64,000 nucleotides of DNA from Bacteroidaceae bacterium. GTDB lineage: Bacteria; Bacteroidota; Bacteroidia; Bacteroidales; Bacteroidaceae. The notes below the pieces were generated by a model. The model did no database searches, was not told the origin of the DNA, and saw only the letters and a list, made by a program, of their open reading frames with translations. Both the position numbers and the translations under genes were made by a program. Below are positions 1 to 64,000 of the stretch, piece by piece. How positions within the stretch are numbered: the first letter of the stretch is position 1; the number at the start of each line of letters is the position of its first letter. The stretch covers positions 310,001 to 374,000 of the forward strand of contig JAFUFK010000013.1 of assembly GCA_017469925.1 (NCBI GenBank), written 5' to 3'.

Positions 1-794
1 ACTACCGGGTCCGCCCGGGCCGATATGCCGTCCGCCGGGGCGAGAGTATCCTGGCCCTGTTCCGCTGTCTCAGGAACGGCCAGCAGGAGCCCCTGAGGCT
101 GACCATCCCGTCCGTGCGGACGCTCGGCCAACTCTATGCCTACCTGGGCGAACGCCTCATGGTGGACTCGACGGCGCTGGCCCGGGCGCTGGCCAATGGT
201 TGGGCCGACGACGGCCATCGCTACACCGAGCAGACGCTGCCGGCCTTGTTTGTCCCGAATACTTACGAGGTGTATTGGAACGTCTCGACCGAGGAGTTGC
301 TGCGCCGCATGCAGCGCGAGCAGGACGCCTTCTGGCAGGGCGAGCGCGACCGCAAGGCGCGGGCCATGGGGATGACCCGCGAGGAGGTGGCCACGCTGGC
401 CAGCATCGTCGATGAGGAGACGGCCAACGACGCCGAGAAGCCCATGGTGGCCGGCATGTACGTCAAGCGCCTCGCCATCGGTATGCCCTTGCAGGCCGAC
501 CCGACGGTGAAGTTTGCCCTGGGCGACTTCTCCCTGCGTCGCATCTGGGGTAAGCACCTGACCATCGACAGCCCTTACAATACGTACAAGAACACGGGAC
601 TGCCGCCGGGCCCCATCCGCATTGCCTCCGTCGCGGGCATCGATGCGGTGCTCGACCACGTCCGCCACGACTACATCTACATGTGTGCCAAGGAGGACTT
701 CTCGGGCACGCACAACTTCGCCCGCACGTATCAAGAGCATTTGCAAAATGCAAAACGCTACGCCCAGGCACTTAACCAAAGAGGAATAAGATGA
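1..794 (+). CDS. mltG: Endolytic murein transglycosylase MltG, 3' part
   Basis: The reading frame is open from the first bases of the window and runs to 794, so the gene starts upstream. An internal GTG at 114 is not the real start because MltG-like sequence (YRVRPGRYAVRRGESI...) lies before it. MltG is an inner-membrane lytic transglycosylase that cuts nascent glycan strands and terminates their growth. Family signatures are visible: VATLASIVDEET with the catalytic-region glutamate, the ADPTVKFALG stretch, and SPYNTYKNTGLPPGPI near the end. The N-terminal membrane anchor is outside the window. The C-terminus (HLQNAKRYAQAL) overlaps a TGCAAAA-type heptad repeat at 741-758. Its stop overlaps the next start by four bases (ATGA), indicating translational coupling. 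Identification is confident; only the 5' end is missing. Confidence 0.93.
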   Translation, partial: YRVRPGRYAVRRGESILALFRCLRNGQQEPLRLTIPSVRTLGQLYAYLGERLMVDSTALARALANGWADDGHRYTEQTLPALFVPNTYEVYWNVSTEELLRRMQREQDAFWQGERDRKARAMGMTREEVATLASIVDEETANDAEKPMVAGMYVKRLAIGMPLQADPTVKFALGDFSLRRIWGKHLTIDSPYNTYKNTGLPPGPIRIASVAGIDAVLDHVRHDYIYMCAKEDFSGTHNFARTYQEHLQNAKRYAQALNQRGIR

Positions 795-1969
795 AACGAC
801 TGCTACTTTCCCTACTGCTACTGCCCGCCCTCGGGGCGTCGGCACAACCGATTACACTTGACCTCCGGGACAGCCTCGAGCGGCCCTGCTACTACGCCTC
901 CGTCCGGGTGCCTGACGGCAACTATCGGGTCACGGTGACCCTGGGCGCGAGGAAGTTCGCGGCATCGACCACCGTCAGGGCCGAGAGCCGCCGCCTGTTC
1001 ATCGAAAACGAACCGACCCGAAAGGGGGAGACCCGGACCATATCCTTCCTCGTCAACAAGCGCACACCGCGCATCGACGAAGGCGAACAGGTGCGCATCA
1101 AGGAACGCGAGCGCACGAAACTCAACTGGGACGACCTGCTCACCCTCGAGGTGACGGGCGACCGGCAGGCCGTGCAGCGCATCACCATCGAACGCGATAC
1201 CGTGGCTCCGACCGTATTCCTCTGCGGAAACTCGACGGTGGTTGACCAGGACGACGAGCCATGGGCCTCCTGGGGACAGATGATTACGCGCTGGTTTACG
1301 GACTCGGTCTGCTTCTGCAACCTGGCGGAGAGTGGCGAGACGGCCAGTACGTTCATCGGCGTCGGGCGCCTGAAGAAAGGTCTCTCGATGATGAAACCCG
1401 GCGACTACATCGTCATGGAGTTCGGCCACAACGACCAGAAGCAGCGTGGCCCCGGCATGGGAGCCTACTACAACTTCGCCACGGCCCTGAAGACCTTCGT
1501 CGATGAAGCCCGCCAGCGTGGTGCGCAGCCCATCTTCATTACGCCCACCCAGCGCCGCTCGTTCGACAAGGAGGGCCGCATCCGCGAGACTCATGCCGAC
1601 TACCCCGAGGCCATGCAGTGGGTGGCCGAGCGCGAGGGGTGCCCGCTCATCGACCTCCACCAGATGACCCGCGTGCTCTTTGAGTCGATGGGCGAGGAGG
1701 GCTCGAAGCGGGCCTTCGTCCACTATCCCGCAGGCAGTTATCCCGGACAGACAACGGCCTTTGCCGACAACACCCACTTCAATCCCTACGGAGCCTACGA
1801 GATAGCCAAGTGCGTCGTCGAGGGCCTGATAGCGGGGGGGATAGACTTCGTGCGCTATCTGCGTCCCGAGTATCCGCGCGGCTACAATCCCGCACGGCCC
1901 GACCCGGTGGAGACCTTCCATTGGGTCGATAGCAAGCACGTTGACCTGGTAAAGCCTGATGGAAATTAG
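791..1969 (+). CDS. Secreted rhamnogalacturonan acetylesterase-like SGNH hydrolase (CE12 type)
   Basis: A 392-residue protein with an N-terminal signal peptide (MKRLLLSLLLLPALGASAQ). It has a beta-rich N-terminal domain of about 130 residues and then an SGNH/GDSL hydrolase fold. Visible blocks: CGNSTV with the presumed nucleophile Ser148, GHND at 212-215, and DNTHFN with Asp326 and His329 of the catalytic triad. This arrangement matches CE12 rhamnogalacturonan acetylesterases, which remove acetyl groups from the pectin backbone. The GDS aspartate is Asn here. It overlaps mltG upstream and the glycosyltransferase gene downstream, so it is part of a four-gene coupled run, unusual company for a pectin esterase. 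The exact substrate is inferred. Confidence 0.82.
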   Translation: MKRLLLSLLLLPALGASAQPITLDLRDSLERPCYYASVRVPDGNYRVTVTLGARKFAASTTVRAESRRLFIENEPTRKGETRTISFLVNKRTPRIDEGEQVRIKERERTKLNWDDLLTLEVTGDRQAVQRITIERDTVAPTVFLCGNSTVVDQDDEPWASWGQMITRWFTDSVCFCNLAESGETASTFIGVGRLKKGLSMMKPGDYIVMEFGHNDQKQRGPGMGAYYNFATALKTFVDEARQRGAQPIFITPTQRRSFDKEGRIRETHADYPEAMQWVAEREGCPLIDLHQMTRVLFESMGEEGSKRAFVHYPAGSYPGQTTAFADNTHFNPYGAYEIAKCVVEGLIAGGIDFVRYLRPEYPRGYNPARPDPVETFHWVDSKHVDLVKPDGN

Positions 1970-2930
1970 GAAGATACTCCGTCGCTTCCGCGAGTTCGGC
2001 GGCTGGCGCCTGGTTCGCACCTATTGGCGCATGGGCGTCCTGGGGCCTGCCCTGGGCGAGTTGTTGCGCATGCCCTTCCGGCGCGGAGGCCGTATCCGCT
2101 CCTATTCCCAGTTGCTCAACCACGTAACCCCGCACCTGAAGTCCCAGTTCTATCCGCTCTTGTGCGACCTGAAGGCGAAGTACGACGCCCAACCTCTCGA
2201 CCACCGACGTAGCCGTCGGGTGTGGTTCTGCTGGCTACAAGGGCTGGACGAGGCGCCCGAGCTCGTCCGCGCGTGCCTCCACTCCCAGCGGGCCATCCTG
2301 AAGGACCGCGAGATTGTCGTCGTGACCGAGGCGAACTTCCCTGACTATGTCACCATGCCCGACTCCTTCCTCCGCCTCTACCGCGAAGGCAAGGTGCCCC
2401 GCGCCCTCTTCTCCGACCTCCTCCGCCTGGAGTTGCTCATAAAGTACGGCGGGACGTGGATGGATGCGACCGTCCTCTGCACGAGCGACAACTACCCGCC
2501 GCAGGTGTTCGACTGCGACCTCTTCATGTTCCAGTACTACTCGCGCCAGCGCCGCCAGGCGACGGGCGTCTCGAATTGGTTCATCACTGCGTGCACCAAC
2601 AACCCCCTCCTCCTCGTCCTGCGCGACATGCTCTATGCCTACTGGCAAGCCTACGACTGCACGGTCGATTACTACATCTTCCACCAGTTCTTTGCCTGGA
2701 TAGCCCGCGAGTACCCGGCCGAGATAGCCCGCATGCCCCGTGGCTCGAGCCTGGTGGCCATCTCCCTCGGGCAGAAGATGGACAGCGGCGAGCCCTACGA
2801 CGAGGCCTGGATGCAGCAACTCCTCTCGCACTGCTGCTTCCACAAACTCTCCTGCCGGACCGGCGGCCGACAGCTTACCGCCCCCCGAAGTTACTATTCC
2901 CACATCATTAAGTTAGCCCGCGAATTATGA
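1959..2930 (+). CDS. Capsular polysaccharide synthesis glycosyltransferase (Caps_synth / Gly_transf_sug type)
   Basis: A 323-residue soluble protein without a signal peptide. The central segment 'LLRLELLIKYGGTWMDATVLCT' region has the GG-W-D pattern of the sugar-transferring DXD-type glycosyltransferases related to Och1 and capsule synthesis proteins (Pfam Caps_synth/Gly_transf_sug). The W/F-rich segment 'VWFCWLQGLDEAPELVRACLHSQR' matches the beginning of this domain. The likely role is transfer of a hexose from a nucleotide sugar in surface polysaccharide synthesis at the cytoplasmic face. It starts inside the esterase gene (11-base overlap) and ends overlapping the GH2-like gene by four bases. 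Donor and acceptor are not readable from sequence. Confidence 0.8.
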   Translation: MEIRKILRRFREFGGWRLVRTYWRMGVLGPALGELLRMPFRRGGRIRSYSQLLNHVTPHLKSQFYPLLCDLKAKYDAQPLDHRRSRRVWFCWLQGLDEAPELVRACLHSQRAILKDREIVVVTEANFPDYVTMPDSFLRLYREGKVPRALFSDLLRLELLIKYGGTWMDATVLCTSDNYPPQVFDCDLFMFQYYSRQRRQATGVSNWFITACTNNPLLLVLRDMLYAYWQAYDCTVDYYIFHQFFAWIAREYPAEIARMPRGSSLVAISLGQKMDSGEPYDEAWMQQLLSHCCFHKLSCRTGGRQLTAPRSYYSHIIKLAREL

Positions 2931-5824
2931 AGAAAGCACTGCTACTGCTCATGGCCTTCGGCCTCCAGTTCTCCACGCCTGCCCCGCTCCTTGCCCAGCA
3001 CGACATCGACTTCGACCGCGACTGGAGCTACACCCACGGAGGCGAGACGAAGTACGTCACCCTGCCTCGTGCCTGGAACGAGGACTATGCCTACCGCGTA
3101 ATCATCGACGACCTGCCCACCGACACCGTCCGCTACACCAAACTCTTCCAACTGCCCAAGACGGCGCGCGGACAGAAGGTCTTCATCGAGTTCGAGGGGG
3201 CGCGCCAGATGGCCAAGGTGTGGCTCAACGGCCACCTCTTGGGCATACACGAAGATGGCATCACCGCCTTTGGCTTCGACCTGACGCCTTGGCTCGACTA
3301 CGAAGGCACGAACCGCATAGAGGTGCTCACCGACAACAGCTGGAACTACCACGAGGAGGCCACGGGCTCCACCATCCAGTGGAACAATCGTAACTTCAAC
3401 GCCAACTATGGCGGGCTGCCCAAGCACGTGCGCCTGCACATTCTCAATCCTGTCCACCAGACCCTTCCCCTCTTTTCGTCGTTCGGCACGACGGGCGTCT
3501 ATGTCTATGCCTCGGACATCGATGTCGCAAAACGCAAAATGCAAATCAACGTCGAGTCGCAGGTCCGCAACGAGAGCGACAAGGCCCAGCCCGTCCGCCT
3601 CGAGGTGGAAGTCGCCGACATGCGCGGCAACCGCATCGCCCGCTTCCGCTCCGACGCCGCGACCATAGCCGCAGGCCAGACCCTCACGCTCCGGGCCCGT
3701 CGCCACCTCTCGGGCATGCACTTCTGGTCGTGGGGCTATGGCTACCTCTACACCGTTACGACGCGCCTTGTCAGCGGCAAGCACATGCTGGACGAGGTAT
3801 CTACGCGCACGGGCTTCCGCAAGACCGAGTTTGCCAACGGGCAATTCCGCCTCAACGACCGCACGCTCATGGTCCACGGCTACGCCCAGCGCACGAGCAA
3901 CGAGTGGCCTGCCGTAGGCATGAGTGTACCCCCCTGGCTCAGCGACTACTCCAACGCCGAGATGGTGCGCAGTGGCGGCAACCTGGTGCGCTGGATGCAC
4001 ATCGCCCCCTGGCGACAGGACGTCGAGTCGTGCGACCGCGTCGGCCTGATTCAGGCCATGCCCGCCGGCGATGCCGAGAAGGACGTCACCGGCCGCCGCT
4101 GGGACATGCGCAAGGAGGTCATGCGCGACGCCATCGTCTATTACAAGAACAACCCCAGCATCATCTTCTACGAGTCGGGCAATGCCGGCATCAGCGAGGA
4201 GCACATGCAGGAGATGCTCGCCATCCGCGACCAGTACGACCCCTACGGCGGCCGAGCCATCGGTTGCCGAGAGATGCTGAGCAGCCACACGGCCGAGTAC
4301 GGGGGCGAGATGCTCTACATCAACAAGAGTGCCTACAAGCCCGTCTGGGCCATGGAATACTGCCGCGACGAGGCCCTGCGCCGCTACTGGGACGACTGGA
4401 GCTATCCCTACCACCGCCAGGGCGACGGGCCCCTGTATCGCAATGCCGACGCATCGGCCTACAACCAGAACTGCGACCAGTTTGCCATCGAGCACATACG
4501 CCGCTGGTTCGACTACTGGCAGTACCGTCCCGGCACGGGCAAGCGAGTGAGCAGCGGAGGCGTGAAGATAGTCTTCTCCGACACCAACACCCACCGCCGA
4601 GGCGAGTCGAACTACCGCACGAGTGGCGTGGTCGATGCCATGCGCCTGCCCAAAGACTCGTACTATGCCCACCAAGTCATGTGGGACGGATGGGTGACGC
4701 CCGAGGTGTCGCACACCCACATCATCGGCCACTGGAACTACGCGCCCGGCACGGTGAAGCCCGTCTATGTCGTCTCCGATGCGCCCATCGTCAAGCTCTA
4801 CCTCAACGGCCGCCTGCTGGGCAACCGCCCCAGCGTGGAATACCACTTCCTCCACACCTTCGACAGCATCCCCTTCGAACCGGGTGAGTTGCGCGCCGTC
4901 TCGTACGACGGGCAGGGAGGCTACCTGTCGGAGTGCAAACTGCAAACTGCAAACGAGCCCCATGCGATACGCCTCACCTCGCTGACCTCGCCCACGGGCT
5001 TCCTGGCCGACGGAGCCGACATGGCCCTGGTCACCTTCGAGGTAGTGGATGCCCAGGGGCGTCGCTGTCCCACGGACAATCGCCTGATAAACTTCACCCT
5101 CACCGGTCCTGCCGAGTGGCGCGGGGGCATTGCGAAGGGCGACGACAACCTCATCCTCTCCCGCCAACTGCCCGTAGAGTGTGGGGTAGGGCGCGTGCTG
5201 CTGCGCTCTACTACGGATGCGGGCCTTGTTACCCTGCATGCCGAAGCCGAGGGGGTGGAGGCTGCCCGCCTCACGCTGAAGACGCTTGCCGAGCCCCTGC
5301 CTGCCTCCAAGGAACTGAAGTTCCTGCGCGACGAGACACCCGCCACGCCTTCCTACACCGAGACGAAACGGACGCTCGACATCCGCTCCGCCGTCGCCGG
5401 CAGCAATCAGGCTGATGCCCAACTGAGCATCGACGACGACGAATACACCCAGTGGCAGAGCGACGGCCAGTTGCGTAACGCCTGGATTCGCTACGAACTC
5501 TCCGAGCCCGCGCAGGTCGATGAGATTAGCCTGAAACTACGCGACTGGCGCTCGCGCAGTTACAACCTGGAGGTGGTGGCCGACGACGGCACCGTCCTCT
5601 GGAGCGGACAGACGCCCCTGTCGCTGGGCTACGTCCTGCTGCCCCTGAAGCCTTGCGTGACACGCCACCTTACCCTGCGCCTGCGCGGGGCGGCCAGCAC
5701 GTCGGAGGACAATCCCTTCGGCCAGATTACCGAACTCGACCCCTCGAATAACGAGCAGCAGGAGGGTGGCCGCCGCCACGACCTGCGCATCGTCGAGTGC
5801 GACCTCCTGCGCCACGTCCGCTGA
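2927..5824 (+). CDS. Secreted glycoside hydrolase family 2-like protein with discoidin-like C-terminus
   Basis: A 965-residue exported protein with signal peptide MKKALLLLMAFGLQFSTPAPLLAQ. The order is a GH2 sugar-binding jelly roll (about 25-180, with LPRAWNED and VWLNGHLLG), an immunoglobulin-like domain, a TIM barrel (about 290-560), a DUF4982-like segment with VVSDAPIVKLYLNG, a Big-like domain, and an F5/8-type (discoidin) domain from about 820. GH2 enzymes are retaining exo-glycosidases such as beta-galactosidases and beta-glucuronidases. A likely nucleophile is Glu477 in WAMEYCRDE. The usual Asn-Glu acid/base motif is replaced by ESGNAG (Glu416, Asn419, Ala420). Short in-frame repeats encode DVAKRKMQI and ECKLQTAN at 3527-3546 and 4934-4954. 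It is the last gene of the run. Substrate is unknown. Confidence 0.85.
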   Translation: MKKALLLLMAFGLQFSTPAPLLAQHDIDFDRDWSYTHGGETKYVTLPRAWNEDYAYRVIIDDLPTDTVRYTKLFQLPKTARGQKVFIEFEGARQMAKVWLNGHLLGIHEDGITAFGFDLTPWLDYEGTNRIEVLTDNSWNYHEEATGSTIQWNNRNFNANYGGLPKHVRLHILNPVHQTLPLFSSFGTTGVYVYASDIDVAKRKMQINVESQVRNESDKAQPVRLEVEVADMRGNRIARFRSDAATIAAGQTLTLRARRHLSGMHFWSWGYGYLYTVTTRLVSGKHMLDEVSTRTGFRKTEFANGQFRLNDRTLMVHGYAQRTSNEWPAVGMSVPPWLSDYSNAEMVRSGGNLVRWMHIAPWRQDVESCDRVGLIQAMPAGDAEKDVTGRRWDMRKEVMRDAIVYYKNNPSIIFYESGNAGISEEHMQEMLAIRDQYDPYGGRAIGCREMLSSHTAEYGGEMLYINKSAYKPVWAMEYCRDEALRRYWDDWSYPYHRQGDGPLYRNADASAYNQNCDQFAIEHIRRWFDYWQYRPGTGKRVSSGGVKIVFSDTNTHRRGESNYRTSGVVDAMRLPKDSYYAHQVMWDGWVTPEVSHTHIIGHWNYAPGTVKPVYVVSDAPIVKLYLNGRLLGNRPSVEYHFLHTFDSIPFEPGELRAVSYDGQGGYLSECKLQTANEPHAIRLTSLTSPTGFLADGADMALVTFEVVDAQGRRCPTDNRLINFTLTGPAEWRGGIAKGDDNLILSRQLPVECGVGRVLLRSTTDAGLVTLHAEAEGVEAARLTLKTLAEPLPASKELKFLRDETPATPSYTETKRTLDIRSAVAGSNQADAQLSIDDDEYTQWQSDGQLRNAWIRYELSEPAQVDEISLKLRDWRSRSYNLEVVADDGTVLWSGQTPLSLGYVLLPLKPCVTRHLTLRLRGAASTSEDNPFGQITELDPSNNEQQEGGRRHDLRIVECDLLRHVR
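3527..3546 (+). repeat. Short 7-base-type tandem repeat inside the GH2-like gene
   Basis: Three copies of a GCAAAAC/GCAAAAT-type unit lie in the open reading frame and encode AKRKMQI between two beta-sheet domains. It is one of the dispersed TGCAAAN repeats of this window. Confidence 0.7.
4934..4954 (+). repeat. TGCAAAC heptad repeat, three exact copies, inside the GH2-like gene
   Basis: Three exact TGCAAAC units in a row (21 bases) keep the frame and encode CKLQTAN. They lie in a linker between the DUF4982-like and Big-like domains. Confidence 0.85.
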
Positions 5825-5863
5825 CATTTTTCTCCCTGGCGATGCAATAAATTTGCCAAAACG

Positions 5864-5895
5864 TTTGGCCATGTCAAAATAAAAGCCTACCTTTG
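5864..5895 (+). promoter_or_regulatory. Bacteroidota-type promoter for tRNA-Thr
   Basis: TTTG at 5864-5867 and TACCTTTG at 5888-5895, 20 bases apart, match the Bacteroidota housekeeping sigma pattern (TTTG, ~19-20, TAnnTTTG). The tRNA begins 10 bases after the -7 box. Confidence 0.85.
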
Positions 5896-5905
5896 CATCG
5901 CTTTT

Positions 5906-5978
<73 letters not shown>

Positions 5979-5987
5979 CTGGGCAAA

Positions 5988-6029
5988 GGAGAAGGGAACC
6001 TTGACTACGTGTCGGGGTTCTCTTTTTTT
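5988..6029 (+). terminator. Probable terminator after tRNA-Thr
   Basis: An imperfect hairpin (GAGAAGGGAACC against GGGGTTCTC) is followed by a run of seven T. The stem has a bulge, so confidence is moderate. Confidence 0.6.
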
Positions 6030-6059
6030 GTTTCCTTCGCGCGAAAAAGAAAGGATAAA

Positions 6060-6091
6060 TTTGGCATTGCGCGCGCGAATTCGTATCTTTG
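6060..6091 (+). promoter_or_regulatory. Bacteroidota-type promoter for the tlpA-queF operon
   Basis: TTTG at 6060-6063 and TATCTTTG at 6084-6091 are separated by 20 bases, the same spacing as the tRNA promoter just upstream. The first gene starts 27 bases after the -7 box. Confidence 0.85.
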
Positions 6092-6117
6092 CACGCATAA
6101 TATCAAATAGGTAACTC

Positions 6118-7209
6118 ATGAGTATGAAAAGAATTGTTTGCGCCCTGATGGTCCTTGGCCTGTCGATGGCCACGATGGGGCAGGTCAGCTACAAAGTGAC
6201 CTACAAGGGACTGGAGAATGGCAAGAAGGTGTATCTCAACAACGGCGAGACGCGTGCTGCAATGGACAGCGCCGTCGTGGAGGCCGGTGTCGTGAAGTTC
6301 AGCGGCCAAGTGCCCGAGAGCGTGGTGGCCGTACTGCACGAGCGCCCGGGCCAGGTACGTAACGCCCTCTACGAACTCGTGCTCGACGACTATCCCGTCA
6401 TCGTCCAGGAGGGTCAAATCGTCGAGGGCAGCGTGGCCAACCTGCGCTATGGCAAGTACCAGGACGAGCAGAACCGCCTGACCACCAAGGTACAGGACAT
6501 CATCGGCGAGTTCCGTAAGTTGCAGGAGCAGCACAACGGACAAATCCCCGAGGCCGACATGCAGTCACTGCGCGAACGCATGGAGCAGGTGAGCGAGGAG
6601 AGCGAGCGGCTGACACGTGGCATGCTCGACGAGAATCGCGACAACCTTCTCCCCCTGACCACATTGCTCTACAGCGCCGACAACCTGGGCTACGACTTCG
6701 TGGGCGAATACCTGAAGACCTACGACCTGGCCGACCGCGCCTCGCTGGCTCCCCTGAAGGAGATGCTGCGTCGCGAGGAGGTGAAGAAGCCGGGTGCCAA
6801 GGTGGTCAACTTCACGATGAAGAACCTCAAGGGCGAGACCGTCAACCTCACCGACTGGGTGGGCCGTGGCCAGTACGTGCTCGTCGATTTCTGGGCCTCG
6901 TGGTGCGGTCCCTGCCGTGCCGACATGCCCCACGTGAAGTCGCTCTACGAGAAGTACCACCCGAAGGGCTTCGAGATTGTGGGCGTGAGCCTCGACCGCA
7001 CTCAGGAGGCTTGGGAGAAGGGCGTCGAGAGTCTCGGCATCCCCTGGCCCCAGATGAGCGACCTGAAGTACTGGCAGTCGGAGGGCGCCGCCCTGTATAA
7101 CATCCGTGCCATCCCCGCGACGGTGCTCTTCGGCCCCGACGGCACGGTGGTCGAGTCCGGCCTGCGCGGCGAATCGTTGACCAAGAAACTGGAGGAAATC
7201 TATGAGTAG
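6118..7209 (+). CDS. TlpA-like thiol-disulfide oxidoreductase with DUF4369 N-terminus
   Basis: A 363-residue exported protein. The signal peptide ([20 protein letters not shown]) follows two extra residues if ATG 6118 is used; ATG 6124 is an equally good start. Residues ~22-120 form a DUF4369-type beta domain ([17 protein letters not shown]). A helical linker follows, then a thioredoxin fold from ~225 with WCGPC at Cys263 and Cys266 and the cis-proline region [12 protein letters not shown]. Such proteins keep cysteines reduced in the periplasm or serve cytochrome maturation. It leads a chain of overlapping genes; its 3' end overlaps queF by eight bases. Redox partner unknown. Confidence 0.9.
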
Positions 7210-7663
7210 GAACCGAGAGGAACTGGGTGCCCTGGGGCGCCGTACCGAGTATAGCCAGAACTATGCACCCGAGGTGCTGGAGACCTTCGAGAACCAGCAT
7301 CCCGACAACGACTACTGGGTCAGGTTCAACTGCCCCGAGTTCACGACATTGTGCCCCATCACGGGCCAACCCGACTTTGCGGAGATACGCATCTCGTACA
7401 TCCCCGACCTCCGCATGGTGGAGTCGAAGAGCCTGAAGCTCTACCTCTTCTCGTTCCGCAACCATGGCGACTTCCACGAGGACTGCGTCAACACGATCAT
7501 GAAGGACCTCGTCCGGCTGATGGACCCCAAGTACATCGAGGTGACGGGCCTCTTCACCCCTCGCGGCGGCATCAGCATCTACCCGTATGCCAACTACGGC
7601 CGCCCGGGCACGAAGTTCGAGCGCCTGGCCGAAGAACGCTTCATCCGGCATGACCTACACTGA
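7202..7663 (+). CDS. queF: NADPH-dependent 7-cyano-7-deazaguanine reductase
   Basis: A 153-residue protein of the short (unimodular, YkvM-type) QueF class. It reduces preQ0 to preQ1 in queuosine biosynthesis, in the cytosol. The family core is clear: [16 protein letters not shown] with the catalytic Cys51 and Asp58 (equivalent to Cys55/Asp62 of Bacillus QueF), the [20 protein letters not shown]/substrate motif and FHEDCVN. Full length for the short class. It starts within the end of the thioredoxin gene and its 3' end overlaps the HAD phosphatase start by 14 bases. The other queuosine genes are not in this window. Confidence 0.96.
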
Positions 7664-8354
7664 CCTGTTCATCGACTTCGACGACACCCTCTACGACACC
7701 CACGGCAATGCCGACATTGCCCTCCGGGAGTTGTACGAGCACTTCCGCCTCGACCGCTATTTCTCGCGTCCCGAGCAGTTCACCGAGCCCTATTGGCTGG
7801 CCAACGTCCTGCTCTGGAGCCAGTATGCCCGTGAGGAGATTACGCGCGACTATCTCATCGTCGAGCGCTTCCGCCGCCCGCTCTCCGTGGGCATGGGCGA
7901 GGGGGCTACGCGGGAGTTCTGCCTCGAGGTGAGCGACTGGTTCCTCGACTGCTGTGCCGACAAGCCCGGCACCATCGAGGGCGCCCACGACCTGATGGAC
8001 TATCTGCGCGCCCGTGGCTACCGGCTCCACATGACGAGCAACGGATTCCACGAGGTGCAGTACCGCAAGTTGCGGGCCAGCCGCCTGTTGGACTACTTCG
8101 ACACCATCATCCTGAGCGAGGACGCGGGCGTCAACAAACCCGCGCGGGCCTTCTTCGACTATGCCCTGCGTACCAGCAAGGCACGGCCCGAGACCACGCT
8201 GATGATTGGCGACAACTTCGTGACCGACATCCAGGGGGCGAAGGAGGCGGGCCTCAGTGTCCTCTTCTTCAACGCGCATCCCGACGAGTTCCAGGCGCCC
8301 GAGCCTGTCGATTACGAGGTCCACCGACTCTGTGACATCAAACAAATCCTATGA
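7650..8354 (+). CDS. HAD-family phosphatase, YjjG-like nucleotidase
   Basis: A 234-residue HAD hydrolase. The start at ATG 7650 gives [17 protein letters not shown], which puts the catalytic motif I (DFDDTLYD) at the N-terminus as usual; an in-frame upstream start would add an unrelated segment read through queF. Motif II is LHMTSNG, motif III is the lysine in [10 protein letters not shown], and motif IV is [16 protein letters not shown]. The family includes YjjG, a house-cleaning pyrimidine nucleotidase. It overlaps queF by 14 bases and the GT26 gene by four. The precise substrate cannot be read. Confidence 0.87.
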
Positions 8355-9088
8355 GCCTGAGACTGAAGACACTACGACTCGTACGGAGCAAGGCCGAACT
8401 CCAGAGCCTGCCCGAGGGGAAGGTGATGATAAACACCATCAACGCCCACTCGTACAACGTGGCGCAGCGCGACGAGGCCTTCGCCCGTGCCCTCCAGGGC
8501 GGGGTGCTCATCCCCGACGGGGCCAGCATCGTCTGGGCCTGCCGTTGGCTCCGTGCCGAGAGCCGGCCCGAGGAGCGCATTGCGGGCTGGGACCTGTTTG
8601 AGTACGAAATGCAGAAGTGCAAAGTGCAAAGTGCAAAGTGCAACCAGGCGCGGAAGGTCATGTTCATGGGCAGCAGCGAGCGCGTCCTGTCGCTCATCCG
8701 CGAGCGCATGGGCCGCGAGTACCCCGAACTGACGTGCGTCACCTACTCGCCCCCCTACAAGGCCCAGTTCTCCGAGGCCGACAACCGGGCCATCGTCGAG
8801 GCCATCAACACGGCCCGCCCCGACCTGCTCTGGATAGGCATGACGGCCCCGAAGCAGGAGAAGTGGGTCCACCAGCACTGGGACAAACTCGCGATAGACT
8901 GCCACGTGGGCGCCATCGGGGCCGTGTTCGACTTCTACGCAGGCACCCTCCGCCGGGCTCCCGAGTGGTGGCAACGCCACTCGCTGGAGTGGCTCTACCG
9001 CCTCCTGCGCGAGCCCCGTCGCATGTGGCGGCGCTACCTGGTGGGCAATGCGAAATTCATCGGTTACATGCTGAAGGAGAGACTATGA
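8351..9088 (+). CDS. WecG/TagA/CpsF family glycosyltransferase (GT26)
   Basis: A 245-residue glycosyltransferase of the WecG/TagA family. These proteins add N-acetyl-mannosamine or a related sugar to an undecaprenyl-linked intermediate at the inner face of the membrane. Seen: the substrate-site pattern [17 protein letters not shown] and [14 protein letters not shown], then the second half [11 protein letters not shown] and the Asn/Asp/Lys-rich [19 protein letters not shown], typical of the family's end. Between them an in-frame repeat at 8609-8645 inserts [13 protein letters not shown] into a loop before the beta strand MFMGSS. It overlaps its neighbours by four bases on both sides. Confidence 0.9.
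8609..8645 (+). repeat. TGCAAAG heptad repeat inside the GT26 gene
   Basis: Three exact TGCAAAG units plus a degenerate fourth and a degenerate preceding unit lie within the coding sequence. They encode KCKVQSAKC in frame. The same unit occurs between genes at 10808-10828 and in degenerate form elsewhere. Confidence 0.92.
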
Positions 9089-9723
9089 AACACCCCGCCG
9101 TGCTCCTGCTGACGCTCTGTCTCGTCGGGTTGGCCAAGGGTCAGCCGGCGGACACATGCTTCACCGCGAGCCTGGTGCCCGACTCCGTCTTCCGCCTGAT
9201 GCAGGGCAGGAGTTACCCCCAGGGCTGTCCCATCGCACGCAGCGAACTGCGCCTCCTCCGCCTCTCGTACCGCGACGAGCAGGGCAGGACCCAACAGGGG
9301 GAGATGGTCTGCAACGTGCAAATTGCAAAGGACCTTATCGACATCTTCCGCCAACTCTGGCTGGCCGACTACCGGCTGGGGCGCATGCGGCTCATCGACC
9401 ACTACGAGGCCGACGACGAGCGCTCGATGGCGGACAACAATACGTCGTGCTTCTGCTACCGCACCATCGCGGGCTCGAGGACCATCTCGAAGCACGGCCG
9501 CGGCCTGGCCGTCGATGTCAACCCCCTCTACAACCCCTACGTCAAGGGGACGCACGTCGCTCCGCGGGCGGGCCGGAAGTGGGCCTTCCGACGTGGCGAG
9601 CGCAAGGACATTCCCCAGAAGATTGACCACCAGGACCTCCTCTACCGGCTCTTCCGCCAACACGGATTCCGATGGGGAGGCGACTGGCGATATAGTAAAG
9701 ACTATCAACACTTTGAGCGATGA
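9085..9723 (+). CDS. Secreted M15-like D-alanyl-D-alanine carboxypeptidase-family protein
   Basis: A 212-residue exported protein; ATG 9085 overlaps the previous stop and starts a signal peptide ([20 protein letters not shown]). The C-terminal half is a metallopeptidase M15-type domain. SKHGRGLAVDVNP carries the His and Asp zinc ligands and DYQHFE the last His. FRQLWLADYRLGRMRLIDHYEADDERSMADNNTS fits the family's N-terminal half. M15 enzymes cut D-amino-acid peptide bonds in peptidoglycan stem peptides. A heptad-like repeat at 9310-9330 encodes CNVQIAKD. The 3' end overlaps the next gene by four bases. Substrate is inferred from family. Confidence 0.87.
   Translation: MKHPAVLLLTLCLVGLAKGQPADTCFTASLVPDSVFRLMQGRSYPQGCPIARSELRLLRLSYRDEQGRTQQGEMVCNVQIAKDLIDIFRQLWLADYRLGRMRLIDHYEADDERSMADNNTSCFCYRTIAGSRTISKHGRGLAVDVNPLYNPYVKGTHVAPRAGRKWAFRRGERKDIPQKIDHQDLLYRLFRQHGFRWGGDWRYSKDYQHFER
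9310..9330 (+). repeat. Degenerate TGCAAAN heptad repeat inside the M15-like gene
   Basis: Units TGCAACG, TGCAAAT and TGCAAAG follow one another in frame and encode CNVQIAK. Confidence 0.7.
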
Positions 9724-10796
9724 GAGGCGAAGCCTTGCTTGAACTCCTACGGGTGGCACTGGGCACGCGCCCCGACCTGTCCCGACGACCCACGGCCGAG
9801 TTGTGGGCCGAACTCTACGACGAGGCCAAGCGACAGAGCGTCCTGGGCGTTTGCCTGGAGGCCGTCAGCCACGACGGAGGGCAGTGGGCCGACCAGCGTG
9901 GAATGCCCATCGAACTGAAGTTGCGCTGGATTGGGCGCGGCGAACAGATAGCCGACGAGAACCGCCTGCTCAACCGCCAGTGCCAACAACTGACGCAGAA
10001 ACTTGCCCAGTCGGGCCGATGGAACTGCATCCTGAAAGGGCAGGGCCTGGCACGCCTCTATCCCCATCCCGAGTGGCGCCAGTCGGGCGACATCGACGTG
10101 TGGGTACCGGGCCCCCGGCGCCAACTGGTGGAGATGACCCGCCGCGTGACGGGCCGTCGCGAGGAGGTGACCTACCACCATACCGACTTCCGCGTCTTCG
10201 ACGAGACGCCGGTGGAGTTGCACTTCACCCCTTCGTGGATGTTCAACCCCCGTTACAACCGACGCCTGCAACGCTGGTTCCAGAAGCACCGGCAGACCGA
10301 GCGGGGTGGGGACTTCCCCGTGCCGACGCGGGAGTTCAACCGCCTGTTCGTCCTGCTCCACATCTTCCGCCACGTCTTCGACGAGGGCGTGGGCCTGCGC
10401 CAGATTATCGACTACTTCTTTGTCCTTAGGGACCTTAAGGACTCTAAGGACCTTAAAGATTCTGAGAACCTTAGGGACTTGGGGCTGCTGCGCTTTGCCC
10501 GCGGACTGATGTGGCTGATGGGTGAGGCGCTGGCGATGCCGCGCGAGTGGATGGTGGCCGAGCCCGACGAACGGCTGGGCCGCTGGCTCTTGGAGGAGGT
10601 GATGGAGGCGGGCAACTTCGGCCGCTACGACCGGCGCAACGAGGGCATCCGTCACGACAGCCCCCGGCTGGTGCGCCTCAGGTGGCGACTGCGCACGTCG
10701 GTGCGCCGCATCTGGTACTTCCCGAGCGAGGCCCTGTGGGAGGTGCCCTGGCGCGTCTGGCAATACCTGTGGCGCTGGCGCAACGGCTACTTGTGA
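9720..10796 (+). CDS. Uncharacterised nucleotidyltransferase-family protein (NTP_transf_5 type)
   Basis: A 358-residue protein with the helical N-terminus and core typical of the NTP_transf_5 family. Seen: CILKGQGLARLYPHP, then SGDIDVWVPG, the Asp-x-Asp metal pair of the polymerase-beta superfamily, and later HIFRHVFDEGVGLRQIIDYFFVL. Members often sit in polysaccharide or lipid-linked sugar loci and their reaction is not established. A run of six nine-base repeats (10424-10477) inserts an acidic/basic LRDLKDSKDLKDSENLRDL segment after DYFFV. It is the last gene of the overlapped run. Membership is fairly sure; function is unknown. Confidence 0.8.
   Translation: MRGEALLELLRVALGTRPDLSRRPTAELWAELYDEAKRQSVLGVCLEAVSHDGGQWADQRGMPIELKLRWIGRGEQIADENRLLNRQCQQLTQKLAQSGRWNCILKGQGLARLYPHPEWRQSGDIDVWVPGPRRQLVEMTRRVTGRREEVTYHHTDFRVFDETPVELHFTPSWMFNPRYNRRLQRWFQKHRQTERGGDFPVPTREFNRLFVLLHIFRHVFDEGVGLRQIIDYFFVLRDLKDSKDLKDSENLRDLGLLRFARGLMWLMGEALAMPREWMVAEPDERLGRWLLEEVMEAGNFGRYDRRNEGIRHDSPRLVRLRWRLRTSVRRIWYFPSEALWEVPWRVWQYLWRWRNGYL
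10424..10477 (+). repeat. Nine-base tandem repeat (CCTTAAGGA type), six copies, in frame
   Basis: Six consecutive nonamers: CCTTAGGGA, CCTTAAGGA, CTCTAAGGA, CCTTAAAGA, TTCTGAGAA, CCTTAGGGA. They encode a three-residue periodic peptide of L/S-K/R-D type inside the NTP_transf_5 gene. Confidence 0.9.
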
Positions 10797-10807
10797 CGCG
10801 TCCGTCC

Positions 10808-10828
10808 TGCAAAGTGCAAAGTGCAAAG
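10808..10828 (+). repeat. TGCAAAG heptad repeat, three exact copies, intergenic
   Basis: Lies in the 75-base gap between the NTP_transf_5 gene and glnN. Identical unit to the one inside the GT26 gene 2.2 kb upstream. Confidence 0.95.
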
Positions 10829-10871
10829 TCACACACCCCGAATAACGTAATAACGCAAACTGAACTGAGAT

Positions 10872-13064
10872 ATGTCATCAACACTGAGATTCCAAGTCGT
10901 GGGCGAGGCCTTCAAGCGCAAGCCCGTAGAGATTCCCAACCGAGTAGAGCGCCCCAGCGAGTACTTTGGCCGCTACGTCTTCAACCGGCAGAAGATGCAG
11001 CACTACCTGCCGCAGGACGTCTATGAGCGCATGGCGGAGGTCATGGAGGGGCAGCGCCAACTCGACCTCGCGACGGCCGACCAGGTGGCCGAGGGCATGA
11101 AGCGCTGGGCCATGAGCCTGGGCGTGACGCACTGCACCCACTGGTTCCAACCCCTCACCGAGGGCACGGCGGAGAAGCACGACGGATTCGTCGTACACGA
11201 CGGACGGGGCGGCATGATAGAGGAGTTTACGGGCAAGGAACTCGTGCAGCAGGAACCCGACGCCAGCAGTTTCCCCTCGGGTGGCATCCGCTCTACGTTC
11301 GAGGCCCGCGGCTACTCGGCCTGGGACCCCGCGAGTCCCGTCTTCGTCATCGGCGACACGCTGATGATTCCCACCGTCTTCATCTCCTACACGGGCGAGG
11401 CACTCGACTACAAAGCCCCCCTGAAGAAGGCCCTGAAGGCCGTGGGCGAGGCTGCCCTGCGCGTGGCGCGATACTTCTATCCCGACGTGTCGAAGGTCGT
11501 CTCCAACCTGGGTTGGGAACAGGAGTACTTCCTCGTCGATGAGGGCATGTACGCCGCACGTCCCGACCTGCTGATGACGGGGCGCACGCTGATGGGGCAC
11601 GACTCGGCACGCAACCAGCAGATGGACGACCATTACTTCGGCTCCATCCCGCGCCGCGTGGCGGCCTTCATGAAGGACCTGGAGATGCAGGCCCTGGAAC
11701 TGGGCATACCCTGCAAGACGCGCCACAACGAGGTGGCTCCCAACCAGTTCGAACTGGCGCCCATCTACGAGGAGACCAACCTGGCCATCGACCACAACAT
11801 GCTCATGATGTCGCTCATGCGCCGCGTGGCCCGCAAGCACGGCTTCCGCTGCCTGCTGCACGAGAAGCCCTTCGCCGGCATCAACGGAAGCGGAAAACAC
11901 AACAACTGGAGCCTGGCCACCGACACGGGCATCCTGCTCCACGGCCCCGGGCGTACGCCGGAGGACAACCTCCGATTCGTGGTCTTCATCGTCGAGACGC
12001 TGATGGGCGTCTATCGCCACAACGGACTCCTGAAGGGCAGCATCATCTCGGCCACCAACGCCCACCGACTCGGGGCCAACGAGGCTCCGCCAGCCATCAT
12101 CTCGTCGTTCCTGGGCAAGCAACTGACCGACCTGCTGACGGCCCTCGAGGAGAGCGACGACGACCAACTCTTCAACCTGAAGGGGAAGAAGTCGATGCGA
12201 CTGGACATTCCCCAGGTGCCCGAACTCCTGCTCGACAACACCGACCGCAACCGCACCTCGCCCTTCGCCTTCACGGGCAACCGATTCGAGTTCCGCGCCG
12301 TGGGTTCGTCGGCCAACTGCGCCGCCGCCATGATTGTCCTGAACTCGGCCGTGGCCGAGGCGCTGACCGACTTCGCCGAGCGCGTAGAGGCCCTTATCGC
12401 CGGGGGCATGCCACGCATGAAGGCCATACTGAAGGTGGTGCGCGACGACATCAAGACCTGCAAGCCCATCCACTTCGAGGGCAACGGCTACAGCGACGAG
12501 TGGAAGCGCGAGGCCGAACGCCGCGGACTGGACGTCGAGCAGTCGGCACCGCGCATGTTCCTCCAGTACCTGGCACCCGCGTCGGTCGAGATGTTCCGCC
12601 GCACGGGCGTGCTCACGGAGGCCGAACTGGTGGCGCGCACCGACATCAAACTGGAGACCTACGTCAAGAAGGTGCAGATAGAGGGCCGCGTGCTGAACGA
12701 CCTCTGCCTCAACCACATCATCCCCGTGGCCACACGCTACCAGAGCCAACTGATAGACAACGTGCACAAACTGCGCGACATACTGCCCGCGGCCGAGGCC
12801 GACAGCCTGAGCACGAACAACATACGCCTGATTAGGCTCATCGGCGAGCACACGTCGTTCATTGCCGCACACGTGGAGGTGCTGACCGAGGCGCGCCGCG
12901 TGGCCAACCGCATCGAGGACACCACGCGCAGGGCCCTGGCCTACTACGAGACGGTGGTGCCCCTGCTGGAGGAAATCCGCTACCACGTGGATAAGTTGGA
13001 GCTCATCGTCGATGACGAACTATGGCCCCTGCCGAAATATCGTGAAATGCTATTCATCCGCTAA
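10872..13064 (+). CDS. glnN: Glutamine synthetase type III
   Basis: A 730-residue protein, the expected length of GSIII, the form typical of Bacteroidota. It makes glutamine from glutamate, ammonia and ATP in the cytosol. Diagnostic stretches: the GSIII-specific N-terminus (EYFGRYVFNRQKMQHYLP), the metal/substrate segments WEQEYFLVDEGMYAARPDL and KTRHNEVAPNQFELAPIYEE, the ATP/glutamate region LLHEKPFAGINGSGKHNNWSL, and NRTSPFAFTGNRFEFRAVGSS. The C-terminal helical GSIII domain (residues ~600-730) is complete. A heptad repeat lies just upstream; no clear promoter was seen in the gap, so it may be co-transcribed with the run before it. Very GC-rich coding. Confidence 0.97.
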   Translation: MSSTLRFQVVGEAFKRKPVEIPNRVERPSEYFGRYVFNRQKMQHYLPQDVYERMAEVMEGQRQLDLATADQVAEGMKRWAMSLGVTHCTHWFQPLTEGTAEKHDGFVVHDGRGGMIEEFTGKELVQQEPDASSFPSGGIRSTFEARGYSAWDPASPVFVIGDTLMIPTVFISYTGEALDYKAPLKKALKAVGEAALRVARYFYPDVSKVVSNLGWEQEYFLVDEGMYAARPDLLMTGRTLMGHDSARNQQMDDHYFGSIPRRVAAFMKDLEMQALELGIPCKTRHNEVAPNQFELAPIYEETNLAIDHNMLMMSLMRRVARKHGFRCLLHEKPFAGINGSGKHNNWSLATDTGILLHGPGRTPEDNLRFVVFIVETLMGVYRHNGLLKGSIISATNAHRLGANEAPPAIISSFLGKQLTDLLTALEESDDDQLFNLKGKKSMRLDIPQVPELLLDNTDRNRTSPFAFTGNRFEFRAVGSSANCAAAMIVLNSAVAEALTDFAERVEALIAGGMPRMKAILKVVRDDIKTCKPIHFEGNGYSDEWKREAERRGLDVEQSAPRMFLQYLAPASVEMFRRTGVLTEAELVARTDIKLETYVKKVQIEGRVLNDLCLNHIIPVATRYQSQLIDNVHKLRDILPAAEADSLSTNNIRLIRLIGEHTSFIAAHVEVLTEARRVANRIEDTTRRALAYYETVVPLLEEIRYHVDKLELIVDDELWPLPKYREMLFIR

Positions 13065-13068
13065 CGCA

Positions 13069-13101
13069 GGGTTGGGCACCCCTTCCCTTATAACCCAACC
13101 C
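13069..13101. terminator. Hairpin downstream of glnN
   Basis: GGGTTGGG at 13069-13076 pairs with CCCAACCC at 13094-13101. There is no T run on the plus strand, so its role as a glnN terminator is uncertain. It also lies just downstream of the leftward promoter at 13113-13144 and could fold in that transcript. Confidence 0.5.
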
Positions 13102-13112
13102 CAAGAGTAGCG

Positions 13113-13144
13113 CAAAGATACGAAATAAAGGCGACATAGGCAAA
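13113..13144 (-). promoter_or_regulatory. Leftward promoter pointing antisense into glnN
   Basis: On the minus strand TTTG (13144-13141) and TATCTTTG (13120-13113) are 20 bases apart, a full match to the Bacteroidota promoter. It lies after the terminator of the HU-like gene and before the 3' end of glnN, with no recognisable gene to transcribe. Confidence 0.65.
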
Positions 13145-13146
13145 TC

Positions 13147-13167
13147 TGCAAACTGCAAAGTGCAAAA
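13147..13167 (+). repeat. TGCAAAN heptad repeat, three copies
   Basis: Units TGCAAAC, TGCAAAG and TGCAAAA in tandem. The last unit runs into the A tract that forms the T run of the terminator on the other strand. Confidence 0.85.
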
Positions 13168-13195
13168 AAAAATCCCTCCCCATTACGGGGGAGGG
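13164..13195 (-). terminator. Rho-independent terminator of the HU-like gene
   Basis: Read leftward, CCCTCCCC and GGGGAGGG form a hairpin followed by a run of nine T. It lies about 35 bases after the stop of the HU-like gene. Confidence 0.85.
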
Positions 13196-13229
13196 ACATA
13201 GGGAGAGGGTCCCAGATAGGGAGAGGGTC

Positions 13230-13775
13230 TTAGGGCGTAACGTCTCCCGGGTCGCCCGAGCCCGAGCCGCCCTGTGAGGAGTCGTCCTGCGAGGAGTCGG
13301 CAGAGCCCATCTCTTCGTTCAGGGCCAGTTTCTCCGCCTTCTTGGCCGCAGCCTGGGAGAGGCGCGTAGCCACGTAGTCGTACTCCATGTTCGTGTTCAG
13401 GGCCGTCTTCACGGCCTCGTCGGCGTTGAAGGTCAGGTTGACCTTCGTAATCAGGCTGGGCGAGAACTTGTCGCTGTCCTCCACGCCCTCGCTGGAGAGC
13501 GATACGCCGAACTTGCCCAGTCCGTCCAGCTTCACGCCGTAGCCGGCACGCAGCATCTCGATGACGCACTCCACGGCGTCGGTCAGCACACCGTAGATGG
13601 TGCCTGCGGAGAAGGAACTGCCGTGTTCGCGAACGTGCTTGGCCAGCAGGGGCAGGTCGATGGTTTCGTACTGTTGGGCGCAGGGATAGACCTTCATGGC
13701 GCTGTCCTGCTCACTGGGGTTGGCCCGACGGAGGCCGAGGCTGTAGGGGATGTGTCCCACGATTTTGTTTGCCAT
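13230..13775 (-). CDS. HU-like DNA-binding protein (HU-HIG type) with acidic Ser/Gly tail
   Basis: A 181-residue protein of the HU/IHF superfamily. After an N-terminal arm (MANKIVGHIPYSLGLRRANP), residues ~40-120 show the fold: LPLLAKHVREHGSSFSAGTIYGVLTDAVECVIEMLRAGYGVKLDGLGKFGVSL, with the usual G-hydrophobic-G-hydrophobic-F pattern. The tail (SADSSQDDSSQGGSGSGDPGD) is disordered and acidic. Bacteroidota carry many such genes near VirE_N/DUF3987 genes and polysaccharide loci; their role is not established. It has a good promoter (13892-13922) and terminator, so it is its own transcription unit. Confidence 0.85.
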   Translation of the reverse strand: MANKIVGHIPYSLGLRRANPSEQDSAMKVYPCAQQYETIDLPLLAKHVREHGSSFSAGTIYGVLTDAVECVIEMLRAGYGVKLDGLGKFGVSLSSEGVEDSDKFSPSLITKVNLTFNADEAVKTALNTNMEYDYVATRLSQAAAKKAEKLALNEEMGSADSSQDDSSQGGSGSGDPGDVTP

Positions 13776-13790
13776 TGTTGTAAGGGTTTA

Positions 13791-13820
13791 AAGGGTTAAA
13801 GGTTAAGGGTTAAAGGGTTG
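13791..13820. repeat. TTAAGGG-type tandem repeat upstream of the HU-like gene
   Basis: Units of 7-8 bases (AAGGGTTT, AAAGGGTT, AAAGGTT, AAGGGTT, AAAGGGTT) lie in the 5' leader of the HU-like gene, between its promoter and start codon. Confidence 0.75.
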
Positions 13821-13891
13821 TGGACTTCGGGCGCCGGGTAGGCGAGGCGTTGGCCACCGTCTCGCGGGCCGCAGGGCCTTGGCTCACGATA

Positions 13892-13922
13892 CAAAGGTAC
13901 TAACTCCCCGCGACGTGGCAAA
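13892..13922 (-). promoter_or_regulatory. Promoter of the HU-like gene
   Basis: Minus-strand TTTG (13922-13919) and TACCTTTG (13899-13892), 19 bases apart. The leader of about 110 bases is long and holds the TTAAGGG repeats. The promoter overlaps a strong bulged hairpin. Confidence 0.75.
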
Positions 13923-13936
13923 GCGCCACGGGGAGT
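13903..13936. terminator. Bulged GC-rich hairpin between two minus-strand genes
   Basis: ACTCCC pairs with GGGAGT and CGTGGC with GCCACG around an AAAGC loop, with a five-base bulge on one side. It follows the upstream gene's stop by 38 bases and covers the -33 element of the HU-like gene, so it may act as a terminator, a regulator of that promoter, or both. Confidence 0.55.
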
Positions 13937-13973
13937 GTCAAGTAGGGTAAAGAATCGGCCTGGGGCGCAGGCT

Positions 13974-14555
13974 TTACGCCTGCCCGGTGAGGTAGGGCAG
14001 GGCGGCTCGGGCGACGGCCGTGTGGCGGCGGTACTTGTCGGGCTTGGTTCCCGCGGGGTCCCACTTCGGGAAGCGGCCGTGTGTATTCCACCAGGCACCG
14101 TGGAGGTCCTGCTTCACGGGCTGGGGTGCCGTGGGGCAGACTTGGGCAATGAGCCGGCACAACTCGGTCGGCTGCACCTGGTAGCCCAACTCCTGAGCCA
14201 CCTGGAGCAGAGCCCACCAGTCGGCCTTCCTCTTTACCGTGCTGGCGCAGGCGCGTATGGCGCACTCCAGCCCCTCCTGGGAGCGAATGGGGGCGGCCGC
14301 GCGGCAGCAACGTGCGAGGGCGTGCTCCAGTTCGAGGGCATGGCGCACACACTTCCTGACGATGATCCAGGCTTCGTCAGCTTCGTGCTCCAAGCTGTCA
14401 TAGAGGCCGGGGGGTAGGGAAGCGGGCTCCTTTTCCTCCTTTTTCCACTGGTTGGATGCTTCGTTGCGCAGGTTAGTTACTCGCTCCCAAAGAGCGTTCA
14501 TCTGGGAGTCGTCTCCCTGGTTCAGCTTTTGGCTGAGGTTGTTTTCAGTTACCAT
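13974..14555 (-). CDS. Hypothetical protein beside VirE_N/DUF3987 genes
   Basis: A 193-residue protein I do not recognise. ATG 14555 is preferred (MVTENNLSQKLNQGDDS); the longer form would use TTG. It is mostly helical, cysteine- and tryptophan-containing, with LYDSLEHEADEAWIIVRKCVRHALELEHALARCCRAA and WWALLQVAQELGYQVQPTELCRLI. There is no signal peptide or membrane segment. The tail has WWNTHGRFPKWDPAGTKPDKYRRHTAVARAALPYL, which resembles a recurring C-terminal pattern of small accessory proteins. It is divergent from the VirE_N gene and upstream of the HU-like gene. The conserved Trp and basic residues suggest nucleic-acid or protein binding, but that is speculation. Confidence 0.65.
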   Translation of the reverse strand: MVTENNLSQKLNQGDDSQMNALWERVTNLRNEASNQWKKEEKEPASLPPGLYDSLEHEADEAWIIVRKCVRHALELEHALARCCRAAAPIRSQEGLECAIRACASTVKRKADWWALLQVAQELGYQVQPTELCRLIAQVCPTAPQPVKQDLHGAWWNTHGRFPKWDPAGTKPDKYRRHTAVARAALPYLTGQA

Positions 14556-14684
14556 CACAAACAATTTTTAAGGGTTCAACATAGCGGACGAAACCCCGTC
14601 TGGGGTTTACCCGCGGAATTGTGTGGTAACTATATATAAGATAATAGGCGGGGGAAAATCAAGGGCAAGGTTGCAACCTATATT

Positions 14685-14705
14685 CTTTGCACTTTGCAAT
14701 TTGCA
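14685..14705 (-). repeat. TGCAAAG/TGCAAAT heptad repeat on the minus strand
   Basis: CTTTGCA, CTTTGCA and ATTTGCA in tandem as read on the plus strand, lying in the AT-rich intergenic region. Confidence 0.8.
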
Positions 14706-14790
14706 AAACGCGAACCTCAGCACTCCATATTTTTATATATATAAAATATTAATATATTATATATATAAGCCAATACAATAGGGTACACCA

Positions 14791-14810
14791 TTGCACTGCA
14801 AACTGCAAAA
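14791..14810 (+). repeat. TGCAAAC/TGCAAAA heptad repeat
   Basis: A partial TTGCAC unit followed by TGCAAAC and TGCAAAA, 90 bases from the oppositely oriented patch. Confidence 0.75.
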
Positions 14811-14876
14811 CTACCAGCCCCGTAAAGGGGTAGGGCACCCCCTGCCCCTTTACCATCCTTGACGGGCGGACTTTTC

Positions 14877-14908
14877 TTTGGCGGACTCGTGGGAAGGGCG
14901 TAACTTTG
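14877..14908 (+). promoter_or_regulatory. Promoter of the VirE_N-DUF3987 pair
   Basis: TTTG at 14877-14880 and TAACTTTG at 14901-14908, 20 bases apart. The start codon at 14959 leaves a leader of about 45 bases. Confidence 0.85.
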
Positions 14909-14958
14909 CAGCATCGAAGTCGCGACTCGATGATTGTCAAACCCATAAACGTAAAGAT

Positions 14959-15468
14959 ATGGACAAAGAAAAGTTTTACGACGTAGATTACGTCTTCAAC
15001 GCCTACCGGGCGGAGACCCATCCCGTAGGCTCGGCCGACACGCTGCGGCACATCATGGCCCAACTGCCCACCGACCGCACTCGGCTGCGCCAACTGAAGA
15101 ACCTCGGAGAGTTGCCCGCCGTGACCTGGTGCGCCTCGTTCAGCGACCACCGCCGCCACCTCGCCTCGGCCCAGTCCTCGGGTCTCTTCTGTCAGGACAT
15201 CGACCACGTGGGGCCCGCGCGCCAGTACTATCAGCAGCACTTCGCCGGACGCGAGGACGAACTGGACATCCTCCTGGCCCACATCAGCCCCGGCGGAGAG
15301 GGACTGCACGTGGTGGCCCTGTGCCAACCCCAGTTCTCGACCATCGCCCAGAACCAGGCATGGCTCGCCGGCGAGACCGGCACGACGTACGACGCCCAGT
15401 GCCACGACCTCTCGCGCATGTTCTACCTGTCCACGGCAGAGGACATATTGTTTAACGACTTATTCTGA
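14959..15468 (+). CDS. VirE_N / BT4734-like N-terminal domain protein (stand-alone)
   Basis: A 169-residue protein; ATG 14959 lies downstream of the promoter, so the longer in-frame form is excluded. Residues 1-70 (DKEKFYDVDYVFNAYRAETHPVGSADTLRHIMAQLPTDRTRLRQLKNLGELPAVTWCASFS) resemble the start of the BT4734-like/VirE_N domain, which in many Bacteroidota is fused in front of a DUF3987 ATPase. The rest has LDILLAHISPGGEGLHVVALCQP, matching the primase-like fold reported for this domain. Here the domain is encoded alone and the ATPase follows after eight bases. The family's function is unproven; a replication or phage-related role is often suggested. Confidence 0.7.
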   Translation: MDKEKFYDVDYVFNAYRAETHPVGSADTLRHIMAQLPTDRTRLRQLKNLGELPAVTWCASFSDHRRHLASAQSSGLFCQDIDHVGPARQYYQQHFAGREDELDILLAHISPGGEGLHVVALCQPQFSTIAQNQAWLAGETGTTYDAQCHDLSRMFYLSTAEDILFNDLF

Positions 15469-15476
15469 CGACAGAG

Positions 15477-17177
15477 ATGAAAGACATCAAGACACGGGTC
15501 GCCACCGACCCGAAGGAGCAGCCCGCCGCTGCCCAGCAGCCCGCCACGAAGGCCGGGACACAAGAGTTTCCCACCCAGTACCAGGGCATCCACTACAGCC
15601 GCATCGTAGAGGCCTGGCTCGAGGCCCGCGGCATCAGCGGCGACGTACTGCAGGGGGCGCGCAACGTGACCTACTTCCAGATGGCACGCGACATGCGCTA
15701 CCTGACCGACTTCAACATCGACTTCCTCTTCCACATCCTGCCCCGCTGGGGCATGTCGGAACAGGAGGCCCGGCAAACCCTGGCACAGGCCATCGCCACG
15801 GCACGCGGCAGCCAGTTGCCCCACGAACTGCAACGACTACTGAACGAACTGACCGTCCTGGGCGACCAACCCTCGCGACGGCTCTCGCTGCGCGAGCGCA
15901 ATCCCTTCCCCCACCACTGGCCACCCCTCTTCCGCGACATCGCCCGCCAGTACCCCGAGACGGCGGGACAGATGATTCTGGCCTCGCTGCCCGAACTGGG
16001 CACCCTGCTGACCAACCTGCGCGCCCAGTACCTCGACGGCCGCTGGCATGCGCCCATCTTCTTCGTCATCATGCCCGCCCCACAGGCCGGTGGAAAGTCG
16101 AACGCACGCGACCTCTCCGACATGCTCATCGCCCCCATACAGGAGGACGACGCACGGGCACGACAGCAGGAGAACGAGTACAAGGAACGACTGCGCCGGG
16201 CCAAGAACACGAAGGACCAGCCCCAGGACCCCCGACCCGTCATACGCCACCTGCCGGCCAGCATCTCGAACGCCGCCCTCTTGAAGCGCGCCGACAACGC
16301 CGCCGGACAGGCCCTCTACACCTTCGCCGACGAGATAGACACCATCGTACGCGGCAACAAGGCGGGCGCGTGGTCGGAGAAGTCGGACATCTACCGCATG
16401 GCCTTCGACGGCTCCAAGTGGGGACAAGACTACCTGAACGACTCCAGCTACTCCGGCGTCGTCGAACTGCGCTACAACCTGCTGTTCCTCGGCACGCCGC
16501 TGGCCGTCAAGGACTTCTTCCGACGGGTCGAGGACGGCATGGCATCGCGATTCATCGTGGCTCCGCTGCCCGACAACCGAGGCGAGGAACTGGTGGCCCC
16601 GCGCCGACTGGCACGGAGCGTACGGCTGCGCATGGAGGACCTCATACGCCGCGCCTACCACGAAGGCCGGCAGGCGGGCGAAGTGCAACTCCGCCTGCCA
16701 CGTACCCTGAAGGCCCTCGGCGAATGGCAGAAGGAGCGCATACGGGAGTTCAACCTCAACCCCTCGAACGTAGCCCTCGACATACTGCGCCGCCGCTCGG
16801 GAGTCATCGCCTTCCGCGCCGCCATGCTCGCCTGGTGGCTCTGCGACAAGAGGGAGACGCGCGAGGTCACCGACTTCGCCCTTTGGGTGGCCAACGAGGT
16901 GCTGGACGGACAACTGACCACCTTCGGCGACCAACTGAACGAGGTGGAACGCCGCACCCAGGAACTACAGCAGGAGCGCGAACAACGCTCGTCGAATAGC
17001 CGCAACCTGCGCCTGCTCGACCTCCTGCCAGACCCCTTCATCAAGGCCGACCTGGCTGCCCTGCGACGCCGCGATGGCGACATGGGCGAGTGTGCCTACA
17101 TCATCAGCCGCTGGCTCAAGGCGGGACTCATCGTGCGCCTGCCCGACGGCCGCTACCAGAAGGTGAAGGAGGTGTGA
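15477..17177 (+). CDS. DUF3987 P-loop ATPase
   Basis: A 566-residue cytosolic protein matching the DUF3987 family. The P-loop is APQAGGKS (residues ~195-205) and the Walker-B-like segment is LYTFADEID (about 280). Both are embedded in the family context (PIFFVIMPAPQAGGKSNARDL; VELRYNLLFLGTPLAVKDFFRRVEDGMASRFIV). The C-terminus has a winged-helix-like stretch (KADLAALRRRDGDMGECAYIISRWLKAGLIVRLPDGRYQKV). DUF3987 proteins resemble plasmid/phage primase-helicases. It probably works with the VirE_N protein encoded just before it. A terminator follows. Extremely GC-rich with an N-terminal low-complexity Ala/Gln/Pro segment. Confidence 0.82.
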   Translation: MKDIKTRVATDPKEQPAAAQQPATKAGTQEFPTQYQGIHYSRIVEAWLEARGISGDVLQGARNVTYFQMARDMRYLTDFNIDFLFHILPRWGMSEQEARQTLAQAIATARGSQLPHELQRLLNELTVLGDQPSRRLSLRERNPFPHHWPPLFRDIARQYPETAGQMILASLPELGTLLTNLRAQYLDGRWHAPIFFVIMPAPQAGGKSNARDLSDMLIAPIQEDDARARQQENEYKERLRRAKNTKDQPQDPRPVIRHLPASISNAALLKRADNAAGQALYTFADEIDTIVRGNKAGAWSEKSDIYRMAFDGSKWGQDYLNDSSYSGVVELRYNLLFLGTPLAVKDFFRRVEDGMASRFIVAPLPDNRGEELVAPRRLARSVRLRMEDLIRRAYHEGRQAGEVQLRLPRTLKALGEWQKERIREFNLNPSNVALDILRRRSGVIAFRAAMLAWWLCDKRETREVTDFALWVANEVLDGQLTTFGDQLNEVERRTQELQQEREQRSSNSRNLRLLDLLPDPFIKADLAALRRRDGDMGECAYIISRWLKAGLIVRLPDGRYQKVKEV

Positions 17178-17187
17178 AAACGAAAGA

Positions 17188-17226
17188 TGCACGGCCCCGG
17201 GAGGAGTCGTGCACCTTCTTCTTTTT
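17188..17226 (+). terminator. Terminator after the DUF3987 gene
   Basis: TGCACG (17188-17193) pairs with CGTGCA (17208-17213), followed by a pyrimidine-rich stretch ending in TTTTT. The T tract merges into the heptad repeat that follows. Confidence 0.65.
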
Positions 17227-17271
17227 GCACTTTGCACTTTGCACTTTGAACTATGCACTATGCACTTCGAA
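17223..17271 (-). repeat. Long heptad repeat, seven units, between convergent genes
   Basis: Read on the plus strand: TTTTGCA, CTTTGCA, CTTTGCA, CTTTGAA, CTATGCA, CTATGCA, CTTCGAA. It is the longest member of the TGCAAAG family in the window and shows a second sub-variant (TGCATAG) arising inside the array. Confidence 0.92.
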
Positions 17272-17274
17272 CTG

Positions 17275-17295
17275 GCTTCGCCAGCAAGGCGAAGC
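17275..17295. terminator. Hairpin immediately after the DUF4923 gene stop
   Basis: GCTTCGCC pairs perfectly with GGCGAAGC around a five-base loop, two bases from the stop codon. No T run, so termination is uncertain. Confidence 0.5.
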
Positions 17296-17296
17296 A

Positions 17297-17968
17297 TCAC
17301 TGCCTCTGCATGGCCCAGCCCAACTGCAAGCCATTGTAGTTCGAGAGCAAGGAGGATAGGGTAGAGGTCTTGGCCACACTCGAGAGGGTGCCCATGACCG
17401 ACAGGAGTTTGTCGGCCTCGAAGAGCATGTACATCTCGTTGCCCACAACCGACACGTAGGGACTCACCGAGGCCACGCCCAGCGCGCCCTGGATGGTCAT
17501 CTGGCCCGTCGATTTGTTGTAGGTGTAGGTGCCGCTGTACGTCTTGCCGCCGCGCTCCATCTGGCAGTTGCCCTGGTTGTCGAAGGCGATGGCCGTCTTG
17601 CCAGCCTGGAAACCGAGCTTCTTCAACTGGGCGTCCAGCGTCGATTCAATCTTCGAACTGGCCACGCTCGAACCAATCTGGGCCAGCACCGACTCCGACT
17701 TGAAGGTCACCTTCGGCTGCGAATAGACCCACGTGCCGGCAATGGTGTTGGCGTTCGTCGTCGAGTTGCCCAGGATGGACGACAGGATGCCGCCCAGAAT
17801 GCCCGTGCCGGCGTTGGCCAGCGTAGAATTACTACCATCGGAGGTCCCGCCCAGGAGCGTACCGCCGTTGCCACCGAGCAGCGAACCAGTGCCGCCGCCC
17901 ATCATGCCACATCCGCTCAGCACCAGCGTGGCGCTCAGCAGTGCGGAAAGGAAAAGATTTTTTTTCAT
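17297..17968 (-). CDS. DUF4923 lipocalin-like lipoprotein
   Basis: A 223-residue lipoprotein with signal peptide and lipobox LVLSGC (Cys20). A Gly/Ser/Thr-rich, low-complexity linker follows (GGGTGSLLGGNGGTLLGG...). The C-terminal two thirds, from ~75 (IAGTWVYSQPKVTFKSESVLAQIGSSVASSKIESTLDAQLKKLG), matches the Bacteroidota-specific DUF4923 family, a lipocalin-like beta domain of unknown function. The pattern of residual-function text such as GKTYSGTYTYNKSTGQMTIQGALG is typical. It lies at the end of a minus-strand run behind the RluA gene. Location is the periplasmic or outer surface; the role is unknown. Confidence 0.85.
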   Translation of the reverse strand: MKKNLFLSALLSATLVLSGCGMMGGGTGSLLGGNGGTLLGGTSDGSNSTLANAGTGILGGILSSILGNSTTNANTIAGTWVYSQPKVTFKSESVLAQIGSSVASSKIESTLDAQLKKLGFQAGKTAIAFDNQGNCQMERGGKTYSGTYTYNKSTGQMTIQGALGVASVSPYVSVVGNEMYMLFEADKLLSVMGTLSSVAKTSTLSSLLSNYNGLQLGWAMQRQ

Positions 17969-18005
17969 CTGTTAATAAAGGGGTTATAAAGTTAAAAAAT
18001 AGGGT

Positions 18006-18935
18006 TCAACCGAGGCGGCGGAAAGCCGTCGGGTAGGGGGTCTCGAACTCCATGCGCAGCCCCGTCGTCGGGTGGTAGAGATAGAGCCGGTAGGCATGGA
18101 GGCAGAGGCGGTGGATGGGGTCGTCGCCGCGCAGGCCGTACTTCTTGTCGCCACAGACGGGATGGCCCAGGTCGGCCATCTGTACGCGTATCTGATTCTT
18201 GCGGCCCGTCTCGAGGCGCAGTTCCACCAGCGTGCGACCTTCCAGACGCTCCACGACACGGAAGTGTGTGGTGGCCAACTTGCCATCATTATCCGTTGGG
18301 CTACTGCGAGTTACGCCGATTTGGTCATCCTTTAGATAACTCTCCAGCGTGCCGCCTTCCTGCTCGATGACGCCCGACACGAGAGCCACGTAGCGGCGGT
18401 CGAAGACGCGACCTTTCCAGTCGCGCTCCAGCACGCGGGCGGCCTCAATCGTCTTGGCATAGACCATCAGGCCCGACGTGTCGCGGTCGAGCCGGTGGAC
18501 GACGTGGGCATGGCACTGGAAGTGGCGACGCTCGAAGTACTCGTCCAAGACCGTCTTCACCGTAAACTGGCGCGCCGACGTGCCCATCGACAGGATGCCC
18601 GGCTGCTTGTCGATGACGACGATGTCCTTGTCCTCATAGATTATCTTCAGCCACTGGCTCTCGAGTTCCGTCTTGCGCCGGTGGCGGCTGACGAGCACCG
18701 TCTGGCCCGCACGCAGCGGGTGGTCGTGGCGCGTAACCAAGCGACGATCGACCATGACGCCGTGGCCCTGAAGTATGTCCTTTGCCTTGTTGCGGCTGTA
18801 GCCCTCACGCATCAGGAAGTCGAGCAACTCGCAGTCCTCGCGCACCGGGTACTCGCGGTACTTCGTACGCGCATAGGCTTCGCCGCCCGTCGTTGCATTT
18901 TGCATTTTGCGTTCTTGCATTTTGCGTTCTCTCAT
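18006..18935 (-). CDS. RluA-family pseudouridine synthase with S4 domain
   Basis: A 309-residue enzyme that isomerises uridine to pseudouridine in rRNA. Residues ~35-95 form an S4 RNA-binding domain (ELLDFLMREGYSRNKAKDILQGHGVMVD). The catalytic core has HRLDRDTSGLMVYAK with the active-site Asp, then LETGRKNQIRVQMADLGHPVCGDKKYG. The first ~22 residues (MRERKMQERKMQNATTGGEA) are encoded by a TGCAAAN heptad-type repeat, so the true start may be a downstream codon near ARTKYREYPV or the repeat may have been captured as an extension. Which uridine it modifies cannot be read from sequence. Confidence 0.9.
   Translation of the reverse strand: MRERKMQERKMQNATTGGEAYARTKYREYPVREDCELLDFLMREGYSRNKAKDILQGHGVMVDRRLVTRHDHPLRAGQTVLVSRHRRKTELESQWLKIIYEDKDIVVIDKQPGILSMGTSARQFTVKTVLDEYFERRHFQCHAHVVHRLDRDTSGLMVYAKTIEAARVLERDWKGRVFDRRYVALVSGVIEQEGGTLESYLKDDQIGVTRSSPTDNDGKLATTHFRVVERLEGRTLVELRLETGRKNQIRVQMADLGHPVCGDKKYGLRGDDPIHRLCLHAYRLYLYHPTTGLRMEFETPYPTAFRRLG
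18892..18930 (-). repeat. Heptad-type repeat at the 5' end of the RluA-family gene
   Basis: Units GTTGCAT, TTTGCAT, TTTGCGT, TCTTGCAT, TTTGCGT as read on the plus strand. They encode the N-terminal ERKMQERKMQNAT stretch. Confidence 0.85.
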
Positions 18936-18972
18936 CTTCTCATCTACAATTCTTACAGAATCCGTGTTATGT

Positions 18973-19572
18973 TTAATTCACACAGGTCGTCACACCCCTA
19001 ATCTGCCGCAGACGCTCCTCAAGTCGCTGAGATTCGCCCATACGGATTCGCAGGACCAGTCGGCACTGAATTTGGAAATCCTGCTCGAGGATGCGCGGCC
19101 CCATGTCCTTGACGACACGCATGACCTCGTTCATAAGCGGATACTCGAAACGTACCTCCACGGTGACATCTACCGTGCGCTCCTCGGTCACAGCAGCCGC
19201 GATGGCCTCCAGCGCAGCCTGCTTATAGGCCTGCTGCAGGCCGCTCGTGCCCAACTTGATGCCGCCGAAATAGCGGACGACCACAATGAGCGTGTCCGTC
19301 AGTTCGTGCTTGTTCAACTGCCCGAGAATCGGTTTCCCGGCCGTGCCCGACGGCTCGCCGTTATCTACGGCACGGAAATCCTGACGAAGATGCCCGAGCA
19401 CATACGCATAGCATACATGCCGGGCATCATAGTAGTCGCGTTCGTACTGACTGACCAGGGCCTTCACCTCGTCGGTCGTCTCCACATGATGGGCAAAGGC
19501 GAGAAACTTCGAGCGCTTCTCGCTGTATTCGCCTCTGCTTGAGCCGATTATGGTCAGGTACGAGTCTCCCAA
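18973..19572 (-). CDS. IMPACT/YigZ family protein (UPF0029)
   Basis: A 199-residue protein of the YigZ/IMPACT family. Seen are the N-terminal SRGEYSEKRSKFLAFAHHVET and ARHVCYAYVLG segments and the diagnostic YFGGIKLGTSGLQQAYKQAA, then a C-terminal ferredoxin-like domain (DVTVEVRFEYPLMNEVMRVV). Members regulate translation in eukaryotes (IMPACT) and have no assigned reaction in bacteria. It sits between DUF1015 and RluA in the minus-strand run with about 25-40 base gaps, so probable co-transcription. Confidence 0.9.
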   Translation of the reverse strand: MGDSYLTIIGSSRGEYSEKRSKFLAFAHHVETTDEVKALVSQYERDYYDARHVCYAYVLGHLRQDFRAVDNGEPSGTAGKPILGQLNKHELTDTLIVVVRYFGGIKLGTSGLQQAYKQAALEAIAAAVTEERTVDVTVEVRFEYPLMNEVMRVVKDMGPRILEQDFQIQCRLVLRIRMGESQRLEERLRQIRGVTTCVN

Positions 19573-19597
19573 ATCGCGTTATTCCGTTACGACGTTA

Positions 19598-20860
19598 TCA
19601 CGAAAGTTTGTGCACGACCAGGCCACTGCGCAACTTCGGCTCGAACCATGTGGCCTTGGGAGGCATAATCTGGCCGTGGTCGGCAATGTCCATGATTTCC
19701 TGCATCGACACGGGATACAGGGCCAAGGCCATCTGCATCTCGCCCGAATCGACTCGGCGCTCCAACTCCTCGTAACCGCGCAGACCACCTACGAAGTCGA
19801 TACGCTTGTCGCTACGTAAGTCGGTGATTCCGAGCAGTTTATCGAGTATCAGACGACTGCTGATGCTGACGTCGAGCCCCGCAATGGGGTCCGTGTCGTC
19901 GGCCAGTCCGTCGTGCAACTGAAGGCGATACCAATAGCCGTCGAGATAGAGGGCAAACTGGTGCTTCTGCTGCGGATGGCGGCGCTCCTTGCCGCAACAC
20001 TCGATGTCGAAGTCCTCGGCCAATGCTGCCAGGAACTCCTGAGGCGTACGCCCGTTCAGGTCGCGCACTACCCTATTGTAGTCGAGAATCGTCAGCTGGG
20101 AGGCCGGGAAGCAGACGGCCATGAAGTAGTTGTACTCCTCGTCGCCCTTGTGATGGGGGTTCTGGCTGGCCTTCTCGGCACCCACCAGCGCGGCAGCGGC
20201 CGACCGATGGTGGCCGTCGGCTATATACAGATAAGGTATCTGGGCAAAGGTCTCCGTAATGGTCGCGATGTCCTGCTTGTCGCTGACAGGCCACAACTGG
20301 TGGCGGAACCCGTCGATGGGCGCCACGAAGTCGTACTCGGGCTCCGTCCGCGTGTAGCGGGCCACGAGGGCGTCGATGACGGCGTTGTCCTTGTAGGCAA
20401 AGAAGACGGGCTCCATGTTGGCCTGCGTGGCGCGGACGTGCTTCATGCGGTCCTCCTCCTTGTCGCGGCGCGTGAGTTCGTGCTTCTTGATGACACCGTT
20501 CTTCGTGTAGTCCTCCACCAGGGCACCTACGACCAGTCCGTATTGCGTTTTGCATTTTGCACCGCACTGCATCGACTGGGCATAGATGTAATACATCTCC
20601 TCCTGGTCCTGCACGAGCCAACCCTCCTGCTGGAACTTCTGGAAGTTCCGCGTCGCCTGCTCATAGACGCGCGGGGCGTACTCGCTGGTGCCCACGGGGA
20701 AGTCTATCTCGGGCTTGATGATGTGGTACAGGCTCTTCTCATTCGTGCCTGCCTCTGCCCTCGCCTCTTCGCTGTCGAGCACGTCGTAGGGACGGCTCTC
20801 GACCTGCTCCACCAGTTCCTTCGGTGGGCGCAAGCCTCTGAAAGGTTTTATGGTTGCCAT
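19598..20860 (-). CDS. DUF1015 family protein
   Basis: A 420-residue cytosolic protein of DUF1015 (a HTH-containing, possible kinase/regulatory family). The start MATIKPFRGLRPPKELVEQVESRPYDVLDSEEARAEA and the IADGHHRSAAA segment are family hallmarks. It follows serA by 15 bases, and the serC-serA-DUF1015 order is common in Bacteroidota, which suggests a link with serine synthesis. At about residue 100 an in-frame TGCAAAN repeat (20543-20565) encodes QCGAKCKTQ. Biochemical function is unproven. Confidence 0.92.
   Translation of the reverse strand: MATIKPFRGLRPPKELVEQVESRPYDVLDSEEARAEAGTNEKSLYHIIKPEIDFPVGTSEYAPRVYEQATRNFQKFQQEGWLVQDQEEMYYIYAQSMQCGAKCKTQYGLVVGALVEDYTKNGVIKKHELTRRDKEEDRMKHVRATQANMEPVFFAYKDNAVIDALVARYTRTEPEYDFVAPIDGFRHQLWPVSDKQDIATITETFAQIPYLYIADGHHRSAAAALVGAEKASQNPHHKGDEEYNYFMAVCFPASQLTILDYNRVVRDLNGRTPQEFLAALAEDFDIECCGKERRHPQQKHQFALYLDGYWYRLQLHDGLADDTDPIAGLDVSISSRLILDKLLGITDLRSDKRIDFVGGLRGYEELERRVDSGEMQMALALYPVSMQEIMDIADHGQIMPPKATWFEPKLRSGLVVHKLS
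20543..20565 (-). repeat. TGCAAAA/TGCAAAACG repeat inside the DUF1015 gene
   Basis: TTGCGTT, TTGCATT and TTGCACC units on the plus strand encode GAKCKTQ in frame after the MYYIYAQSMQC segment. Confidence 0.75.
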
Positions 20861-20875
20861 AGTCTTGTGTGTGTG

Positions 20876-21796
20876 TCAGTTAACTTTGAACTTCGTGATT
20901 CCCTGCTCCAGGAAGCCTACGATTTGGTTGGCGGCGGCAATGCCGGCGTTGACGTTGGCCTCGGCCGTCTGGGCACCCATCTTCTTGGGCGTGGCAAAGT
21001 AGCGGCCGGCGGCCTTCGCCTGGAACTCGGCGTCGAGGTCGGGCTTGATGTCGGTCAGGTACTTCAGGTCGGTGCGCTCCTCGAGCAATTTGAGCAGCCC
21101 TTGCTCGTCGATGACCTCCTTGCGGGCCGTGTTGACGAGGATGCCGCCCTTCTTCAGACGTCCCACCAGGTCGTGGTTGATGCTCTGGCGCGTCTCAGGC
21201 GTAGCGGGGATGTGCAGGCTGACGATGTCGCACTCGTCGAAGAGTTGCTCCTGGCACGTAGCGGCCTCTACCCCAGCCTGTTCGATGACCTCCTTCGGGC
21301 AGAAGGCGTCGTAGGCCATCACCTGCATGCCGAATCCCTTGGCGATGCGGGCCACGTTGCGCCCCACGTTGCCAAAGGCCAGGATGCCCAGGCGCTTGCC
21401 CAAGAGTTCCGTGCCGCTGGTGCCGTTGAAGAAGTTGCGCACACCATAGACCAACATGCCGAAGACGAGTTCGGCCACGGAGTTGGCGTTCTGCCCCGGC
21501 GTGTTCATGGCCACGACGTTGTGGGCGGTGCAGGCCGCGAGGTCGAGGTTGTCGAAGCCCGCGCCCGCGCGTACTACTATCTTCAGTTGCTTGGCAGCCT
21601 CCACGACCTCGGCATCGACCTTGTCGGAGCGCACGATAAGCGCATCGGCATCGCGGACGGCGTCCAGCAGTTGCTGCTTCTCGGTATATTTCTCTAACAG
21701 CGCCAGCTCGTAGCCAGCCTTATCAGTCACTTCACGAATGCCATCGACAGCTACCTTGCTGAAGGGCTTCTCGGTTGCAATAAGTACTTTTGCCAT
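20876..21796 (-). CDS. serA: D-3-phosphoglycerate dehydrogenase
   Basis: A 306-residue enzyme of the short SerA form, lacking an ACT regulatory domain. It oxidises 3-phosphoglycerate in the first step of serine synthesis. ATG 21796 (MAKVLIATEKPFSKVAV) is chosen because it lies one base after the serC stop. Seen: the catalytic-domain pattern DADALIVRSDKVDAEV, the NAD-binding Rossmann glycine motif GKRLGILAFGNVGRNVARIAKGFGM, and the NTARKEVIDEQGLL region. It is co-transcribed with serC upstream. No allosteric domain is visible, so serine feedback of the classic kind is unlikely. Confidence 0.95.
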   Translation of the reverse strand: MAKVLIATEKPFSKVAVDGIREVTDKAGYELALLEKYTEKQQLLDAVRDADALIVRSDKVDAEVVEAAKQLKIVVRAGAGFDNLDLAACTAHNVVAMNTPGQNANSVAELVFGMLVYGVRNFFNGTSGTELLGKRLGILAFGNVGRNVARIAKGFGMQVMAYDAFCPKEVIEQAGVEAATCQEQLFDECDIVSLHIPATPETRQSINHDLVGRLKKGGILVNTARKEVIDEQGLLKLLEERTDLKYLTDIKPDLDAEFQAKAAGRYFATPKKMGAQTAEANVNAGIAAANQIVGFLEQGITKFKVN

Positions 21797-21797
21797 A

Positions 21798-22865
21798 TTA
21801 GTGCAGTTTTTCGAATTCTTGCATGGCGGCAACCAGTGCGTTTACTCCCTCCATGTCCATTGCATTGTAGCACGAGGCGCGGAAGCCACCTACTGAGCGA
21901 TGGCCCTTGATGCCTACCATGCCGCGCTCGGTGGCGAACTGCATGAAGTCGGCCTCCAACTCCTTGTACTCGTCCTTCATGACGAAGCAGAGGTTCATGA
22001 CCGAACGGTCCTCCTCGGCTACCGTACCACGGAAGAGCTTATTGCGGTCGATTTCGCCATAGACAACCTTGGCACGCTCCAGGGCGCGACGCTCCATCTC
22101 GCGTACGCCGCCGCACTTCTTTATCCACTTCAGCGTCTGCAGGGCGCAGTAGATGGGCACCGTGGGAGGTGTGTTGAACATCGAACCGCCCTTGATATGT
22201 GTGCGGTAGTCGAGCATGGTGGGTATCTGGCGCGAGACCTTGCCCAGGCAGTCGTCCTTCACGATGACGAACGTAACGCCAGCCATCGAGAGGTTCTTCT
22301 GGGCACCACCATAGATGAGGTTGTACTTCGAGACGTCGATGGGACGCGAGAAGATGTCGCTGGACATGTCGGCAACCATGGGCACGGGGCTGTCCAGTTC
22401 GCGGCGAATCTCAGTGCCGTAGATGGTGTTGTTGGTCGTGATGTGGAAGTAGTCGGCATCCGAGGGGATGACAAAGTCCTTGGGGACGTAGGAGTATGTG
22501 CTCTCAGCCGAAGAGGCAACCTCTACCGTCTCGCCGAACAACTTGGCCTCGGCCAGTGCCTTCTTGGCCCAGACGCCCGTGTTCAGGTAGGCGGCCTTGT
22601 GCTCCAGCAGGTTATAGGGCACCATGCAGAACTGCAGGCTTGCGCCACCGCCGAGGAAGAGCACCGAGTAGCCCTCGGGTATGTCGAGCAACTCCTTGAA
22701 CAGGGCCACCGTCTCATCGACAACGGGCTGGAAGTTCTTGGCTCTGTGGCTCATTTCCATTAGACTCAGGCCGCTACCCTCGAAGTCGAGGCAAGCAGCA
22801 GCAGTGGCCTCCATGACCTCGCGCGGGAGTTTCGAGGGGCCGGCATTGAAGTTGTACTTTTTCAT
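21798..22865 (-). CDS. serC: Phosphoserine aminotransferase
   Basis: A 355-residue PLP enzyme, normal length, converting 3-phosphohydroxypyruvate to phosphoserine. ATG 22865 starts [19 protein letters not shown], the standard SerC start; the longer in-frame form would read through the promoter. The PLP lysine lies in [13 protein letters not shown]. The N-terminal GGGASLQF and C-terminal [17 protein letters not shown] segments are also present. It is the first gene of the serC-serA-DUF1015 operon, with a matched promoter 40 bases upstream. Confidence 0.97.
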
Positions 22866-22905
22866 GACTTTTGCTGTGTTTGGGTTCGTATTGGTTATTT
22901 GCTCA

Positions 22906-22937
22906 CAAATGTACGAAGAAATGCCGACCTGACCAAA
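22906..22937 (-). promoter_or_regulatory. Promoter of serC operon
   Basis: Minus-strand TTTG (22937-22934) and TACATTTG (22913-22906), 20 bases apart. The start codon is about 40 bases downstream. Confidence 0.85.
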
Positions 22938-22949
22938 TGTTTTGGCACA

Positions 22950-22986
22950 AAAGATAGGCACGACCCTATAGTGTAGAGCCGTGCCT
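22950..22986 (-). terminator. Terminator of the GH98 gene
   Basis: Read leftward, AGGCACG pairs with CGTGCCT, followed by TATCTTTT. It lies between the GH98 stop and the serC promoter. Confidence 0.75.
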
Positions 22987-23007
22987 GGGGAAGTTTTTAG
23001 CCTTGCC

Positions 23008-26000
23008 TTATCGGGTGAGGACCTTCCGCACCTGTCCGTCGGCTGTGCGAACGATGTTCAGGCCTTTGCCGATTGCGGGACGCCGCCGGCCGCTTAGGTC
23101 ATAGACGGCTGTCGGAGTGCTCTCCAAAGGAATCTGGCTGACGGAGGTGGGGACTGCGGTGTTGAGTCGGCAATCGAGCAAGAGGAACTCGTCGAAGCCC
23201 GAGCCGTTGTTGGCAAGGCGGATGACGTAGTTGCCCGCCTGGGCGATGTCGAACTCGAGTTCGTAGGTGCGTGCCGAAGTGAGGTTGGCCGTCGTGCTTC
23301 CGTTGGCATTCGGTGTTGCAGAACATACGCCGCTCTGTGCCACCGTCGTGCCCTCGGAGTCGAGGATGCTGGCCTTGTAGCGCGGTGTGCCCTTCCAGGC
23401 AGCACAGGCAAAGGAGAGCCTGTAGTGCCCGGGCCCGAGCGTAAGCGGATAGGCCGACTGGCGACCATACTCAGCACAGTCTTCGCGCCAATACAGAGCC
23501 TTGCCCTGATAGCCCGTGAAGCCCGAGAAGAGGCGGGCGCCGGCGCTGTACGAGTTGGGATACTCGTGGACCTCTCCCCCACCCTGTACACAACGCCATC
23601 CCTCGGGTATGGACGTGCTGGCAGCCGTCAGGTCAAGACCATAGACAAGGGTACGGTCTGTGAAGACGGGTTGCAGGGTGACGTTGTCGTCAGGCATCGT
23701 GAAGGTGAGTTGGTTCGGGTCGTCGCCCAACTCGATTGTGCGGGCCATCGAGTAATAGACGGAACTGATGACGCGCAACTCGGTCAGCTGGTACCCCTCC
23801 TCCGCATCAACGCGCAGGGTCACCTGCTCGCCCTCGGCCGCCTCCGACAGGTCGGGCGTGACGGTGCCATGTTCCGCCTGTCGTACACTTACGAGGAAGC
23901 GTTCGGCCTCGGTGCCCGCGGGGGCATAGATGACCTGGTCGATAATGATGGGCAGACCGGACGAATTGTTAAGCACGAGCGTGTTGTCTCCCTCGCGCAG
24001 ACTGGCTTCGAAGGATGCTTTTGCCCATTCTCCGGCCTCCGTCTTGTCGCAACGAAGGAACTGGCGCGAGCCGTTGACGGTTACCGATATATTACCCGTG
24101 CGCACGGAACAGGTATAGCGCAGGGTGATGGTGTAGTCGCCCGCTGCCGGCAACGAGAGTTGGTGACGCAGGGAACCGCTCGTGCTGGTGCCCATCTCGA
24201 CGAAACCATTGCCGGCAAACTCCCCCATATCAGGCGCATACCATCCGCTATTGGTCAGGCTCACCGACTTCACACTCTTGTAGTCCATGTCCTCGGCTTC
24301 GACGATGATGGGGCCCGTATAGGCCTCCGGCTGCCGGGGAAGGTCTGTGCTGAGCGACTGGGCAGGCAGCAGGTCCGTAGCCTTTTCACCGGCATCTCCT
24401 GTGCAGGTCACGTTGAGGTCGAAGGGGCCCATGTGTCTGACCTCGATGGTGAGCCGGCCCGTTTCGGCATCCCATTGGTGGCTGACCTCGCCCGTAGCCT
24501 TGCCGCGTCGCGAGGCGGTGACCTGAGGCTCGCGAGCCACGCCCGATAAGACGATGAGGTCCGAGACTTGGGCCGTAGTATCGGTACGGAAGTTGTTGAG
24601 GTAGAAGTCGATGTGGTCCTGTTCCTCGCGGACGAGTACCGTAGAGAGACGCCCCAGGGTCAGTCGGAGAGAGTCGCACGTGTTATAGAGCAAGGGCACC
24701 AGGCCTGTGGCAGTGGTCTTCTTGTTCAGATAGGAGTAAGGCATGTAGGTGACAAGTTGGTTGCGCACGCGTGCTACGTAGAGGTCGCCCTCGGATACCG
24801 TCGGGTAGAGTTCGTTGAACTCTGCGCTCTTCTTGGCCACCGTACTCCAGCGTGAGGAGTAGGCCGTGCGGTTCACCTTGACGGGGATGGACTTCGCCAG
24901 GTCATCAGCCAGTTCGGGCGCAATGGGGACGGCTCCGTACCGGCCCGTGCTCTTGAAGTAGCAACTGTTCTCCATCCATTGGCCATTGCCTTTATTGAAG
25001 GGGTCGGTCTGCTTGTAGAGTCCGTCGTACAGGGTTCCCCAGGCGGCATACTTGTCTTCGTCGGAGCCCGACGTGCCGTTGGCCACGATGACGACCTTGG
25101 TCCTATCGACCACCTCCTGGCGCGATGGGATGTAGAGCGTGCCGTCGATAATCTTCCGGAACATGTCAATCCAGATGTTGTCGAAGCCCGGGAAGGTGCC
25201 CCAGTTGCGACGCGTATATCCGCCGACGGTCGAATTGCTGAGGTTCTGGAAGTCCTCCGTCCAGATAAGTTCCGGCCCGTCCCAGACGGCACCGCCGTTC
25301 ACACCCGTCTGTTCCATGACCGTGCCGATGCCCGCCGCTACGGGATACTTCTTCCCGTGGTTGCTTCCGAGCACATTGTCCAGGGCTCCGTTCCAGCCGC
25401 AATTGTCGTAGCGGACACCATAGTTCCGGGCCAGACCAGCCACGAAGGGGCCAAAGGTCACGCTCTCGTTGTTGTAGAAGCACGACGAGGTGGTGTACTT
25501 GTAGAGCCACAGGACCGACTCGGGATAGTCGCGGCAGGCCTGTAGGAGGTCCTTGTTGCGCTTCATCATGCCCACGGGGTTAAGCCCGTGCGACCAGATG
25601 TTGCCACAGAACGAGATGGTGAGGAATCCGCCATATCGGTGGTGCATCGGTATGAGCTTGGCAAACAGGGCTATGCGTGAGGCCTGGGTGCTCGAACTCT
25701 TGTCGCCCGACTCGTCGAAGCCCCAGAACTGCTCGGCATAGTTCCAGCCGAGGAAGTTCGGAAAGCGGCGGAAGAAGTATTCGAAGGTCTCCAGGTCGTC
25801 GTCCTGTATGTGGGTGTGGCCGCCACTGGCTGGTTGGCAAGTAAACCACAGGCCATTCTTTTGGCAGATGGTGCCCCAGGAGCGATAGGTCCGAACCGCA
25901 CAGCGTGGCATTTTGTACATGTTGCGCTCCGTGTCGTACTGGCACGAGAAGGAGAGGTTCATGCACACGTAGGGACGAATGTCCTCGGGGATGAGGTCGA

Positions 26001-26148
26001 TAATCTTTTGCGGGTCGGCCGTGTTCCATACATCGACGTGTACCATCCAGAGCGGATGACGGTTATCGATAGGCCGACGTTGTTGAGCCGCGACCGAAAG
26101 GCTCACGAATAGCAGCACGAGGGCTGCCAGGGTACGAATTGCTTTCAT
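23008..26148 (-). CDS. Secreted glycoside hydrolase family 98-like protein with CBM and sorting tail
   Basis: A 1046-residue exported protein (signal peptide [22 protein letters not shown]). Residues ~30-350 match the GH98 catalytic domain: [38 protein letters not shown], and [16 protein letters not shown] with likely catalytic acids. A GH98 C-terminal domain follows with [23 protein letters not shown]. Then come a CBM6/35-like module (~620-745, [18 protein letters not shown]), an InlB/Big-type repeat (~750-835) and a beta module. It ends in [32 protein letters not shown], which looks like a type IX secretion tail. GH98 enzymes are endo-acting on blood-group glycans or xylans. Substrate is inferred only. 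Confidence 0.85.
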
Positions 26149-26160
26149 GTATTGTATGTT

Positions 26161-28638
26161 TTATTTAGCTCTCAAGGTGTAAGTATGGCCCGCCTGGGTC
26201 GGGAGGTCGTATTCATAGACCGGACGGATAAGCCCGACGAGGGGCATCTCCTCAGGCTGTATGGAGGAGCGTAGAGGCTGTCTGATAGAGGCCTGTTGCA
26301 GGAGCGGGTTCGGACTCATGCCCTCGGCCCGTTTCAGGCCTTTACAGGAAAGCGGAACATAGGAACGCACGCGCAGGATTCCACCTATGGAGGAACGAAT
26401 CGTGGCCTTCTCTACCGAACCCTTCCTCCACTCGATATCGACTTCGAAGCCACCACGTGCCCGGAGTCCGCTTACCCTACCCTCTTCCCATGCATCGGGT
26501 AAGGCGGGAAGCAGGTGGACGGCCCCATCGTGACTCTGGAGGAGTATCTCGCTGATACCTGCGGTGGCCCCGAAGTTGCCGTCAATCTGGAAGGGCGGAT
26601 GGGCATCGAAGAGGTTCGGATAAGTCCTGCCGTCGGGATATTGCCGGGCCTTGCTGTCCTCAGGCAATAGGCGCAACATGTTGCGGATAATCCGGAAGGC
26701 GTGGTTGCCATCCTGCATACGTGCCCAGAAGTTTATCTTCCATCCCAGACTCCACCCTGTGGCCTGGTCGCCACGTTGGTGGAGGGTCGTGGCTGCGGCC
26801 GCGAAGAGTTCGGGGTGGCGGTACGGCGATATCTGGTTTGAGGGATATAGTCCATAGAGGTGCGAGATGTGGCGATGCTCGTTCCTCGGGTCGTCGGCAT
26901 CCTCCTGCCACTCTTGCAGTTGGCCGTACTGCCCTATCCGCATGGGCGGCAACTCGCGGATGGTCCTTTCCAGCGTGTCGCAATAGTCCGCCTGGTTGCC
27001 CAGGATGCGTGCTGCCTGCAGGGCATTTGAAAGGGCGTCGAAGGCAATCTGGTTGTCCATCGTCGTACCGGCACTCAGGGGCGAACGCTTACCTCTCGGG
27101 GCTTGCTCGGGACTGACGGAGGGGACGACGACGAGATAGCCCGTCCGCGGGTCACGCTGCATGTAGTCGAGATAGAAGTCGGCCGCCCCCCGGATGACTG
27201 GGAACCACTGGCGCAGAAAGTCCCGGTCTCCCGTAAACAGATAGTGCTGCCACAGGTGGGTCGAGAGCCACGCCCCCCCGTTGGGGAACATGCCCCAGAA
27301 AGCGCCGTCCACGGGACCGGCAATGCGCCACAGGTCGGTATTATGATGGGCCATCCATCCTCGGCAACCATACATCTCGCGGGCAGTCCGGGCCCCCGTC
27401 ACGCTCAGGTCGCGAATCAGGTGGAACAGGGGCTCCTGCGTCTCGAACAGGTTCGTGGGCAGTGCAGGCCAGTAGTTCATCTCGGTATTGATGTTGATGG
27501 TGTACTTCGAGTCCCAAGGGGCATTCATCTTGTCGTTCCACACGCCTTGCAGATTGGCGGGCTGGCCACCGGGCTGAGAGGATGAAATGAGCAGATAGCG
27601 GCCATAGTTGAAGAGCAATGTCACCAGACCCAGGTCGTTCGACTCGTAAAACTTATCCAGCCGCTGGTCGGTGGGGAGTGAGGAAGTGAGGGAATGGCGG
27701 AGTGACGAAGTGAGGCTGAGCCTGACACGCCCGTACTGAGCCTTGTAGGCGCGTTCGTGGCGAGCGAGCAGTTGCTTGTATGAGAGGGCGCCCAGCGCGT
27801 GCAGACTCTCTTCGTTGCATTTTGCAGCATCGGCCGAGACATCGTGGTAGTTCACGAAGTTCGTGGCTGCACAGATGAGCAGGGTTACCTCCGTAGCCCC
27901 CCGGATGTCGAGCGCCTCAGTGCCTTCTGCTACTCGCCCGTCGGTGCGATGCACTTGGGCCACGCATTGGGCATGCAATCTTGAGGCTATGCCCTCCTGC
28001 TCTACCCCGTCTATGTCGGCAATAAGGCGTGCCTGCTGAGTACTTAATCGAGCCTTTAGCTGCGAGTCGTAACCCAGATGTAGGTCCATCCGTCCGCCCT
28101 TTGCCGTCATGCGGACTACGATGGTCTTGTCGCTCAACGAAGCAAACACCACGCGCTCATAACTGACGCCGTCGGCCTTGAATCGTGTGGTAGCGACGGC
28201 TCTTTCCAAGTCGAGGTCGCGACGGTAGTCCGTAACCCGTGACTCGTCGAGATTCCGTAGTTCCATCTTCAGGTTGCCCAAAGGCAGGAAACGCATGCCA
28301 TGAGGTCCCTTTACAAAGTGCTGGTTGACCAGCGCCTCGGCCTCGGCTTCCCGGTCTTCGAAAATCAGTTGCCGGACCTCAGCCAGATGTCCGAGCGACT
28401 CCCGGCTGTTATTGTCGTGCGGTCCCCCACTCCAGAAGGTTTCCTCGTTCAGTTGCAGGGTCTCCGTCCGAGTGCCACCGAACACCATAACCCCCAATTT
28501 ACTATTGCCCACAGGCAGTGCCTCGAGCCAATGCCGCGCAGGATGGTTGTACCAAAGTCGGTCTCCGTCGCTGCCTGCCACCCAAGTCGGAATGAGCAGC
28601 ATCAGGAGTCCCAAGAGCATATTGTTTCGCATCGTCAT
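26161..28638 (-). CDS. Glycoside hydrolase family 95 (alpha-L-fucosidase type)
   Basis: A roughly 825-residue exported enzyme. ATG 28638 or 28632 gives the signal peptide [21 protein letters not shown]; a more upstream in-frame codon would cross the promoter. The N-terminal beta-sandwich starts [30 protein letters not shown]. The (alpha/alpha)6 barrel has [39 protein letters not shown], and [17 protein letters not shown], hallmarks of GH95. These enzymes are inverting and release alpha-1,2-fucose or related galactose. Two repeat patches lie inside (27675-27720, 27814-27828). Placed 12 bases downstream of, and in the same direction as, GH98: fucosylated host glycans would suit both, but that is inference. 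Confidence 0.92.
27675..27720 (-). repeat. Seven/eight-base tandem repeat in the GH95 gene
   Basis: GAGTGAGG, AAGTGAGG, GAATGGCG, GAGTGACG, AAGTGAGG-type units. On the coding strand they give the [15 protein letters not shown] segment, a period-7 to -8 patch within an otherwise typical loop. Confidence 0.75.
27814..27828 (-). repeat. Short TGCAAAA repeat in the GH95 gene
   Basis: Two units (GTTGCAT, TTTGCAG as read on plus) encode AAKCNEE. A weak member of the family. Confidence 0.5.
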
Positions 28639-28661
28639 AAATATTTTTGAATATTTGCAGG

Positions 28662-28669
28662 CAAAGATA
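28662..28669 (-). promoter_or_regulatory. -7 box for the GH95 gene
   Basis: Minus-strand TATCTTTG at 28669-28662, about 24 bases before ATG 28638. No good TTTG element was seen at the expected distance. Confidence 0.6.
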
Positions 28670-28750
28670 CATATTTCCCCGTACATCTCCAGTCGTCACT
28701 CGTCTCAAAGACCTTTGCTCGTGTCTCACATCGTAAAATCGCTCGCCTTT

Positions 28751-28782
28751 TTTGTTTATATGGTTAATATTTCGTACCTTTG
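28751..28782 (+). promoter_or_regulatory. Promoter of fabD
   Basis: TTTG at 28751-28754 and TACCTTTG at 28775-28782, 20 bases apart. fabD starts 43 bases downstream. It is divergent from the GH95 promoter. Confidence 0.85.
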
Positions 28783-28824
28783 CACGCAATAATCAAAAAT
28801 AAGGTAAAAAGTAACACTAAAGAG

Positions 28825-29718
28825 ATGAAAGCATTTGTTTTCCCTGGTCAGGGTGCCCAATTCACAGGAATGGGCAAAGACCTCTATGAGACTAACGACG
28901 AGGCTCGCGCGATGTTCGAGCGTGCCAACGAGGTACTTGGCTTCCGTATTACCGACACGATGTTCGAAGGGACAGCCGACGAGTTGAAGCAGACGCGCGT
29001 GACCCAGCCCGCTGTATTCCTCCACAGTGTCATCAGTGCCCTTTGTCTGGGCGAACAGTTCCAACCCGACATGGTCGGTGGCCACTCGCTGGGAGAGTTC
29101 AGCGCACTGGTTGCCGCCGGAGCTCTCGACTTCGAGGATGGTCTTCGTCTCGTCTATGCACGTGCCCAGGCCATGCAAAAGGCATGCGAGGTCCGTCCCA
29201 GCACAATGGCGGCCATCATTGGCCTTTCCGATGAGGATGTAGAGCGCGTTTGCCAGGAGGTAAGTCAGGAAGTAGGCGTAGTTGTCCCCGCCAATTATAA
29301 CTGTCCGGGCCAGCTCGTTATCAGTGGCGAGGTGGAGGCCGTGAACGAGGCTTGCAACCGCCTGAAAGAGGCTGGTGCCCGTCGTGCTCTTCCCCTGCCC
29401 GTAGGCGGAGCATTCCATTCGCCCCTGATGCAACCTGCCAAGGACGAGTTGCAGGCTGCTATCGAGCAAACCGAGTTCCGCACACCGCGTTGTCCCATCT
29501 ATCAGAATGTCGATGGCCGTGCCCACACCGATGCCACAGAAATCAAACAGAACCTCATTGCCCAACTCACGGCCAGCGTGCGCTGGACACAGGAGGTCAA
29601 CTCTATGCTCGAAGCCGGAGCAACGGAGTTCACCGAGTGTGGCCCGGGTAAAGCACTGCAAGGCATGATAGCCAAGATTGCTCATGGACGCGAAGGTATC
29701 ACCATACAAGGCATCTAA
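28825..29718 (+). CDS. fabD: Malonyl-CoA:ACP transacylase
   Basis: A 297-residue enzyme that loads malonyl groups on acyl carrier protein for fatty acid synthesis. ATG 28825 (MKAFVFPGQGAQFTGMGKDLYET) is the standard start. The active-site Ser is in GGHSLGEFSALVAAGAL, with Arg near LVYARAQAMQKACE and the His in GAFHSPLMQPAKDEL. Full length. It is followed after five bases by the alpha-amylase GTG start, suggesting co-transcription. Well conserved, high confidence. Confidence 0.97.
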   Translation: MKAFVFPGQGAQFTGMGKDLYETNDEARAMFERANEVLGFRITDTMFEGTADELKQTRVTQPAVFLHSVISALCLGEQFQPDMVGGHSLGEFSALVAAGALDFEDGLRLVYARAQAMQKACEVRPSTMAAIIGLSDEDVERVCQEVSQEVGVVVPANYNCPGQLVISGEVEAVNEACNRLKEAGARRALPLPVGGAFHSPLMQPAKDELQAAIEQTEFRTPRCPIYQNVDGRAHTDATEIKQNLIAQLTASVRWTQEVNSMLEAGATEFTECGPGKALQGMIAKIAHGREGITIQGI

Positions 29719-29722
29719 GCGA

Positions 29723-31486
29723 GTGAAAAGGACACTCCTGCTGCTGGCTATTGCCCTCGTGGCACTTGCCAGTTGCACCGACAAGGACAACAAAACTATG
29801 GACCAGAAGAAAGAGAAAATGGTGATATACCAGGTGCTTCCACGCCTCTTTGGCAACGACAATCGCACCTGTCAGCCCGATGGCTCGAAACAAGTGAACG
29901 GCTGTGGCCACATGGCCGACTTCACACCTCGCGCCCTTGGGCAGATTCGAAGCCTCGGTGCCACACACGTGTGGTACACGGGCATCATCGAACATGCCAC
30001 CCAGACCGACTATTCGCTCTATGGTATTCCCTCCGACAACGGAGCTGTGGTCAAGGGCATGGCTGGGTCGCCCTATGCTATTCGCGACTACTACGACGTT
30101 GACCCCGATATCGCCACGAGCATCCCTGCCCGCATGGCCGAGTTCGAGCAACTGGTGCGTCGTACCCACGAGGCAGGCATGCGCGTTATCATCGACTTCG
30201 TCCCCAACCATGTGGCACGCCAGTATCATAGCGATGCCAAACCCGACAGCATCCGCGACTTGGGCGAAGACGACGACCGCACACAGGCCTTCAGCCCCCA
30301 GAACAATTTCTACTACATACCTGGCGAGCCTCTCCGCATCGAGGGCGTTGACCTGAATGGCTATGAGGAGTTTCCTGCTCGTGCCACGGGCAACGACCAG
30401 TTCTCCGCTACCCCGCGTCACGACGATTGGTACGAGACGGTGAAGCTCAATTACGGCGTTGACTATCTCGATGGCCGTACCACACACTTCGACCCAGTGC
30501 CACGCACCTGGAAGATGATGCTCCAGATACTCCAGTTCTGGGCCTCAAAGGATATCGACGGGTTCCGTTGCGATATGGCCGAGATGGTGCCCGTAGAGTT
30601 CTGGCGCTGGGCCATCACACAGGTCAAGGCCTTGCACCCGAGGATTATCTTCATTGCCGAGATATATAATCCCGAGGCTTATCATACCTATATTGAGCAG
30701 GGTCACTTCGACTATCTCTACGACAAAGTCGGGATGTACGACTGCCTGCGCGCCGTAACCCAAGGTAACATGCAGGCGAGCGATATCACACGCGCTTGGC
30801 AAGCTACCGACGACATTCGCCAGCACATGCTCTACTTCCTCGAGAACCACGATGAGCAGCGTATCGCCAGCGACTTCTTTGCCGGCGATGGTGATTGCGG
30901 TCGTGCACCGATGATTGTCAGCGCCTGCCTTGGCACCAATCCGATAATGGTATATTTCGGTCAGGAACTGGGCGAACGCGCTATGGATGCCGAGGGATTT
31001 AGCGGACGCGACGGACGCACGACCATCTTCGACTACTGGACGGTGGATGCCGTACGCCGTTGGCGCAATCATGGTCGCTTCGACAACCGTCAGCTCACGC
31101 CCAAGGAGGTGTCTCTGCAACAATTCTATAGCCGTCTGCTCCACCTCGTGGGCGAAGAACCTGCTCTGCGAGAGGGCGAGATGTACGACCTCATGTATGC
31201 CAATCTGCGCAACGAGCGATTCAATGCCGGTCGTCACTTTGCCTTTGTGCGTCGGTTGGGCAATGAACTTATCCTTGTCGTGGCCAACTTCGACGAGCAG
31301 GATGCCGAGGTCGAGATTAACATCCCTGCCCACCTCTTCGAGTTCTTCGGCCTGCCCGAGTCCGAAGCAGTACAGGCACAAGGGTTGCTCTCTGACTGTC
31401 CCTTCCACATCAGCTTCACGAGCCACCAGCCTACGCGTCTGCTCGTTCCTGCCCACAATGGCCGGCTGTTGAAGTTCCGACTATAG
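29723..31486 (+). CDS. Alpha-amylase family (GH13) lipoprotein
   Basis: A 587-residue GH13 enzyme if GTG 29723 is the start, which gives VKRTLLLLAIALVALASC with a lipobox cysteine. ATG 29678 would overlap fabD, and ATG 29798 would remove the signal. The barrel starts at MVIYQVLPRLFGNDN. Conserved regions: DFVPNHV (region I), DGFRCDMAE with the nucleophile Asp (II), IFIAEIYN with the acid Glu (III), and FLENHDEQR (IV). The end (FVRRLGNELILVVANFDEQDAEV) is an amylase C-terminal beta domain. It is probably a periplasmic or surface enzyme acting on alpha-glucans. Stem-loop terminator follows. Confidence 0.9.
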   Translation: MKRTLLLLAIALVALASCTDKDNKTMDQKKEKMVIYQVLPRLFGNDNRTCQPDGSKQVNGCGHMADFTPRALGQIRSLGATHVWYTGIIEHATQTDYSLYGIPSDNGAVVKGMAGSPYAIRDYYDVDPDIATSIPARMAEFEQLVRRTHEAGMRVIIDFVPNHVARQYHSDAKPDSIRDLGEDDDRTQAFSPQNNFYYIPGEPLRIEGVDLNGYEEFPARATGNDQFSATPRHDDWYETVKLNYGVDYLDGRTTHFDPVPRTWKMMLQILQFWASKDIDGFRCDMAEMVPVEFWRWAITQVKALHPRIIFIAEIYNPEAYHTYIEQGHFDYLYDKVGMYDCLRAVTQGNMQASDITRAWQATDDIRQHMLYFLENHDEQRIASDFFAGDGDCGRAPMIVSACLGTNPIMVYFGQELGERAMDAEGFSGRDGRTTIFDYWTVDAVRRWRNHGRFDNRQLTPKEVSLQQFYSRLLHLVGEEPALREGEMYDLMYANLRNERFNAGRHFAFVRRLGNELILVVANFDEQDAEVEINIPAHLFEFFGLPESEAVQAQGLLSDCPFHISFTSHQPTRLLVPAHNGRLLKFRL

Positions 31487-31516
31487 GCTATACGATAAAA
31501 GAAACAGACAAAGACG

Positions 31517-31555
31517 TAATGAGCAGCCAAACTATGGCTGCTCATTATCTTTTTC
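31517..31555 (+). terminator. Terminator of the alpha-amylase gene
   Basis: TAATGAGCAGCC (31517-31528) pairs exactly with GGCTGCTCATTA around a seven-base loop, followed by TCTTTTT. Probably shared with the converging TPR gene. Confidence 0.9.
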
Positions 31556-33541
31556 TCACCTCCCGCTATATCGTTTGATAAGGTTGTAGGCTCCGTAGAG
31601 ACCGAGTTCGCCTGCCTGACTGAGGTCGGCGAGTCCCTGCTGCGTATGACCGTCGAGCAGCCGGACAATACCTCGGTTGTACCAGGCTTCGGGAAAGCGG
31701 GGGTCGAGTTCAATGGCTCGCGTATAGGCCTCGATGGCATGGTCGTACTCGTGGAGCTGGACGTAGATGCCTCCCATGTTGTAGTGGGCATAGACCATAT
31801 TGGGTTCCAGCTGGAGGAGGTGTTGCAAATCCTCAAGAGCCTGTCCGTAGGCAATCTTACCCTCGGTGGTGGGCGACAGGGGGAGCATGTCTGCTGATGC
31901 GTTTTGTGCCATCATCTGGGCACAGCGCATCTGGGCACGCAGGAAGTACGAAACGGGGACAAGCGGTTGCAGGACAATGGCACGTGTCATGTCGCTGATG
32001 GCGGCCTCGAAGTCGCGTACATGATAGTAGTCGAGGGCACGACGGACGTATAGTCCTGCCGTTTCGGGGGAGTCGGAGAGTACTTCGGTTACGGCCTTGA
32101 TGTCAGAGAAGTGGAGGTTCATGCTCTCCTCCGTGACGTTGGCTTCGAGGTTCGAGAGGAAGACCTCAGTAGGTAGGGCTTCGCTCTGGTTGAGTTGTTC
32201 CACGAGCCGATGGAAGGGGATGAACGAGTGTGCCTGATTCTGCCGGCGATAATACGTAAGCACATACTGGGGTTCGGGCACGAGGTCAGTTTGGCGATTC
32301 TGTACGCGGCCTCGGTATTCGCTGGTATATTCCTGTTTGTCGGGCTCTCGCGTGTCCTCCTCCACGATTTTGTTGTAGTCCTCGGGGTTGCGGTCGCTCT
32401 TCTTACGGGTGCGTGCATGGCTCTTGTAGGTGCCCGTGCGCTTCTCCATCTCAGCCTTCAGGACCTTGAATTCGTCACGCTCAGCCCCATACGTGTCGCC
32501 TATCTTGCGGCGTATCTGGGCCCGGGTTTGGTAACCAGTCCAGAACTCGGGATACTCTTCGATGACGGCCGAGATGTCGCGGATGGCCCCTTTATAGTCG
32601 CCAGTCTGGTCGAGCAACAGGGCACGGTTGTAGAGGGCTATGGTGTTGTCGGGCTCTTGCTCCAGGACGAAGTTGAAGTCCTCGATGGCCCGGTTGTCGT
32701 CGCCCACCTGAGCACGCAGCAGGCCACGGTTGAAGTGGCCCAGGTAGTTGCCTGGCTCTATCTCGAGTGCAGCATCGTAGTCGGTCATAGCCCCACGTAG
32801 GTTTTGCTGATTGATGCGTGCCAAAGCTCGGTAGATGTAGAGTCCTGCATTACGGGGCAGTTGCACGATGGCCTTATCCAGATCGGCCTCACCCTCGGCA
32901 TACTTTCCGCGATTGAGGTCAACCATGGCCTTCATGCTCCAGGCCGGTCCCTCGTAGGGATTAACCTCAAGAGCCCGGTCTATCCACGCTTCGGCTCGCG
33001 CGGTATCTTGCTGGGCAAACCCCACCTGAGCCTTCATGGTGTATCCCTCTGCTTCCTTGGGCCATTGGCGTATCATGATGTCGAGCGACGAGTCGGCTCG
33101 TTCGTAGGCCTTCTGTTCCATCTGGCAAAGGACGAGATTGTGAAGCAAACCTTGGTCCATTGGGTTTATGGAGGTAGCCTTATGGTAGTCCTGCTCAGCA
33201 TCGGCGAAATGCTTCTGATTGACTCGGCAGAGGGCACGTAGGATGTAGGGATTCCCAAGGTAGGGATTGCGCTCTATGGCGCTGGAGCAATCGAGTTCTG
33301 CCCCATTGTAGTCCTCGAGATAGAACTTGGCCAACCCACGAAAGAAGTAGGGTTCGGAGAGGAAGGGTTTGGCCGCAATGACCATATTGAAGCGCTGGAT
33401 GGAGAGCACATAGTCCTCGTAGTAGAGGGCATTGCGCCCCATCAGCATCACGCGGTCGGTGTTGATTTGCGCAAGCGCAGAATTGACAATGGATAATTGA
33501 CAATTGACAATGAGCAGTATGATGTATATGAGCCGCTTCAT
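31556..33541 (-). CDS. Tetratricopeptide repeat protein, exported
   Basis: A 661-residue protein with a signal peptide whose hydrophobic core is built of a repeat (LIYIILLIVNCQLSIVNSALAQ). The mature part is almost entirely tetratricopeptide repeats (NMVIAAKPFLSEPYFFRGLAKFYLEDYNGAELDCSSAI and about ten more), broken by a basic, glutamate-rich linker about 380-420 (RTGTYKSHARTRKKSDRNPEDYNKIVEEDTREPDKQ). The C-terminal TPRs end IKRYSGR. Such proteins act as periplasmic scaffolds. It is the last gene of the SPOR-ruvX-def run; the order ruvX-def-TPR is conserved in Bacteroidota. Its partner is unknown. Confidence 0.88.
   Translation of the reverse strand: MKRLIYIILLIVNCQLSIVNSALAQINTDRVMLMGRNALYYEDYVLSIQRFNMVIAAKPFLSEPYFFRGLAKFYLEDYNGAELDCSSAIERNPYLGNPYILRALCRVNQKHFADAEQDYHKATSINPMDQGLLHNLVLCQMEQKAYERADSSLDIMIRQWPKEAEGYTMKAQVGFAQQDTARAEAWIDRALEVNPYEGPAWSMKAMVDLNRGKYAEGEADLDKAIVQLPRNAGLYIYRALARINQQNLRGAMTDYDAALEIEPGNYLGHFNRGLLRAQVGDDNRAIEDFNFVLEQEPDNTIALYNRALLLDQTGDYKGAIRDISAVIEEYPEFWTGYQTRAQIRRKIGDTYGAERDEFKVLKAEMEKRTGTYKSHARTRKKSDRNPEDYNKIVEEDTREPDKQEYTSEYRGRVQNRQTDLVPEPQYVLTYYRRQNQAHSFIPFHRLVEQLNQSEALPTEVFLSNLEANVTEESMNLHFSDIKAVTEVLSDSPETAGLYVRRALDYYHVRDFEAAISDMTRAIVLQPLVPVSYFLRAQMRCAQMMAQNASADMLPLSPTTEGKIAYGQALEDLQHLLQLEPNMVYAHYNMGGIYVQLHEYDHAIEAYTRAIELDPRFPEAWYNRGIVRLLDGHTQQGLADLSQAGELGLYGAYNLIKRYSGR
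33481..33514 (-). repeat. ATTGTCA heptad repeat in the signal peptide of the TPR protein
   Basis: Tandem AATTGAC-type units (AATTGACAATGG, ATAATTGACAATTGAC) on the plus strand, encoding IVNCQLSIVNS on the other. A second patch of the same family lies in the next gene gap. Confidence 0.9.
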
Positions 33542-33542
33542 G

Positions 33543-33584
33543 AATTATCAATTATCAATTATCAATTGCCAATAGTCAATTGCC
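33543..33584. repeat. AATTATC heptad repeat, six units, between TPR and def genes
   Basis: AATTATC three times, AATTGCC, AATAGTC, AATTGCC: six consecutive 7-base units covering the whole gap between the def stop and the TPR start. Confidence 0.95.
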
Positions 33585-33590
33585 ACTGGT

Positions 33591-34148
33591 TCAGTGGCGT
33601 ACCTTTACCTTGTACGAGCAGGAGAAACGGCCCTTCAGAAGGTCATTGAGCTGACCCTTCACCAACTGACGGCGAAGTCCCGTAAGGCGGTCGGTGAAGA
33701 CCTCCCCCTCCAGGTGGTCGAACTCATGCTGCATAACGCGAGCCAGATAGCCCGTCACCCATTCATCGTGTTCTTGGAACTGTTCGTCCTGATAGGTGAC
33801 ACGGATGCGGGTCGGACGGCGCACCTTCTCATGTATGCCGGGCAGGGAGAGACAGCCCTCCTCCGAAACGTCGGTCTCCGTATCGTCGTACTCCTCGATG
33901 TAGGGGTTGATATAGACCTGACGGAAGCCTTTGTATTCGGGCAAATCCTCGCTGATGGGGTCGAGGTCGATGACCACCAGTCGGATGCTCAGTCCCACCT
34001 GTGGCGCAGCCAGGCCGATGCCTTCGCTTCGGGCCAGCGTATCCCACATGTTTTGTATTAGTTGGGGCAACTCGGGGTAGTCAGCATCAATCTCCTCTGC
34101 CACCTTTCGCAAGACGGGTTGCCCATATGTATAGATTGGTAATATCAT
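33591..34148 (-). CDS. def: Peptide deformylase
   Basis: A 185-residue metalloenzyme that removes the N-formyl group from new proteins. The three motifs are intact: GIGLAAPQVGLS, EGCLSLPG with the metal-binding Cys, and QHEFDHLEG with the His-Glu-His set. Length is normal. The C-terminus has a basic tail (KGRFSCSYKVKVRH). It lies seven bases from ruvX and is followed by the heptad-repeat gap and TPR gene; likely one transcription unit. Confidence 0.96.
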   Translation of the reverse strand: MILPIYTYGQPVLRKVAEEIDADYPELPQLIQNMWDTLARSEGIGLAAPQVGLSIRLVVIDLDPISEDLPEYKGFRQVYINPYIEEYDDTETDVSEEGCLSLPGIHEKVRRPTRIRVTYQDEQFQEHDEWVTGYLARVMQHEFDHLEGEVFTDRLTGLRRQLVKGQLNDLLKGRFSCSYKVKVRH

Positions 34149-34154
34149 GTCAGT

Positions 34155-34574
34155 TCAAAGTTTAATTCTTCGTTCCATCCATCCTTGCAGGATGATGCAG
34201 GCTGAGATTTCATCAACGAGAGCCTTGTTGCGGCGGGCCATCTTGCCGATACCGCTCTCGAGCATCGTCTGATGGGCCATGACACTGGTGAAGCGCTCGT
34301 CCCACCACTCAACGGGTATCGTCGGCAGACTTTGTTGCAACTTCTCTACAAAGCGCCGCACATTGGCCAGGTTGTCGCTCTCGCGCCCGTTGGTCTGCAT
34401 GGGTTTGCCCACTACGAAGCGTTCCACCCGCTCACGCGCTACATAGTCCTTCAAGAAGGGCAACAACTGGTGCGTATCTACCGTAGTGAGGCCATTCGCT
34501 ATTATCTGCAAAGGGTCCGTCACAGCTATTCCCGTGCGACGGACCCCGTAGTCTATTGCAAGAACTCTACCCAA
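34155..34574 (-). CDS. ruvX: YqgF/RuvX-type Holliday junction resolvase-like protein
   Basis: A 139-residue protein of the YqgF family (putative pre-16S rRNA nuclease/resolvase). Seen: MGRVLAIDYGVRRTGIAVTDPLQIIANGLTTV with the conserved Asp and GxR, the VERFVVGKPMQTNGRESDNLANVRRF motif, and WWDERFTSVMA with the Asp/Glu pair. Complete and of normal length. Between the SPOR lipoprotein and def with tight spacing. Confidence 0.93.
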   Translation of the reverse strand: MGRVLAIDYGVRRTGIAVTDPLQIIANGLTTVDTHQLLPFLKDYVARERVERFVVGKPMQTNGRESDNLANVRRFVEKLQQSLPTIPVEWWDERFTSVMAHQTMLESGIGKMARRNKALVDEISACIILQGWMERRIKL

Positions 34575-34586
34575 CTTTCCCCTGGC

Positions 34587-35081
34587 TTACTTCTGATAGA
34601 GCAACCAAGCGTCGGGATAGGTGCCCAGCAGAGCGGCACGGCTCTGTGCAGCCTGTTCCTTGGTATCGTGCGTGGTGGCGATGACGCGATAGAAGTTGGT
34701 ACCGTTGACCACTGCACTTACTATCTGGGCAGCATAGCCCTTCTGAGCCAGTGTCGATTGCAGGCTCTGTGCATTGCTCTGAAGACCAAACGAACCAACG
34801 ACAACGCTGAAGGCTTTCAGACCGGCACCGCTGACGAGCTTGACAGCCTCAGTGCGCACACTTACATTGCTGTAGTCGGTCGTAGTGGTAGGCGTCGTGG
34901 GGGTCACGGGAGTAACCTGCACGGGGGTAGTCTGCTGAGTCGGGGTGGTGGTGACAACCGTACCCGTCTGAGCAGCCTGAGCCTTCTCATAAGCCTTCTT
35001 GTAAGCACTCTCGCTGCTCTTGCAGCTTGTCATGGCGAGAACCATGCACAGGGCTGAGCCCAAAAACAATAACTTCTTCAT
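34587..35081 (-). CDS. SPOR domain lipoprotein
   Basis: A 164-residue lipoprotein; ATG 35081 gives MKKLLFLGSALCMVLAMTSC with a lipobox cysteine. A Thr/Pro-rich linker (GTVVTTTPTQQTTPVQVTPVTP) leads to a C-terminal SPOR-type domain (KAFSVVVGSFGLQSNAQSLQSTLAQKGYAAQI...), about residues 90-164. SPOR domains bind peptidoglycan at division sites that lack stem peptides. It has its own promoter and begins the run ahead of ruvX-def. Confidence 0.88.
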   Translation of the reverse strand: MKKLLFLGSALCMVLAMTSCKSSESAYKKAYEKAQAAQTGTVVTTTPTQQTTPVQVTPVTPTTPTTTTDYSNVSVRTEAVKLVSGAGLKAFSVVVGSFGLQSNAQSLQSTLAQKGYAAQIVSAVVNGTNFYRVIATTHDTKEQAAQSRAALLGTYPDAWLLYQK

Positions 35082-35125
35082 AATATTAATTAAATATGTA
35101 AGTTTGTATGCCTGATAATTCGCCA

Positions 35126-35156
35126 CAAAAATAACTATTCTCGACGACATAACAAA
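35126..35156 (-). promoter_or_regulatory. Promoter of the SPOR-ruvX-def run
   Basis: Minus-strand TTTG (35156-35153) and TATTTTTG (35133-35126), 19 bases apart, fits TTTG-N19-TAnnTTTG. Confidence 0.7.
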
Positions 35157-35229
35157 GCAGACACACTGAAAAAATGTTAAATCGAGGCATTATTTTCACT
35201 TTTCCCTTCTCTCTTATCGCACAAATATG

Positions 35230-35237
35230 TATCTTTG
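35230..35237 (+). promoter_or_regulatory. -7 box for the YtxH-holin operon
   Basis: TATCTTTG at 35230-35237; no clear TTTG upstream. The first start is 43 bases later. Confidence 0.6.
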
Positions 35238-35279
35238 TCCCGAAAGAACGCATTATTAACCCACTAAAACCGTACGAAG

Positions 35280-35483
35280 ATGAGAGCATTTAGTTATTTC
35301 GTAGCATTCATTGGTGGCGCAGCAGTAGGTGCAGCCGCAGGTCTTCTCCTTGCCCCTGAAAAGGGAGACGTACTTCGTGAAAAGATTGCCGAAGCACTGC
35401 GCAAGCGTGGCATCCGTCTCTCTCCGAAGGAGATGAGCAACCTCGTGGACGAGATCGCCGAGGAACTTCAGCCCGAAGAATAA
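35280..35483 (+). CDS. YtxH-like small membrane-associated protein
   Basis: A 67-residue protein with a Gly/Ala-rich N-terminal hydrophobic segment (FVAFIGGAAVGAAAGLLLAPEKG) followed by an amphipathic, charged helix. That is the layout of YtxH-type general stress proteins. The stop (TAA) overlaps the next ATG by two bases, so the two are coupled. Function unknown. Confidence 0.8.
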   Translation: MRAFSYFVAFIGGAAVGAAAGLLLAPEKGDVLREKIAEALRKRGIRLSPKEMSNLVDEIAEELQPEE

Positions 35484-36067
35484 TGTTCGGATTTGCCGAC
35501 ACCAAACAACAGATGCAGGACCTTCTCCTGGAGACCCGCTCTTACGTGGGACTCCAGAAGAAAGCCCTTGTCGTCGAGACGCGTGACAAGCTGAGTGTCT
35601 TGCTCTCGCGTCTGGCCATAGCTGTCGTGTGCCTTGTGCTGGGCGGTATGGCCTTGCTGTTCTTCTCCTTCTTCTTGGCCTACATCATCGGCCAGGCGTT
35701 GGGGAATGTGGCATTGGGTTTTGCGATTGTCACCCTCTTGGTGGTGGCCCTGCTGGCCATCTTCTGGCGGATGAGGTCGGCGTGGGTTATCCTGCCCATA
35801 ACGTCGATGATGCACAACCTCTTTACCGTCGATGACAAACCGTTGGAGGCCGCCGAGGTGAGCGAGGAACTGCACGAAAGCCGCACGCGTATGTCGTCGG
35901 GGTTCGAGCAACTCATGGGTACGAGCCAACGGCCTGTCACCCACGTCGAGAACGTGAGCAACTGGGTAAGCCGTGCCTTTGCCGCCTATGAGGGAGTGCG
36001 CATTGGGCTGAGTGCCTTCCGTGCCTTCACCAGCATCTTCGGACGCAAACGACGCAAACGCAGATGA
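35483..36067 (+). CDS. Putative holin-X (phage_holin_3_6-like) membrane protein
   Basis: A 194-residue protein. Two adjacent transmembrane segments lie about residues 46-90 (LAIAVVCLVLGGMALLFFSFFLAYIIGQALGNVALGFAIVTLLVVALLAIFW), preceded and followed by charged cytosolic-like helices, which matches the Actinobacterial-type holin-X family also found in Bacteroidota. Despite the name, no phage genes are nearby. Coupled to YtxH-like and the next small gene; these three likely act together at the membrane, perhaps in stress response. Confidence 0.75.
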   Translation: MFGFADTKQQMQDLLLETRSYVGLQKKALVVETRDKLSVLLSRLAIAVVCLVLGGMALLFFSFFLAYIIGQALGNVALGFAIVTLLVVALLAIFWRMRSAWVILPITSMMHNLFTVDDKPLEAAEVSEELHESRTRMSSGFEQLMGTSQRPVTHVENVSNWVSRAFAAYEGVRIGLSAFRAFTSIFGRKRRKRR

Positions 36068-36267
36068 GCGACGGCAACTTCAACAGGTCTCTCCTACCCC
36101 ACACGCCCTTCCAGAGCGGATTGCAGGCAGGCAAGTCGATGGGTCGCATGCATGCGCTTGAGGCCTTTCGCGACTATCTCATGCGCTTCCATCCCGACCT
36201 CGACGACAACGGTGTGTTGGAGCAAATCGAGCGTTTCCGCCAACTCCTTTCCTCCCGATTGAAGTGA
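36064..36267 (+). CDS. Small hypothetical protein downstream of holin-X
   Basis: A 67-residue protein starting in an ATGA overlap with the holin-X gene, giving strong support that it is real. Sequence is basic/helical with a GKSMGRMHALEAFRDYLMRFHPDLDD segment and no signal or membrane segment. I do not recognise a family. Confidence 0.65.
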   Translation: MSDGNFNRSLLPHTPFQSGLQAGKSMGRMHALEAFRDYLMRFHPDLDDNGVLEQIERFRQLLSSRLK

Positions 36268-36306
36268 GATTGCGCCTTCTCGCGCGCACGTGTGCAGTAA
36301 AGAAAT

Positions 36307-36338
36307 AAGGTAGTTTAGCCCGCGGGCTAAACTACCTT
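36307..36338. terminator. Perfect 32-base palindrome, bidirectional terminator
   Basis: AAGGTAGTTTAGCCCG and its exact complement form a 32-base dyad with no loop, between the plus-strand small gene and converging purT. The last codons and stop of purT lie inside it. Confidence 0.85.
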
Positions 36339-37490
36339 TACTTTTGCGGCCAGGGCCTTTGTCTTGTCTCGTAAGGCATCCTGGTCGGCATCGAGTGTGT
36401 CCCAGCAGACGACCACACCCATGCGGCGCCCCACATGGGCAACCGGTTTGCCGAAGATGCGCAGCCGGGTGCGCTCGGCCGCACAAACGTCGGCCATACC
36501 CTCGTAGTCCGGATGGTCAGTCTCCACCTCGGAAAGGATTACCGCGCTGGCTCCCTGTCGCTCCTGCGTGATGCCAGGGATGGGGAGGTCGAGGATGGCA
36601 CGGGCGTGCAGTTCGAACTCGCTGAGGTTCTGCGTCTCGGCCAGGGTGACCATGCCTGTATCGTGCGGACGCGGCGATAGTTCGCTAAAGAGCACCCCCT
36701 CTCGCTCACTCACGAAGAACTCTACGCCCCAGATGCCTGCTCCTGTGAGCGACTCGGTGACGAGAGCCGCCATGCGCTGGGCCTCCCGCAAGTGTTCGGG
36801 ACGCATCCGTCGGGGTTGGAAACTCTCGCGATAGTCGCCCCCCTTCTGCACGTGGCCTATGGGCTGGCAGAAGAGCGTCGGACCGTGCTGCTGCGTGACG
36901 GTGAGCAGGGTTATCTCGTAGTCGAAGGGGATGAACTGCTCGACGATGACCTCCATGATGTCGCCTCTGGCGCCGGCACATGCGGCATCCCAGGCCTTCT
37001 GCAACTCGTCGGGCGAATCGACCTTACTCTGGCCGTGACCCGACGACGACATCAGGGGTTTGACGATGAGGGGGTAGCCAATCTCCTGGGCAGCCGTCTG
37101 GAACTCCTCGAACGTGCGCGCATAGCGGTAGTCGGCCGTATGCAGTCCGAGTTCCGTATGGGCCAGTTCGCGGATGGACTTACGATTCATCGTAAAGTTC
37201 ACGGCACGCGCGCTGGGCACTACCTGAATGCCTCGCTGTTCGCAGTCGTAGAGGCGTTCGGTGCGAATGGCCTCGATTTCAGGCACAATGATGTCGGGCT
37301 TTACTTCATCCACGACGCGCATCAAGGCATCGCCGTCGAGCATCGGGAATACGCGGCACTCGTCGGCCACCTGCATGGCTGGGGCTCCTGCATACTTGTC
37401 GCAGGCTACCACATACTGGCCCTTCCGCTTCAGGGCGATTACCAGTTCTTTGCCCAGTTCGCCTGAGCCTAATAGGAGAATCTTCTTCAT
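36327..37490 (-). CDS. purT: Phosphoribosylglycinamide formyltransferase 2 (formate-dependent)
   Basis: A 387-residue ATP-grasp enzyme of purine synthesis that uses formate and ATP instead of formyl-tetrahydrofolate. The N-terminal pre-ATP-grasp domain starts [31 protein letters not shown]. The ATP-grasp lobe has [21 protein letters not shown] and [29 protein letters not shown]. The length is the standard one. Translation from the DUF4301 stop is coupled (four-base overlap). The 3' end runs into the palindrome, so terminator and coding are shared. Confidence 0.95.
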
Positions 37491-39004
37491 TGATGTTCGG
37501 GTTTTAATAGGTCGTTAACAGTCTTTACGGGGTTGAAGGTCTCGAGGGGCACCTCGACGAAGATGGTCGCCCAGTTGCTCATGGCTCCGTTCCAGAGTCC
37601 CGGCAGTTCCAGTGCCTTCAGTTCGCGGCCATTCTTACTCTTGTAGGAGATGAATCCCGTCTGCGGGTCAACATAGCGAGGCAGGTCGAAGCGTTCGCCC
37701 TTATAGTCGCGTATGCCACATACGAGGTCAACGGGGTTGAAGTGTGTGCCCTCCGTAAACATGCGCACGTACTCGGGATTCCCCTTGTCTATCTGGCTGC
37801 TCTCGAGAATCTGCAACGAGATGCTTCCGTCGGGGTTATAGGCCAGGAACGGGCCGCCGCCGGGTTCGCCCACGTTCTTCACGACGCCGCAGACGCGCAT
37901 GGGGCGGTTGAGTTTGCTGCGCAGGAACGAGACGAGTTCGGCATCCTCCAGGTCCTTCAGCCCGGGCACGTCGGTCGATAGCGTGTGGCGCACGAAGCGT
38001 ATCATCTCCTCTATCTGTTCGTGGGTGTACCTACCCGTATCGAGCAGGCGCAGGTACTCGAAACTCTTCTCCTGAGCCCCGACGAGCACGCCGGCTATCA
38101 CCTGCTTCCAGCGCACGGTGGCGGGTTTCAGACGGTCGGGCACGACATTGTCGATGTTCTTGATGAAGACGATGTCGCTCTCCAGGTCGCCCAGGTTCTG
38201 AATCAGAGCCCCATGCCCTCCGGGCCGGAAGAGCAGCGACCCATCATCCTGGCGGAAGGGCGTATTGTCCATGTTTGCGGCCACCGTATCGGTCGAGGGC
38301 TTCTGTTCCGAGAAACTCACGTGGTAGCGGATGCCGAAGCGCTTTTCGTACTCAGGCAGGAGCCGCTCTACCAGTGCCTCGAAGAGTTCACGATGTTCGC
38401 GGCTGACGGTGAAGTGTACGTCGGCCTGCCCCTTCGACGAGGCATATAGGGCGGCCTCCACCAGATGTTCCTCCAGCGGGGTGCGCACTTCGTCGTCGTA
38501 GGCATGGAATTGCAGTAATCCCTTGGGCAGTTGGCCGTAATTGAGGCCTTCCTCGCTGAGCATTGCGCGAACGACGGTCTTGTACTGGCCCTCGTCGATG
38601 AGGGCATCCATCCCCCTACCCTCGTTCACGAAACAGGCGTCGTCGAGCGCCGCCGAGAAGGCAAAATCGTGGAGCCCCTCGAAGAATCGTTTCTCGGCCG
38701 GCGTCGTCGGCTCGTCGTAGGGTGCCGAGAGGAACTCGAACATGTCCTTGAACATACGGCTGGCCGCCCCGCTGGCGGGTACGAACTTCGTAATGCGGTG
38801 GCCCTCGTCCTTATATCGGTTCCACGCGTCGATGTAGCAGTCGGCCTGCTCGTCATCGACGGCCATGATGCCACGCCCCAGGGCGGCGGCACCCTTAAGC
38901 TTCAGGAAGGGGAAACCCGTCTGAAAGTCGCGTAACTGTTGTTCGATTTGGGCTTCACTGATGCCCTTGGCCTCCAGTTGGGCCTTGTCTGCTGGTGTTA
39001 TCAT
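37487..39004 (-). CDS. DUF4301 family protein
   Basis: A 505-residue cytosolic protein of the Bacteroidota-specific DUF4301 family. Seen: [18 protein letters not shown], which resembles a nucleotidyltransferase-type nucleotide-binding loop, and [56 protein letters not shown], typical of UDP-sugar pyrophosphorylase-like folds. It is upstream of and overlapped with purT. The reaction is not established; a sugar-nucleotide or UTP-handling role is suggested by the fold only. Confidence 0.85.
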
Positions 39005-39081
39005 ATCGCTTAGGTTTGGTATTTACTGCATAAAGATACAAATAAATGCCGAAATGAGCACGTAGAATTGAGAATTATTTG

Positions 39082-39089
39082 TAATTTTG
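39082..39089 (+). promoter_or_regulatory. -7 box for the RSH gene
   Basis: TAATTTTG at 39082-39089, 20 bases before the start codon, matches TAnnTTTG. The upstream element is weak. Confidence 0.5.
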
Positions 39090-39109
39090 ACCTCACAAAC
39101 CTGTGAAGT

Positions 39110-41320
39110 ATGAACCAAGACTTCTTTACCACCGACGAGCGGCAAGCATACACCGAGCTGGAACAGTCACTCTTCCGACGCATGGGCGAGGACGTCAGCC
39201 TTGCCGACCTTGAGCACGTACGCACCTACCTGAGCCGAGCCCTCAACGAAGGCAAGATTACGCGCAACCGCTTCGCCCTCAACCCCCTTCTCCTGGATTT
39301 GCAGACGGCCCAACTCGTAGCCGACGAGATAGGCCTGACGCGCAGCGTGCTGCTGGGTATCATGCTCAGCAGTGCCATGCTCGAGGGCGCATGCACGCTC
39401 GACGAGGTGCGGCGCGACTTCGGCAACGACGTGGCCGTAATCCTGCACGGCATGACCCGCATCAAGGAACTCTACCAGAAGTCGGCCTCCGTAGAGACGG
39501 AGAACTTCCGTTCCCTCTTGGTCACCTTTGCCGAGGACATGCGCGTCATACTCATCATGATAGCTGCCAGCGTCACAATCATGCGCCAAATCAAGGACAC
39601 CGCCAATCTGGAGGCACAGCGCCAGATATCGAACGAGGCCGCCTACCTCTACGCCCCACTGGCCCATAAGCTGGGACTCTACAAACTGAAGTCGGAACTC
39701 GAAGACCTCAGCCTGAAGTACCTCGAACACGACGCCTACTACCACATCAAGGACATGCTGAACGAGACGAAGAAGAGCCGCGACCAGTACATCGAACGCT
39801 TCATCGGCCCCATCGACGAGAAACTCACGGCCGCCGGACTACGCTACCACATGAAGGGGCGCACCAAGTCGATACACTCCATCTGGCAGAAGATGAAGAA
39901 ACAGCGCGTCGATGTCGATGGCGTCTATGACCTCTTCGCCATCCGCATCATACTGGACTCCCCGCCCGAACGCGAACGAGCCGACTGCTGGCAAGTCTTC
40001 TCCATCGTCACCGACATGTACCAGTCGAACCCCAAGCGCATGCGCGACTGGCTGACCGTGCCCAAGTCCAACGGCTACGAGAGCCTCCACATCACCGTAC
40101 TCGGCCCCGAGCAGAAGTGGGTAGAAGTGCAGATACGCACCGAGCGCATGGACGACATCGCCGAGCACGGACTGGCCGCCCACTGGCGCTACAAAGGCAT
40201 CAAGGGCGCCCAAGGAGGCATCGACAATTGGCTGGCCAACATACGTGCCGCACTGGAGACCAACGACGACATGCAGATGATGGAACAGTTCAAGCTCGAC
40301 CTGGTCGAGGACGAAGTCTTCGTCTTCACCCCCCGGGGCGACCTCTTCAAACTCCCCATGGGCGCCACCGTCCTCGACTTCGCCTACGCCATCCACACCA
40401 AGGTTGGCAACCGCTGCACCGGCGCACGCATCGGCAACCGCAACGTCACCCTGCGCCACAAACTCCAAAGCGGCGACCAGGTGGAAATCCTGACCTCCAA
40501 CAACCAGACCCCCAAACAGGACTGGCTCAACATCGTCACCACCAGCCGCGCCCGCTCCAAGATACGCCAGAGCGTCAAGGAGATGCAGGCCGGACAAACC
40601 ACCCTGGCCAAGGAACTCCTCGAACGGAAGATGAAAAACCGCAAGATAGACATGCACGAGCCCACCCTGATGCACACCATCAAGCGCATGGGCTTCAAGG
40701 TCGTCACCGACTTCTATCAAGCCCTGGCCCAGGAGCGCATCGACGTCAACGACGTCCTCGAAGTCTATCAGGCCCAGCAACGCCACGAACGTGGCGAGGA
40801 CGCCTCCGAGACCCGTTCGGCCAGCGACTTCGTCATGCAGGACACCACCGGCCCCGCCGCCCACGCCCAGTCGCAGGACGTACTCGTCATCGACCAGAAC
40901 CTCCGCGGCATCGACTTCCAGCTGGCCCGCTGCTGCCACCCCATCTATGGCGACGAAGTCTTCGGATTCGTAGGCAGCCAGGGCGGTATCAAGATACACC
41001 GCACCGACTGCCCCAACGCACGCCAGATGCGCCAGCGCAGCCCCTGGCGCGTCGTCAAGGCCCGCTGGGCGTCGAAGCGAGGCAGCCAGTACAGCATCAC
41101 CCTGCGCATCATCGGCCAGGACGACATGGGCATCGTCAACAACATCACCAGCATCATCTCGAAGGAGGAAAAGATGCTCATGCGCAGCATCAGCATCGAC
41201 TCCCACGACGGTCTCTTCTCCGGCCACCTGACCGTCGTGCTCGAAAACACCGACCGCCTCCAGCAACTCATCCGCAAGCTCAAGACCATCAAGGGCGTGA
41301 AGAACGTCACCCGCGTCTGA
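39110..41320 (+). CDS. RelA/SpoT homologue, ppGpp synthetase with degenerate hydrolase domain
   Basis: A 736-residue long RSH. In the N-terminal HD (hydrolase) domain the usual HDxxED is replaced by SSAMLE (residues ~87-92), and the LADRLHNMRTL-type motif reads IAASVTIMRQI (~151-161). The synthetase domain looks intact: GRTKSIHSIWQKMKKQRVDVDGVYDLFAIRII, SNGYESLHITV, VEVQIRTERMDDIAEHGLAAHWRYK. A TGS domain follows (FVFTPRGDLFKLPMGATVLDFAYAIHTKVG), then zinc-finger and ACT domains. It should make ppGpp but not degrade it, like RelA. Expected partner: a separate bifunctional SpoT elsewhere. The gene is cytosolic and monocistronic with a hairpin after the island boundary. Confidence 0.93.
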   Translation: MNQDFFTTDERQAYTELEQSLFRRMGEDVSLADLEHVRTYLSRALNEGKITRNRFALNPLLLDLQTAQLVADEIGLTRSVLLGIMLSSAMLEGACTLDEVRRDFGNDVAVILHGMTRIKELYQKSASVETENFRSLLVTFAEDMRVILIMIAASVTIMRQIKDTANLEAQRQISNEAAYLYAPLAHKLGLYKLKSELEDLSLKYLEHDAYYHIKDMLNETKKSRDQYIERFIGPIDEKLTAAGLRYHMKGRTKSIHSIWQKMKKQRVDVDGVYDLFAIRIILDSPPERERADCWQVFSIVTDMYQSNPKRMRDWLTVPKSNGYESLHITVLGPEQKWVEVQIRTERMDDIAEHGLAAHWRYKGIKGAQGGIDNWLANIRAALETNDDMQMMEQFKLDLVEDEVFVFTPRGDLFKLPMGATVLDFAYAIHTKVGNRCTGARIGNRNVTLRHKLQSGDQVEILTSNNQTPKQDWLNIVTTSRARSKIRQSVKEMQAGQTTLAKELLERKMKNRKIDMHEPTLMHTIKRMGFKVVTDFYQALAQERIDVNDVLEVYQAQQRHERGEDASETRSASDFVMQDTTGPAAHAQSQDVLVIDQNLRGIDFQLARCCHPIYGDEVFGFVGSQGGIKIHRTDCPNARQMRQRSPWRVVKARWASKRGSQYSITLRIIGQDDMGIVNNITSIISKEEKMLMRSISIDSHDGLFSGHLTVVLENTDRLQQLIRKLKTIKGVKNVTRV

Positions 41321-41415
41321 CTGCCCGGGAGGCTTTGGGACTAATCAAACATCCGCCCCGCACATCGTCTTCTGCGGATTCCCACTTCGCTGGTGTCTCC
41401 ATACGCCACATATAA

Positions 41416-41464
41416 ACGAAATGCTGCAACCACGACACAGGGTGAGGTGGTTGCAGCATTTCGT
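41416..41464. terminator. 18-base-stem bidirectional terminator
   Basis: ACGAAATGCTGCAACCAC (41416-41433) pairs perfectly with GTGGTTGCAGCATTTCGT (41447-41464) around 13 bases. It separates the RSH gene from the converging LRR gene. The flanking T richness is moderate on both strands. Confidence 0.85.
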
Positions 41465-41486
41465 CTGTTACCGAGAGGTTATGCCC

Positions 41487-43160
41487 TTACTTAATCATGA
41501 CCTTCTTCGTCGTCCCATCCGAGAAGCGGATGATGTTCAGGCCCTTTACGAGGCGACTGCGCTGGACGCCCTTCATGTCAAACACCTTGTAGCCCTGCAC
41601 ATCAGCATCGATGCCACTGACGGGAGTATTGTCTTCCACCGTAACTACGCAAACGTCCATAAATCCACCATCAACAGTTGTTGCGATAACTACAGCCGTA
41701 CCGTATCCAACTGCTACAATAGTCCCATTCGATACGACGCAGATGCTCTCATCCGAACTTTTCCAGTTCACTTCTTTATTGGATGCATCTTCTGGATGTA
41801 CAGAAGCAGTTATTTGCCCACTATCGCCAATACTTTCCAAGACATAAGTGCTGTTGCTCAGTTCTATGCCTGTAACTGGTTGAAGAACCTTCACCTTGCA
41901 TGAATCCGTTGCTTCAGGATTATCTACAGATACAACTTTAATCCATGCTTCGCCAGGCTTTAATGCTGTGATAGTTCCTTTTTCGTCAACTTTTGCAATT
42001 TCTATATCCGAGGAAGTCCACTTTAGGGATTGGTCATCCGCATCTAATGGGGTAATTGCAACAGACAAGAATCCTTGCTCATCTTTATTTATCGTTATTT
42101 CGTGCTTATTCAAAGTAATCTTTTCAACTGGATTTACTTCTATAATGTTTGTACTTGACCAACCTGAATTTTCATATGCACTTTTGGCACCTTTAGGTAC
42201 ATATACCGTTGCTCCTTCAAACCATTTTGTGGCAAACCGCCAGTCTGTTATTTGGGGGGGTGTCATTTGGTTAATATGAAAAGTCAGGCCCTCTCCGGAT
42301 GCGCTATAGATAGAATAACTATTGTACCCTCCATTTAGCGTTATTGGGGAGTCTCCAATAAAAATGTGGCACCCTTTTTTGTAAATAAAGGCTGTTAGGG
42401 GATATGACGTGAGTGTTTGGGGAATGATGATAGTATCTGGGGTACACAAATCAAACGTATGATAATAATCGGAGTCGTTTCCTACAAATTTATTTCCGTA
42501 TTTCGCATTACCTAAAAACTCCAAACTATCTAAATCATTAAAGTTACATGAAGATAGTCCCGATTTTGAAAAAGCGGCAGTGCCTATGTACCTAACCTTA
42601 GGCGAAAACTTTACAGATTTTATTTTTGTAGTATATCCTGTTTCTGGTGCCCGGCATAAGGCCTCATCTGGAATAGAATCAACATTTTCACTTATATCTA
42701 AATGACCAATATCAACTTTTCCAGACCACAGACACTTTTGATTTATGTATTTCAAGCGACAGTTAAAGTATAATGTATCTACATATAAATTGTTTACAAT
42801 ATTTTCTGCTGTTGTAATGCTTTTGGGTATTCTATACACTCTAATGGAGTCCATCTTTGCCAAGCCAAGACTTTTCAATTCATTGTGGTTTCCACCAGAT
42901 GTTTCACTCACAACATGGCAATCGGCTAAATCAAGTTCTCCATCAAGACTATACAATTGAATCAAAGTTCCTATGAACTTCAAATCTGTATTATTAATAT
43001 ACCCCGTAACCTTCAGGTCTCTCACCGTTAGTTGGTCACCATAGATGATTTTACTTGACAGCCATCCTGGTGTTTGGTTGTCAACGGTTAGGCTTGTTGC
43101 TTGTGCATTGGCCCATAAACTGATGCAAAGCATCAAACATAAAAGACAAATCTTCTTCAT
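41487..43160 (-). CDS. BspA-like leucine-rich repeat/Big_2 surface protein with sorting-type tail
   Basis: A 557-residue exported protein; ATG 43160 gives signal peptide MKKICLLCLMLCISLWANA. The middle (about 90-330) is BspA-type leucine-rich repeat sequence, e.g. IKSVKFSPKVRYIGTAAFSKSGLSSCNFNDLDSLEFLG. Two Big_2 immunoglobulin-like domains follow (VEKITLNKHEITINKDEQGFLSVAITPLDADDQSLKWTSSD... and VTGIELSNSTYVLESIGDSGQ...). The last ~30 residues (YKVFDMKGVQRSRLVKGLNIIRFSDGTTKKVMIK) resemble the GH98 tail. The body is AT-rich and the tail-coding end is GC-richer. Probably a surface adhesin or enzyme-less scaffold, acquired by transfer. Confidence 0.82.
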   Translation of the reverse strand: MKKICLLCLMLCISLWANAQATSLTVDNQTPGWLSSKIIYGDQLTVRDLKVTGYINNTDLKFIGTLIQLYSLDGELDLADCHVVSETSGGNHNELKSLGLAKMDSIRVYRIPKSITTAENIVNNLYVDTLYFNCRLKYINQKCLWSGKVDIGHLDISENVDSIPDEALCRAPETGYTTKIKSVKFSPKVRYIGTAAFSKSGLSSCNFNDLDSLEFLGNAKYGNKFVGNDSDYYHTFDLCTPDTIIIPQTLTSYPLTAFIYKKGCHIFIGDSPITLNGGYNSYSIYSASGEGLTFHINQMTPPQITDWRFATKWFEGATVYVPKGAKSAYENSGWSSTNIIEVNPVEKITLNKHEITINKDEQGFLSVAITPLDADDQSLKWTSSDIEIAKVDEKGTITALKPGEAWIKVVSVDNPEATDSCKVKVLQPVTGIELSNSTYVLESIGDSGQITASVHPEDASNKEVNWKSSDESICVVSNGTIVAVGYGTAVVIATTVDGGFMDVCVVTVEDNTPVSGIDADVQGYKVFDMKGVQRSRLVKGLNIIRFSDGTTKKVMIK

Positions 43161-43187
43161 AACTTTAAGTATTTTGAAATTAAACAA

Positions 43188-44045
43188 TTAGATTTCTCTA
43201 TAAGGCACACAGGATAAAGATAGAGGGATTTTGACTTCACAAGAATGTAAGAACAGTTGCAATCCCCTTTTGACATTTTCTGTTTGAATGCCTGGCCCAA
43301 CAATAATTTCCTTTAGACTCTTAATCGGGATAGGAATTTTTACGAATGGCACCAAATTCCCTTTTACAGAAGTCCTGAAACAAATGGATTCATTAATATT
43401 GTGGGGCATAGCAACAACTCTTTTTTCGTTCTCGTAAGCAAATGCTGAATCTTTAATACAAGCGCTGACTATGGGAATCATTGTTCCAATGGTTTGAGTT
43501 TTCTCCAAAAAACTTTTAGTTCCTTCCAAATAGAATTTATATTCCTGCCCAATAATCTCCCCCAAGGCCTTCATTGTGGATTCATCATTATTGCTTTGAC
43601 CTAAATATAAGGTACTAAGAGCGGGAAATACTATCATCATTTCGTTCTTTGTATGGAAAAATTTTTCATCAAAGCAAAGACATATCCCATTACCGTTTTC
43701 TCCATAGGTCGACCACATAGGGAGATAATCTTTTTCTTTGGAAAATGAGATTACAAATACCGTTTTGTCCTCATTATAAAAATGTTCCTCAAATACTTTA
43801 GAAAAAGGTGACTTTTCAGTTTCCTTCATGAAGTTAGACAAACGGATATCTGCAGGCACATCATTTGCATCTTCATAGCCGCAAAGGGTTTCTATAAGTA
43901 CATCCCAACCATATTGCATTTCTGTCGGGTCGTTCATCATGTATATGCTACTCGCCCAAAAGACTATGTTATCCTTATCTTCTGACTGACGATAGTTATT
44001 CAGTATACTATTAGCAGTTTGTAAAGTTGTATAATGGTAAATCAT
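43188..44045 (-). CDS. DUF2971 family protein
   Basis: A 285-residue soluble protein of DUF2971 (start MIYHYTTLQTANSILNNYRQS; the FWASSIYMMNDPTEMQYG motif is family typical). No signal or membrane segments. DUF2971 proteins are widespread in accessory genome and near defence genes; the domain is related to mono-ADP-ribosyltransferase-like folds by proposal, but no function is proven. It lies 27 bases upstream of the LRR gene. Strongly AT-rich. Could be co-transcribed. Confidence 0.8.
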   Translation of the reverse strand: MIYHYTTLQTANSILNNYRQSEDKDNIVFWASSIYMMNDPTEMQYGWDVLIETLCGYEDANDVPADIRLSNFMKETEKSPFSKVFEEHFYNEDKTVFVISFSKEKDYLPMWSTYGENGNGICLCFDEKFFHTKNEMMIVFPALSTLYLGQSNNDESTMKALGEIIGQEYKFYLEGTKSFLEKTQTIGTMIPIVSACIKDSAFAYENEKRVVAMPHNINESICFRTSVKGNLVPFVKIPIPIKSLKEIIVGPGIQTENVKRGLQLFLHSCEVKIPLSLSCVPYREI

Positions 44046-44109
44046 TAGCCATACATTCCATGTGGCTCTCTACATGGATCTTAATAATAGATGTTCGCTG
44101 ATATACAAA

Positions 44110-44435
44110 AAAGCGTGAGTGCCATTACTCGTTGCTTGTCCCATGTGTTGAGGTCTTAGGAAACCCTTCTTATCGAGACAAGCAACTCAGACCCCACGCC
44201 GATATGTTATACGATACACCTGTTTTACACAAATAATAAAACAGAGCATGTTACTAACATACCCGTGACATCTATCGTTGCTGCCGTTCTCTGATAAGAA
44301 TGAAATTTCCTAAGTTTCAACACATCAAGAACAAAGCGCGTGATAAACGCCTTTCCATATATGGTATCCCCACGACAAACGGGGCCCGCTGGCCACCATT
44401 TTCGTCCCAACGCATACGCGTTATCGGCGCAGGGA
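44110..44435 (-). ncRNA. Candidate structured RNA with promoter and terminator
   Basis: A leftward TATCTTTG box (44448-44441) faces about 325 bases without a convincing gene. The region ends in a strong stem: GTTGCTTGTC and its exact complement GACAAGCAAC closed by a GCGTG/CACGC outer helix, followed by TTTTTT. Other local hairpins include CTGTTTTA...TAAAACAG and ATGTTAGTAACAT. A 72-codon frame over the first part begins within the promoter, so it is not a good CDS. It shows no match to RNase P, tmRNA or SRP RNA signatures I can recognise. A 6S-like or other sRNA identity is only a guess. Confidence 0.5.
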
Positions 44436-44440
44436 TGCTG

Positions 44441-44448
44441 CAAAGATA
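44441..44448 (-). promoter_or_regulatory. -7 box of the candidate RNA
   Basis: Minus-strand TATCTTTG at 44448-44441. No clear TTTG upstream; the region just upstream is a heptad-type repeat. Confidence 0.6.
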
Positions 44449-44458
44449 CGAATAAAAA

Positions 44459-44486
44459 TTTAATGTTTAATGGTTGACGGTTAATT
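44459..44486 (+). repeat. TTTAATG/GTTGACG heptad repeat
   Basis: Four consecutive seven-base units: TTTAATG, TTTAATG, GTTGACG, GTTAATT. It occupies the position where the upstream promoter element of the candidate RNA would be expected. Confidence 0.75.
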
Positions 44487-44591
44487 TTTTCATGGCGAGA
44501 TAAGTGTTTCGCACTAGTAAAAGGCGGAACACCCAGATGGAAAAGGCTTAGCCTAAGGGTGCAAAGTTGTTAAGATAAGGATGCTTGCTAT

Positions 44592-44662
44592 GTTCATAAG
44601 TTTGGAACGTACGTTCCAAACTTATGAACGCACGTCCCGAACCTTGGAACGTGCGTTCATAA
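44592..44662. repeat. Overlapping perfect palindromes (38 bases and 14-bp stem)
   Basis: A perfect 38-base dyad at 44592-44629 (half-site GTTCATAAGTTTGGAACGT). Its right arm also forms the left arm of a second stem (14 pairs, TTATGAACGCACGT at 44622-44635 with its complement at 44649-44662). The two structures compete for the same bases. The unit GTTCATAA recurs at both ends. Confidence 0.9.
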
Positions 44663-44700
44663 CTTTGAAAATCTTTATGCTGTGGCACAAACGGGGGCAA

Positions 44701-44744
44701 AAAAAAGAAAAAGCCCCCTCTCCCACACGATGGGGAGAGAGGGC
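44701..44744 (-). terminator. Terminator of the HU/LysM gene
   Basis: Read leftward, a GC-rich stem (GCCCTCTCTCCCC against GGGAGAGGGGGC) is followed by TTTTTCTTTTTTT. Eight bases after the stop. Confidence 0.9.
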
Positions 44745-44751
44745 CTTTGGG

Positions 44752-45729
44752 TTACTTGCGAACAAGCTCGGGCAAGCGGACCTCGGTGCCGACGTAGAGG
44801 TTGCTGGCCTGCGAGGCGGTGTAGCCGTTGTGGCGGATGATGTAGTTGATGAGTCGCTTGTCGCCGTAGTGTTCCTGAGCGAGTTTCGACAGGTCGTCGC
44901 CGCGCTGGAGGGTGTAGGTGGCCTTTGTGCCTACAATCCAGTACTCACCACCCTCTATCTGGGCGTAGTCGGCCGCAAGTTCCTCGGCCGTCCGGACGGG
45001 TTCGGCGGGCGCCTGGGACGCGGCGTCGGTGGTGTCGGGCGCGGCCTCCACTTGCTCTGCGGCTACGGGCTGCGGGGCAGTATCGCCTGGCTTGTGGGCG
45101 AAGTAGAGCCAGCAGAGCCCGGCTGCGACGAGCAGGGCCAGCAGGGCCCACAGCCACCACTTCGACCCCTGCTGCCGGGGCTCTTCTGGTTCTTCCCTGG
45201 CGGGCTCGGGCTCGGGTTCTGGTTCAGGCTCAGGCTCCGGTTCTGGTTCGGGCTCCGGTTCTGGTTCAGGCTCCGGTTCGGGCTCGGGTTCTGGTTCTGG
45301 GTCGGGTTCGGGCTCTGGTTCGAGGGCGACGGGTGCCTCTACGGCCATAGGCGTCTCCTCGGGTTCGGGTTCGGGGGTGTCGATGCGCTCCATGTCCTCG
45401 GTCTTCGTCTCGTCGTTCAGCACGACGGTGTCGAAGTCGGCAAAGGGCTTGTTCACGCGGTCGCGCAGGACGGGGTCGGGCGAGAAGGTGACCTTGGCAT
45501 GGCTGTCGATGGTGAAGCGCTCGCCCGTATTGACGTTGACGCTCTCACGGCTGCCTACGGTGACGAGCTTGAAGGTGCCCAGCCCCTTGACCTTGACGCT
45601 CTGCTCGGTGAGCAGGTAGTCCTTGATAATCTCGAATGCATTGCGCACGAAGGCTTCTGCATCACTCTTCGAAATGCCCTTGCGCTTGGCAAGACCATCG
45701 GCTAAATCCTGTATCAGTATCTTATCCAT
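44752..45729 (-). CDS. HU-domain, (EP)n linker, transmembrane, LysM protein
   Basis: A 325-residue protein with an unusual order. Residues 1-95 are a clear HU/IHF DNA-binding domain ([56 protein letters not shown]). Residues ~137-178 are an almost pure Glu-Pro repeat. A single transmembrane helix follows at ~191-211 ([21 protein letters not shown]). Residues ~270-322 are a LysM domain ([31 protein letters not shown]). With basic/Gly before and no signal peptide, the HU part should be cytosolic and LysM periplasmic, linking DNA to peptidoglycan. It follows a plain HU gene by five bases in the ftsY-rimO-HU run. Function is inferred. Confidence 0.85.
45202..45325 (-). repeat. GGNTCN hexanucleotide repeat (Glu-Pro coding)
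   Basis: About twenty tandem hexamers of the type GGTTCT, GGTTCA, GGCTCC, GGCTCG lie in the HU/LysM gene and encode (EP)n. Third positions vary, so selection on the peptide rather than recent slippage is likely. Open to length changes by slippage. Confidence 0.85.
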
Positions 45730-45734
45730 AGCGC

Positions 45735-46004
45735 TTAGAGTTTTTCCTTAAGGGTTGCACTGGGGCGGAAGTTGAGCACCATCTTGGGCGGAATCAGCAT
45801 GCGCTGCTTCGTTGAGGGGTTGACGACTACGCGTTCCAGTTTCTTCTTGACTTCGAAGTTGCCGAAACCTGAGATGGAGACGGTGGCCTCGTCCTCGAGC
45901 CGGGACGTCATCTCGGAGACGAGATTCGTCATCAGGGCTGAGGCCTCCTTCAGGGAGAGGTCTGACCGCTTGGCCAGTTCGCTAATAAACTCCTTGTTGT
46001 TCAT
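45735..46004 (-). CDS. HU family DNA-binding protein
   Basis: An 89-residue histone-like protein. ATG 46004 ([70 protein letters not shown]) gives the usual length; the longer in-frame form starts inside rimO. It contains the HU flexible arm ([25 protein letters not shown]). Nucleoid packing in the cytosol. It is five bases from the HU/LysM start and 14 from rimO, so likely in the same transcript. Confidence 0.93.
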
Positions 46005-46018
46005 GTCTTTATGCGGTA

Positions 46019-47320
46019 TTATTTGATGTGTGCGTATAGGTCGAAATCGTCGGCCGAGTCGATGTGGCAGGTGTAGAACTCCCCTACCCTGGGACAAGGG
46101 GCCGCGGAGGCGGAGATGAGCACCTCGGGGTCAACCTCCGGCGAGTCGAACTCGGTACGGCCCACGTAGTAGTCGCCCTCCTGGCGGTCGATGACAACGC
46201 GAAGGTCGCGGCCGACCTTGGCCTCCTGTATCTCGGCGGAGATGCGCTGTTGCAGGCGCATGAGACGGCTCAGACGGGCCTGCTTCACGTCGTCGGGGAT
46301 GTCGTCGGCATAGTGCTCGGCGCTGTAGGTCCCCATCTCCTGGCTATAGGCAAAGGCGCCCATGCGCTCGAAGCGGGCCCAACGGACAAACGAGAGCAAC
46401 TCCTCGAAGGCCTCCTCCGTCTCGCCCGGATGGCCCACCATGAGCGTGGTGCGCAGGTGGATGCCGGGGACCTCGCGACGGAAGTCTTCGACGAAGCGAT
46501 AGGTCTCTTCCCTGGTAATGTGGCGACGCATGGCCGAGAGCACGGGGTCGGCAATGTGCTGCAGGGCAACGTCCATGTACTTGCAGACGTTGTCGCGCTC
46601 GCGCATTACGCGGAACAGTTCCCTCGGGAAGTCGGTCGGATAGGCATAGTGGAGACGAATCCACTCGACGCCCGGTATGTCGGACATGCGCTCGACCAAC
46701 TCGGCTATGGAGCGACGATGGTAGAGGTCGAGCCCGTAGTAGGTAAGTTCTTGGGCAATGACCTGGAACTCCCTGACGCCTTGCGCGACCAAGAGACGCA
46801 CTTCGTCGAGGACCTCCTCCATCGGCCGACTCTTGTGGCGACCCGTAATGATGGGTATGGCGCAGTAGGAGCAATGGCGGTCGCAGCCTTCGCTAATCTT
46901 CAGATAGGCATAGTGGGGCGGAGTGGTCAGGTGGCGGTGGTGGCGCAGGTCGGTGCGATAGGGCTTGCCCAGTTCCGTAAGCAGGCCGTCCCAGTCGAAC
47001 TTGCCGAAGTAGCGGTCAACCTCGGGTATCTCCTGCTCCAGGTCCTGGAGGAAGCGTTGCGACAGGCACCCCATCACGTAGAGCCGTTGCAGACGGCCTT
47101 CGGCCTTCCGTTGGGCAAGGGAGAGGATGGTGTTGATGCTCTCCTCCTGGGCGTCGGCGATGAAGCCGCAGGTATTCACTACGGCAATCTCGCCCTGGGG
47201 CGCCTCGCTATCGTGCGTGACCTGATAGCCGTTGGCCTCCAACTGGCAAATCAGACGTTCCGAATCGACAAGATTCTTCGAACAGCCCAGTGTGATGATA
47301 TCTACCGTATTGCGCTTCAC
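46019..47320 (-). CDS. rimO: Ribosomal protein uS12 methylthiotransferase RimO
   Basis: A 433-residue radical-SAM enzyme that methylthiolates an aspartate of ribosomal protein uS12. The N-terminal MTTase domain has TLGCSKNLVDSE and NTCGFI. The radical-SAM cluster motif CDRHCSYCAIP is at about 145-155. The C-terminal TRAM domain is present (VGRDLRVVIDRQEGDYYVGRTEFDSPEVD). Full length. It overlaps ftsY by four bases upstream and is followed by the HU pair. Confidence 0.97.
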   Translation of the reverse strand: MKRNTVDIITLGCSKNLVDSERLICQLEANGYQVTHDSEAPQGEIAVVNTCGFIADAQEESINTILSLAQRKAEGRLQRLYVMGCLSQRFLQDLEQEIPEVDRYFGKFDWDGLLTELGKPYRTDLRHHRHLTTPPHYAYLKISEGCDRHCSYCAIPIITGRHKSRPMEEVLDEVRLLVAQGVREFQVIAQELTYYGLDLYHRRSIAELVERMSDIPGVEWIRLHYAYPTDFPRELFRVMRERDNVCKYMDVALQHIADPVLSAMRRHITREETYRFVEDFRREVPGIHLRTTLMVGHPGETEEAFEELLSFVRWARFERMGAFAYSQEMGTYSAEHYADDIPDDVKQARLSRLMRLQQRISAEIQEAKVGRDLRVVIDRQEGDYYVGRTEFDSPEVDPEVLISASAAPCPRVGEFYTCHIDSADDFDLYAHIK

Positions 47321-48279
47321 CCCTTAAATAGTGAGTTGACGAAGTCGAGTCGGTTGAAGGGTTGTAGGTCTTCCATACCCTCGCCCAGACCGATGTAGCG
47401 GACGGGAATCTTGAATTGGTCGCTAATGCCGATGACGACGCCTCCCTTGGCCGTTCCGTCGAGTTTGGTGATGGCCATAGAGGTGACGTCGGTGGCGGCC
47501 GTAAACTGCTTGGCCTGCTCGAAGGCGTTCTGGCCCGTTGAACCGTCGAGGACGAGCATCACGTCGTGGGGTGCATCGGGCACCACCTTCTGCATGACGC
47601 GCTTAATCTTCGAGAGTTCGTCCATCAGGCCTTTCTTGTTGTGCAGACGGCCTGCCGTATCGATGAGCACGACGTCGGCACCTTGGCTGGCGGCACTTTG
47701 AAGTGTATCAAATGCCACGCTGGCGGGGTCGCTTCCCATTTGCTGTTTTACCACAGGTACGCCCACGCGCTCGCCCCAAATGACTATCTGCTCGACGGCG
47801 GCAGCACGGAAGGTGTCGGCCGCACCCAGTACGACCTTCAGACCGGCCTGTTTGAACTGGTAGGCCAGCTTGCCGATGGTGGTAGTCTTGCCCACCCCAT
47901 TTACGCCAACGACCATGATGACGTAGGGCTTCTTGTCGGTCGGAATCTGGTAACCTTCGGTATCGGACTGGTTATTCTCGGTCAGCAGGGCGGCAATCTC
48001 GTCGCGCAGGATGCCGTTCAGCTCTGCCGTATTCACATACTTGTCGCGCTCGACACGTTCCTCGATGCGACGGATGATATTGAGTGTCGTATCTACGCCC
48101 ACATCGCTGGTCACAAGGACCTCCTCCAGGTTGTCGAGCACGTCGTCATCGACCTTCGACTTACCGGCGACGGCACGCGTCAGCTTGCCAAAGAAACTTT
48201 CTTTGGTCTTCTCGAGTCCCTTGTCAAGCGTTTCGACCTGCTCTTCCTTGTTCTTTTTGAATAAATTGAAAAATCCCAT
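47317..48279 (-). CDS. ftsY: Signal recognition particle receptor FtsY
   Basis: A 320-residue SRP receptor GTPase. ATG 48279 (MGFFNLFKKNKEEQ) begins the usual amphipathic N-terminus. N domain to ~90. G domain motifs: GVNGVGKTTTIGKLA (P-loop), VLIDTAGR, and TKLDGTAKGG. The C-terminus ends RYIGLGEGMEDLQPF and LFKG. It docks SRP and ribosomes at the inner membrane. It has a compact acidic-less N-terminus compared with enterobacterial FtsY. Head of the ftsY-rimO-HU-HU/LysM run. Confidence 0.97.
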   Translation of the reverse strand: MGFFNLFKKNKEEQVETLDKGLEKTKESFFGKLTRAVAGKSKVDDDVLDNLEEVLVTSDVGVDTTLNIIRRIEERVERDKYVNTAELNGILRDEIAALLTENNQSDTEGYQIPTDKKPYVIMVVGVNGVGKTTTIGKLAYQFKQAGLKVVLGAADTFRAAAVEQIVIWGERVGVPVVKQQMGSDPASVAFDTLQSAASQGADVVLIDTAGRLHNKKGLMDELSKIKRVMQKVVPDAPHDVMLVLDGSTGQNAFEQAKQFTAATDVTSMAITKLDGTAKGGVVIGISDQFKIPVRYIGLGEGMEDLQPFNRLDFVNSLFKG

Positions 48280-48297
48280 ACACAATCAATTTGAGGA

Positions 48298-48305
48298 CAA
48301 AGATA
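48298..48305 (-). promoter_or_regulatory. -7 box for ftsY
   Basis: Minus-strand TATCTTTG at 48305-48298, 19 bases from the start codon. The TTTG element is not at the normal distance. Confidence 0.6.
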
Positions 48306-48347
48306 CGAAGAATTTGTCAAAAACGCGATGAAATGGGTAAAAAAAGA

Positions 48348-49160
48348 TTACATCGCAAAGACATCGAAGCCACCATCGACCTTTGCCACCGTGCCTGTGA
48401 CGAAGCGCGAGGCATCGGAGATGAGGTAGTGGATGGTGCCGCAGAGTTCCTCCGGCTCGCCCATACGGCCGAAAGGCGTCTGGCGAATGACGTCGCGCCC
48501 ACGCTCGGTAAAGCTGCCGTCGGGATTGGTCAGTAGCGAACGATTCTGGTTCGTGATGAAGAAACCCGGGGCTATGGCATTGATGCGGATGCCGTTGCCA
48601 AACTTGCGGGCGGCCTCTGCAGCCATGTAGGCCGTGAAGTTGTTGATGCCCGCCTTAGCCGCAGCATAGCCGCAAACGCGCGTCATCGGACGGAACGAGG
48701 CCATCGACGAGAAGTTGACGATAGAGCCCCTCCCCCGTTCGGCCATCGGACGCAGGAAGGCCTGTGTGGGAATGACGGTTCCCGTGAGGTTGAGGTCGAG
48801 CACACGTTGGAAGGCTTCGGGGTCGAGGTCGAAGATGGTCTGGTCGGGACCGATGGTGGCACCAGGCATATTGCCTCCCGCAGCATTCAGTAGGCTATCC
48901 ACACGACCATACTTGGACACGATATCCCGTACGTTTTGCTCAACCAGTTCAGCGTTCAGCACATCGGTAATCAGAAAGTCGGCCTTACCGCCCGCGGCTT
49001 CAATCTCGGCTACGAGGGCGTGGCCCTCGGCCTCCTTGCGTCCCAATATCACGGGGATGGCACCCTCACGAGCCAGATATCTGGCAATAGTACTGGCCAG
49101 AACGCCCAATCCGCCAGTGATGGCGACGACTTGGCCTTGAATATTGAATAGAGAGTTCAT
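48348..49160 (-). CDS. SDR-family D-mannonate oxidoreductase (fructuronate reductase type)
   Basis: A 270-residue short-chain dehydrogenase. ATG 49160 (MNSLFNIQGQVVAITGGLGVLASTIARYLAREGAIPVILGRK) is the likely start. Seen: the cofactor loop TGGLGVLAS, NAAGG, the catalytic Ser in NFSSMAS, and YAAAK as the Tyr-x3-Lys pair. In Bacteroidota an SDR of this kind beside uxuA takes the role of UxuB, reducing fructuronate to mannonate. It is 28 bases after uxuA and last in the exuT-uxuA operon. Role is inferred from context. Confidence 0.85.
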   Translation of the reverse strand: MNSLFNIQGQVVAITGGLGVLASTIARYLAREGAIPVILGRKEAEGHALVAEIEAAGGKADFLITDVLNAELVEQNVRDIVSKYGRVDSLLNAAGGNMPGATIGPDQTIFDLDPEAFQRVLDLNLTGTVIPTQAFLRPMAERGRGSIVNFSSMASFRPMTRVCGYAAAKAGINNFTAYMAAEAARKFGNGIRINAIAPGFFITNQNRSLLTNPDGSFTERGRDVIRQTPFGRMGEPEELCGTIHYLISDASRFVTGTVAKVDGGFDVFAM

Positions 49161-49188
49161 AGTATGTGTGTGTAATTTTATTGATGAC

Positions 49189-50409
49189 CTAATCGAAGAA
49201 TCCGGGTTGGTGATAGGGAATGCCGAGCTCGCGATCGACAGTGGCCAGGATTCCCTGTACCTGTCCCATTGCAAACATGCGACCGAGGAACGAATAGCCA
49301 GCATTGTAGCCCCGCGACTCGTCGCCCAGCATTGTCATACCGTGATCGACTCGCATGGGCAGGGCGGGATTCTGGCGCTCGAAGATGCGGCAAAGCTCGA
49401 TGATATCCGCCCGACCTCCCAGATGACTGGCTTCCGTGAAGTCGCCATTGGGGAAAATGTGGCACGAACGGAGGTGGACAAACCACGTGCGCGAAGCGTA
49501 CTTGCGAGCCATCTCCACCACATTGTTGTGGGCCCCGGCGGAGAGCGATCCGGCACAGAACGTAAGACCGTTGTGGGGATTATCTACCGCCTTGAGCATC
49601 CATTCGATGTCTTGGTCGGAGTTCACGATTCGCGGCAGGCCCAGGACGGGAATGGGGGGGTCGTCGGGATGGATGCACATGTCTATTCCACACTCCTCAC
49701 AAACGGGCATGATGGCGGAGAGGAAGTAGCGAAGATTCTCGCGCAAATAATCTTTCGAGATACCTTCATATTGGGCCAGCAATTGACGGAATAGTTCGAG
49801 GGGGTGTTCGTCGTCCTCGCGTATGTTGCCGCTCACGAAACCCTGCGTCTTCACGATGATGTTCTCTACAAGACGGTGCTCGGCCTCCGGAGTCATGGTC
49901 TTGCGCAGTTCCTCGACCTCTGCCAACACGTCGCGCCCTGGGAAGCGACTGAACGAGGCCCATTCCTCACGAGCCCCCTCACGCTTCAGTATGTAAATGT
50001 CGAAATAGGCAAATTCGGAATACGAGAAGTAGAGGTTTGAGGAACCATTGGGATTGGGGTGCAGAAGGTCGGTTCGTGCCCAGTCGAGCACAGGCATGAA
50101 GTTATAGCAGATGGTGTGTATCCCCTCTGCCGCAAGGTTGCGGAGGCTCTGGCAATAGACCGCAATTTGCTGGTCACGGTCGGGAGCGGCATACTTGATA
50201 GTCTCCGTGACGGGAAGACTCTCCACCACACTCCATCGCATGCCGTATTGTTCGATGTACTCCCGAAGGTCGCGTATCTGCTCGCGAGTCCAGACTTCGC
50301 CTAAGGGCACGTCGTGCAGGGCCGTAACAATGCCTTCTACACCTATCTGTCTCAACATGGCAAGGGTTATCTTATCTTTCTTGCCAAACCATCTCCATGT
50401 CCTTTCCAT
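49189..50409 (-). CDS. uxuA: Mannonate dehydratase
   Basis: A 406-residue TIM-barrel enzyme of the UxuA family that dehydrates D-mannonate to 2-keto-3-deoxygluconate. It starts MERTWRWFGKKDKITLAMLRQIGVEGIVTALHDVPLGEVW, typical of UxuA. Metal and substrate residues lie in IHTICYNFMPVLDWARTDL, CEECGIDMCIHPDDPP, and TFCAGSLSAGAHNNV. It ends QPGFFD. Nineteen bases downstream of exuT. Full length; cytosolic. Confidence 0.97.
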   Translation of the reverse strand: MERTWRWFGKKDKITLAMLRQIGVEGIVTALHDVPLGEVWTREQIRDLREYIEQYGMRWSVVESLPVTETIKYAAPDRDQQIAVYCQSLRNLAAEGIHTICYNFMPVLDWARTDLLHPNPNGSSNLYFSYSEFAYFDIYILKREGAREEWASFSRFPGRDVLAEVEELRKTMTPEAEHRLVENIIVKTQGFVSGNIREDDEHPLELFRQLLAQYEGISKDYLRENLRYFLSAIMPVCEECGIDMCIHPDDPPIPVLGLPRIVNSDQDIEWMLKAVDNPHNGLTFCAGSLSAGAHNNVVEMARKYASRTWFVHLRSCHIFPNGDFTEASHLGGRADIIELCRIFERQNPALPMRVDHGMTMLGDESRGYNAGYSFLGRMFAMGQVQGILATVDRELGIPYHQPGFFD

Positions 50410-50428
50410 ATCCTAATACAGGGGCTTT

Positions 50429-51859
50429 TCAATATTCAATTTTCTTGTATCTGGGCACAAGGCTCTTCATAATGAGCCACGCCAATAAATAACCTACTGC
50501 ACAATAGCAGAAGATAATCATGTAACCAGCCTCCTTCCCTTCGAAACCGAGAAGGTGAAATGCACTACCCTGGGCCGCAGAATAGTCGAAGAGATAGCCC
50601 GCCCCCATGTTGATGGCAAACGAGGCTATGCCACCGGCCATTGTGCCAATTCCCGTAATTGTGGCCACCGTGCTCTTGGGGAACATGTCACCTATCGTAG
50701 AATAGAGGTTGGCCGACCAGGACTGGTGACCTGCACCCGCCAAACCAATGATGACGGCGGGCCACCAGGCACTGAACTGTCCCAGATACTGAGCAAACAA
50801 GGCTGTCAGAGGGAGGAAGGCAAACATCAACATCGCACGCATGCGACCGGAATAGGGTTCCATGCCCCTACGCTCGACAAAGTATTTAGGCAGATAGCCA
50901 CCGGCACTGATGCTTACAACCGTCACGATAAGGTAGAGCACGAAAATGAGCAGGGCGGCCATCGTGGAATCTGAACGATAGCCGTATTGGTCGCTGAAGT
51001 AGGCTGGAGCCCAAAAAAGGAAGAACCACCATGCTCCATCGGTAAAGAACTTACCCACGATGAACGACCACGTCTGGCGATAGGTAAAACACTTCAGATA
51101 TGGGATTGAGGGCTCATTCTCCTGTACAGGTCCTGTAGCTTCGATTCTGTTATCCTGATTGATGTAGGCAAGTTCCGCAGCATTGACGCGGGAACTCTTG
51201 GCCGGCTTCTCATACATCGCATTCCAGAAGAACATCCAGATGAAACCCAAGGCACCAATAATGACGAACGCTGCCTCCCACCCATAGGCACGGGCCAAGA
51301 AAGGTATGCTAATGGGGGCGGCCAGGGCGCCAATAGAAGCTCCTGCGTTAAAGATACTGGTGGCCAAGGCCCGGTCTTTCTTCGGAAAATACTCGGCTAC
51401 GACCTTGATTGCGGCTGGGAAGTTGCCACTCTCGCCCACAGCCAATATCATTCGACAGGCCAAAAAGAGCCAGAAGGACGTTGAGGATATGGCTAATGCG
51501 ATGGCAGAACCGCTTTCAACAAGACGTAATGCCTCTACATTATCCAGCCCCTGGATATGGATTGTCGCCCAACCACAAAGGGCGTGCAGACAGGCACCCA
51601 GGCTCCACACAAAGATTGCAATCAGATAGCCGCGTTTCGTTCCGGCCCAATCGATGAAACGACCTGCAAAGAGACTGATGAGGGCATAAAATATAGAGAA
51701 TACCGCTGCAATGTTTCCATAGTCAGAGTTGCTCCAATGAAACTCGGGTGCTATGAAGTCCTTCCACGTAAGCGAAAGAACCTGACGATCGAGATAATTA
51801 ACAAGTGTGGCTACAAACAACAGGGAGCAAAGCCACCAACGCCAGTTTGTCTTTTTCAT
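50429..51859 (-). CDS. MFS hexuronate transporter (ExuT-like)
   Basis: A 476-residue transporter with about 12 transmembrane helices. ATG 51859 gives MKKTNWRWWLCSLLFVATLVNYLDRQVLSLTWKDF, which carries the MFS loop NYLDRQVLS typical of the ExuT/anion:cation symporter family. FNAGASIGALAAPISI and the second-half GHQSWSANLYSTIGDMFPKSTVATITGIGTMAGGIASF fit the family. It is the first gene of the exuT-uxuA-SDR operon and imports glucuronate/galacturonate. A terminator of the previous operon lies about 20 bases upstream; a specific promoter was not seen. Confidence 0.92.
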   Translation of the reverse strand: MKKTNWRWWLCSLLFVATLVNYLDRQVLSLTWKDFIAPEFHWSNSDYGNIAAVFSIFYALISLFAGRFIDWAGTKRGYLIAIFVWSLGACLHALCGWATIHIQGLDNVEALRLVESGSAIALAISSTSFWLFLACRMILAVGESGNFPAAIKVVAEYFPKKDRALATSIFNAGASIGALAAPISIPFLARAYGWEAAFVIIGALGFIWMFFWNAMYEKPAKSSRVNAAELAYINQDNRIEATGPVQENEPSIPYLKCFTYRQTWSFIVGKFFTDGAWWFFLFWAPAYFSDQYGYRSDSTMAALLIFVLYLIVTVVSISAGGYLPKYFVERRGMEPYSGRMRAMLMFAFLPLTALFAQYLGQFSAWWPAVIIGLAGAGHQSWSANLYSTIGDMFPKSTVATITGIGTMAGGIASFAINMGAGYLFDYSAAQGSAFHLLGFEGKEAGYMIIFCYCAVGYLLAWLIMKSLVPRYKKIEY

Positions 51860-51879
51860 GATTATAGTATGGTAAGTGC

Positions 51880-51914
51880 AAAACGCCCCAGTATCCATAC
51901 AGACACAGGGGCGC
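51880..51914 (-). terminator. Terminator of the rpmB-rpmG-DUF4295 operon
   Basis: Read leftward, CGCCCC pairs with GGGGCG across an 18-base loop and is followed by TTTT. It lies between the DUF4295 gene and exuT. Confidence 0.7.
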
Positions 51915-51954
51915 TTAATATGTCGGAAATTACAACGTAAGTCCGTTAGCGAGA

Positions 51955-52110
51955 TTATTTGAAGAAATCCTTAACGGCTTCGTTGGGAACCATCTGCTCG
52001 TCGAAGATGTAAGCGCCCGTCTTGGGGCTCTTTACCATCTTAATAACCTTGGTATAGCTACGGCCATCGTTCTTGCCAGTCTGCAAGGTGGCCACGGTTT
52101 TCTTTGCCAT
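51955..52110 (-). CDS. DUF4295 small ribosome-associated protein
   Basis: A 51-residue basic protein, too short for many gene callers (MAKKTVATLQTGKNDGRSYT...PNEAVKDFFK). It is the Bacteroidota-specific DUF4295, encoded after rpmB-rpmG as usual. As I recall, a protein of this family was seen in a Bacteroidota ribosome structure and named bL38. Coding supported by position 23 bases after rpmG and an in-frame stop at 51955. Confident as a gene; ribosomal identity from memory. Confidence 0.85.
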   Translation of the reverse strand: MAKKTVATLQTGKNDGRSYTKVIKMVKSPKTGAYIFDEQMVPNEAVKDFFK

Positions 52111-52133
52111 AGTACTCTCTACTTAATCGTTAA

Positions 52134-52322
52134 TTACTTGATTTCCTTGTGTACGGTCATCTTCTTCAAGATGGGATTGTACTTCTTCAACTCCAGACGC
52201 TCGGGAGTGTTCTTACGGTTCTTGGTAGTGATGTAGCGGCTGGTGCCGGGCATACCACTTGCCTTGTGCTCGGTGCACTCAAGAATCACCTGCACTCTGT
52301 TACCTTTTGCTTTCTTTGCCAT
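52134..52322 (-). CDS. rpmG: 50S ribosomal protein bL33
   Basis: A 62-residue protein ([21 protein letters not shown]...). Typical bL33, with [24 protein letters not shown] and a C-minus-like form (one Cys). Between rpmB and the DUF4295 gene, 16 and 23 bases apart. Part of the large ribosomal subunit. Confidence 0.97.
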
Positions 52323-52338
52323 AATGTGATTCTCCTTT

Positions 52339-52599
52339 TTAACCGATTACCTTGATATCCTTCCAATCGCAATAGCCCTTCGCTACAGCCTGATTCAATG
52401 CAGCATCGAGGCCAACCTTGTTGATCAAACGAAGACCAGCAGCTGAAATATTCAGCGTAATCCAGCACTCCTGCTCTACATAGTAGAACTTCTTCGAGAA
52501 CAAGTTTACATCGAAGGTGCGCTTAGTACGACGCTTTGAGTGGGAGACGTTGTTGCCCACCATGGCCTTCTTTCCGGTAATTTGACAAATCTTAGACAT
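52339..52599 (-). CDS. rpmB: 50S ribosomal protein bL28
   Basis: An 86-residue protein starting [39 protein letters not shown], classic bL28. First gene of a three-gene ribosomal operon with its own promoter. Stop followed by rpmG after 16 bases. Full length. Confidence 0.98.
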
Positions 52600-52651
52600 T
52601 TCTCTAACTTTCTTTCTTTTGCTATCCTAATAGCTTCTTCCAAACAGCGTG

Positions 52652-52683
52652 CAAAATTACTGCTTTTTTCTCTTATTTCCAAA
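52652..52683 (-). promoter_or_regulatory. Promoter of the rpmB operon
   Basis: Minus-strand TTTG (52683-52680) and TAATTTTG (52659-52652), 20 bases apart. rpmB starts about 53 bases downstream. Confidence 0.8.
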
Positions 52684-52713
52684 TCTTTCAGCCTTATTTT
52701 TTATTTTAAGCCC

Positions 52714-53742
52714 TTATTTGATGGTCACACGGCTGTATGCAGGCATCTCCATTGGGCAAAAGTCGCCGTCCTGATATTTAAAGTAACCTGTTATGGCTAT
52801 CATAGCCGCATTGTCGGTGGTGTATCCGAACTTTGGGATAAAGATGTGCCAATGGTATTTCTCTGCATGCTGACGGAAGGCTTCGCGCAATCCCGTATTG
52901 GCACTAACACCTCCAGCCACAGCCACCTGACGGATACGTAGGTCGCGAGCAGCCAAACGCAACTTCTTCATCAAGGTATCGACCACGGCACGTTCTATGC
53001 TGGCGGCCAGGTCTTCCTTGTGATGCTCGACGAAATCTGGATCTTCCCTGACCCAATCGCGAAGGTTGTAGAGGAACGAAGTCTTGAGCCCGGAGAAACT
53101 ATAATCGTAACCAGGAATATTGGGCTTTGAAAAGTGGTAGGCTTCGGGATTGCCTTGACGAGCCAAGCGGTCGATAATCGGTCCGCCAGGATAACCTAGT
53201 CCCATGACCTTGGCAGCCTTGTCTATGGCCTCACCTGCTGCATCATCGATGGTCTGTCCGATGACTTCCATATCGTTATAGGCATTCACCTTGATAATCT
53301 GTGAGTTGCCACCGCTCACAAGCAAGCAGAGGAAGGGGAAACGGGGTGGACGGAACTCCTCGCCTTCCGTCTGTATGAAATGGGCAAGGACATGACCTTG
53401 CAGATGGTTTACGTCAATCATGGGAATGCCCAAAGATGCGGCCATCCCCTTAGCAAACGATACGCCCACGAGCAGGCTTCCCATAAGGCCAGGACCACGG
53501 GTGAATGCGATTGCCGACAAGTCTTCACGCCCCACTCCAGCCCGTTTCAGGGCTTGGTCAACAACGGGTACAATGTTTTGTTGGTGAGCACGACTGGCCA
53601 ATTCAGGAACGACACCACCATAGCTCTCGTGTACTGCCTGACTTGCCGTGACATTGCTCAGCAATATGCCATTACGGATGACGGCCGCACTGGTGTCGTC
53701 GCACGAACTTTCAATGCCTAAAATAATGATATCCTTTCCCAT
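52714..53742 (-). CDS. tsaD: tRNA N6-adenosine threonylcarbamoyltransferase
   Basis: A 342-residue ASKHA enzyme that, with TsaB/TsaE, puts the threonylcarbamoyl group on A37 of tRNAs. The start IILGIESSCDDTSAAVI and the iron/zinc motif HLQGHVLAHF are present. Further motifs: LVSGGNSQIIKV, GQTIDDAAGEAIDKAAKVMGLGYPGGP, and the C-terminal GGVSANTGLREAF with the metal Asp/His in TTDNAAMIAI. Close behind map. Confidence 0.97.
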   Translation of the reverse strand: MGKDIIILGIESSCDDTSAAVIRNGILLSNVTASQAVHESYGGVVPELASRAHQQNIVPVVDQALKRAGVGREDLSAIAFTRGPGLMGSLLVGVSFAKGMAASLGIPMIDVNHLQGHVLAHFIQTEGEEFRPPRFPFLCLLVSGGNSQIIKVNAYNDMEVIGQTIDDAAGEAIDKAAKVMGLGYPGGPIIDRLARQGNPEAYHFSKPNIPGYDYSFSGLKTSFLYNLRDWVREDPDFVEHHKEDLAASIERAVVDTLMKKLRLAARDLRIRQVAVAGGVSANTGLREAFRQHAEKYHWHIFIPKFGYTTDNAAMIAITGYFKYQDGDFCPMEMPAYSRVTIK

Positions 53743-53745
53743 TGC

Positions 53746-54615
53746 TTAATGTGTAAGTATTTCTACACCATTTTCGGTCATAACGTATGTATGTTCCCAT
53801 TGCGCACTGGGTTCATAGTCCTCCGTCACGACAATCCACTCCGTAGGGTCGTCTTCATCGAGGCATACCTGCCAATGTCCCAAGTTTATCATCGGCTCGA
53901 TGGTAAAGGTCATGCCTGGTACCAGCAGCATACCTGTTCCCTTGTGTCCATAATGCTCGACATCGGGCTCTTCGTGGAATTCAAGTCCCACGCCATGTCC
54001 GCAGAGATCACGGACTACCGACATGTGGTTCTGGTGGGCATGTTTCTGTATAGCATTTCCTATGTCGCCCACATAGACATAGGGCCGGCTACATACCTGT
54101 TCTCCTATCTTCAGGCACTCCCAGGCGACATCGACTAAACGTTGCCAACGAGGTTCCGTCTTTCCTCCTATGACAAACATACGACTGGCGTCGGCGTAGT
54201 AGCCATCAAGAATGGTCGTGCAATCGACATTTATGATATCACCAGGTTCAAGAATCTCGTCCTTCGAAGGAATTCCGTGACAGACGACATCGTTGACGCT
54301 GGTACAGCACGAATTGGGAAAGCCTTCGTAATTTAGCGGGGCAGGTATGCCTCCGTGTTGCGTGGTATAGTCATAGACGAGTTTGTCTATCTCCCATGTT
54401 GACATGCCTGGCCGTATCTTTTCGGCTACCATATCTAACACGGCAGTGTTCAGTACGCCAGCCTTGCGAATGCCTTCTATTTGTTCCGGTGTCTTTATTA
54501 GATTGCGCGTCGGGACTAGCTTTCCTCGTCCCTGCGCCTCCAATATGCGACAATCCATCTCGGTCAGGGGCTGGCCTTCAGGCACAACCCAGACATTCTT
54601 TTGCTTCTTAGCCAC
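53746..54615 (-). CDS. map: Methionine aminopeptidase
   Basis: A 289-residue type I enzyme with a 40-residue N-terminal extension (MAKKQKNVWVVPEGQPLTEMDCRILEAQGRG) before the catalytic domain. Motifs: NEYEGFP-like LNYEGFPNSCCTSVNDVVCHGIP with His, DIINVDCTTILDGYYADASRMF (Asp pair), HGVGLEFHEEP (His, Glu) and FTIEPMIN. It removes the initiator Met after def acts. Three bases from tsaD, 18 from eda. Confidence 0.95.
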   Translation of the reverse strand: MAKKQKNVWVVPEGQPLTEMDCRILEAQGRGKLVPTRNLIKTPEQIEGIRKAGVLNTAVLDMVAEKIRPGMSTWEIDKLVYDYTTQHGGIPAPLNYEGFPNSCCTSVNDVVCHGIPSKDEILEPGDIINVDCTTILDGYYADASRMFVIGGKTEPRWQRLVDVAWECLKIGEQVCSRPYVYVGDIGNAIQKHAHQNHMSVVRDLCGHGVGLEFHEEPDVEHYGHKGTGMLLVPGMTFTIEPMINLGHWQVCLDEDDPTEWIVVTEDYEPSAQWEHTYVMTENGVEILTH

Positions 54616-54633
54616 TATTTATACCTAATTATA

Positions 54634-55302
54634 TTATGCGCGTGCGCGTGCGATATAGCCTAGGGCCTCGCGGCACTTGTCGGTAACATATTGCCAGTCC
54701 TCAGCTTCCACACGGTCCTTGGGGAAGAGTTTTGAACCCATGCCCACGCAGAAGACGCCAGCCTTAAACCACTTTGCAAGGTTCTCCTCATCAGGTGACA
54801 CACCACCGGTAACCATAATTTTTGACCAAGGCATGGGAGCCTTCAAGCCCTTCACCATATTAGGACCGACAACATCGCCAGGGAACACTTTCGTCAGGTC
54901 GCAACCAAGTTCTTGCGCCTTGCCAATCTCGCTTACAGTCATGCAACCAGGACAATAAGGAACGAGACGCCGATTGCATATGGGAGCAATGTCGGGGTTG
55001 AAGAGCGGGCCTACGACGAAGCATGCTCCCAACTGAATGTAGAGAGCTGCCGTAGGAGCATCTACAACACTTCCGATACCGAGTGCCAACTCAGGACACT
55101 CCTTTGCTGCAAACTTCACACATTCGGCAAAGACCTCCTGAGCGAAGTCGCCACGATTCGTAAACTCAAAGGCACGCACGCCACCATCGTAGCAGGCCTT
55201 GATAACCCGCTTGGCAACCTCTGCATCCTTGTGATAGAACACGGGAACCATGCCCGTATCTGCTATCTTCTGCAATACTGCTATCTTATCAAACTTTGCC
55301 AT
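54634..55302 (-). CDS. eda: KDPG/KHG aldolase
   Basis: A 222-residue class I aldolase that splits 2-keto-3-deoxy-6-phosphogluconate into pyruvate and glyceraldehyde-3-phosphate. Start [34 protein letters not shown]. The Schiff-base Lys lies in the [13 protein letters not shown] region, with [16 protein letters not shown] just before and [19 protein letters not shown] following. It follows kdgK by 17 bases. It completes the hexuronate route. Confidence 0.95.
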
Positions 55303-55319
55303 ATCTCGATTCTTAATTA

Positions 55320-56342
55320 TCAGCGTTGTACACGTCCGTTCGCACGACCTGCGACCAAGGCTTCCACCTCGTCGGCACTTACCAGATTGAAGTCACCATT
55401 GATTGTATGCTTCAGCGCACTTGCAGCCACAGCGAACTCCAAAGCCTCGCCCTGTGTATGCTTGGTCAGCAAGCCATGAATCAAACCGCCAGAGAATGAG
55501 TCGCCGCCACCTACTCGGTCGATGATGGGATTGATTTCATAACGCTTCGACTGATAGAATTCCTTACCGTCAAAGATGAGCGCCTTCCAGCCATTGAACG
55601 TGGCTGAATAACTCTCGCGCAAAGTCGATACGACGTATTCGAATCCGAACTCTTCGCGCATCTGGCGGAAGATACCCTCATAGCCAGCGGCATCGGTTTG
55701 TCCACCTTCGACATCGGCATCAGGCTTGAATCCGAGGCAGAGTTCGGCATCTTCTTCGTTACCGATGCAAACGTCAACATACTTCATCAGAGGACGCATG
55801 ATGCTGATGGCTTTCTCACTTGTCCACAACTTCTTGCGGAAATTAAGGTCAACGCTGACCTTGACCCCATGACGCTTCGCTGCCTCACAAGCCAGACGGG
55901 TCAGTTCTGCAGCTTTGTCTGAGATTGCAGGTGTGATTCCGCTCCAATGGAACCAGTCGGCACCTTCCATAATCTGGTCGAAGTCGAAGTCTTCAGGGGT
56001 AGCCTCTGCAATGGCACTATGGGCGCGGTCATAAATTACCTTGGAAGGTCGCATCGAAGCCCCTGTCTCTGCATAGTAAATACCTATGCGTTCACCACCT
56101 CTTGCCACGTAGTTTGTATCTACACCATAGCGGCGTAGGGCATTGAGTGCTATCTGCCCAATCTCGTGCTTAGGCAATTTGGTTACAAAATAGGCATCGT
56201 GCCCATAGTTGGCAAGCGATATAGCCACATTGGCCTCACCGCCACCTGGGATGATGCGGAATGATTCACTCTGAATGAAACGGTCGTTTCCTTGCGGAGA
56301 CAGGCGGAGCATAATCTCGCCCAGCGTTACAATCTTTGCCAT
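55320..56342 (-). CDS. kdgK: 2-dehydro-3-deoxygluconate kinase
   Basis: A 340-residue PfkB-family kinase. Start [43 protein letters not shown] is the family signature 1. The anion-hole/base region is [21 protein letters not shown]. It phosphorylates KDG to KDPG, feeding eda. Promoter-like box about 45 bases upstream. It is the head of kdgK-eda (and probably map-tsaD). Confidence 0.93.
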
Positions 56343-56385
56343 TTTGATATGGTTAATTAGAATTTATACTTTACACTATTTCGTG

Positions 56386-56393
56386 CAAAGATA
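56386..56393 (-). promoter_or_regulatory. -7 box for kdgK-eda
   Basis: Minus-strand TATCTTTG at 56393-56386, with CTTG at the expected upstream position (56417-56414). Forty-five bases from the start. Confidence 0.7.
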
Positions 56394-56429
56394 CGAAGAA
56401 GCACCGAGAAATGCAAGAAAAAGGCCGAT

Positions 56430-57338
56430 TTACTTCCTCAGAAATCTGCGATAAGCAATTGGTGACATCCCCACATGGCGTACGACATAGCGACCAAAGA
56501 AAGAGTTGTTGCTAAAGCCCAACTTATCCGACACTTCCTTGATACCGCAATTTGTCGACTTCAGATAGTAGCGCACATCCTCCATGACAAACTTGTCAAT
56601 CCAATCTAAAGCCGTAAGTCCGCTAAACTTGTCACAAACGTATGACAGATACTTTGGCGTCACGCCCAATTGGTTGGCATAGGAACCTACGGGATTGCGT
56701 TTCACCTTCGCTTCGGCCAGCAACCTGAAAAAGCGGAAGAATACGGATTTGGAGTAAACCGTAACCTCCTGTCGTACGCCCGACGAGGCATACTTGCTGC
56801 AAAGTTCCAACACAAGCGCCTCGAGTTGGATGCGTAACAAGTCAGAGCGATAGACAATACTCACATCGTCCATGATTGAGCGGGAGAGTTTGCTATAATA
56901 CTCTATACGCCGACATTCGCTCTTTGCCAGCGTAAGCTGTATCATATTCTCGATATAGATGGCACGAACCCAAGCCTCTATCTTATCACCCAGAATACCA
57001 TAGAGGAGACGGTCGGAGAGGCACAAAGCCTTAGCCTTGAAATCCGTACTGCCAGAGAAGTTTCCAACCAGCATATGTGACGGACAGATGAGTACCTGGT
57101 TAGCCTTGATGTTATACGAGTTCCCATTTATATCAACCAACGCCGTACCCTGTGTGCATAACACCAATACGTTCATCTGTGACCTCATCATCGTGTGCTC
57201 ACTAATCAGGATATCTGCAATGTGAGTCGAGATGGCAAAATCACCTCCATCCGTAAAGTCTATTGATGGATTTTTTGTGCTATCTTCATTAAGGAACAAG
57301 TCTTTAATCTGCCCTTCCCTTTCTTTCTTTCTCCTCAT
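56430..57338 (-). CDS. AraC-family transcriptional regulator
   Basis: A 302-residue regulator. The N-terminal ~170 residues form a cupin-like sensing domain (VDINGNSYNIKANQVLICPSHMLVGNFSG). The C-terminal AraC/XylS domain (~205-302) has the helix-turn-helix pair RNPVGSYANQLGVTPKYLSYVCDKFSG and GIKEVSDKLGFSNNSFFGRYVVRHVGMSPIAYRRF. It is directly upstream of kdgK in the same direction and likely controls the hexuronate genes; the inducer is not visible. No signal peptide. Confidence 0.9.
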   Translation of the reverse strand: MRRKKEREGQIKDLFLNEDSTKNPSIDFTDGGDFAISTHIADILISEHTMMRSQMNVLVLCTQGTALVDINGNSYNIKANQVLICPSHMLVGNFSGSTDFKAKALCLSDRLLYGILGDKIEAWVRAIYIENMIQLTLAKSECRRIEYYSKLSRSIMDDVSIVYRSDLLRIQLEALVLELCSKYASSGVRQEVTVYSKSVFFRFFRLLAEAKVKRNPVGSYANQLGVTPKYLSYVCDKFSGLTALDWIDKFVMEDVRYYLKSTNCGIKEVSDKLGFSNNSFFGRYVVRHVGMSPIAYRRFLRK

Positions 57339-57515
57339 TGTTAAATGTCAATTTTGTCTAATCGAATGTAAATGTACGAAAATATTTTATACCAGCCAAC
57401 AAGTTGGCTAAAGAAGATACAAAATGACGAATTATTTTCACTTTATGAACAAAGTTGAAGAGGATAACAGCACGTTGTTTTTGCTTTAAGTCTTGTTTCA
57501 TCCAATATTATTTCG

Positions 57516-57523
57516 TAACTTTG
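57516..57523 (+). promoter_or_regulatory. -7 box for engB, very close to the start codon
   Basis: TAACTTTG at 57516-57523, with CTTG at 57492-57495, 20 bases upstream. The start codon ATG is at 57532, so the transcript leader would be only a few bases. Confidence 0.7.
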
Positions 57524-57531
57524 GGGCCGTT

Positions 57532-58128
57532 ATGATTATCCGTAAAGCAGAATTTGTAGTAAGTAGTCCTCGCGTAGGTATGTGTCCGCCGACACAGGAA
57601 CCAGAGTATGCCTTCATCGGCAGGAGCAACGTAGGTAAGTCAAGTCTTATCAACATGCTGACCAACCACAGCAGTCTTGCCAAGACATCGGCCACACCAG
57701 GCAAGACTATGCTCATCAATCACTTTCGTATCAACGACGAGTGGTTCCTCGTTGACCTTCCCGGCTATGGTTATGCCAAACGAAGCAAGAAGGAACAGGA
57801 CAAACTGGTGGAGATGATACGTGGCTACATCATGGAACGTGAGCAGATGGTCAACTTGTTCCTGCTCATCGACAGTCGCCATGCACCTCAGCACATTGAC
57901 CTTGAATTCATGGAATGGTTGGGCGAAAACGGTGTCCCTTTCAGCATCATATTTACTAAAGCCGACAAACTAAGCAAGCGACAACTGAACGATAATCTTC
58001 AAGTCTATCTAAAAGCGCTCGAAGAGCAATGGGAAGAACTCCCTCCCTACTTTATCACCAGTGCCGAGAACCGTCAGGGACGTGACGAAGTGCTGGGTTA
58101 CATCGAATCCATCAATCAGAAACTGTAG
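57532..58128 (+). CDS. engB: Ribosome biogenesis GTPase EngB/YihA
   Basis: A 198-residue GTPase needed for large-subunit assembly. ATG 57532 gives [46 protein letters not shown]1 is [10 protein letters not shown]3 [11 protein letters not shown]4 TKADK. The upstream frame is open, but a start there would lie in the promoter. The 3' end overlaps the converging DUF3078 gene by 13 bases. Apparently leaderless mRNA. Confidence 0.95.
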
Positions 58129-59516
58129 TTCAAGCCTAGGCTCAACCATTCCTTGAACATCAGATAACCGTGCTCTCTCTTGTAGTTGCGGCTACTATCG
58201 TCAAAGCGCGGATAGGCATAGAACTTGGCCGACAGGTATTTGTTGATGGTGAAGTCTAGCGTGTTTTCCCACTCAAACAACGTGCTGTGGAAATTCGAGA
58301 ACCAATAGAAGCGACTCGTCCACATGACGTTCTTCATAATCTTTATCTTGCTGTTCACCGTCAGGTTGGGACCGAACTTGTGGAGAAAGTGGTCGTCCAT
58401 GTGTTCCATACCATAGGTGCGCGTGTACCAATATTTATAGCGTCCGTAGCCACTACCGTCCAGAAGCATATTGCCCTCGTCGTCCATATCGAAGTGTCTC
58501 GAGTGCAATTTACCCACATAAGTCATGTAGTATGCCAAGGGAGACATATATACTGAAAGATCGACCTTGCCATTCTTGCTCTTATACTTATAGTCCATAC
58601 CTACGGAAACGGTCAGATACAGTGGCGTACCGAAGCAAGACTTCCAGTCCTGCTTATTCTTCTCGTAATATGGAGCCAACTGGGTGTACGACATCACCTG
58701 GCCCGTGTAGAACCAGTTTTTGGCAGCCTTGTAACCAAGCTTCGAGGTCAGTCGCAACAAGTTGCTCGTCACGCGGAATTTATGATAGTCGTCACTGGTT
58801 GTCGTCTGGAAACCGAGTTGGGCCTCCAATTTGTTATCCCACTGCACTTTCCGTTTATTGTCATAGTTGGCCTCGAGGGTCAGCATGCCGATGCCTTGAT
58901 AGTTGTTCTCACCACCCTGATACCAGTTCTCGGAGAAGTACGACTGGGTGAACTGCAATGAGGCGTTTCCCTTAAACTTCCAGAAGTTAGGCTTCTTGGG
59001 GATTACGGTTATCGTATCGGGCATATCGGTCTCCAAGTCAACAACGACGGCCTTTTCGGCCAGTTTCGGTTCAACCACCGTCACAGGCGATTTAATCTCC
59101 TCACGCAAGGCTGGTTCTTCCTTCAGCACTTCCTCGGTACGACTTATCAGACCGGGATTGTTTACATATAGTTGTGCCAGTGCATAGTCGGAGGCCTCGG
59201 TAGCTCCCAATGCAGGTGAAATGGCTGATGGCGATGTCTGTGGCCAACTGATGCCCATCACTTGATGGAGCGGGCGGCCATAATAGGTGCCAGGTGTCAT
59301 AAGACGGAAGAAGTAGGGATTCAGCTGCATGTTCTCAGCCTTGCTTGCCACGTTGCTCAATGACTCGTCGCGCGTTTGGGCCAACAACTCCAATGCCTGC
59401 TCGTAAGCTGCATAGATGCTATCGTTCGCTGTGGGTGTCTTACTCGCTATTCGCTCACTTGCATAAGCCGGAAGCATGAATAGGCATACTACCACTAAGG
59501 AATAAAACTTCGTCAT
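58116..59516 (-). CDS. DUF3078 outer-membrane-type protein
   Basis: A 466-residue exported protein (signal peptide [20 protein letters not shown]). After an N-terminal linker containing [39 protein letters not shown], the rest matches DUF3078, a Bacteroidota family predicted to form beta-strands in the outer membrane; it ends in the aromatic [10 protein letters not shown] typical of barrel proteins. Divergent from yidC with a short gap. Function unknown. Confidence 0.85.
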
Positions 59517-59534
59517 AAGTACTAAAATTTTCTA

Positions 59535-59542
59535 CAAAGATA
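59535..59542 (-). promoter_or_regulatory. -7 box for the DUF3078 gene
   Basis: Minus-strand TATCTTTG at 59542-59535, 19 bases from the start codon. Confidence 0.6.
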
Positions 59543-59585
59543 GTTATTTTGGGGGATATATGTCTCGCTTTACTGATATTTTTTG

Positions 59586-59593
59586 TATCTTTG
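59586..59593 (+). promoter_or_regulatory. -7 box for yidC
   Basis: TATCTTTG at 59586-59593, about 32 bases before ATG 59626. No obvious TTTG upstream. Confidence 0.65.
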
Positions 59594-59625
59594 CGCGTTA
59601 TTATGTAAAATCTCTAAATAAGAAT

Positions 59626-61494
59626 ATGGATAAAAACACAGTTACAGGATTCGTGCTCATCGCACTGGTACTAATCGCCTTCTCGTGGTGGAGCCGCCCT
59701 AGCGAGGCCCAGTTGAGGGAAATGGCACGTCAAGACTCTATTGCACAAGTAGAACAAGCCAAGGCACAGGTTGAGGCAGAGAAGGCTCTCCTTACTGAGC
59801 AAGCAAAGGAGGCAGATAACATTGATTCCACATCGGCCTTCTTCACCAGCAAGAAAGGGGAAGGGCAACTTGTGAGGTTAGATAATACTCTCGTCGGCGT
59901 GACGTTGAGCACCCGTGGAGGCATGGTTGAGCAAGCAGTACTGCATGATTATAAGAACCAGCAGGGTAAGGAGGTTACCCTACTTTCAGCCGACGATAGT
60001 CACATGGCTTTTGCCCTGGCTGGTAAGAACGAAAACATCACGAGCGACGACCTCTACTTCATCGTAACCGAACAGACCGACACTACTGCCACCCTACAAG
60101 CCCAGACGGTCTCAGGAGGAACCCTGAGCCTGCGTTATTACCTGCATCCTGAAAGCTACATGCTCGACCTCGTTATCGAGAGCAAGGGACTTCAGCACCT
60201 CTTTGCCCCATCGATGAACAGCATCGACCTCACTTGGGAGAACCGTGCGCAACAGCAGGAGAAAGGTGCTTCGTTTGAAGGCAGATATGCGGCACTTACC
60301 TATAAGATTAAAGGACAGGGAACCAAGAAGCTTAACGAGATGAAAGCTACGGAGAAGGACATCGACAAGATACTCGACTGGGTTGACTTTAAGGACCAGT
60401 TCTTCTCGGCTATACTGATTGCCCATCAGGACTTCAAGAACGTCCACCTCTCAAGCAATCCCATGGAGAAAGGTAGTGGTTACATAAAGGCTTATTCGGC
60501 CCAAATGCAAACCCTGTTCGACCCCACAGGCAAGCAACCCACTCAGCTCCAACTCTACCTTGGTCCTAACGACTTCAGTGCGCTGAAGCATGCCAACCGG
60601 CTCTCGCTTACCGGAAAGTCGCTGAAACTTCAAAACCTCGTCTATTTCGGTTGGCCTATAGTTAAGTGGATTAACCGCTGGTTCATCCTCCCCCTGTTTG
60701 ACGGACTGACCAAGTTGGGCCTAAACATGGGTATCGTGCTCCTGTTGCTTACTGTCATTGTCAAGGCTCTGGTCTATCCCGCTACAAAGAAAAGTTATCT
60801 GGCAGGTGCTCGGATGCGTGTCCTGAAGCCTGAAATTGACCAGCTCAACGCTAAATATCCCAAACAGGAAGATGCCATGAAGAAACAACAGGAAATGATG
60901 CAGCTCTACTCCCAATATGGCGTATCGCCCATGGGGGGGTGTCTGCCGATGCTCATCCAGATGCCCATCTGGATTGCACTCTTCAACTTCATTCCTAACG
61001 CCATCAAACTTCGTGGCGAGAGTTTCCTTTGGGCCAACGACCTCAGTGCCTATGACGACCTTATCCATTGGTCGAAGAACCTGTGGCTCATCGGTGACCA
61101 CATCAGTATCTTCTGCCTTTTATTCTCGCTCACCAACATTGTCAACATGTTCATCTCCATGCGTCAGCAGCAGAACACGGCCATGATGTCGCCCGAACAA
61201 CAGCAACAAATGAAGATGATGCAGTGGATGATGGGCATCATGCCAGTATTCTTCTTCTTCATGTTCAACGACTATTCGTCGGGCCTCTCCTACTATTACT
61301 TCCTTTCGGGCCTTACGACAATACTCATCATGTGGGCTCTGCGCCGTTTTACTGATGACAAGAAGCTCCGTGCCCAACTCGATGATTACAAGGCTCGTCA
61401 TGCCAATGACCCCAAGAAGATGGGAGGCCTTGCAGCCCGGCTCGAAGCAATGCAGAAGATGGCCGAGGAACAGCAGAAAATGCGTAAGCGCTAA
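59626..61494 (+). CDS. yidC: Membrane protein insertase YidC
   Basis: A 622-residue insertase. ATG 59626 (MDKNTVTGFVLIALVLIAFSWWS) gives the first helix. A large periplasmic beta domain spans ~70-345 and the conserved insertase core starts at WFILPLFDGLTKLGLNMGIVLLLLTVIVKALVYPATKKSYLAGARMRVLKPEI. It continues with SPMGGCLPMLIQMPIWIALFNF and ends with a basic tail. It inserts proteins in the inner membrane alone or with Sec. Followed at 29 bases by DUF1846. Confidence 0.97.
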   Translation: MDKNTVTGFVLIALVLIAFSWWSRPSEAQLREMARQDSIAQVEQAKAQVEAEKALLTEQAKEADNIDSTSAFFTSKKGEGQLVRLDNTLVGVTLSTRGGMVEQAVLHDYKNQQGKEVTLLSADDSHMAFALAGKNENITSDDLYFIVTEQTDTTATLQAQTVSGGTLSLRYYLHPESYMLDLVIESKGLQHLFAPSMNSIDLTWENRAQQQEKGASFEGRYAALTYKIKGQGTKKLNEMKATEKDIDKILDWVDFKDQFFSAILIAHQDFKNVHLSSNPMEKGSGYIKAYSAQMQTLFDPTGKQPTQLQLYLGPNDFSALKHANRLSLTGKSLKLQNLVYFGWPIVKWINRWFILPLFDGLTKLGLNMGIVLLLLTVIVKALVYPATKKSYLAGARMRVLKPEIDQLNAKYPKQEDAMKKQQEMMQLYSQYGVSPMGGCLPMLIQMPIWIALFNFIPNAIKLRGESFLWANDLSAYDDLIHWSKNLWLIGDHISIFCLLFSLTNIVNMFISMRQQQNTAMMSPEQQQQMKMMQWMMGIMPVFFFFMFNDYSSGLSYYYFLSGLTTILIMWALRRFTDDKKLRAQLDDYKARHANDPKKMGGLAARLEAMQKMAEEQQKMRKR

Positions 61495-61496
61495 AT

Positions 61497-61518
61497 AGTA
61501 AATGATTAAATGGTAAAT
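61497..61518 (+). repeat. AAATGGT-type short tandem repeat
   Basis: Units AAATAGT, AAATGATT, AAATGGT, AAATGTG fill the gap between yidC and the DUF1846 gene. Period 7-8. Confidence 0.6.
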
Positions 61519-61523
61519 GTGAG

Positions 61524-62987
61524 ATGAAGATAGGATTCGACAACGAGAAGTACCTTAAGATACAGAGTGAACGCATACGCGAGCGCATCGCCCAGTTTGA
61601 CGGAAAACTATATTTGGAATTGGGAGGAAAGCTCTTCGACGACCACCATGCTTCTCGCGTACTGCCTGGCTTCAAGCCTGATTCTAAGTTGCGGATGTTT
61701 GCCCAGCTACGCGACCAGTTGGAGATAGTCATCGTCGTTTCGGCCGAGGACATAGAGAAGAACAAGGTACGTGCCGACTTAGGTATCACCTACGACGAGG
61801 ATGTGCTCCGCCTGAGGGAAGAGTTCATGAACCGCGACTTCATGGTGGGGTCAGTCGTTATTACCCACTATAGCGGACAGCATGCTGCCGATCAGTTCCG
61901 CCATCGTCTTGAGCGTCTAGGCATTCGTTCTTATGTCCATTACTTAATAGACGGTTATCCTCATAACGTCGAACTTATAGCTTCAGACGAAGGCTTTGGC
62001 AAGAACGACTATGTGGAGACCTCGCGTGAACTGGTTATCGTCACTGCTCCAGGCCCGGGAAGTGGTAAGATGGCCGTGTGTCTCTCACAGCTTTACAACG
62101 AAAATAAGCGAGGAGTCAGTGCCGGTTATGCCAAGTTCGAGACCTTCCCCGTATGGAGCCTGCCCCTGAAGCATCCTGTCAATATCGCTTACGAAGCGGC
62201 TACTGCCGACCTGAACGATGTGAACATGATTGACCCCTTCCACCTCGAAGCCTACGATAAAATAGCGGTCAACTATAATCGTGATATCGAAATATTCCCC
62301 GTACTCAATGCCCTGTTCGAGGGTATATATGGTGGCAGTCCCTACAAGTCGCCTACCGACATGGGCGTCAATATGGTGGGCTTTTGCATCTCCGACGATG
62401 AGGTGTGTTGCAATGCCAGCCGTGAAGAAATTATCCGTCGCTACTACGAGGCCACAAACAAGATGGCGAAAGGTGCCGACAACGAGGCCGAGGTCAATAA
62501 GATTCTGATGCTCTTCAATCAGGCAAAGATTACCACTGCCTATCGTCGCGTTACCGTAGCCGCACAGGCCAAGCAGGAACTCAGCGGACATACAGCCGCA
62601 GCTATGGAGTTGCAGGACGGCACTATCATTACAGCCAAGTCGTCACCCCTATTGGGTTGTTCGGCTGCTCTCCTGCTTAATGCCACCAAGCATCTGGCTG
62701 GTATTGATCATGCCGTAAAACTCATTCCCCAACGCATGATTGAGCCCATACAAAAGACTAAGATTGAGTACCTGGGTGGCAAGAATCCACGTCTGCATAC
62801 CGATGAAGTCTTGGTTGCCTTGAGCGTACTATCACGCGACGACGAGCAATGTCGTCGGGCCCTTGAGCAGTTGCCTATGCTACGTAGTTGCCAAGTCCAC
62901 TCCACCGTCATGCTCAGCGAGGTAGACCAAAAGATTTTCAAGAAACTCGGCTGTGGTCTGACCTGCGATCCCATACGCAAAAAGTAA
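61524..62987 (+). CDS. DUF1846 family protein
   Basis: A 487-residue protein of DUF1846 (UPF0371) family, start MKIGFDNEKYLKIQSERIRERIAQFDGKLYLELGGKLFDDHHASRVLPGFKPDSKLRM. A nucleotide-binding-like segment GPGSGKMAVCLSQLYNENKRG resembles a P-loop. The structure is known for relatives but the reaction is not. The gap to yidC carries a short TAAATGA-type repeat. Cytosolic; likely co-transcribed with yidC. Confidence 0.9.
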   Translation: MKIGFDNEKYLKIQSERIRERIAQFDGKLYLELGGKLFDDHHASRVLPGFKPDSKLRMFAQLRDQLEIVIVVSAEDIEKNKVRADLGITYDEDVLRLREEFMNRDFMVGSVVITHYSGQHAADQFRHRLERLGIRSYVHYLIDGYPHNVELIASDEGFGKNDYVETSRELVIVTAPGPGSGKMAVCLSQLYNENKRGVSAGYAKFETFPVWSLPLKHPVNIAYEAATADLNDVNMIDPFHLEAYDKIAVNYNRDIEIFPVLNALFEGIYGGSPYKSPTDMGVNMVGFCISDDEVCCNASREEIIRRYYEATNKMAKGADNEAEVNKILMLFNQAKITTAYRRVTVAAQAKQELSGHTAAAMELQDGTIITAKSSPLLGCSAALLLNATKHLAGIDHAVKLIPQRMIEPIQKTKIEYLGGKNPRLHTDEVLVALSVLSRDDEQCRRALEQLPMLRSCQVHSTVMLSEVDQKIFKKLGCGLTCDPIRKK

Positions 62988-63003
62988 ATAATACACGCAT
63001 ATC

Positions 63004-64000
63004 ATGAAACGAATCCTTATTATCTTTTCAGCAATTGCCGTCATGAGCGCTTGCAAACAACAAGAAGACAAGACCATCATCACACGGAGCGACATCAAAC
63101 TTGAGAGCGATGTCATGACTCCCGAGGCCTTGTGGGCTATGGGCCACATTGGTTCCTATGCTGTATCGCCCGACCAAAAGCACTTGGCCTACCAAGTAAG
63201 CTATTATAGTGTAGAACAAAACCGTAGCCATACTGTCCTCTATCTGCAAGACATAGCCGAGGGGGCTGAACCCCATCTGCTTACCACCCACAGCGAAAGT
63301 GAGAGTGACCCTGTATGGCTCGCCGACAATGAGTTGGCCTTCGCCTCTGAAGGCGAGGTGTGGACCATGAACATTCGTGGCCGAGTGTTAAAGGCTAAAG
63401 GCCGTCAGCAGTTGACTAAGACTAATGGCGAGGTCGAGGGCTTTCTCTTCTCACCCGACCAAAAGAAGATAATCCTTATTAAGCAAGTACCCTTTCACGA
63501 CATCATTGCCGAGCGCCCTGCAGATTTGCCTAAGAGCACTGGCCGTGTGGTCAACGACCTAATGTATCGCCATTGGGACCACTATGTAGAGTCCATACCC
63601 CACCCTTTCGTGCTTGACCTGGAGACGGGTGAGGAGCACGACATCCTCGAAGGCCAGCCCTACGAGTGCCCCATGGAACCTTTCGGTGGCATCGAGCAAC
63701 TGGCTTGGAGCCCAGACTCGAAGTTCATCGCTTTCACCTGTCGCACGAAAACGGGCCTTGACTACAGCATCTCTACAGACAGCGACATTTTCCTCTACAA
63801 TGTGGAAAGTGGCAACCTGGACGACACTAAGAACCTCTGTAAAGGAGGTATTGAATTCGGTGTAGTGCCCGACGAAGGACTGGCCTACCACACCGACAAT
63901 ATGCTCAATCCCACCAAAACGCTCAAGGAACAGGCCATCAACAAGAAAAGCATTGACTACAACGTGGGTTACGACCAGAACCCCAAGTTCTCGCCCGACG
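63004..64000 (+). CDS. S9-family peptidase (dipeptidyl peptidase-type) lipoprotein, 5' part
   Basis: A frame open from ATG 63004 to the window end (332 codons). The start MKRILIIFSAIAVMSAC has a lipobox cysteine. It is followed by beta-propeller-type repeats with APEALWAMGHIGSYAVSPDQKHLAYQVSYYSVEQNR, WLADNELAFASEGEVW, and WSPDSKFIAFTCRTK. These match the N-terminal propeller of prolyl oligopeptidase (S9) proteins of the DPP/acylaminoacyl-peptidase type; the catalytic Ser domain lies beyond the window. Probably a periplasmic or surface exopeptidase. Sixteen bases after the DUF1846 stop. Confidence 0.85.
   Translation, partial: MKRILIIFSAIAVMSACKQQEDKTIITRSDIKLESDVMTPEALWAMGHIGSYAVSPDQKHLAYQVSYYSVEQNRSHTVLYLQDIAEGAEPHLLTTHSESESDPVWLADNELAFASEGEVWTMNIRGRVLKAKGRQQLTKTNGEVEGFLFSPDQKKIILIKQVPFHDIIAERPADLPKSTGRVVNDLMYRHWDHYVESIPHPFVLDLETGEEHDILEGQPYECPMEPFGGIEQLAWSPDSKFIAFTCRTKTGLDYSISTDSDIFLYNVESGNLDDTKNLCKGGIEFGVVPDEGLAYHTDNMLNPTKTLKEQAINKKSIDYNVGYDQNPKFSPD

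What the first reader, a model, noticed from the sequence alone, without database searches (positions are those of the whole stretch)
741..61518. A window-wide system of short tandem repeats, mostly of period seven, both between and inside genes
At least 18 patches share a 7-base tandem design but differ in sequence: TGCAAAG/TGCAAAC/TGCAAAA (741, 3527, 4934, 8609, 9310, 10808, 13147, 14685, 14791, 17223, 18892, 20543, 27814), AATTATC/ATTGTCA (33481, 33543), TTTAATG (44459), TTAAGGG (13791), AAATGGT (61497). Many lie inside genes and keep the frame, since three heptads are 21 bases and encode seven residues. Seven families with the same period but unrelated sequence argue for a common generating process rather than chance slippage. 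Similar peptides (KCKVQS, NCQLSIVN) are, from memory, scattered in Bacteroidota proteins; I know of no mechanism.
Basis: partly seen in the sequence, partly recalled or inferred. Interest (0 to 1): 0.85.

Follow-up and report, generated by a model that had tools for sequence, protein, structure and literature searches.

The report
Seven-base repeats seeded across bacterial genomes
This uncultured bacterium and many of its relatives carry short patches of a seven-base word repeated head to tail, between and inside genes, often with a different favourite word in each species; such repeats are known in other bacteria, but here some appear to have been written into conserved genes without changing their length, which simple copying slips do not explain.

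Summary
Period-7 arrays: 12 in the window, 78 in the 814 kb of its genome that I held (uncultured Bacteroidales). In coding DNA 35 are seen against 0, 1, 1 in synonymous-codon shuffles. Arrays are common in relatives (122 in 44 of 80 named loci), and array pairs share a heptad more often within a locus than between loci; in two genomes (G147, G129) one heptad is dispersed genome-wide. They vary between species: an array in the DUF1015 gene is absent from 29 of 29 related loci held.

The class is known: heptanucleotide repeats, usually credited to polymerase slippage. Three results go beyond plain slippage. (1) All 14 TGCAAAN tandem hits on a 434-kb contig lie in 27 kb of this window. (2) At five of eight coding TGCAAA patches the gene keeps its length relative to orthologs, so base changes made the heptads. 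(3) One protein's signal peptide carries different repeats in different species.

Best reading: seven-base slippage plus short templated copying during replication or repair, kept where tolerated. Reverse transcriptase was not found in this and six other genus members, so a telomerase-like writer is unlikely. No strain-level data or experiment supports any step. New variant of a known kind.

The parts
741..758 (+). TGCAAAA patch (2.4 units) in the YceG gene (C-terminal codons LQNAKR); no length change against 11 orthologs
3526..3546 (+). CGCAAAA/TGCAAAT patch, 3 units, in a GH2 glycosidase gene (2927-5824); no length change against the one ortholog held (G053)
4934..4954 (+). TGCAAAC x3, perfect, in the same GH2 gene (peptide CKLQTAN); no length change against the one ortholog held
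8609..8645 (+). TGCAAAG units in a WecG/TagA/CpsF glycosyltransferase gene (8351-9088), peptide [12 protein letters not shown], in a loop whose length differs in 7 of 8 ortholog rows shown
9310..9330 (+). TGCAACG TGCAAAT TGCAAAG in an M15 peptidase gene (9085-9723), peptide CNVQIAK; no length change against orthologs
10808..10829 (+). TGCAAAG x3 between the NTP_transf_5 gene and the glutamine synthetase III gene
13147..13167 (+). TGCAAAC TGCAAAG TGCAAAA downstream of glutamine synthetase III
13782..13819 (+). TTAAAGG/AAGGGTTA array, mixed 7 and 8 period, intergenic
14685..14708 (-). TGCAAAT TGCAAAG TGCAAAG, left arm flanking an AT-rich stretch
14727..14767 (.). AT-rich stretch between two heptad patches near the middle of the TGCAAAN cluster
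14791..14812 (+). TGCAAAC TGCAAAA, right arm, inverted relative to 14685-14708
17221..17268 (-). TGCATAG x2, TTCAAAG, TGCAAAG/A x3 between convergent genes
18890..18945 (-). CGCAAAA/TGCAAAA units at the start of an RluD-like pseudouridine synthase gene (apparent N-terminal extension MQERKMQN)
20539..20562 (-). TGCAAAA x2 + CGCAATA in a DUF1015 gene (19598-20860): 12-bp insertion, absent in 29 of 29 related loci held
27810..27830 (-). TGCAAAA TGCAACG in a GH95 gene (26161-28686); no length change at the patch against 11 homologs
33481..33512 (-). AATTGTC/AATTATC array coding NCQLSIVN inside the signal-peptide region of a TPR protein (31556-33541)
33538..33585 (.). AATTATC array just upstream of the start codon of the same gene, inverted relative to 33481-33512 (by eye)
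61492..61519 (+). weak AAATGGT array between two genes (TRF score 33)

Best explanation
The patches belong to the class of heptanucleotide simple sequence repeats. Most likely they are by-products of replication or repair: a strand slips by seven bases, or briefly copies a nearby or distant heptad array and returns (short template switching). This (i) makes and lengthens arrays of seven whatever their sequence, (ii) spreads one heptad to many places in a genome, in both orientations, and (iii) can overwrite partly matching sequence without changing its length. Selection then keeps arrays where they do little harm: intergenic DNA, signal peptides, linkers, loops. Shown: the period-7 excess beyond protein and codon constraints, heptads shared by many loci of a genome, presence or absence between species, length-neutral patches. 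Inferred: the slippage and template-switching steps themselves, the direction of copying, and that most arrays are neutral.
For: Period 7 exceeds synonymous shuffles in coding DNA (35 against 0, 1, 1). Between genes, period-7 matches are in excess at run lengths 7-9 (41 against 6.7), 10-13 (10 against 0.3) and 14 or more (8 against 0). One heptad recurs at many loci of a genome: 413 matches to TTAAGAA units in G147 (the built-in reversed control gave 277, but that reversed word is a rotation of the same heptad and so no control), and 182 of TTGAACA in G129 against 8 for the reversed control; both counts include overlapping registers, so arrays are fewer. Within loci of up to 22 kb 103 of 231 array pairs share a heptad against 857 of 7150 between loci. 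Arrays have like neighbours within 250 bp in direct (25 of 200) and inverted (33 of 200) orientation against 7 and 9 of 504 control draws. In L276 a heptad arm is mirrored together with a 9-bp stretch that is not heptad, as fold-back copying would give. DUF1015: a species-specific 12-bp insertion. Length-neutral patches at 5 of 8 coding TGCAAA sites. No dedicated enzyme correlates: reverse transcriptase is not found in G000, G140, G053, G033, G045, G065 or G123, and is found in heptad-poor G011 and G012 as well as in heptad-bearing G129, G147 and G148; Y1 transposase is not found in G129, G140 or G147.
Against: No process was observed and no close strains were available. Two-copy duplications between genes are nearly as much in excess for periods 8 (29 against 4.0) and 9 (28 against 5.7) as for 7, so the preference for seven shows mainly in longer arrays. 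The 27-kb concentration of one heptad is not predicted by a genome-wide process; outside the window, arrays on C20 show no local sharing. Length-neutral patches could also come from selection on point mutations. The ancestral state at the two GH2 patches rests on a single ortholog. The enzyme searches used incomplete assemblies (G000 is 86 percent complete).
Confidence: 0.5

Rival explanations
1. Pure in-situ slippage: each array grew from its own chance seed because the polymerase favours a seven-base step (the proposal of Mrazek 2007 as reported by later papers).
For: Explains the shared period, the excess of two-copy duplications and arrays that grow in one place; it is the explanation in print.
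Against: Does not explain why unrelated loci of one genome share a heptad, why all TGCAAAN tandems on 434 kb lie in 27 kb, or length-neutral patches.
Confidence: 0.15
2. Selected binding sites: in the 27-kb domain tandem TGCAAA is a binding site for a DNA-binding protein, arisen by point mutation from near matches and by insertion where tolerated, pointing towards a centre near 14.7 kb.
For: All 14 TGCAAAN hits on C20 are in 27 kb; hexamer mostly fixed with the seventh base free; + strand left of the centre, - strand right of it, both at the centre, with an AT-rich stretch between inverted arms; length-neutral origin.
Against: Polarity equals gene strand at every patch inside a gene (8 of 8), so it is not independent evidence. 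TGCAAAN tandems also occur on other contigs (17 hits in 10 of 19 stretches of 20 kb, 6 of the 19 picked for such hits). The similar AT-rich, heptad-flanked structure at C19:151838-152003 has no cluster round it in the 20 kb held. Stretches of seven relatives holding many of the same genes show no TGCAAA array by the lag test.
Confidence: 0.16
3. The GC-rich 28-kb stretch came by recombination (or binning) from a species whose favourite heptad is TGCAAAN.
For: It is the most GC-rich 28 kb of the contig (0.614), with a GC step near 309.5 kb. Dense single-heptad neighbourhoods exist elsewhere: 5 of 100 other loci exceed this stretch's 0.37 arrays per kb, among them L145 and L171, where one heptad dominates.
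Against: Genes inside and outside have the same closest relatives (G045, G033, G123); the order of most genes inside is kept in G053, G100 and G129; the YceG reading frame runs through the left edge of the window (by eye). No candidate donor was found. It would move, not remove, the question of how length-neutral heptads arise.
Confidence: 0.11
4. Mobile hairpin element: heptad arms are the ends of a MITE- or REPIN-like element moved by a transposase.
For: In G147 the heptads form inverted arms, mostly 28 bp, 28 to 101 bp apart (599 in one case) in 18 of 18 stretches that I picked from the listing for such pairs, with a similar inner motif; inverted neighbours are enriched.
Against: In G000 most arrays are solitary: 6 of 78 have an inverted partner with at most 2 of 16 mismatches within 250 bp. 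Y1 transposase not found in G147, G129 or G140. I saw no target duplication by eye; none was searched for systematically.
Confidence: 0.06
5. Templated addition by a reverse transcriptase, telomerase-like or retron/DGR-like.
For: Species-specific unit and constant step size would fit a short RNA template; reverse transcriptase is found in heptad-bearing G129, G147 and G148.
Against: Not found in G000 and six other genus members, while heptad-poor G011 and G012 have one. Several unrelated heptads coexist in one genome.
Confidence: 0.02

Closest known systems
Long simple sequence repeats with 7-nt units in prokaryotes (Mrazek 2007, not held; as reported in PMC4679880 and PMC4692102)
   Same: Heptanucleotide is the favoured longer unit in many genomes; slippage proposed.
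   Different: Here 36 of 78 arrays lie inside genes, several are length-neutral, and on one contig one heptad is confined to 27 kb.
TAACTGA direct repeats of Beggiatoaceae, Cyanobacteria and five Bacteroidetes (MacGregor 2015, PMC4679880: abstract, section 12 and passages read)
   Same: Two- to many-copy heptads at many loci, variable between relatives, no known mechanism; other heptamers noted in Bacteroidetes.
   Different: Unit differs: no exact TAACTGA pair in 814 kb of this genome; several families coexist; nearly half lie inside genes.
GGGAATC repeats of Xanthomonas and GGGGAYT of Nostoc (Rehm 2015, PMC4692102: passages read)
   Same: A heptad with variable positions at over 180 places in a genome, some inverted, varying in length between related organisms.
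   Different: Those are G-rich and studied as quadruplex formers; the ones here are mostly AT-rich.
Degenerate heptanucleotide repeats in the Nostoc tRNA-Leu intron P6b loop (PMC3488679: passages read)
   Same: Degenerate heptads that pair into a hairpin, copy number varying between genotypes, like the inverted pairs of G147.
   Different: A single intron locus, not a genome-wide dispersed set.
STRR repeats of heterocystous cyanobacteria (Mazel 1990; recalled)
   Same: Dispersed tandem heptanucleotides, lineage-specific (recalled).
   Different: Not compared here by sequence; no cyanobacterial record was fetched (one search failed).

Membership tests
Heptanucleotide simple sequence repeats (LSSR/STRR class) | Tandem units of seven bases, more frequent than expected | tested here: met
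Heptanucleotide simple sequence repeats (LSSR/STRR class) | Presence or copy number varies between related species | tested here: met
   DUF1015 array absent in 29 of 29 related loci held; TPR signal-peptide heptad shared by 1 of 12 other genomes
Heptanucleotide simple sequence repeats (LSSR/STRR class) | Copy number varies between strains of one species | not testable with these tools
   one genome per species held
Heptanucleotide simple sequence repeats (LSSR/STRR class) | Formation by insertion of repeat units (slippage) | tested here: inconclusive
   12-bp insertion in DUF1015 but no length change at 5 of 8 coding TGCAAA patches
TAACTGA repeats of Beggiatoaceae | Unit TAACTGA | tested here: not met
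   0 exact pairs in 814 kb; one 2-mismatch hit in the window, inside the AATTATC array
MITE/REPIN elements | Paired inverted ends round a shared inner sequence at many loci | tested here: not met
   in G000 6 of 78 arrays have an inverted partner with at most 2 of 16 mismatches within 250 bp; in G147 paired arms with a similar inner motif are seen in 18 of 18 stretches picked for pairs
MITE/REPIN elements | Y1 (RAYT-type) transposase in the genome | tested here: inconclusive
   one hit below the cut-off in G000; none in G147, G129, G140; over the cut-off in G045 and G148
Reverse-transcriptase-templated repeats | Reverse transcriptase encoded | tested here: not met
   none found in G000 (86 percent complete) and six other genus members; found in heptad-poor G011 and G012 and in heptad-bearing G129, G147, G148

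The most novel reading that the evidence does not exclude
A locally acting process, or a locally acting selection, writes one hexamer at seven-base spacing (TGCAAAN) into about 27 kb of chromosome, by base change in conserved genes and by insertion where tolerated, pointing from both sides to an AT-rich centre near window position 14.7 kb. The centre lies in a segment with HU-HIG, BT4734-like and DUF3987 genes that is missing at this place in G100 and G129. This would be either a heptad-marked chromosomal domain read by an unknown protein, or a zone of templated conversion spreading from the centre; other species would use other heptads.
Probability: 0.2. Interest if true: 0.82.

Novelty: new variant of a known kind. 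Interest (0 to 1): 0.58.

Why it matters
Why bacteria favour a seven-base repeat unit is still open. A lineage where one heptad is shared by many loci, where different species carry different repeats at the same gene, and where heptads overwrite conserved codons without a length change gives concrete sites at which slippage, templated copying and selection make different predictions. It also points to a source of new signal peptides, linkers and loops in Bacteroidales proteins, and warns annotators that peptides such as KCKVQSAK or NCQLSIVN are DNA-level repeats, not domains.

Tried and rejected
Tried: (a) a new mobile element at L019 1767/2706, where an inverted pair lies 940 bp apart; rejected, because the two arms are linkers in front of similar C-terminal tails of two convergent genes. 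(b) Association of the AT-rich, heptad-flanked structure with the BT4734-like/DUF3987 module; rejected, because the second structure (C19:151.8 kb) lies in a capsule-type locus away from the only other DUF3987 match of the genome. (c) Heptad GC content follows local GC: no (Spearman 0.05 for 78 arrays). (d) Excess of inverted over direct neighbours: inverted 33, direct 25 of 200, not a clear difference. (e) Local sharing of heptads on C20 outside the window: none. (f) Chimeric contig: the YceG frame is intact across the window's left edge. (g) Reverse transcriptase and Y1 transposase as writers: not supported. (h) I first meant to argue that the array density of the 27-kb stretch is higher than in any other genome; recounting showed 5 of 100 other loci above it, so I dropped the claim and raised the recombination rival from 0.07 to 0.11, taking the points from the binding-site, mobile-element and reverse-transcriptase rivals. 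(i) Literature: eight searches; searches returned nothing; some searches listed the papers cited; one search listed none of use. I found no description of heptads in Prevotella or other gut Bacteroidales in this library, which lacks most subscription journals. The Mrazek 2007 paper was not held under the id I tried and is cited through others.
Full report
What it is. The window is G000:C20:310001-374000 of a 2.87-Mb assembly in 28 contigs. Its glutamine synthetase III finds relatives in genome contigs; the 80 best kept (of 593) are up to 80 percent identical and nearly all named as Bacteroidales, many of them animal-gut assemblies named Prevotellaceae, Bacteroidaceae or Prevotella, so I take it as an uncultured member of the Bacteroidales. 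138 other genomes of its genus are held; the closest for window 17190-22900, G033, G045, G123, G100 and G129, match at 70 to 87 percent DNA identity.

The repeats are real and the period is special. At a fixed threshold (12 of 14 matches at lag 7) the window has 12 arrays, 434 kb of its contig 41 (0.3 in Markov sequence) and 380 kb of other contigs 37 (1.0; 6 of these 19 stretches were picked for TGCAAAG hits). Periods 5, 10, 11 and 13 stay near the control; 6, 9, 12, 18 and 24 rise, as codon-multiples would, and 8, 14, 15, 16, 21, 22 and 23 rise too, in part, by eye, because arrays mix seven and eight. Against shuffles that keep each gene's protein and codon use, period 7 (35 against 0, 1, 1) and its double 14 (24 against 1, 1, 2) stand out in coding DNA; of the other periods tested (5, 6, 8, 9, 10, 11, 13) none does so clearly. 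Between genes, two-copy duplications are in excess for periods 7, 8 and 9 alike, longer runs mainly for 7 and 14. E. coli gave none at period 7 in 50 kb.

Distribution. Among the 80 named loci (1.45 Mb) there are 122 arrays in 44 loci. In the genus 54 arrays were found in 387 kb of seven relatives, but only 2 in 100 kb of G012 and 0 in 100 kb of G011; of two other genomes of the order, G014 had 0 and G018 had 1 in 62 kb each. Arrays within one locus share a heptad in 103 of 231 pairs, arrays of different loci in 857 of 7150. Whole-genome counts show that a heptad can be dispersed everywhere: 413 matches of the AATTAAG family in G147, the genome of the Marseilla massiliensis locus, against 0 in G148 and 5 in G149 (the reversed-pattern control of 277 in G147 is not independent, because the reversed word is a rotation of the same heptad); 182 matches of the ATTGAAC family in G129 on many contigs, 8 for the reversed control. 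In G147 the 18 stretches that I picked from the listing for paired matches all show inverted arms, mostly 28 bp (four heptads), 28 to 101 bp apart and 599 bp in one, with an inner AATATGCCTTG-like motif; in L276 the mirror includes a 9-bp stretch that is not heptad.

Positions. With my simple gene caller, 36 of 78 arrays of G000 lie in genes (7 in the first 30 codons, 9 in the last 60, 20 between) and 42 between genes, although only about 16 percent of the sequence is intergenic. In-gene arrays encode hydrophilic linkers (CKVQSAK, SKFKVQS before a YDLSGRR tail, LSPLTSN) or hydrophobic stretches. The TPR protein at 31556-33541 is the best case: its N-terminus reads MKRLIYIILLIVNCQLSIVNSALAQ. 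Among orthologs of 12 other genomes only G035 shares the NCQ-SIVN peptide. By eye, not scored, G045 has a GATTGAA/TTCAATT pair around the start codon, G065, G134 and G053 have ATGAGAG/CTCTCAT-like pairs, G129, G100 and G140 have a CCTTTAAGGGGAGG-like motif, and the rest have no repeat that I noticed. So the same permissive place has been filled with different repeats.

How the coding patches arose. Of the eight TGCAAA patches in genes, DUF1015 has a 12-bp insertion absent from 29 of 29 related loci held, the best of the 137 relatives that matched. WecG has its array in a loop whose length differs from G000 in 7 of 8 rows shown, two of them from one place, and RluD has an apparent N-terminal extension. 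The other five, YceG (11 orthologs), GH2 twice (one ortholog), M15 (9 rows, two from one place) and GH95 (11 homologs; one has a gap seven residues beyond the patch), show no length change at the patch. In GH2 at 4934 a perfect TGCAAAC x3 stands where the ortholog has CACAAACTCGAAACCGTGGGC. These are unlikely to be coincidences of a permissive pattern: the two-unit TGCAAAN scan finds 14 hits (13 patches) on 434 kb, all inside window 742-27813, where scrambled units give 1.5 hits per contig on average and at most 7. Outside the patches the hexamer TGCAAA occurs 3 times in that 28 kb, against 17.7 scaled from the rest of the contig, though the high GC of the stretch lowers this expectation.

The cluster. 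The 27 kb are the most GC-rich of the contig and the YceG frame runs through the window's left edge. Most genes keep their order in G053, G100 and G129, but the GH2 gene was not seen at this place in G100 or G129, and between glutamine synthetase and the DUF4923 gene G100 and G129 have about 0.8 kb where G000 has 4.2 kb with HU-HIG, BT4734-like and DUF3987 genes. The AT-rich centre lies in that extra segment. The hexamer lies on the + strand left of 14.7 kb and on the - strand right of it, with both orientations at 14685 to 14797. Gene strand switches in the same place, and all eight in-gene patches have TGCAAA on the coding strand, so polarity may simply follow genes. The family is not confined to this stretch in the genome: one search shows eight further loci on other contigs, and the looser scan gives 17 hits in 10 of the 19 other stretches (6 picked for such hits); but the remaining 407 kb of this contig have none. 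A similar AT-rich structure with TGCAAA arms lies at C19:151838-152003 without a cluster in the 20 kb held. Array density as such is not unusual: 5 of 100 other loci exceed 0.37 per kb.

Mechanism. Slippage by seven accounts for the period and for array growth. It does not account for one heptad at many loci or for length-neutral patches; brief template switching to another heptad array does, and fits like neighbours in both orientations within 250 bp. Enzyme-based alternatives are weak: reverse transcriptase is not found in seven of ten genus members tested, this one included, while heptad-poor G011 and G012 have one; it is found in heptad-bearing G129, G147 and G148, so it is not needed rather than absent throughout. 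Y1 transposase is not found in G129, G140 or G147. These are searches of incomplete assemblies. Binding-site selection, or recombination from a TGCAAA-rich donor, remains possible for the TGCAAAN stretch. None of the steps was observed.

Against what is known. Heptanucleotide repeats are a recognised class; slippage tied to the length of DNA touching the polymerase is the printed proposal (on PMC4679880; on PMC4692102; passages read). MacGregor 2015 describes TAACTGA repeats and other heptamers in a few Bacteroidetes and suggests regulation or rearrangement (abstract, section 12 and passages read). Rehm 2015 describes GGGAATC repeats in Xanthomonas, including inverted ones (passages). Nostoc tRNA-Leu introns hold degenerate heptads that fold into a hairpin (passages). 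What I did not find in print, in searches of this library, is the wide spread in gut Bacteroidales, the in-gene placement with species-specific replacement, the length-neutral origin, or a single-heptad domain. I therefore file it as a new variant of a known kind.

Noticed in passing
L017 182-285 and 9567-9793, L018 6662, L022 4369, L023 5271, L026 17374, L095 1774-2040, L098 4938; in G012 L067 6989 and 10380; in G011 L071 9117: A second class of arrays with a period of 22 bp: short, mostly palindromic motifs of about 14-16 bp (for example GTGCCACCCATGGCAC, AACCAGTCACTGGTT) separated by 6-8 variable bases, with different motifs at different loci; the G011 motif is not palindromic. Present in all three genus members looked at; nature unknown.
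   Followed up: no
window 10424-10480: A period-9/18 repeat (GGACCTTAAGGACTCTAA, peptide KDLKDSKDLKDS) in the NTP_transf_5 gene; short matches to it occur in many genus genomes, so it may be a further dispersed repeat family.
   Followed up: no
window 13070-17300: Segment with HU-HIG, BT4734-like and DUF3987 genes and the AT-rich, heptad-flanked stretch; G100 and G129 have about 0.8 kb in its place. Possibly an inserted module at the centre of the TGCAAAN cluster.
   Followed up: partly
window 14660-14830 and L027 11838-12003: AT-rich, partly palindromic stretches of about 40-80 bp flanked by TGCAAA heptads in both orientations; two seen in the sequence held.
   Followed up: partly
L276 25-160, L280 378-483, L286 309-963 (G147): Paired inverted arms of AATTAAG heptads with a similar inner motif, some nested and mirrored with their neighbours; MITE-like in shape. 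The one long example holds only short ORFs (67 aa at most between its arms); no family search was run on them.
   Followed up: partly
L302 1004-1120 (G140): A 43-bp unit that itself contains AAATGGT/AAATTGT heptads is repeated three times in tandem, a higher-order repeat.
   Followed up: no
L229, L232 and L238 (G129, G140, G100), 5' end of the TPR gene: Signal-peptide regions built from a CCTTTAAGGGGAGGTTAGGAGGGG-like motif, apparently another dispersed repeat used at the same place as the heptads.
   Followed up: no
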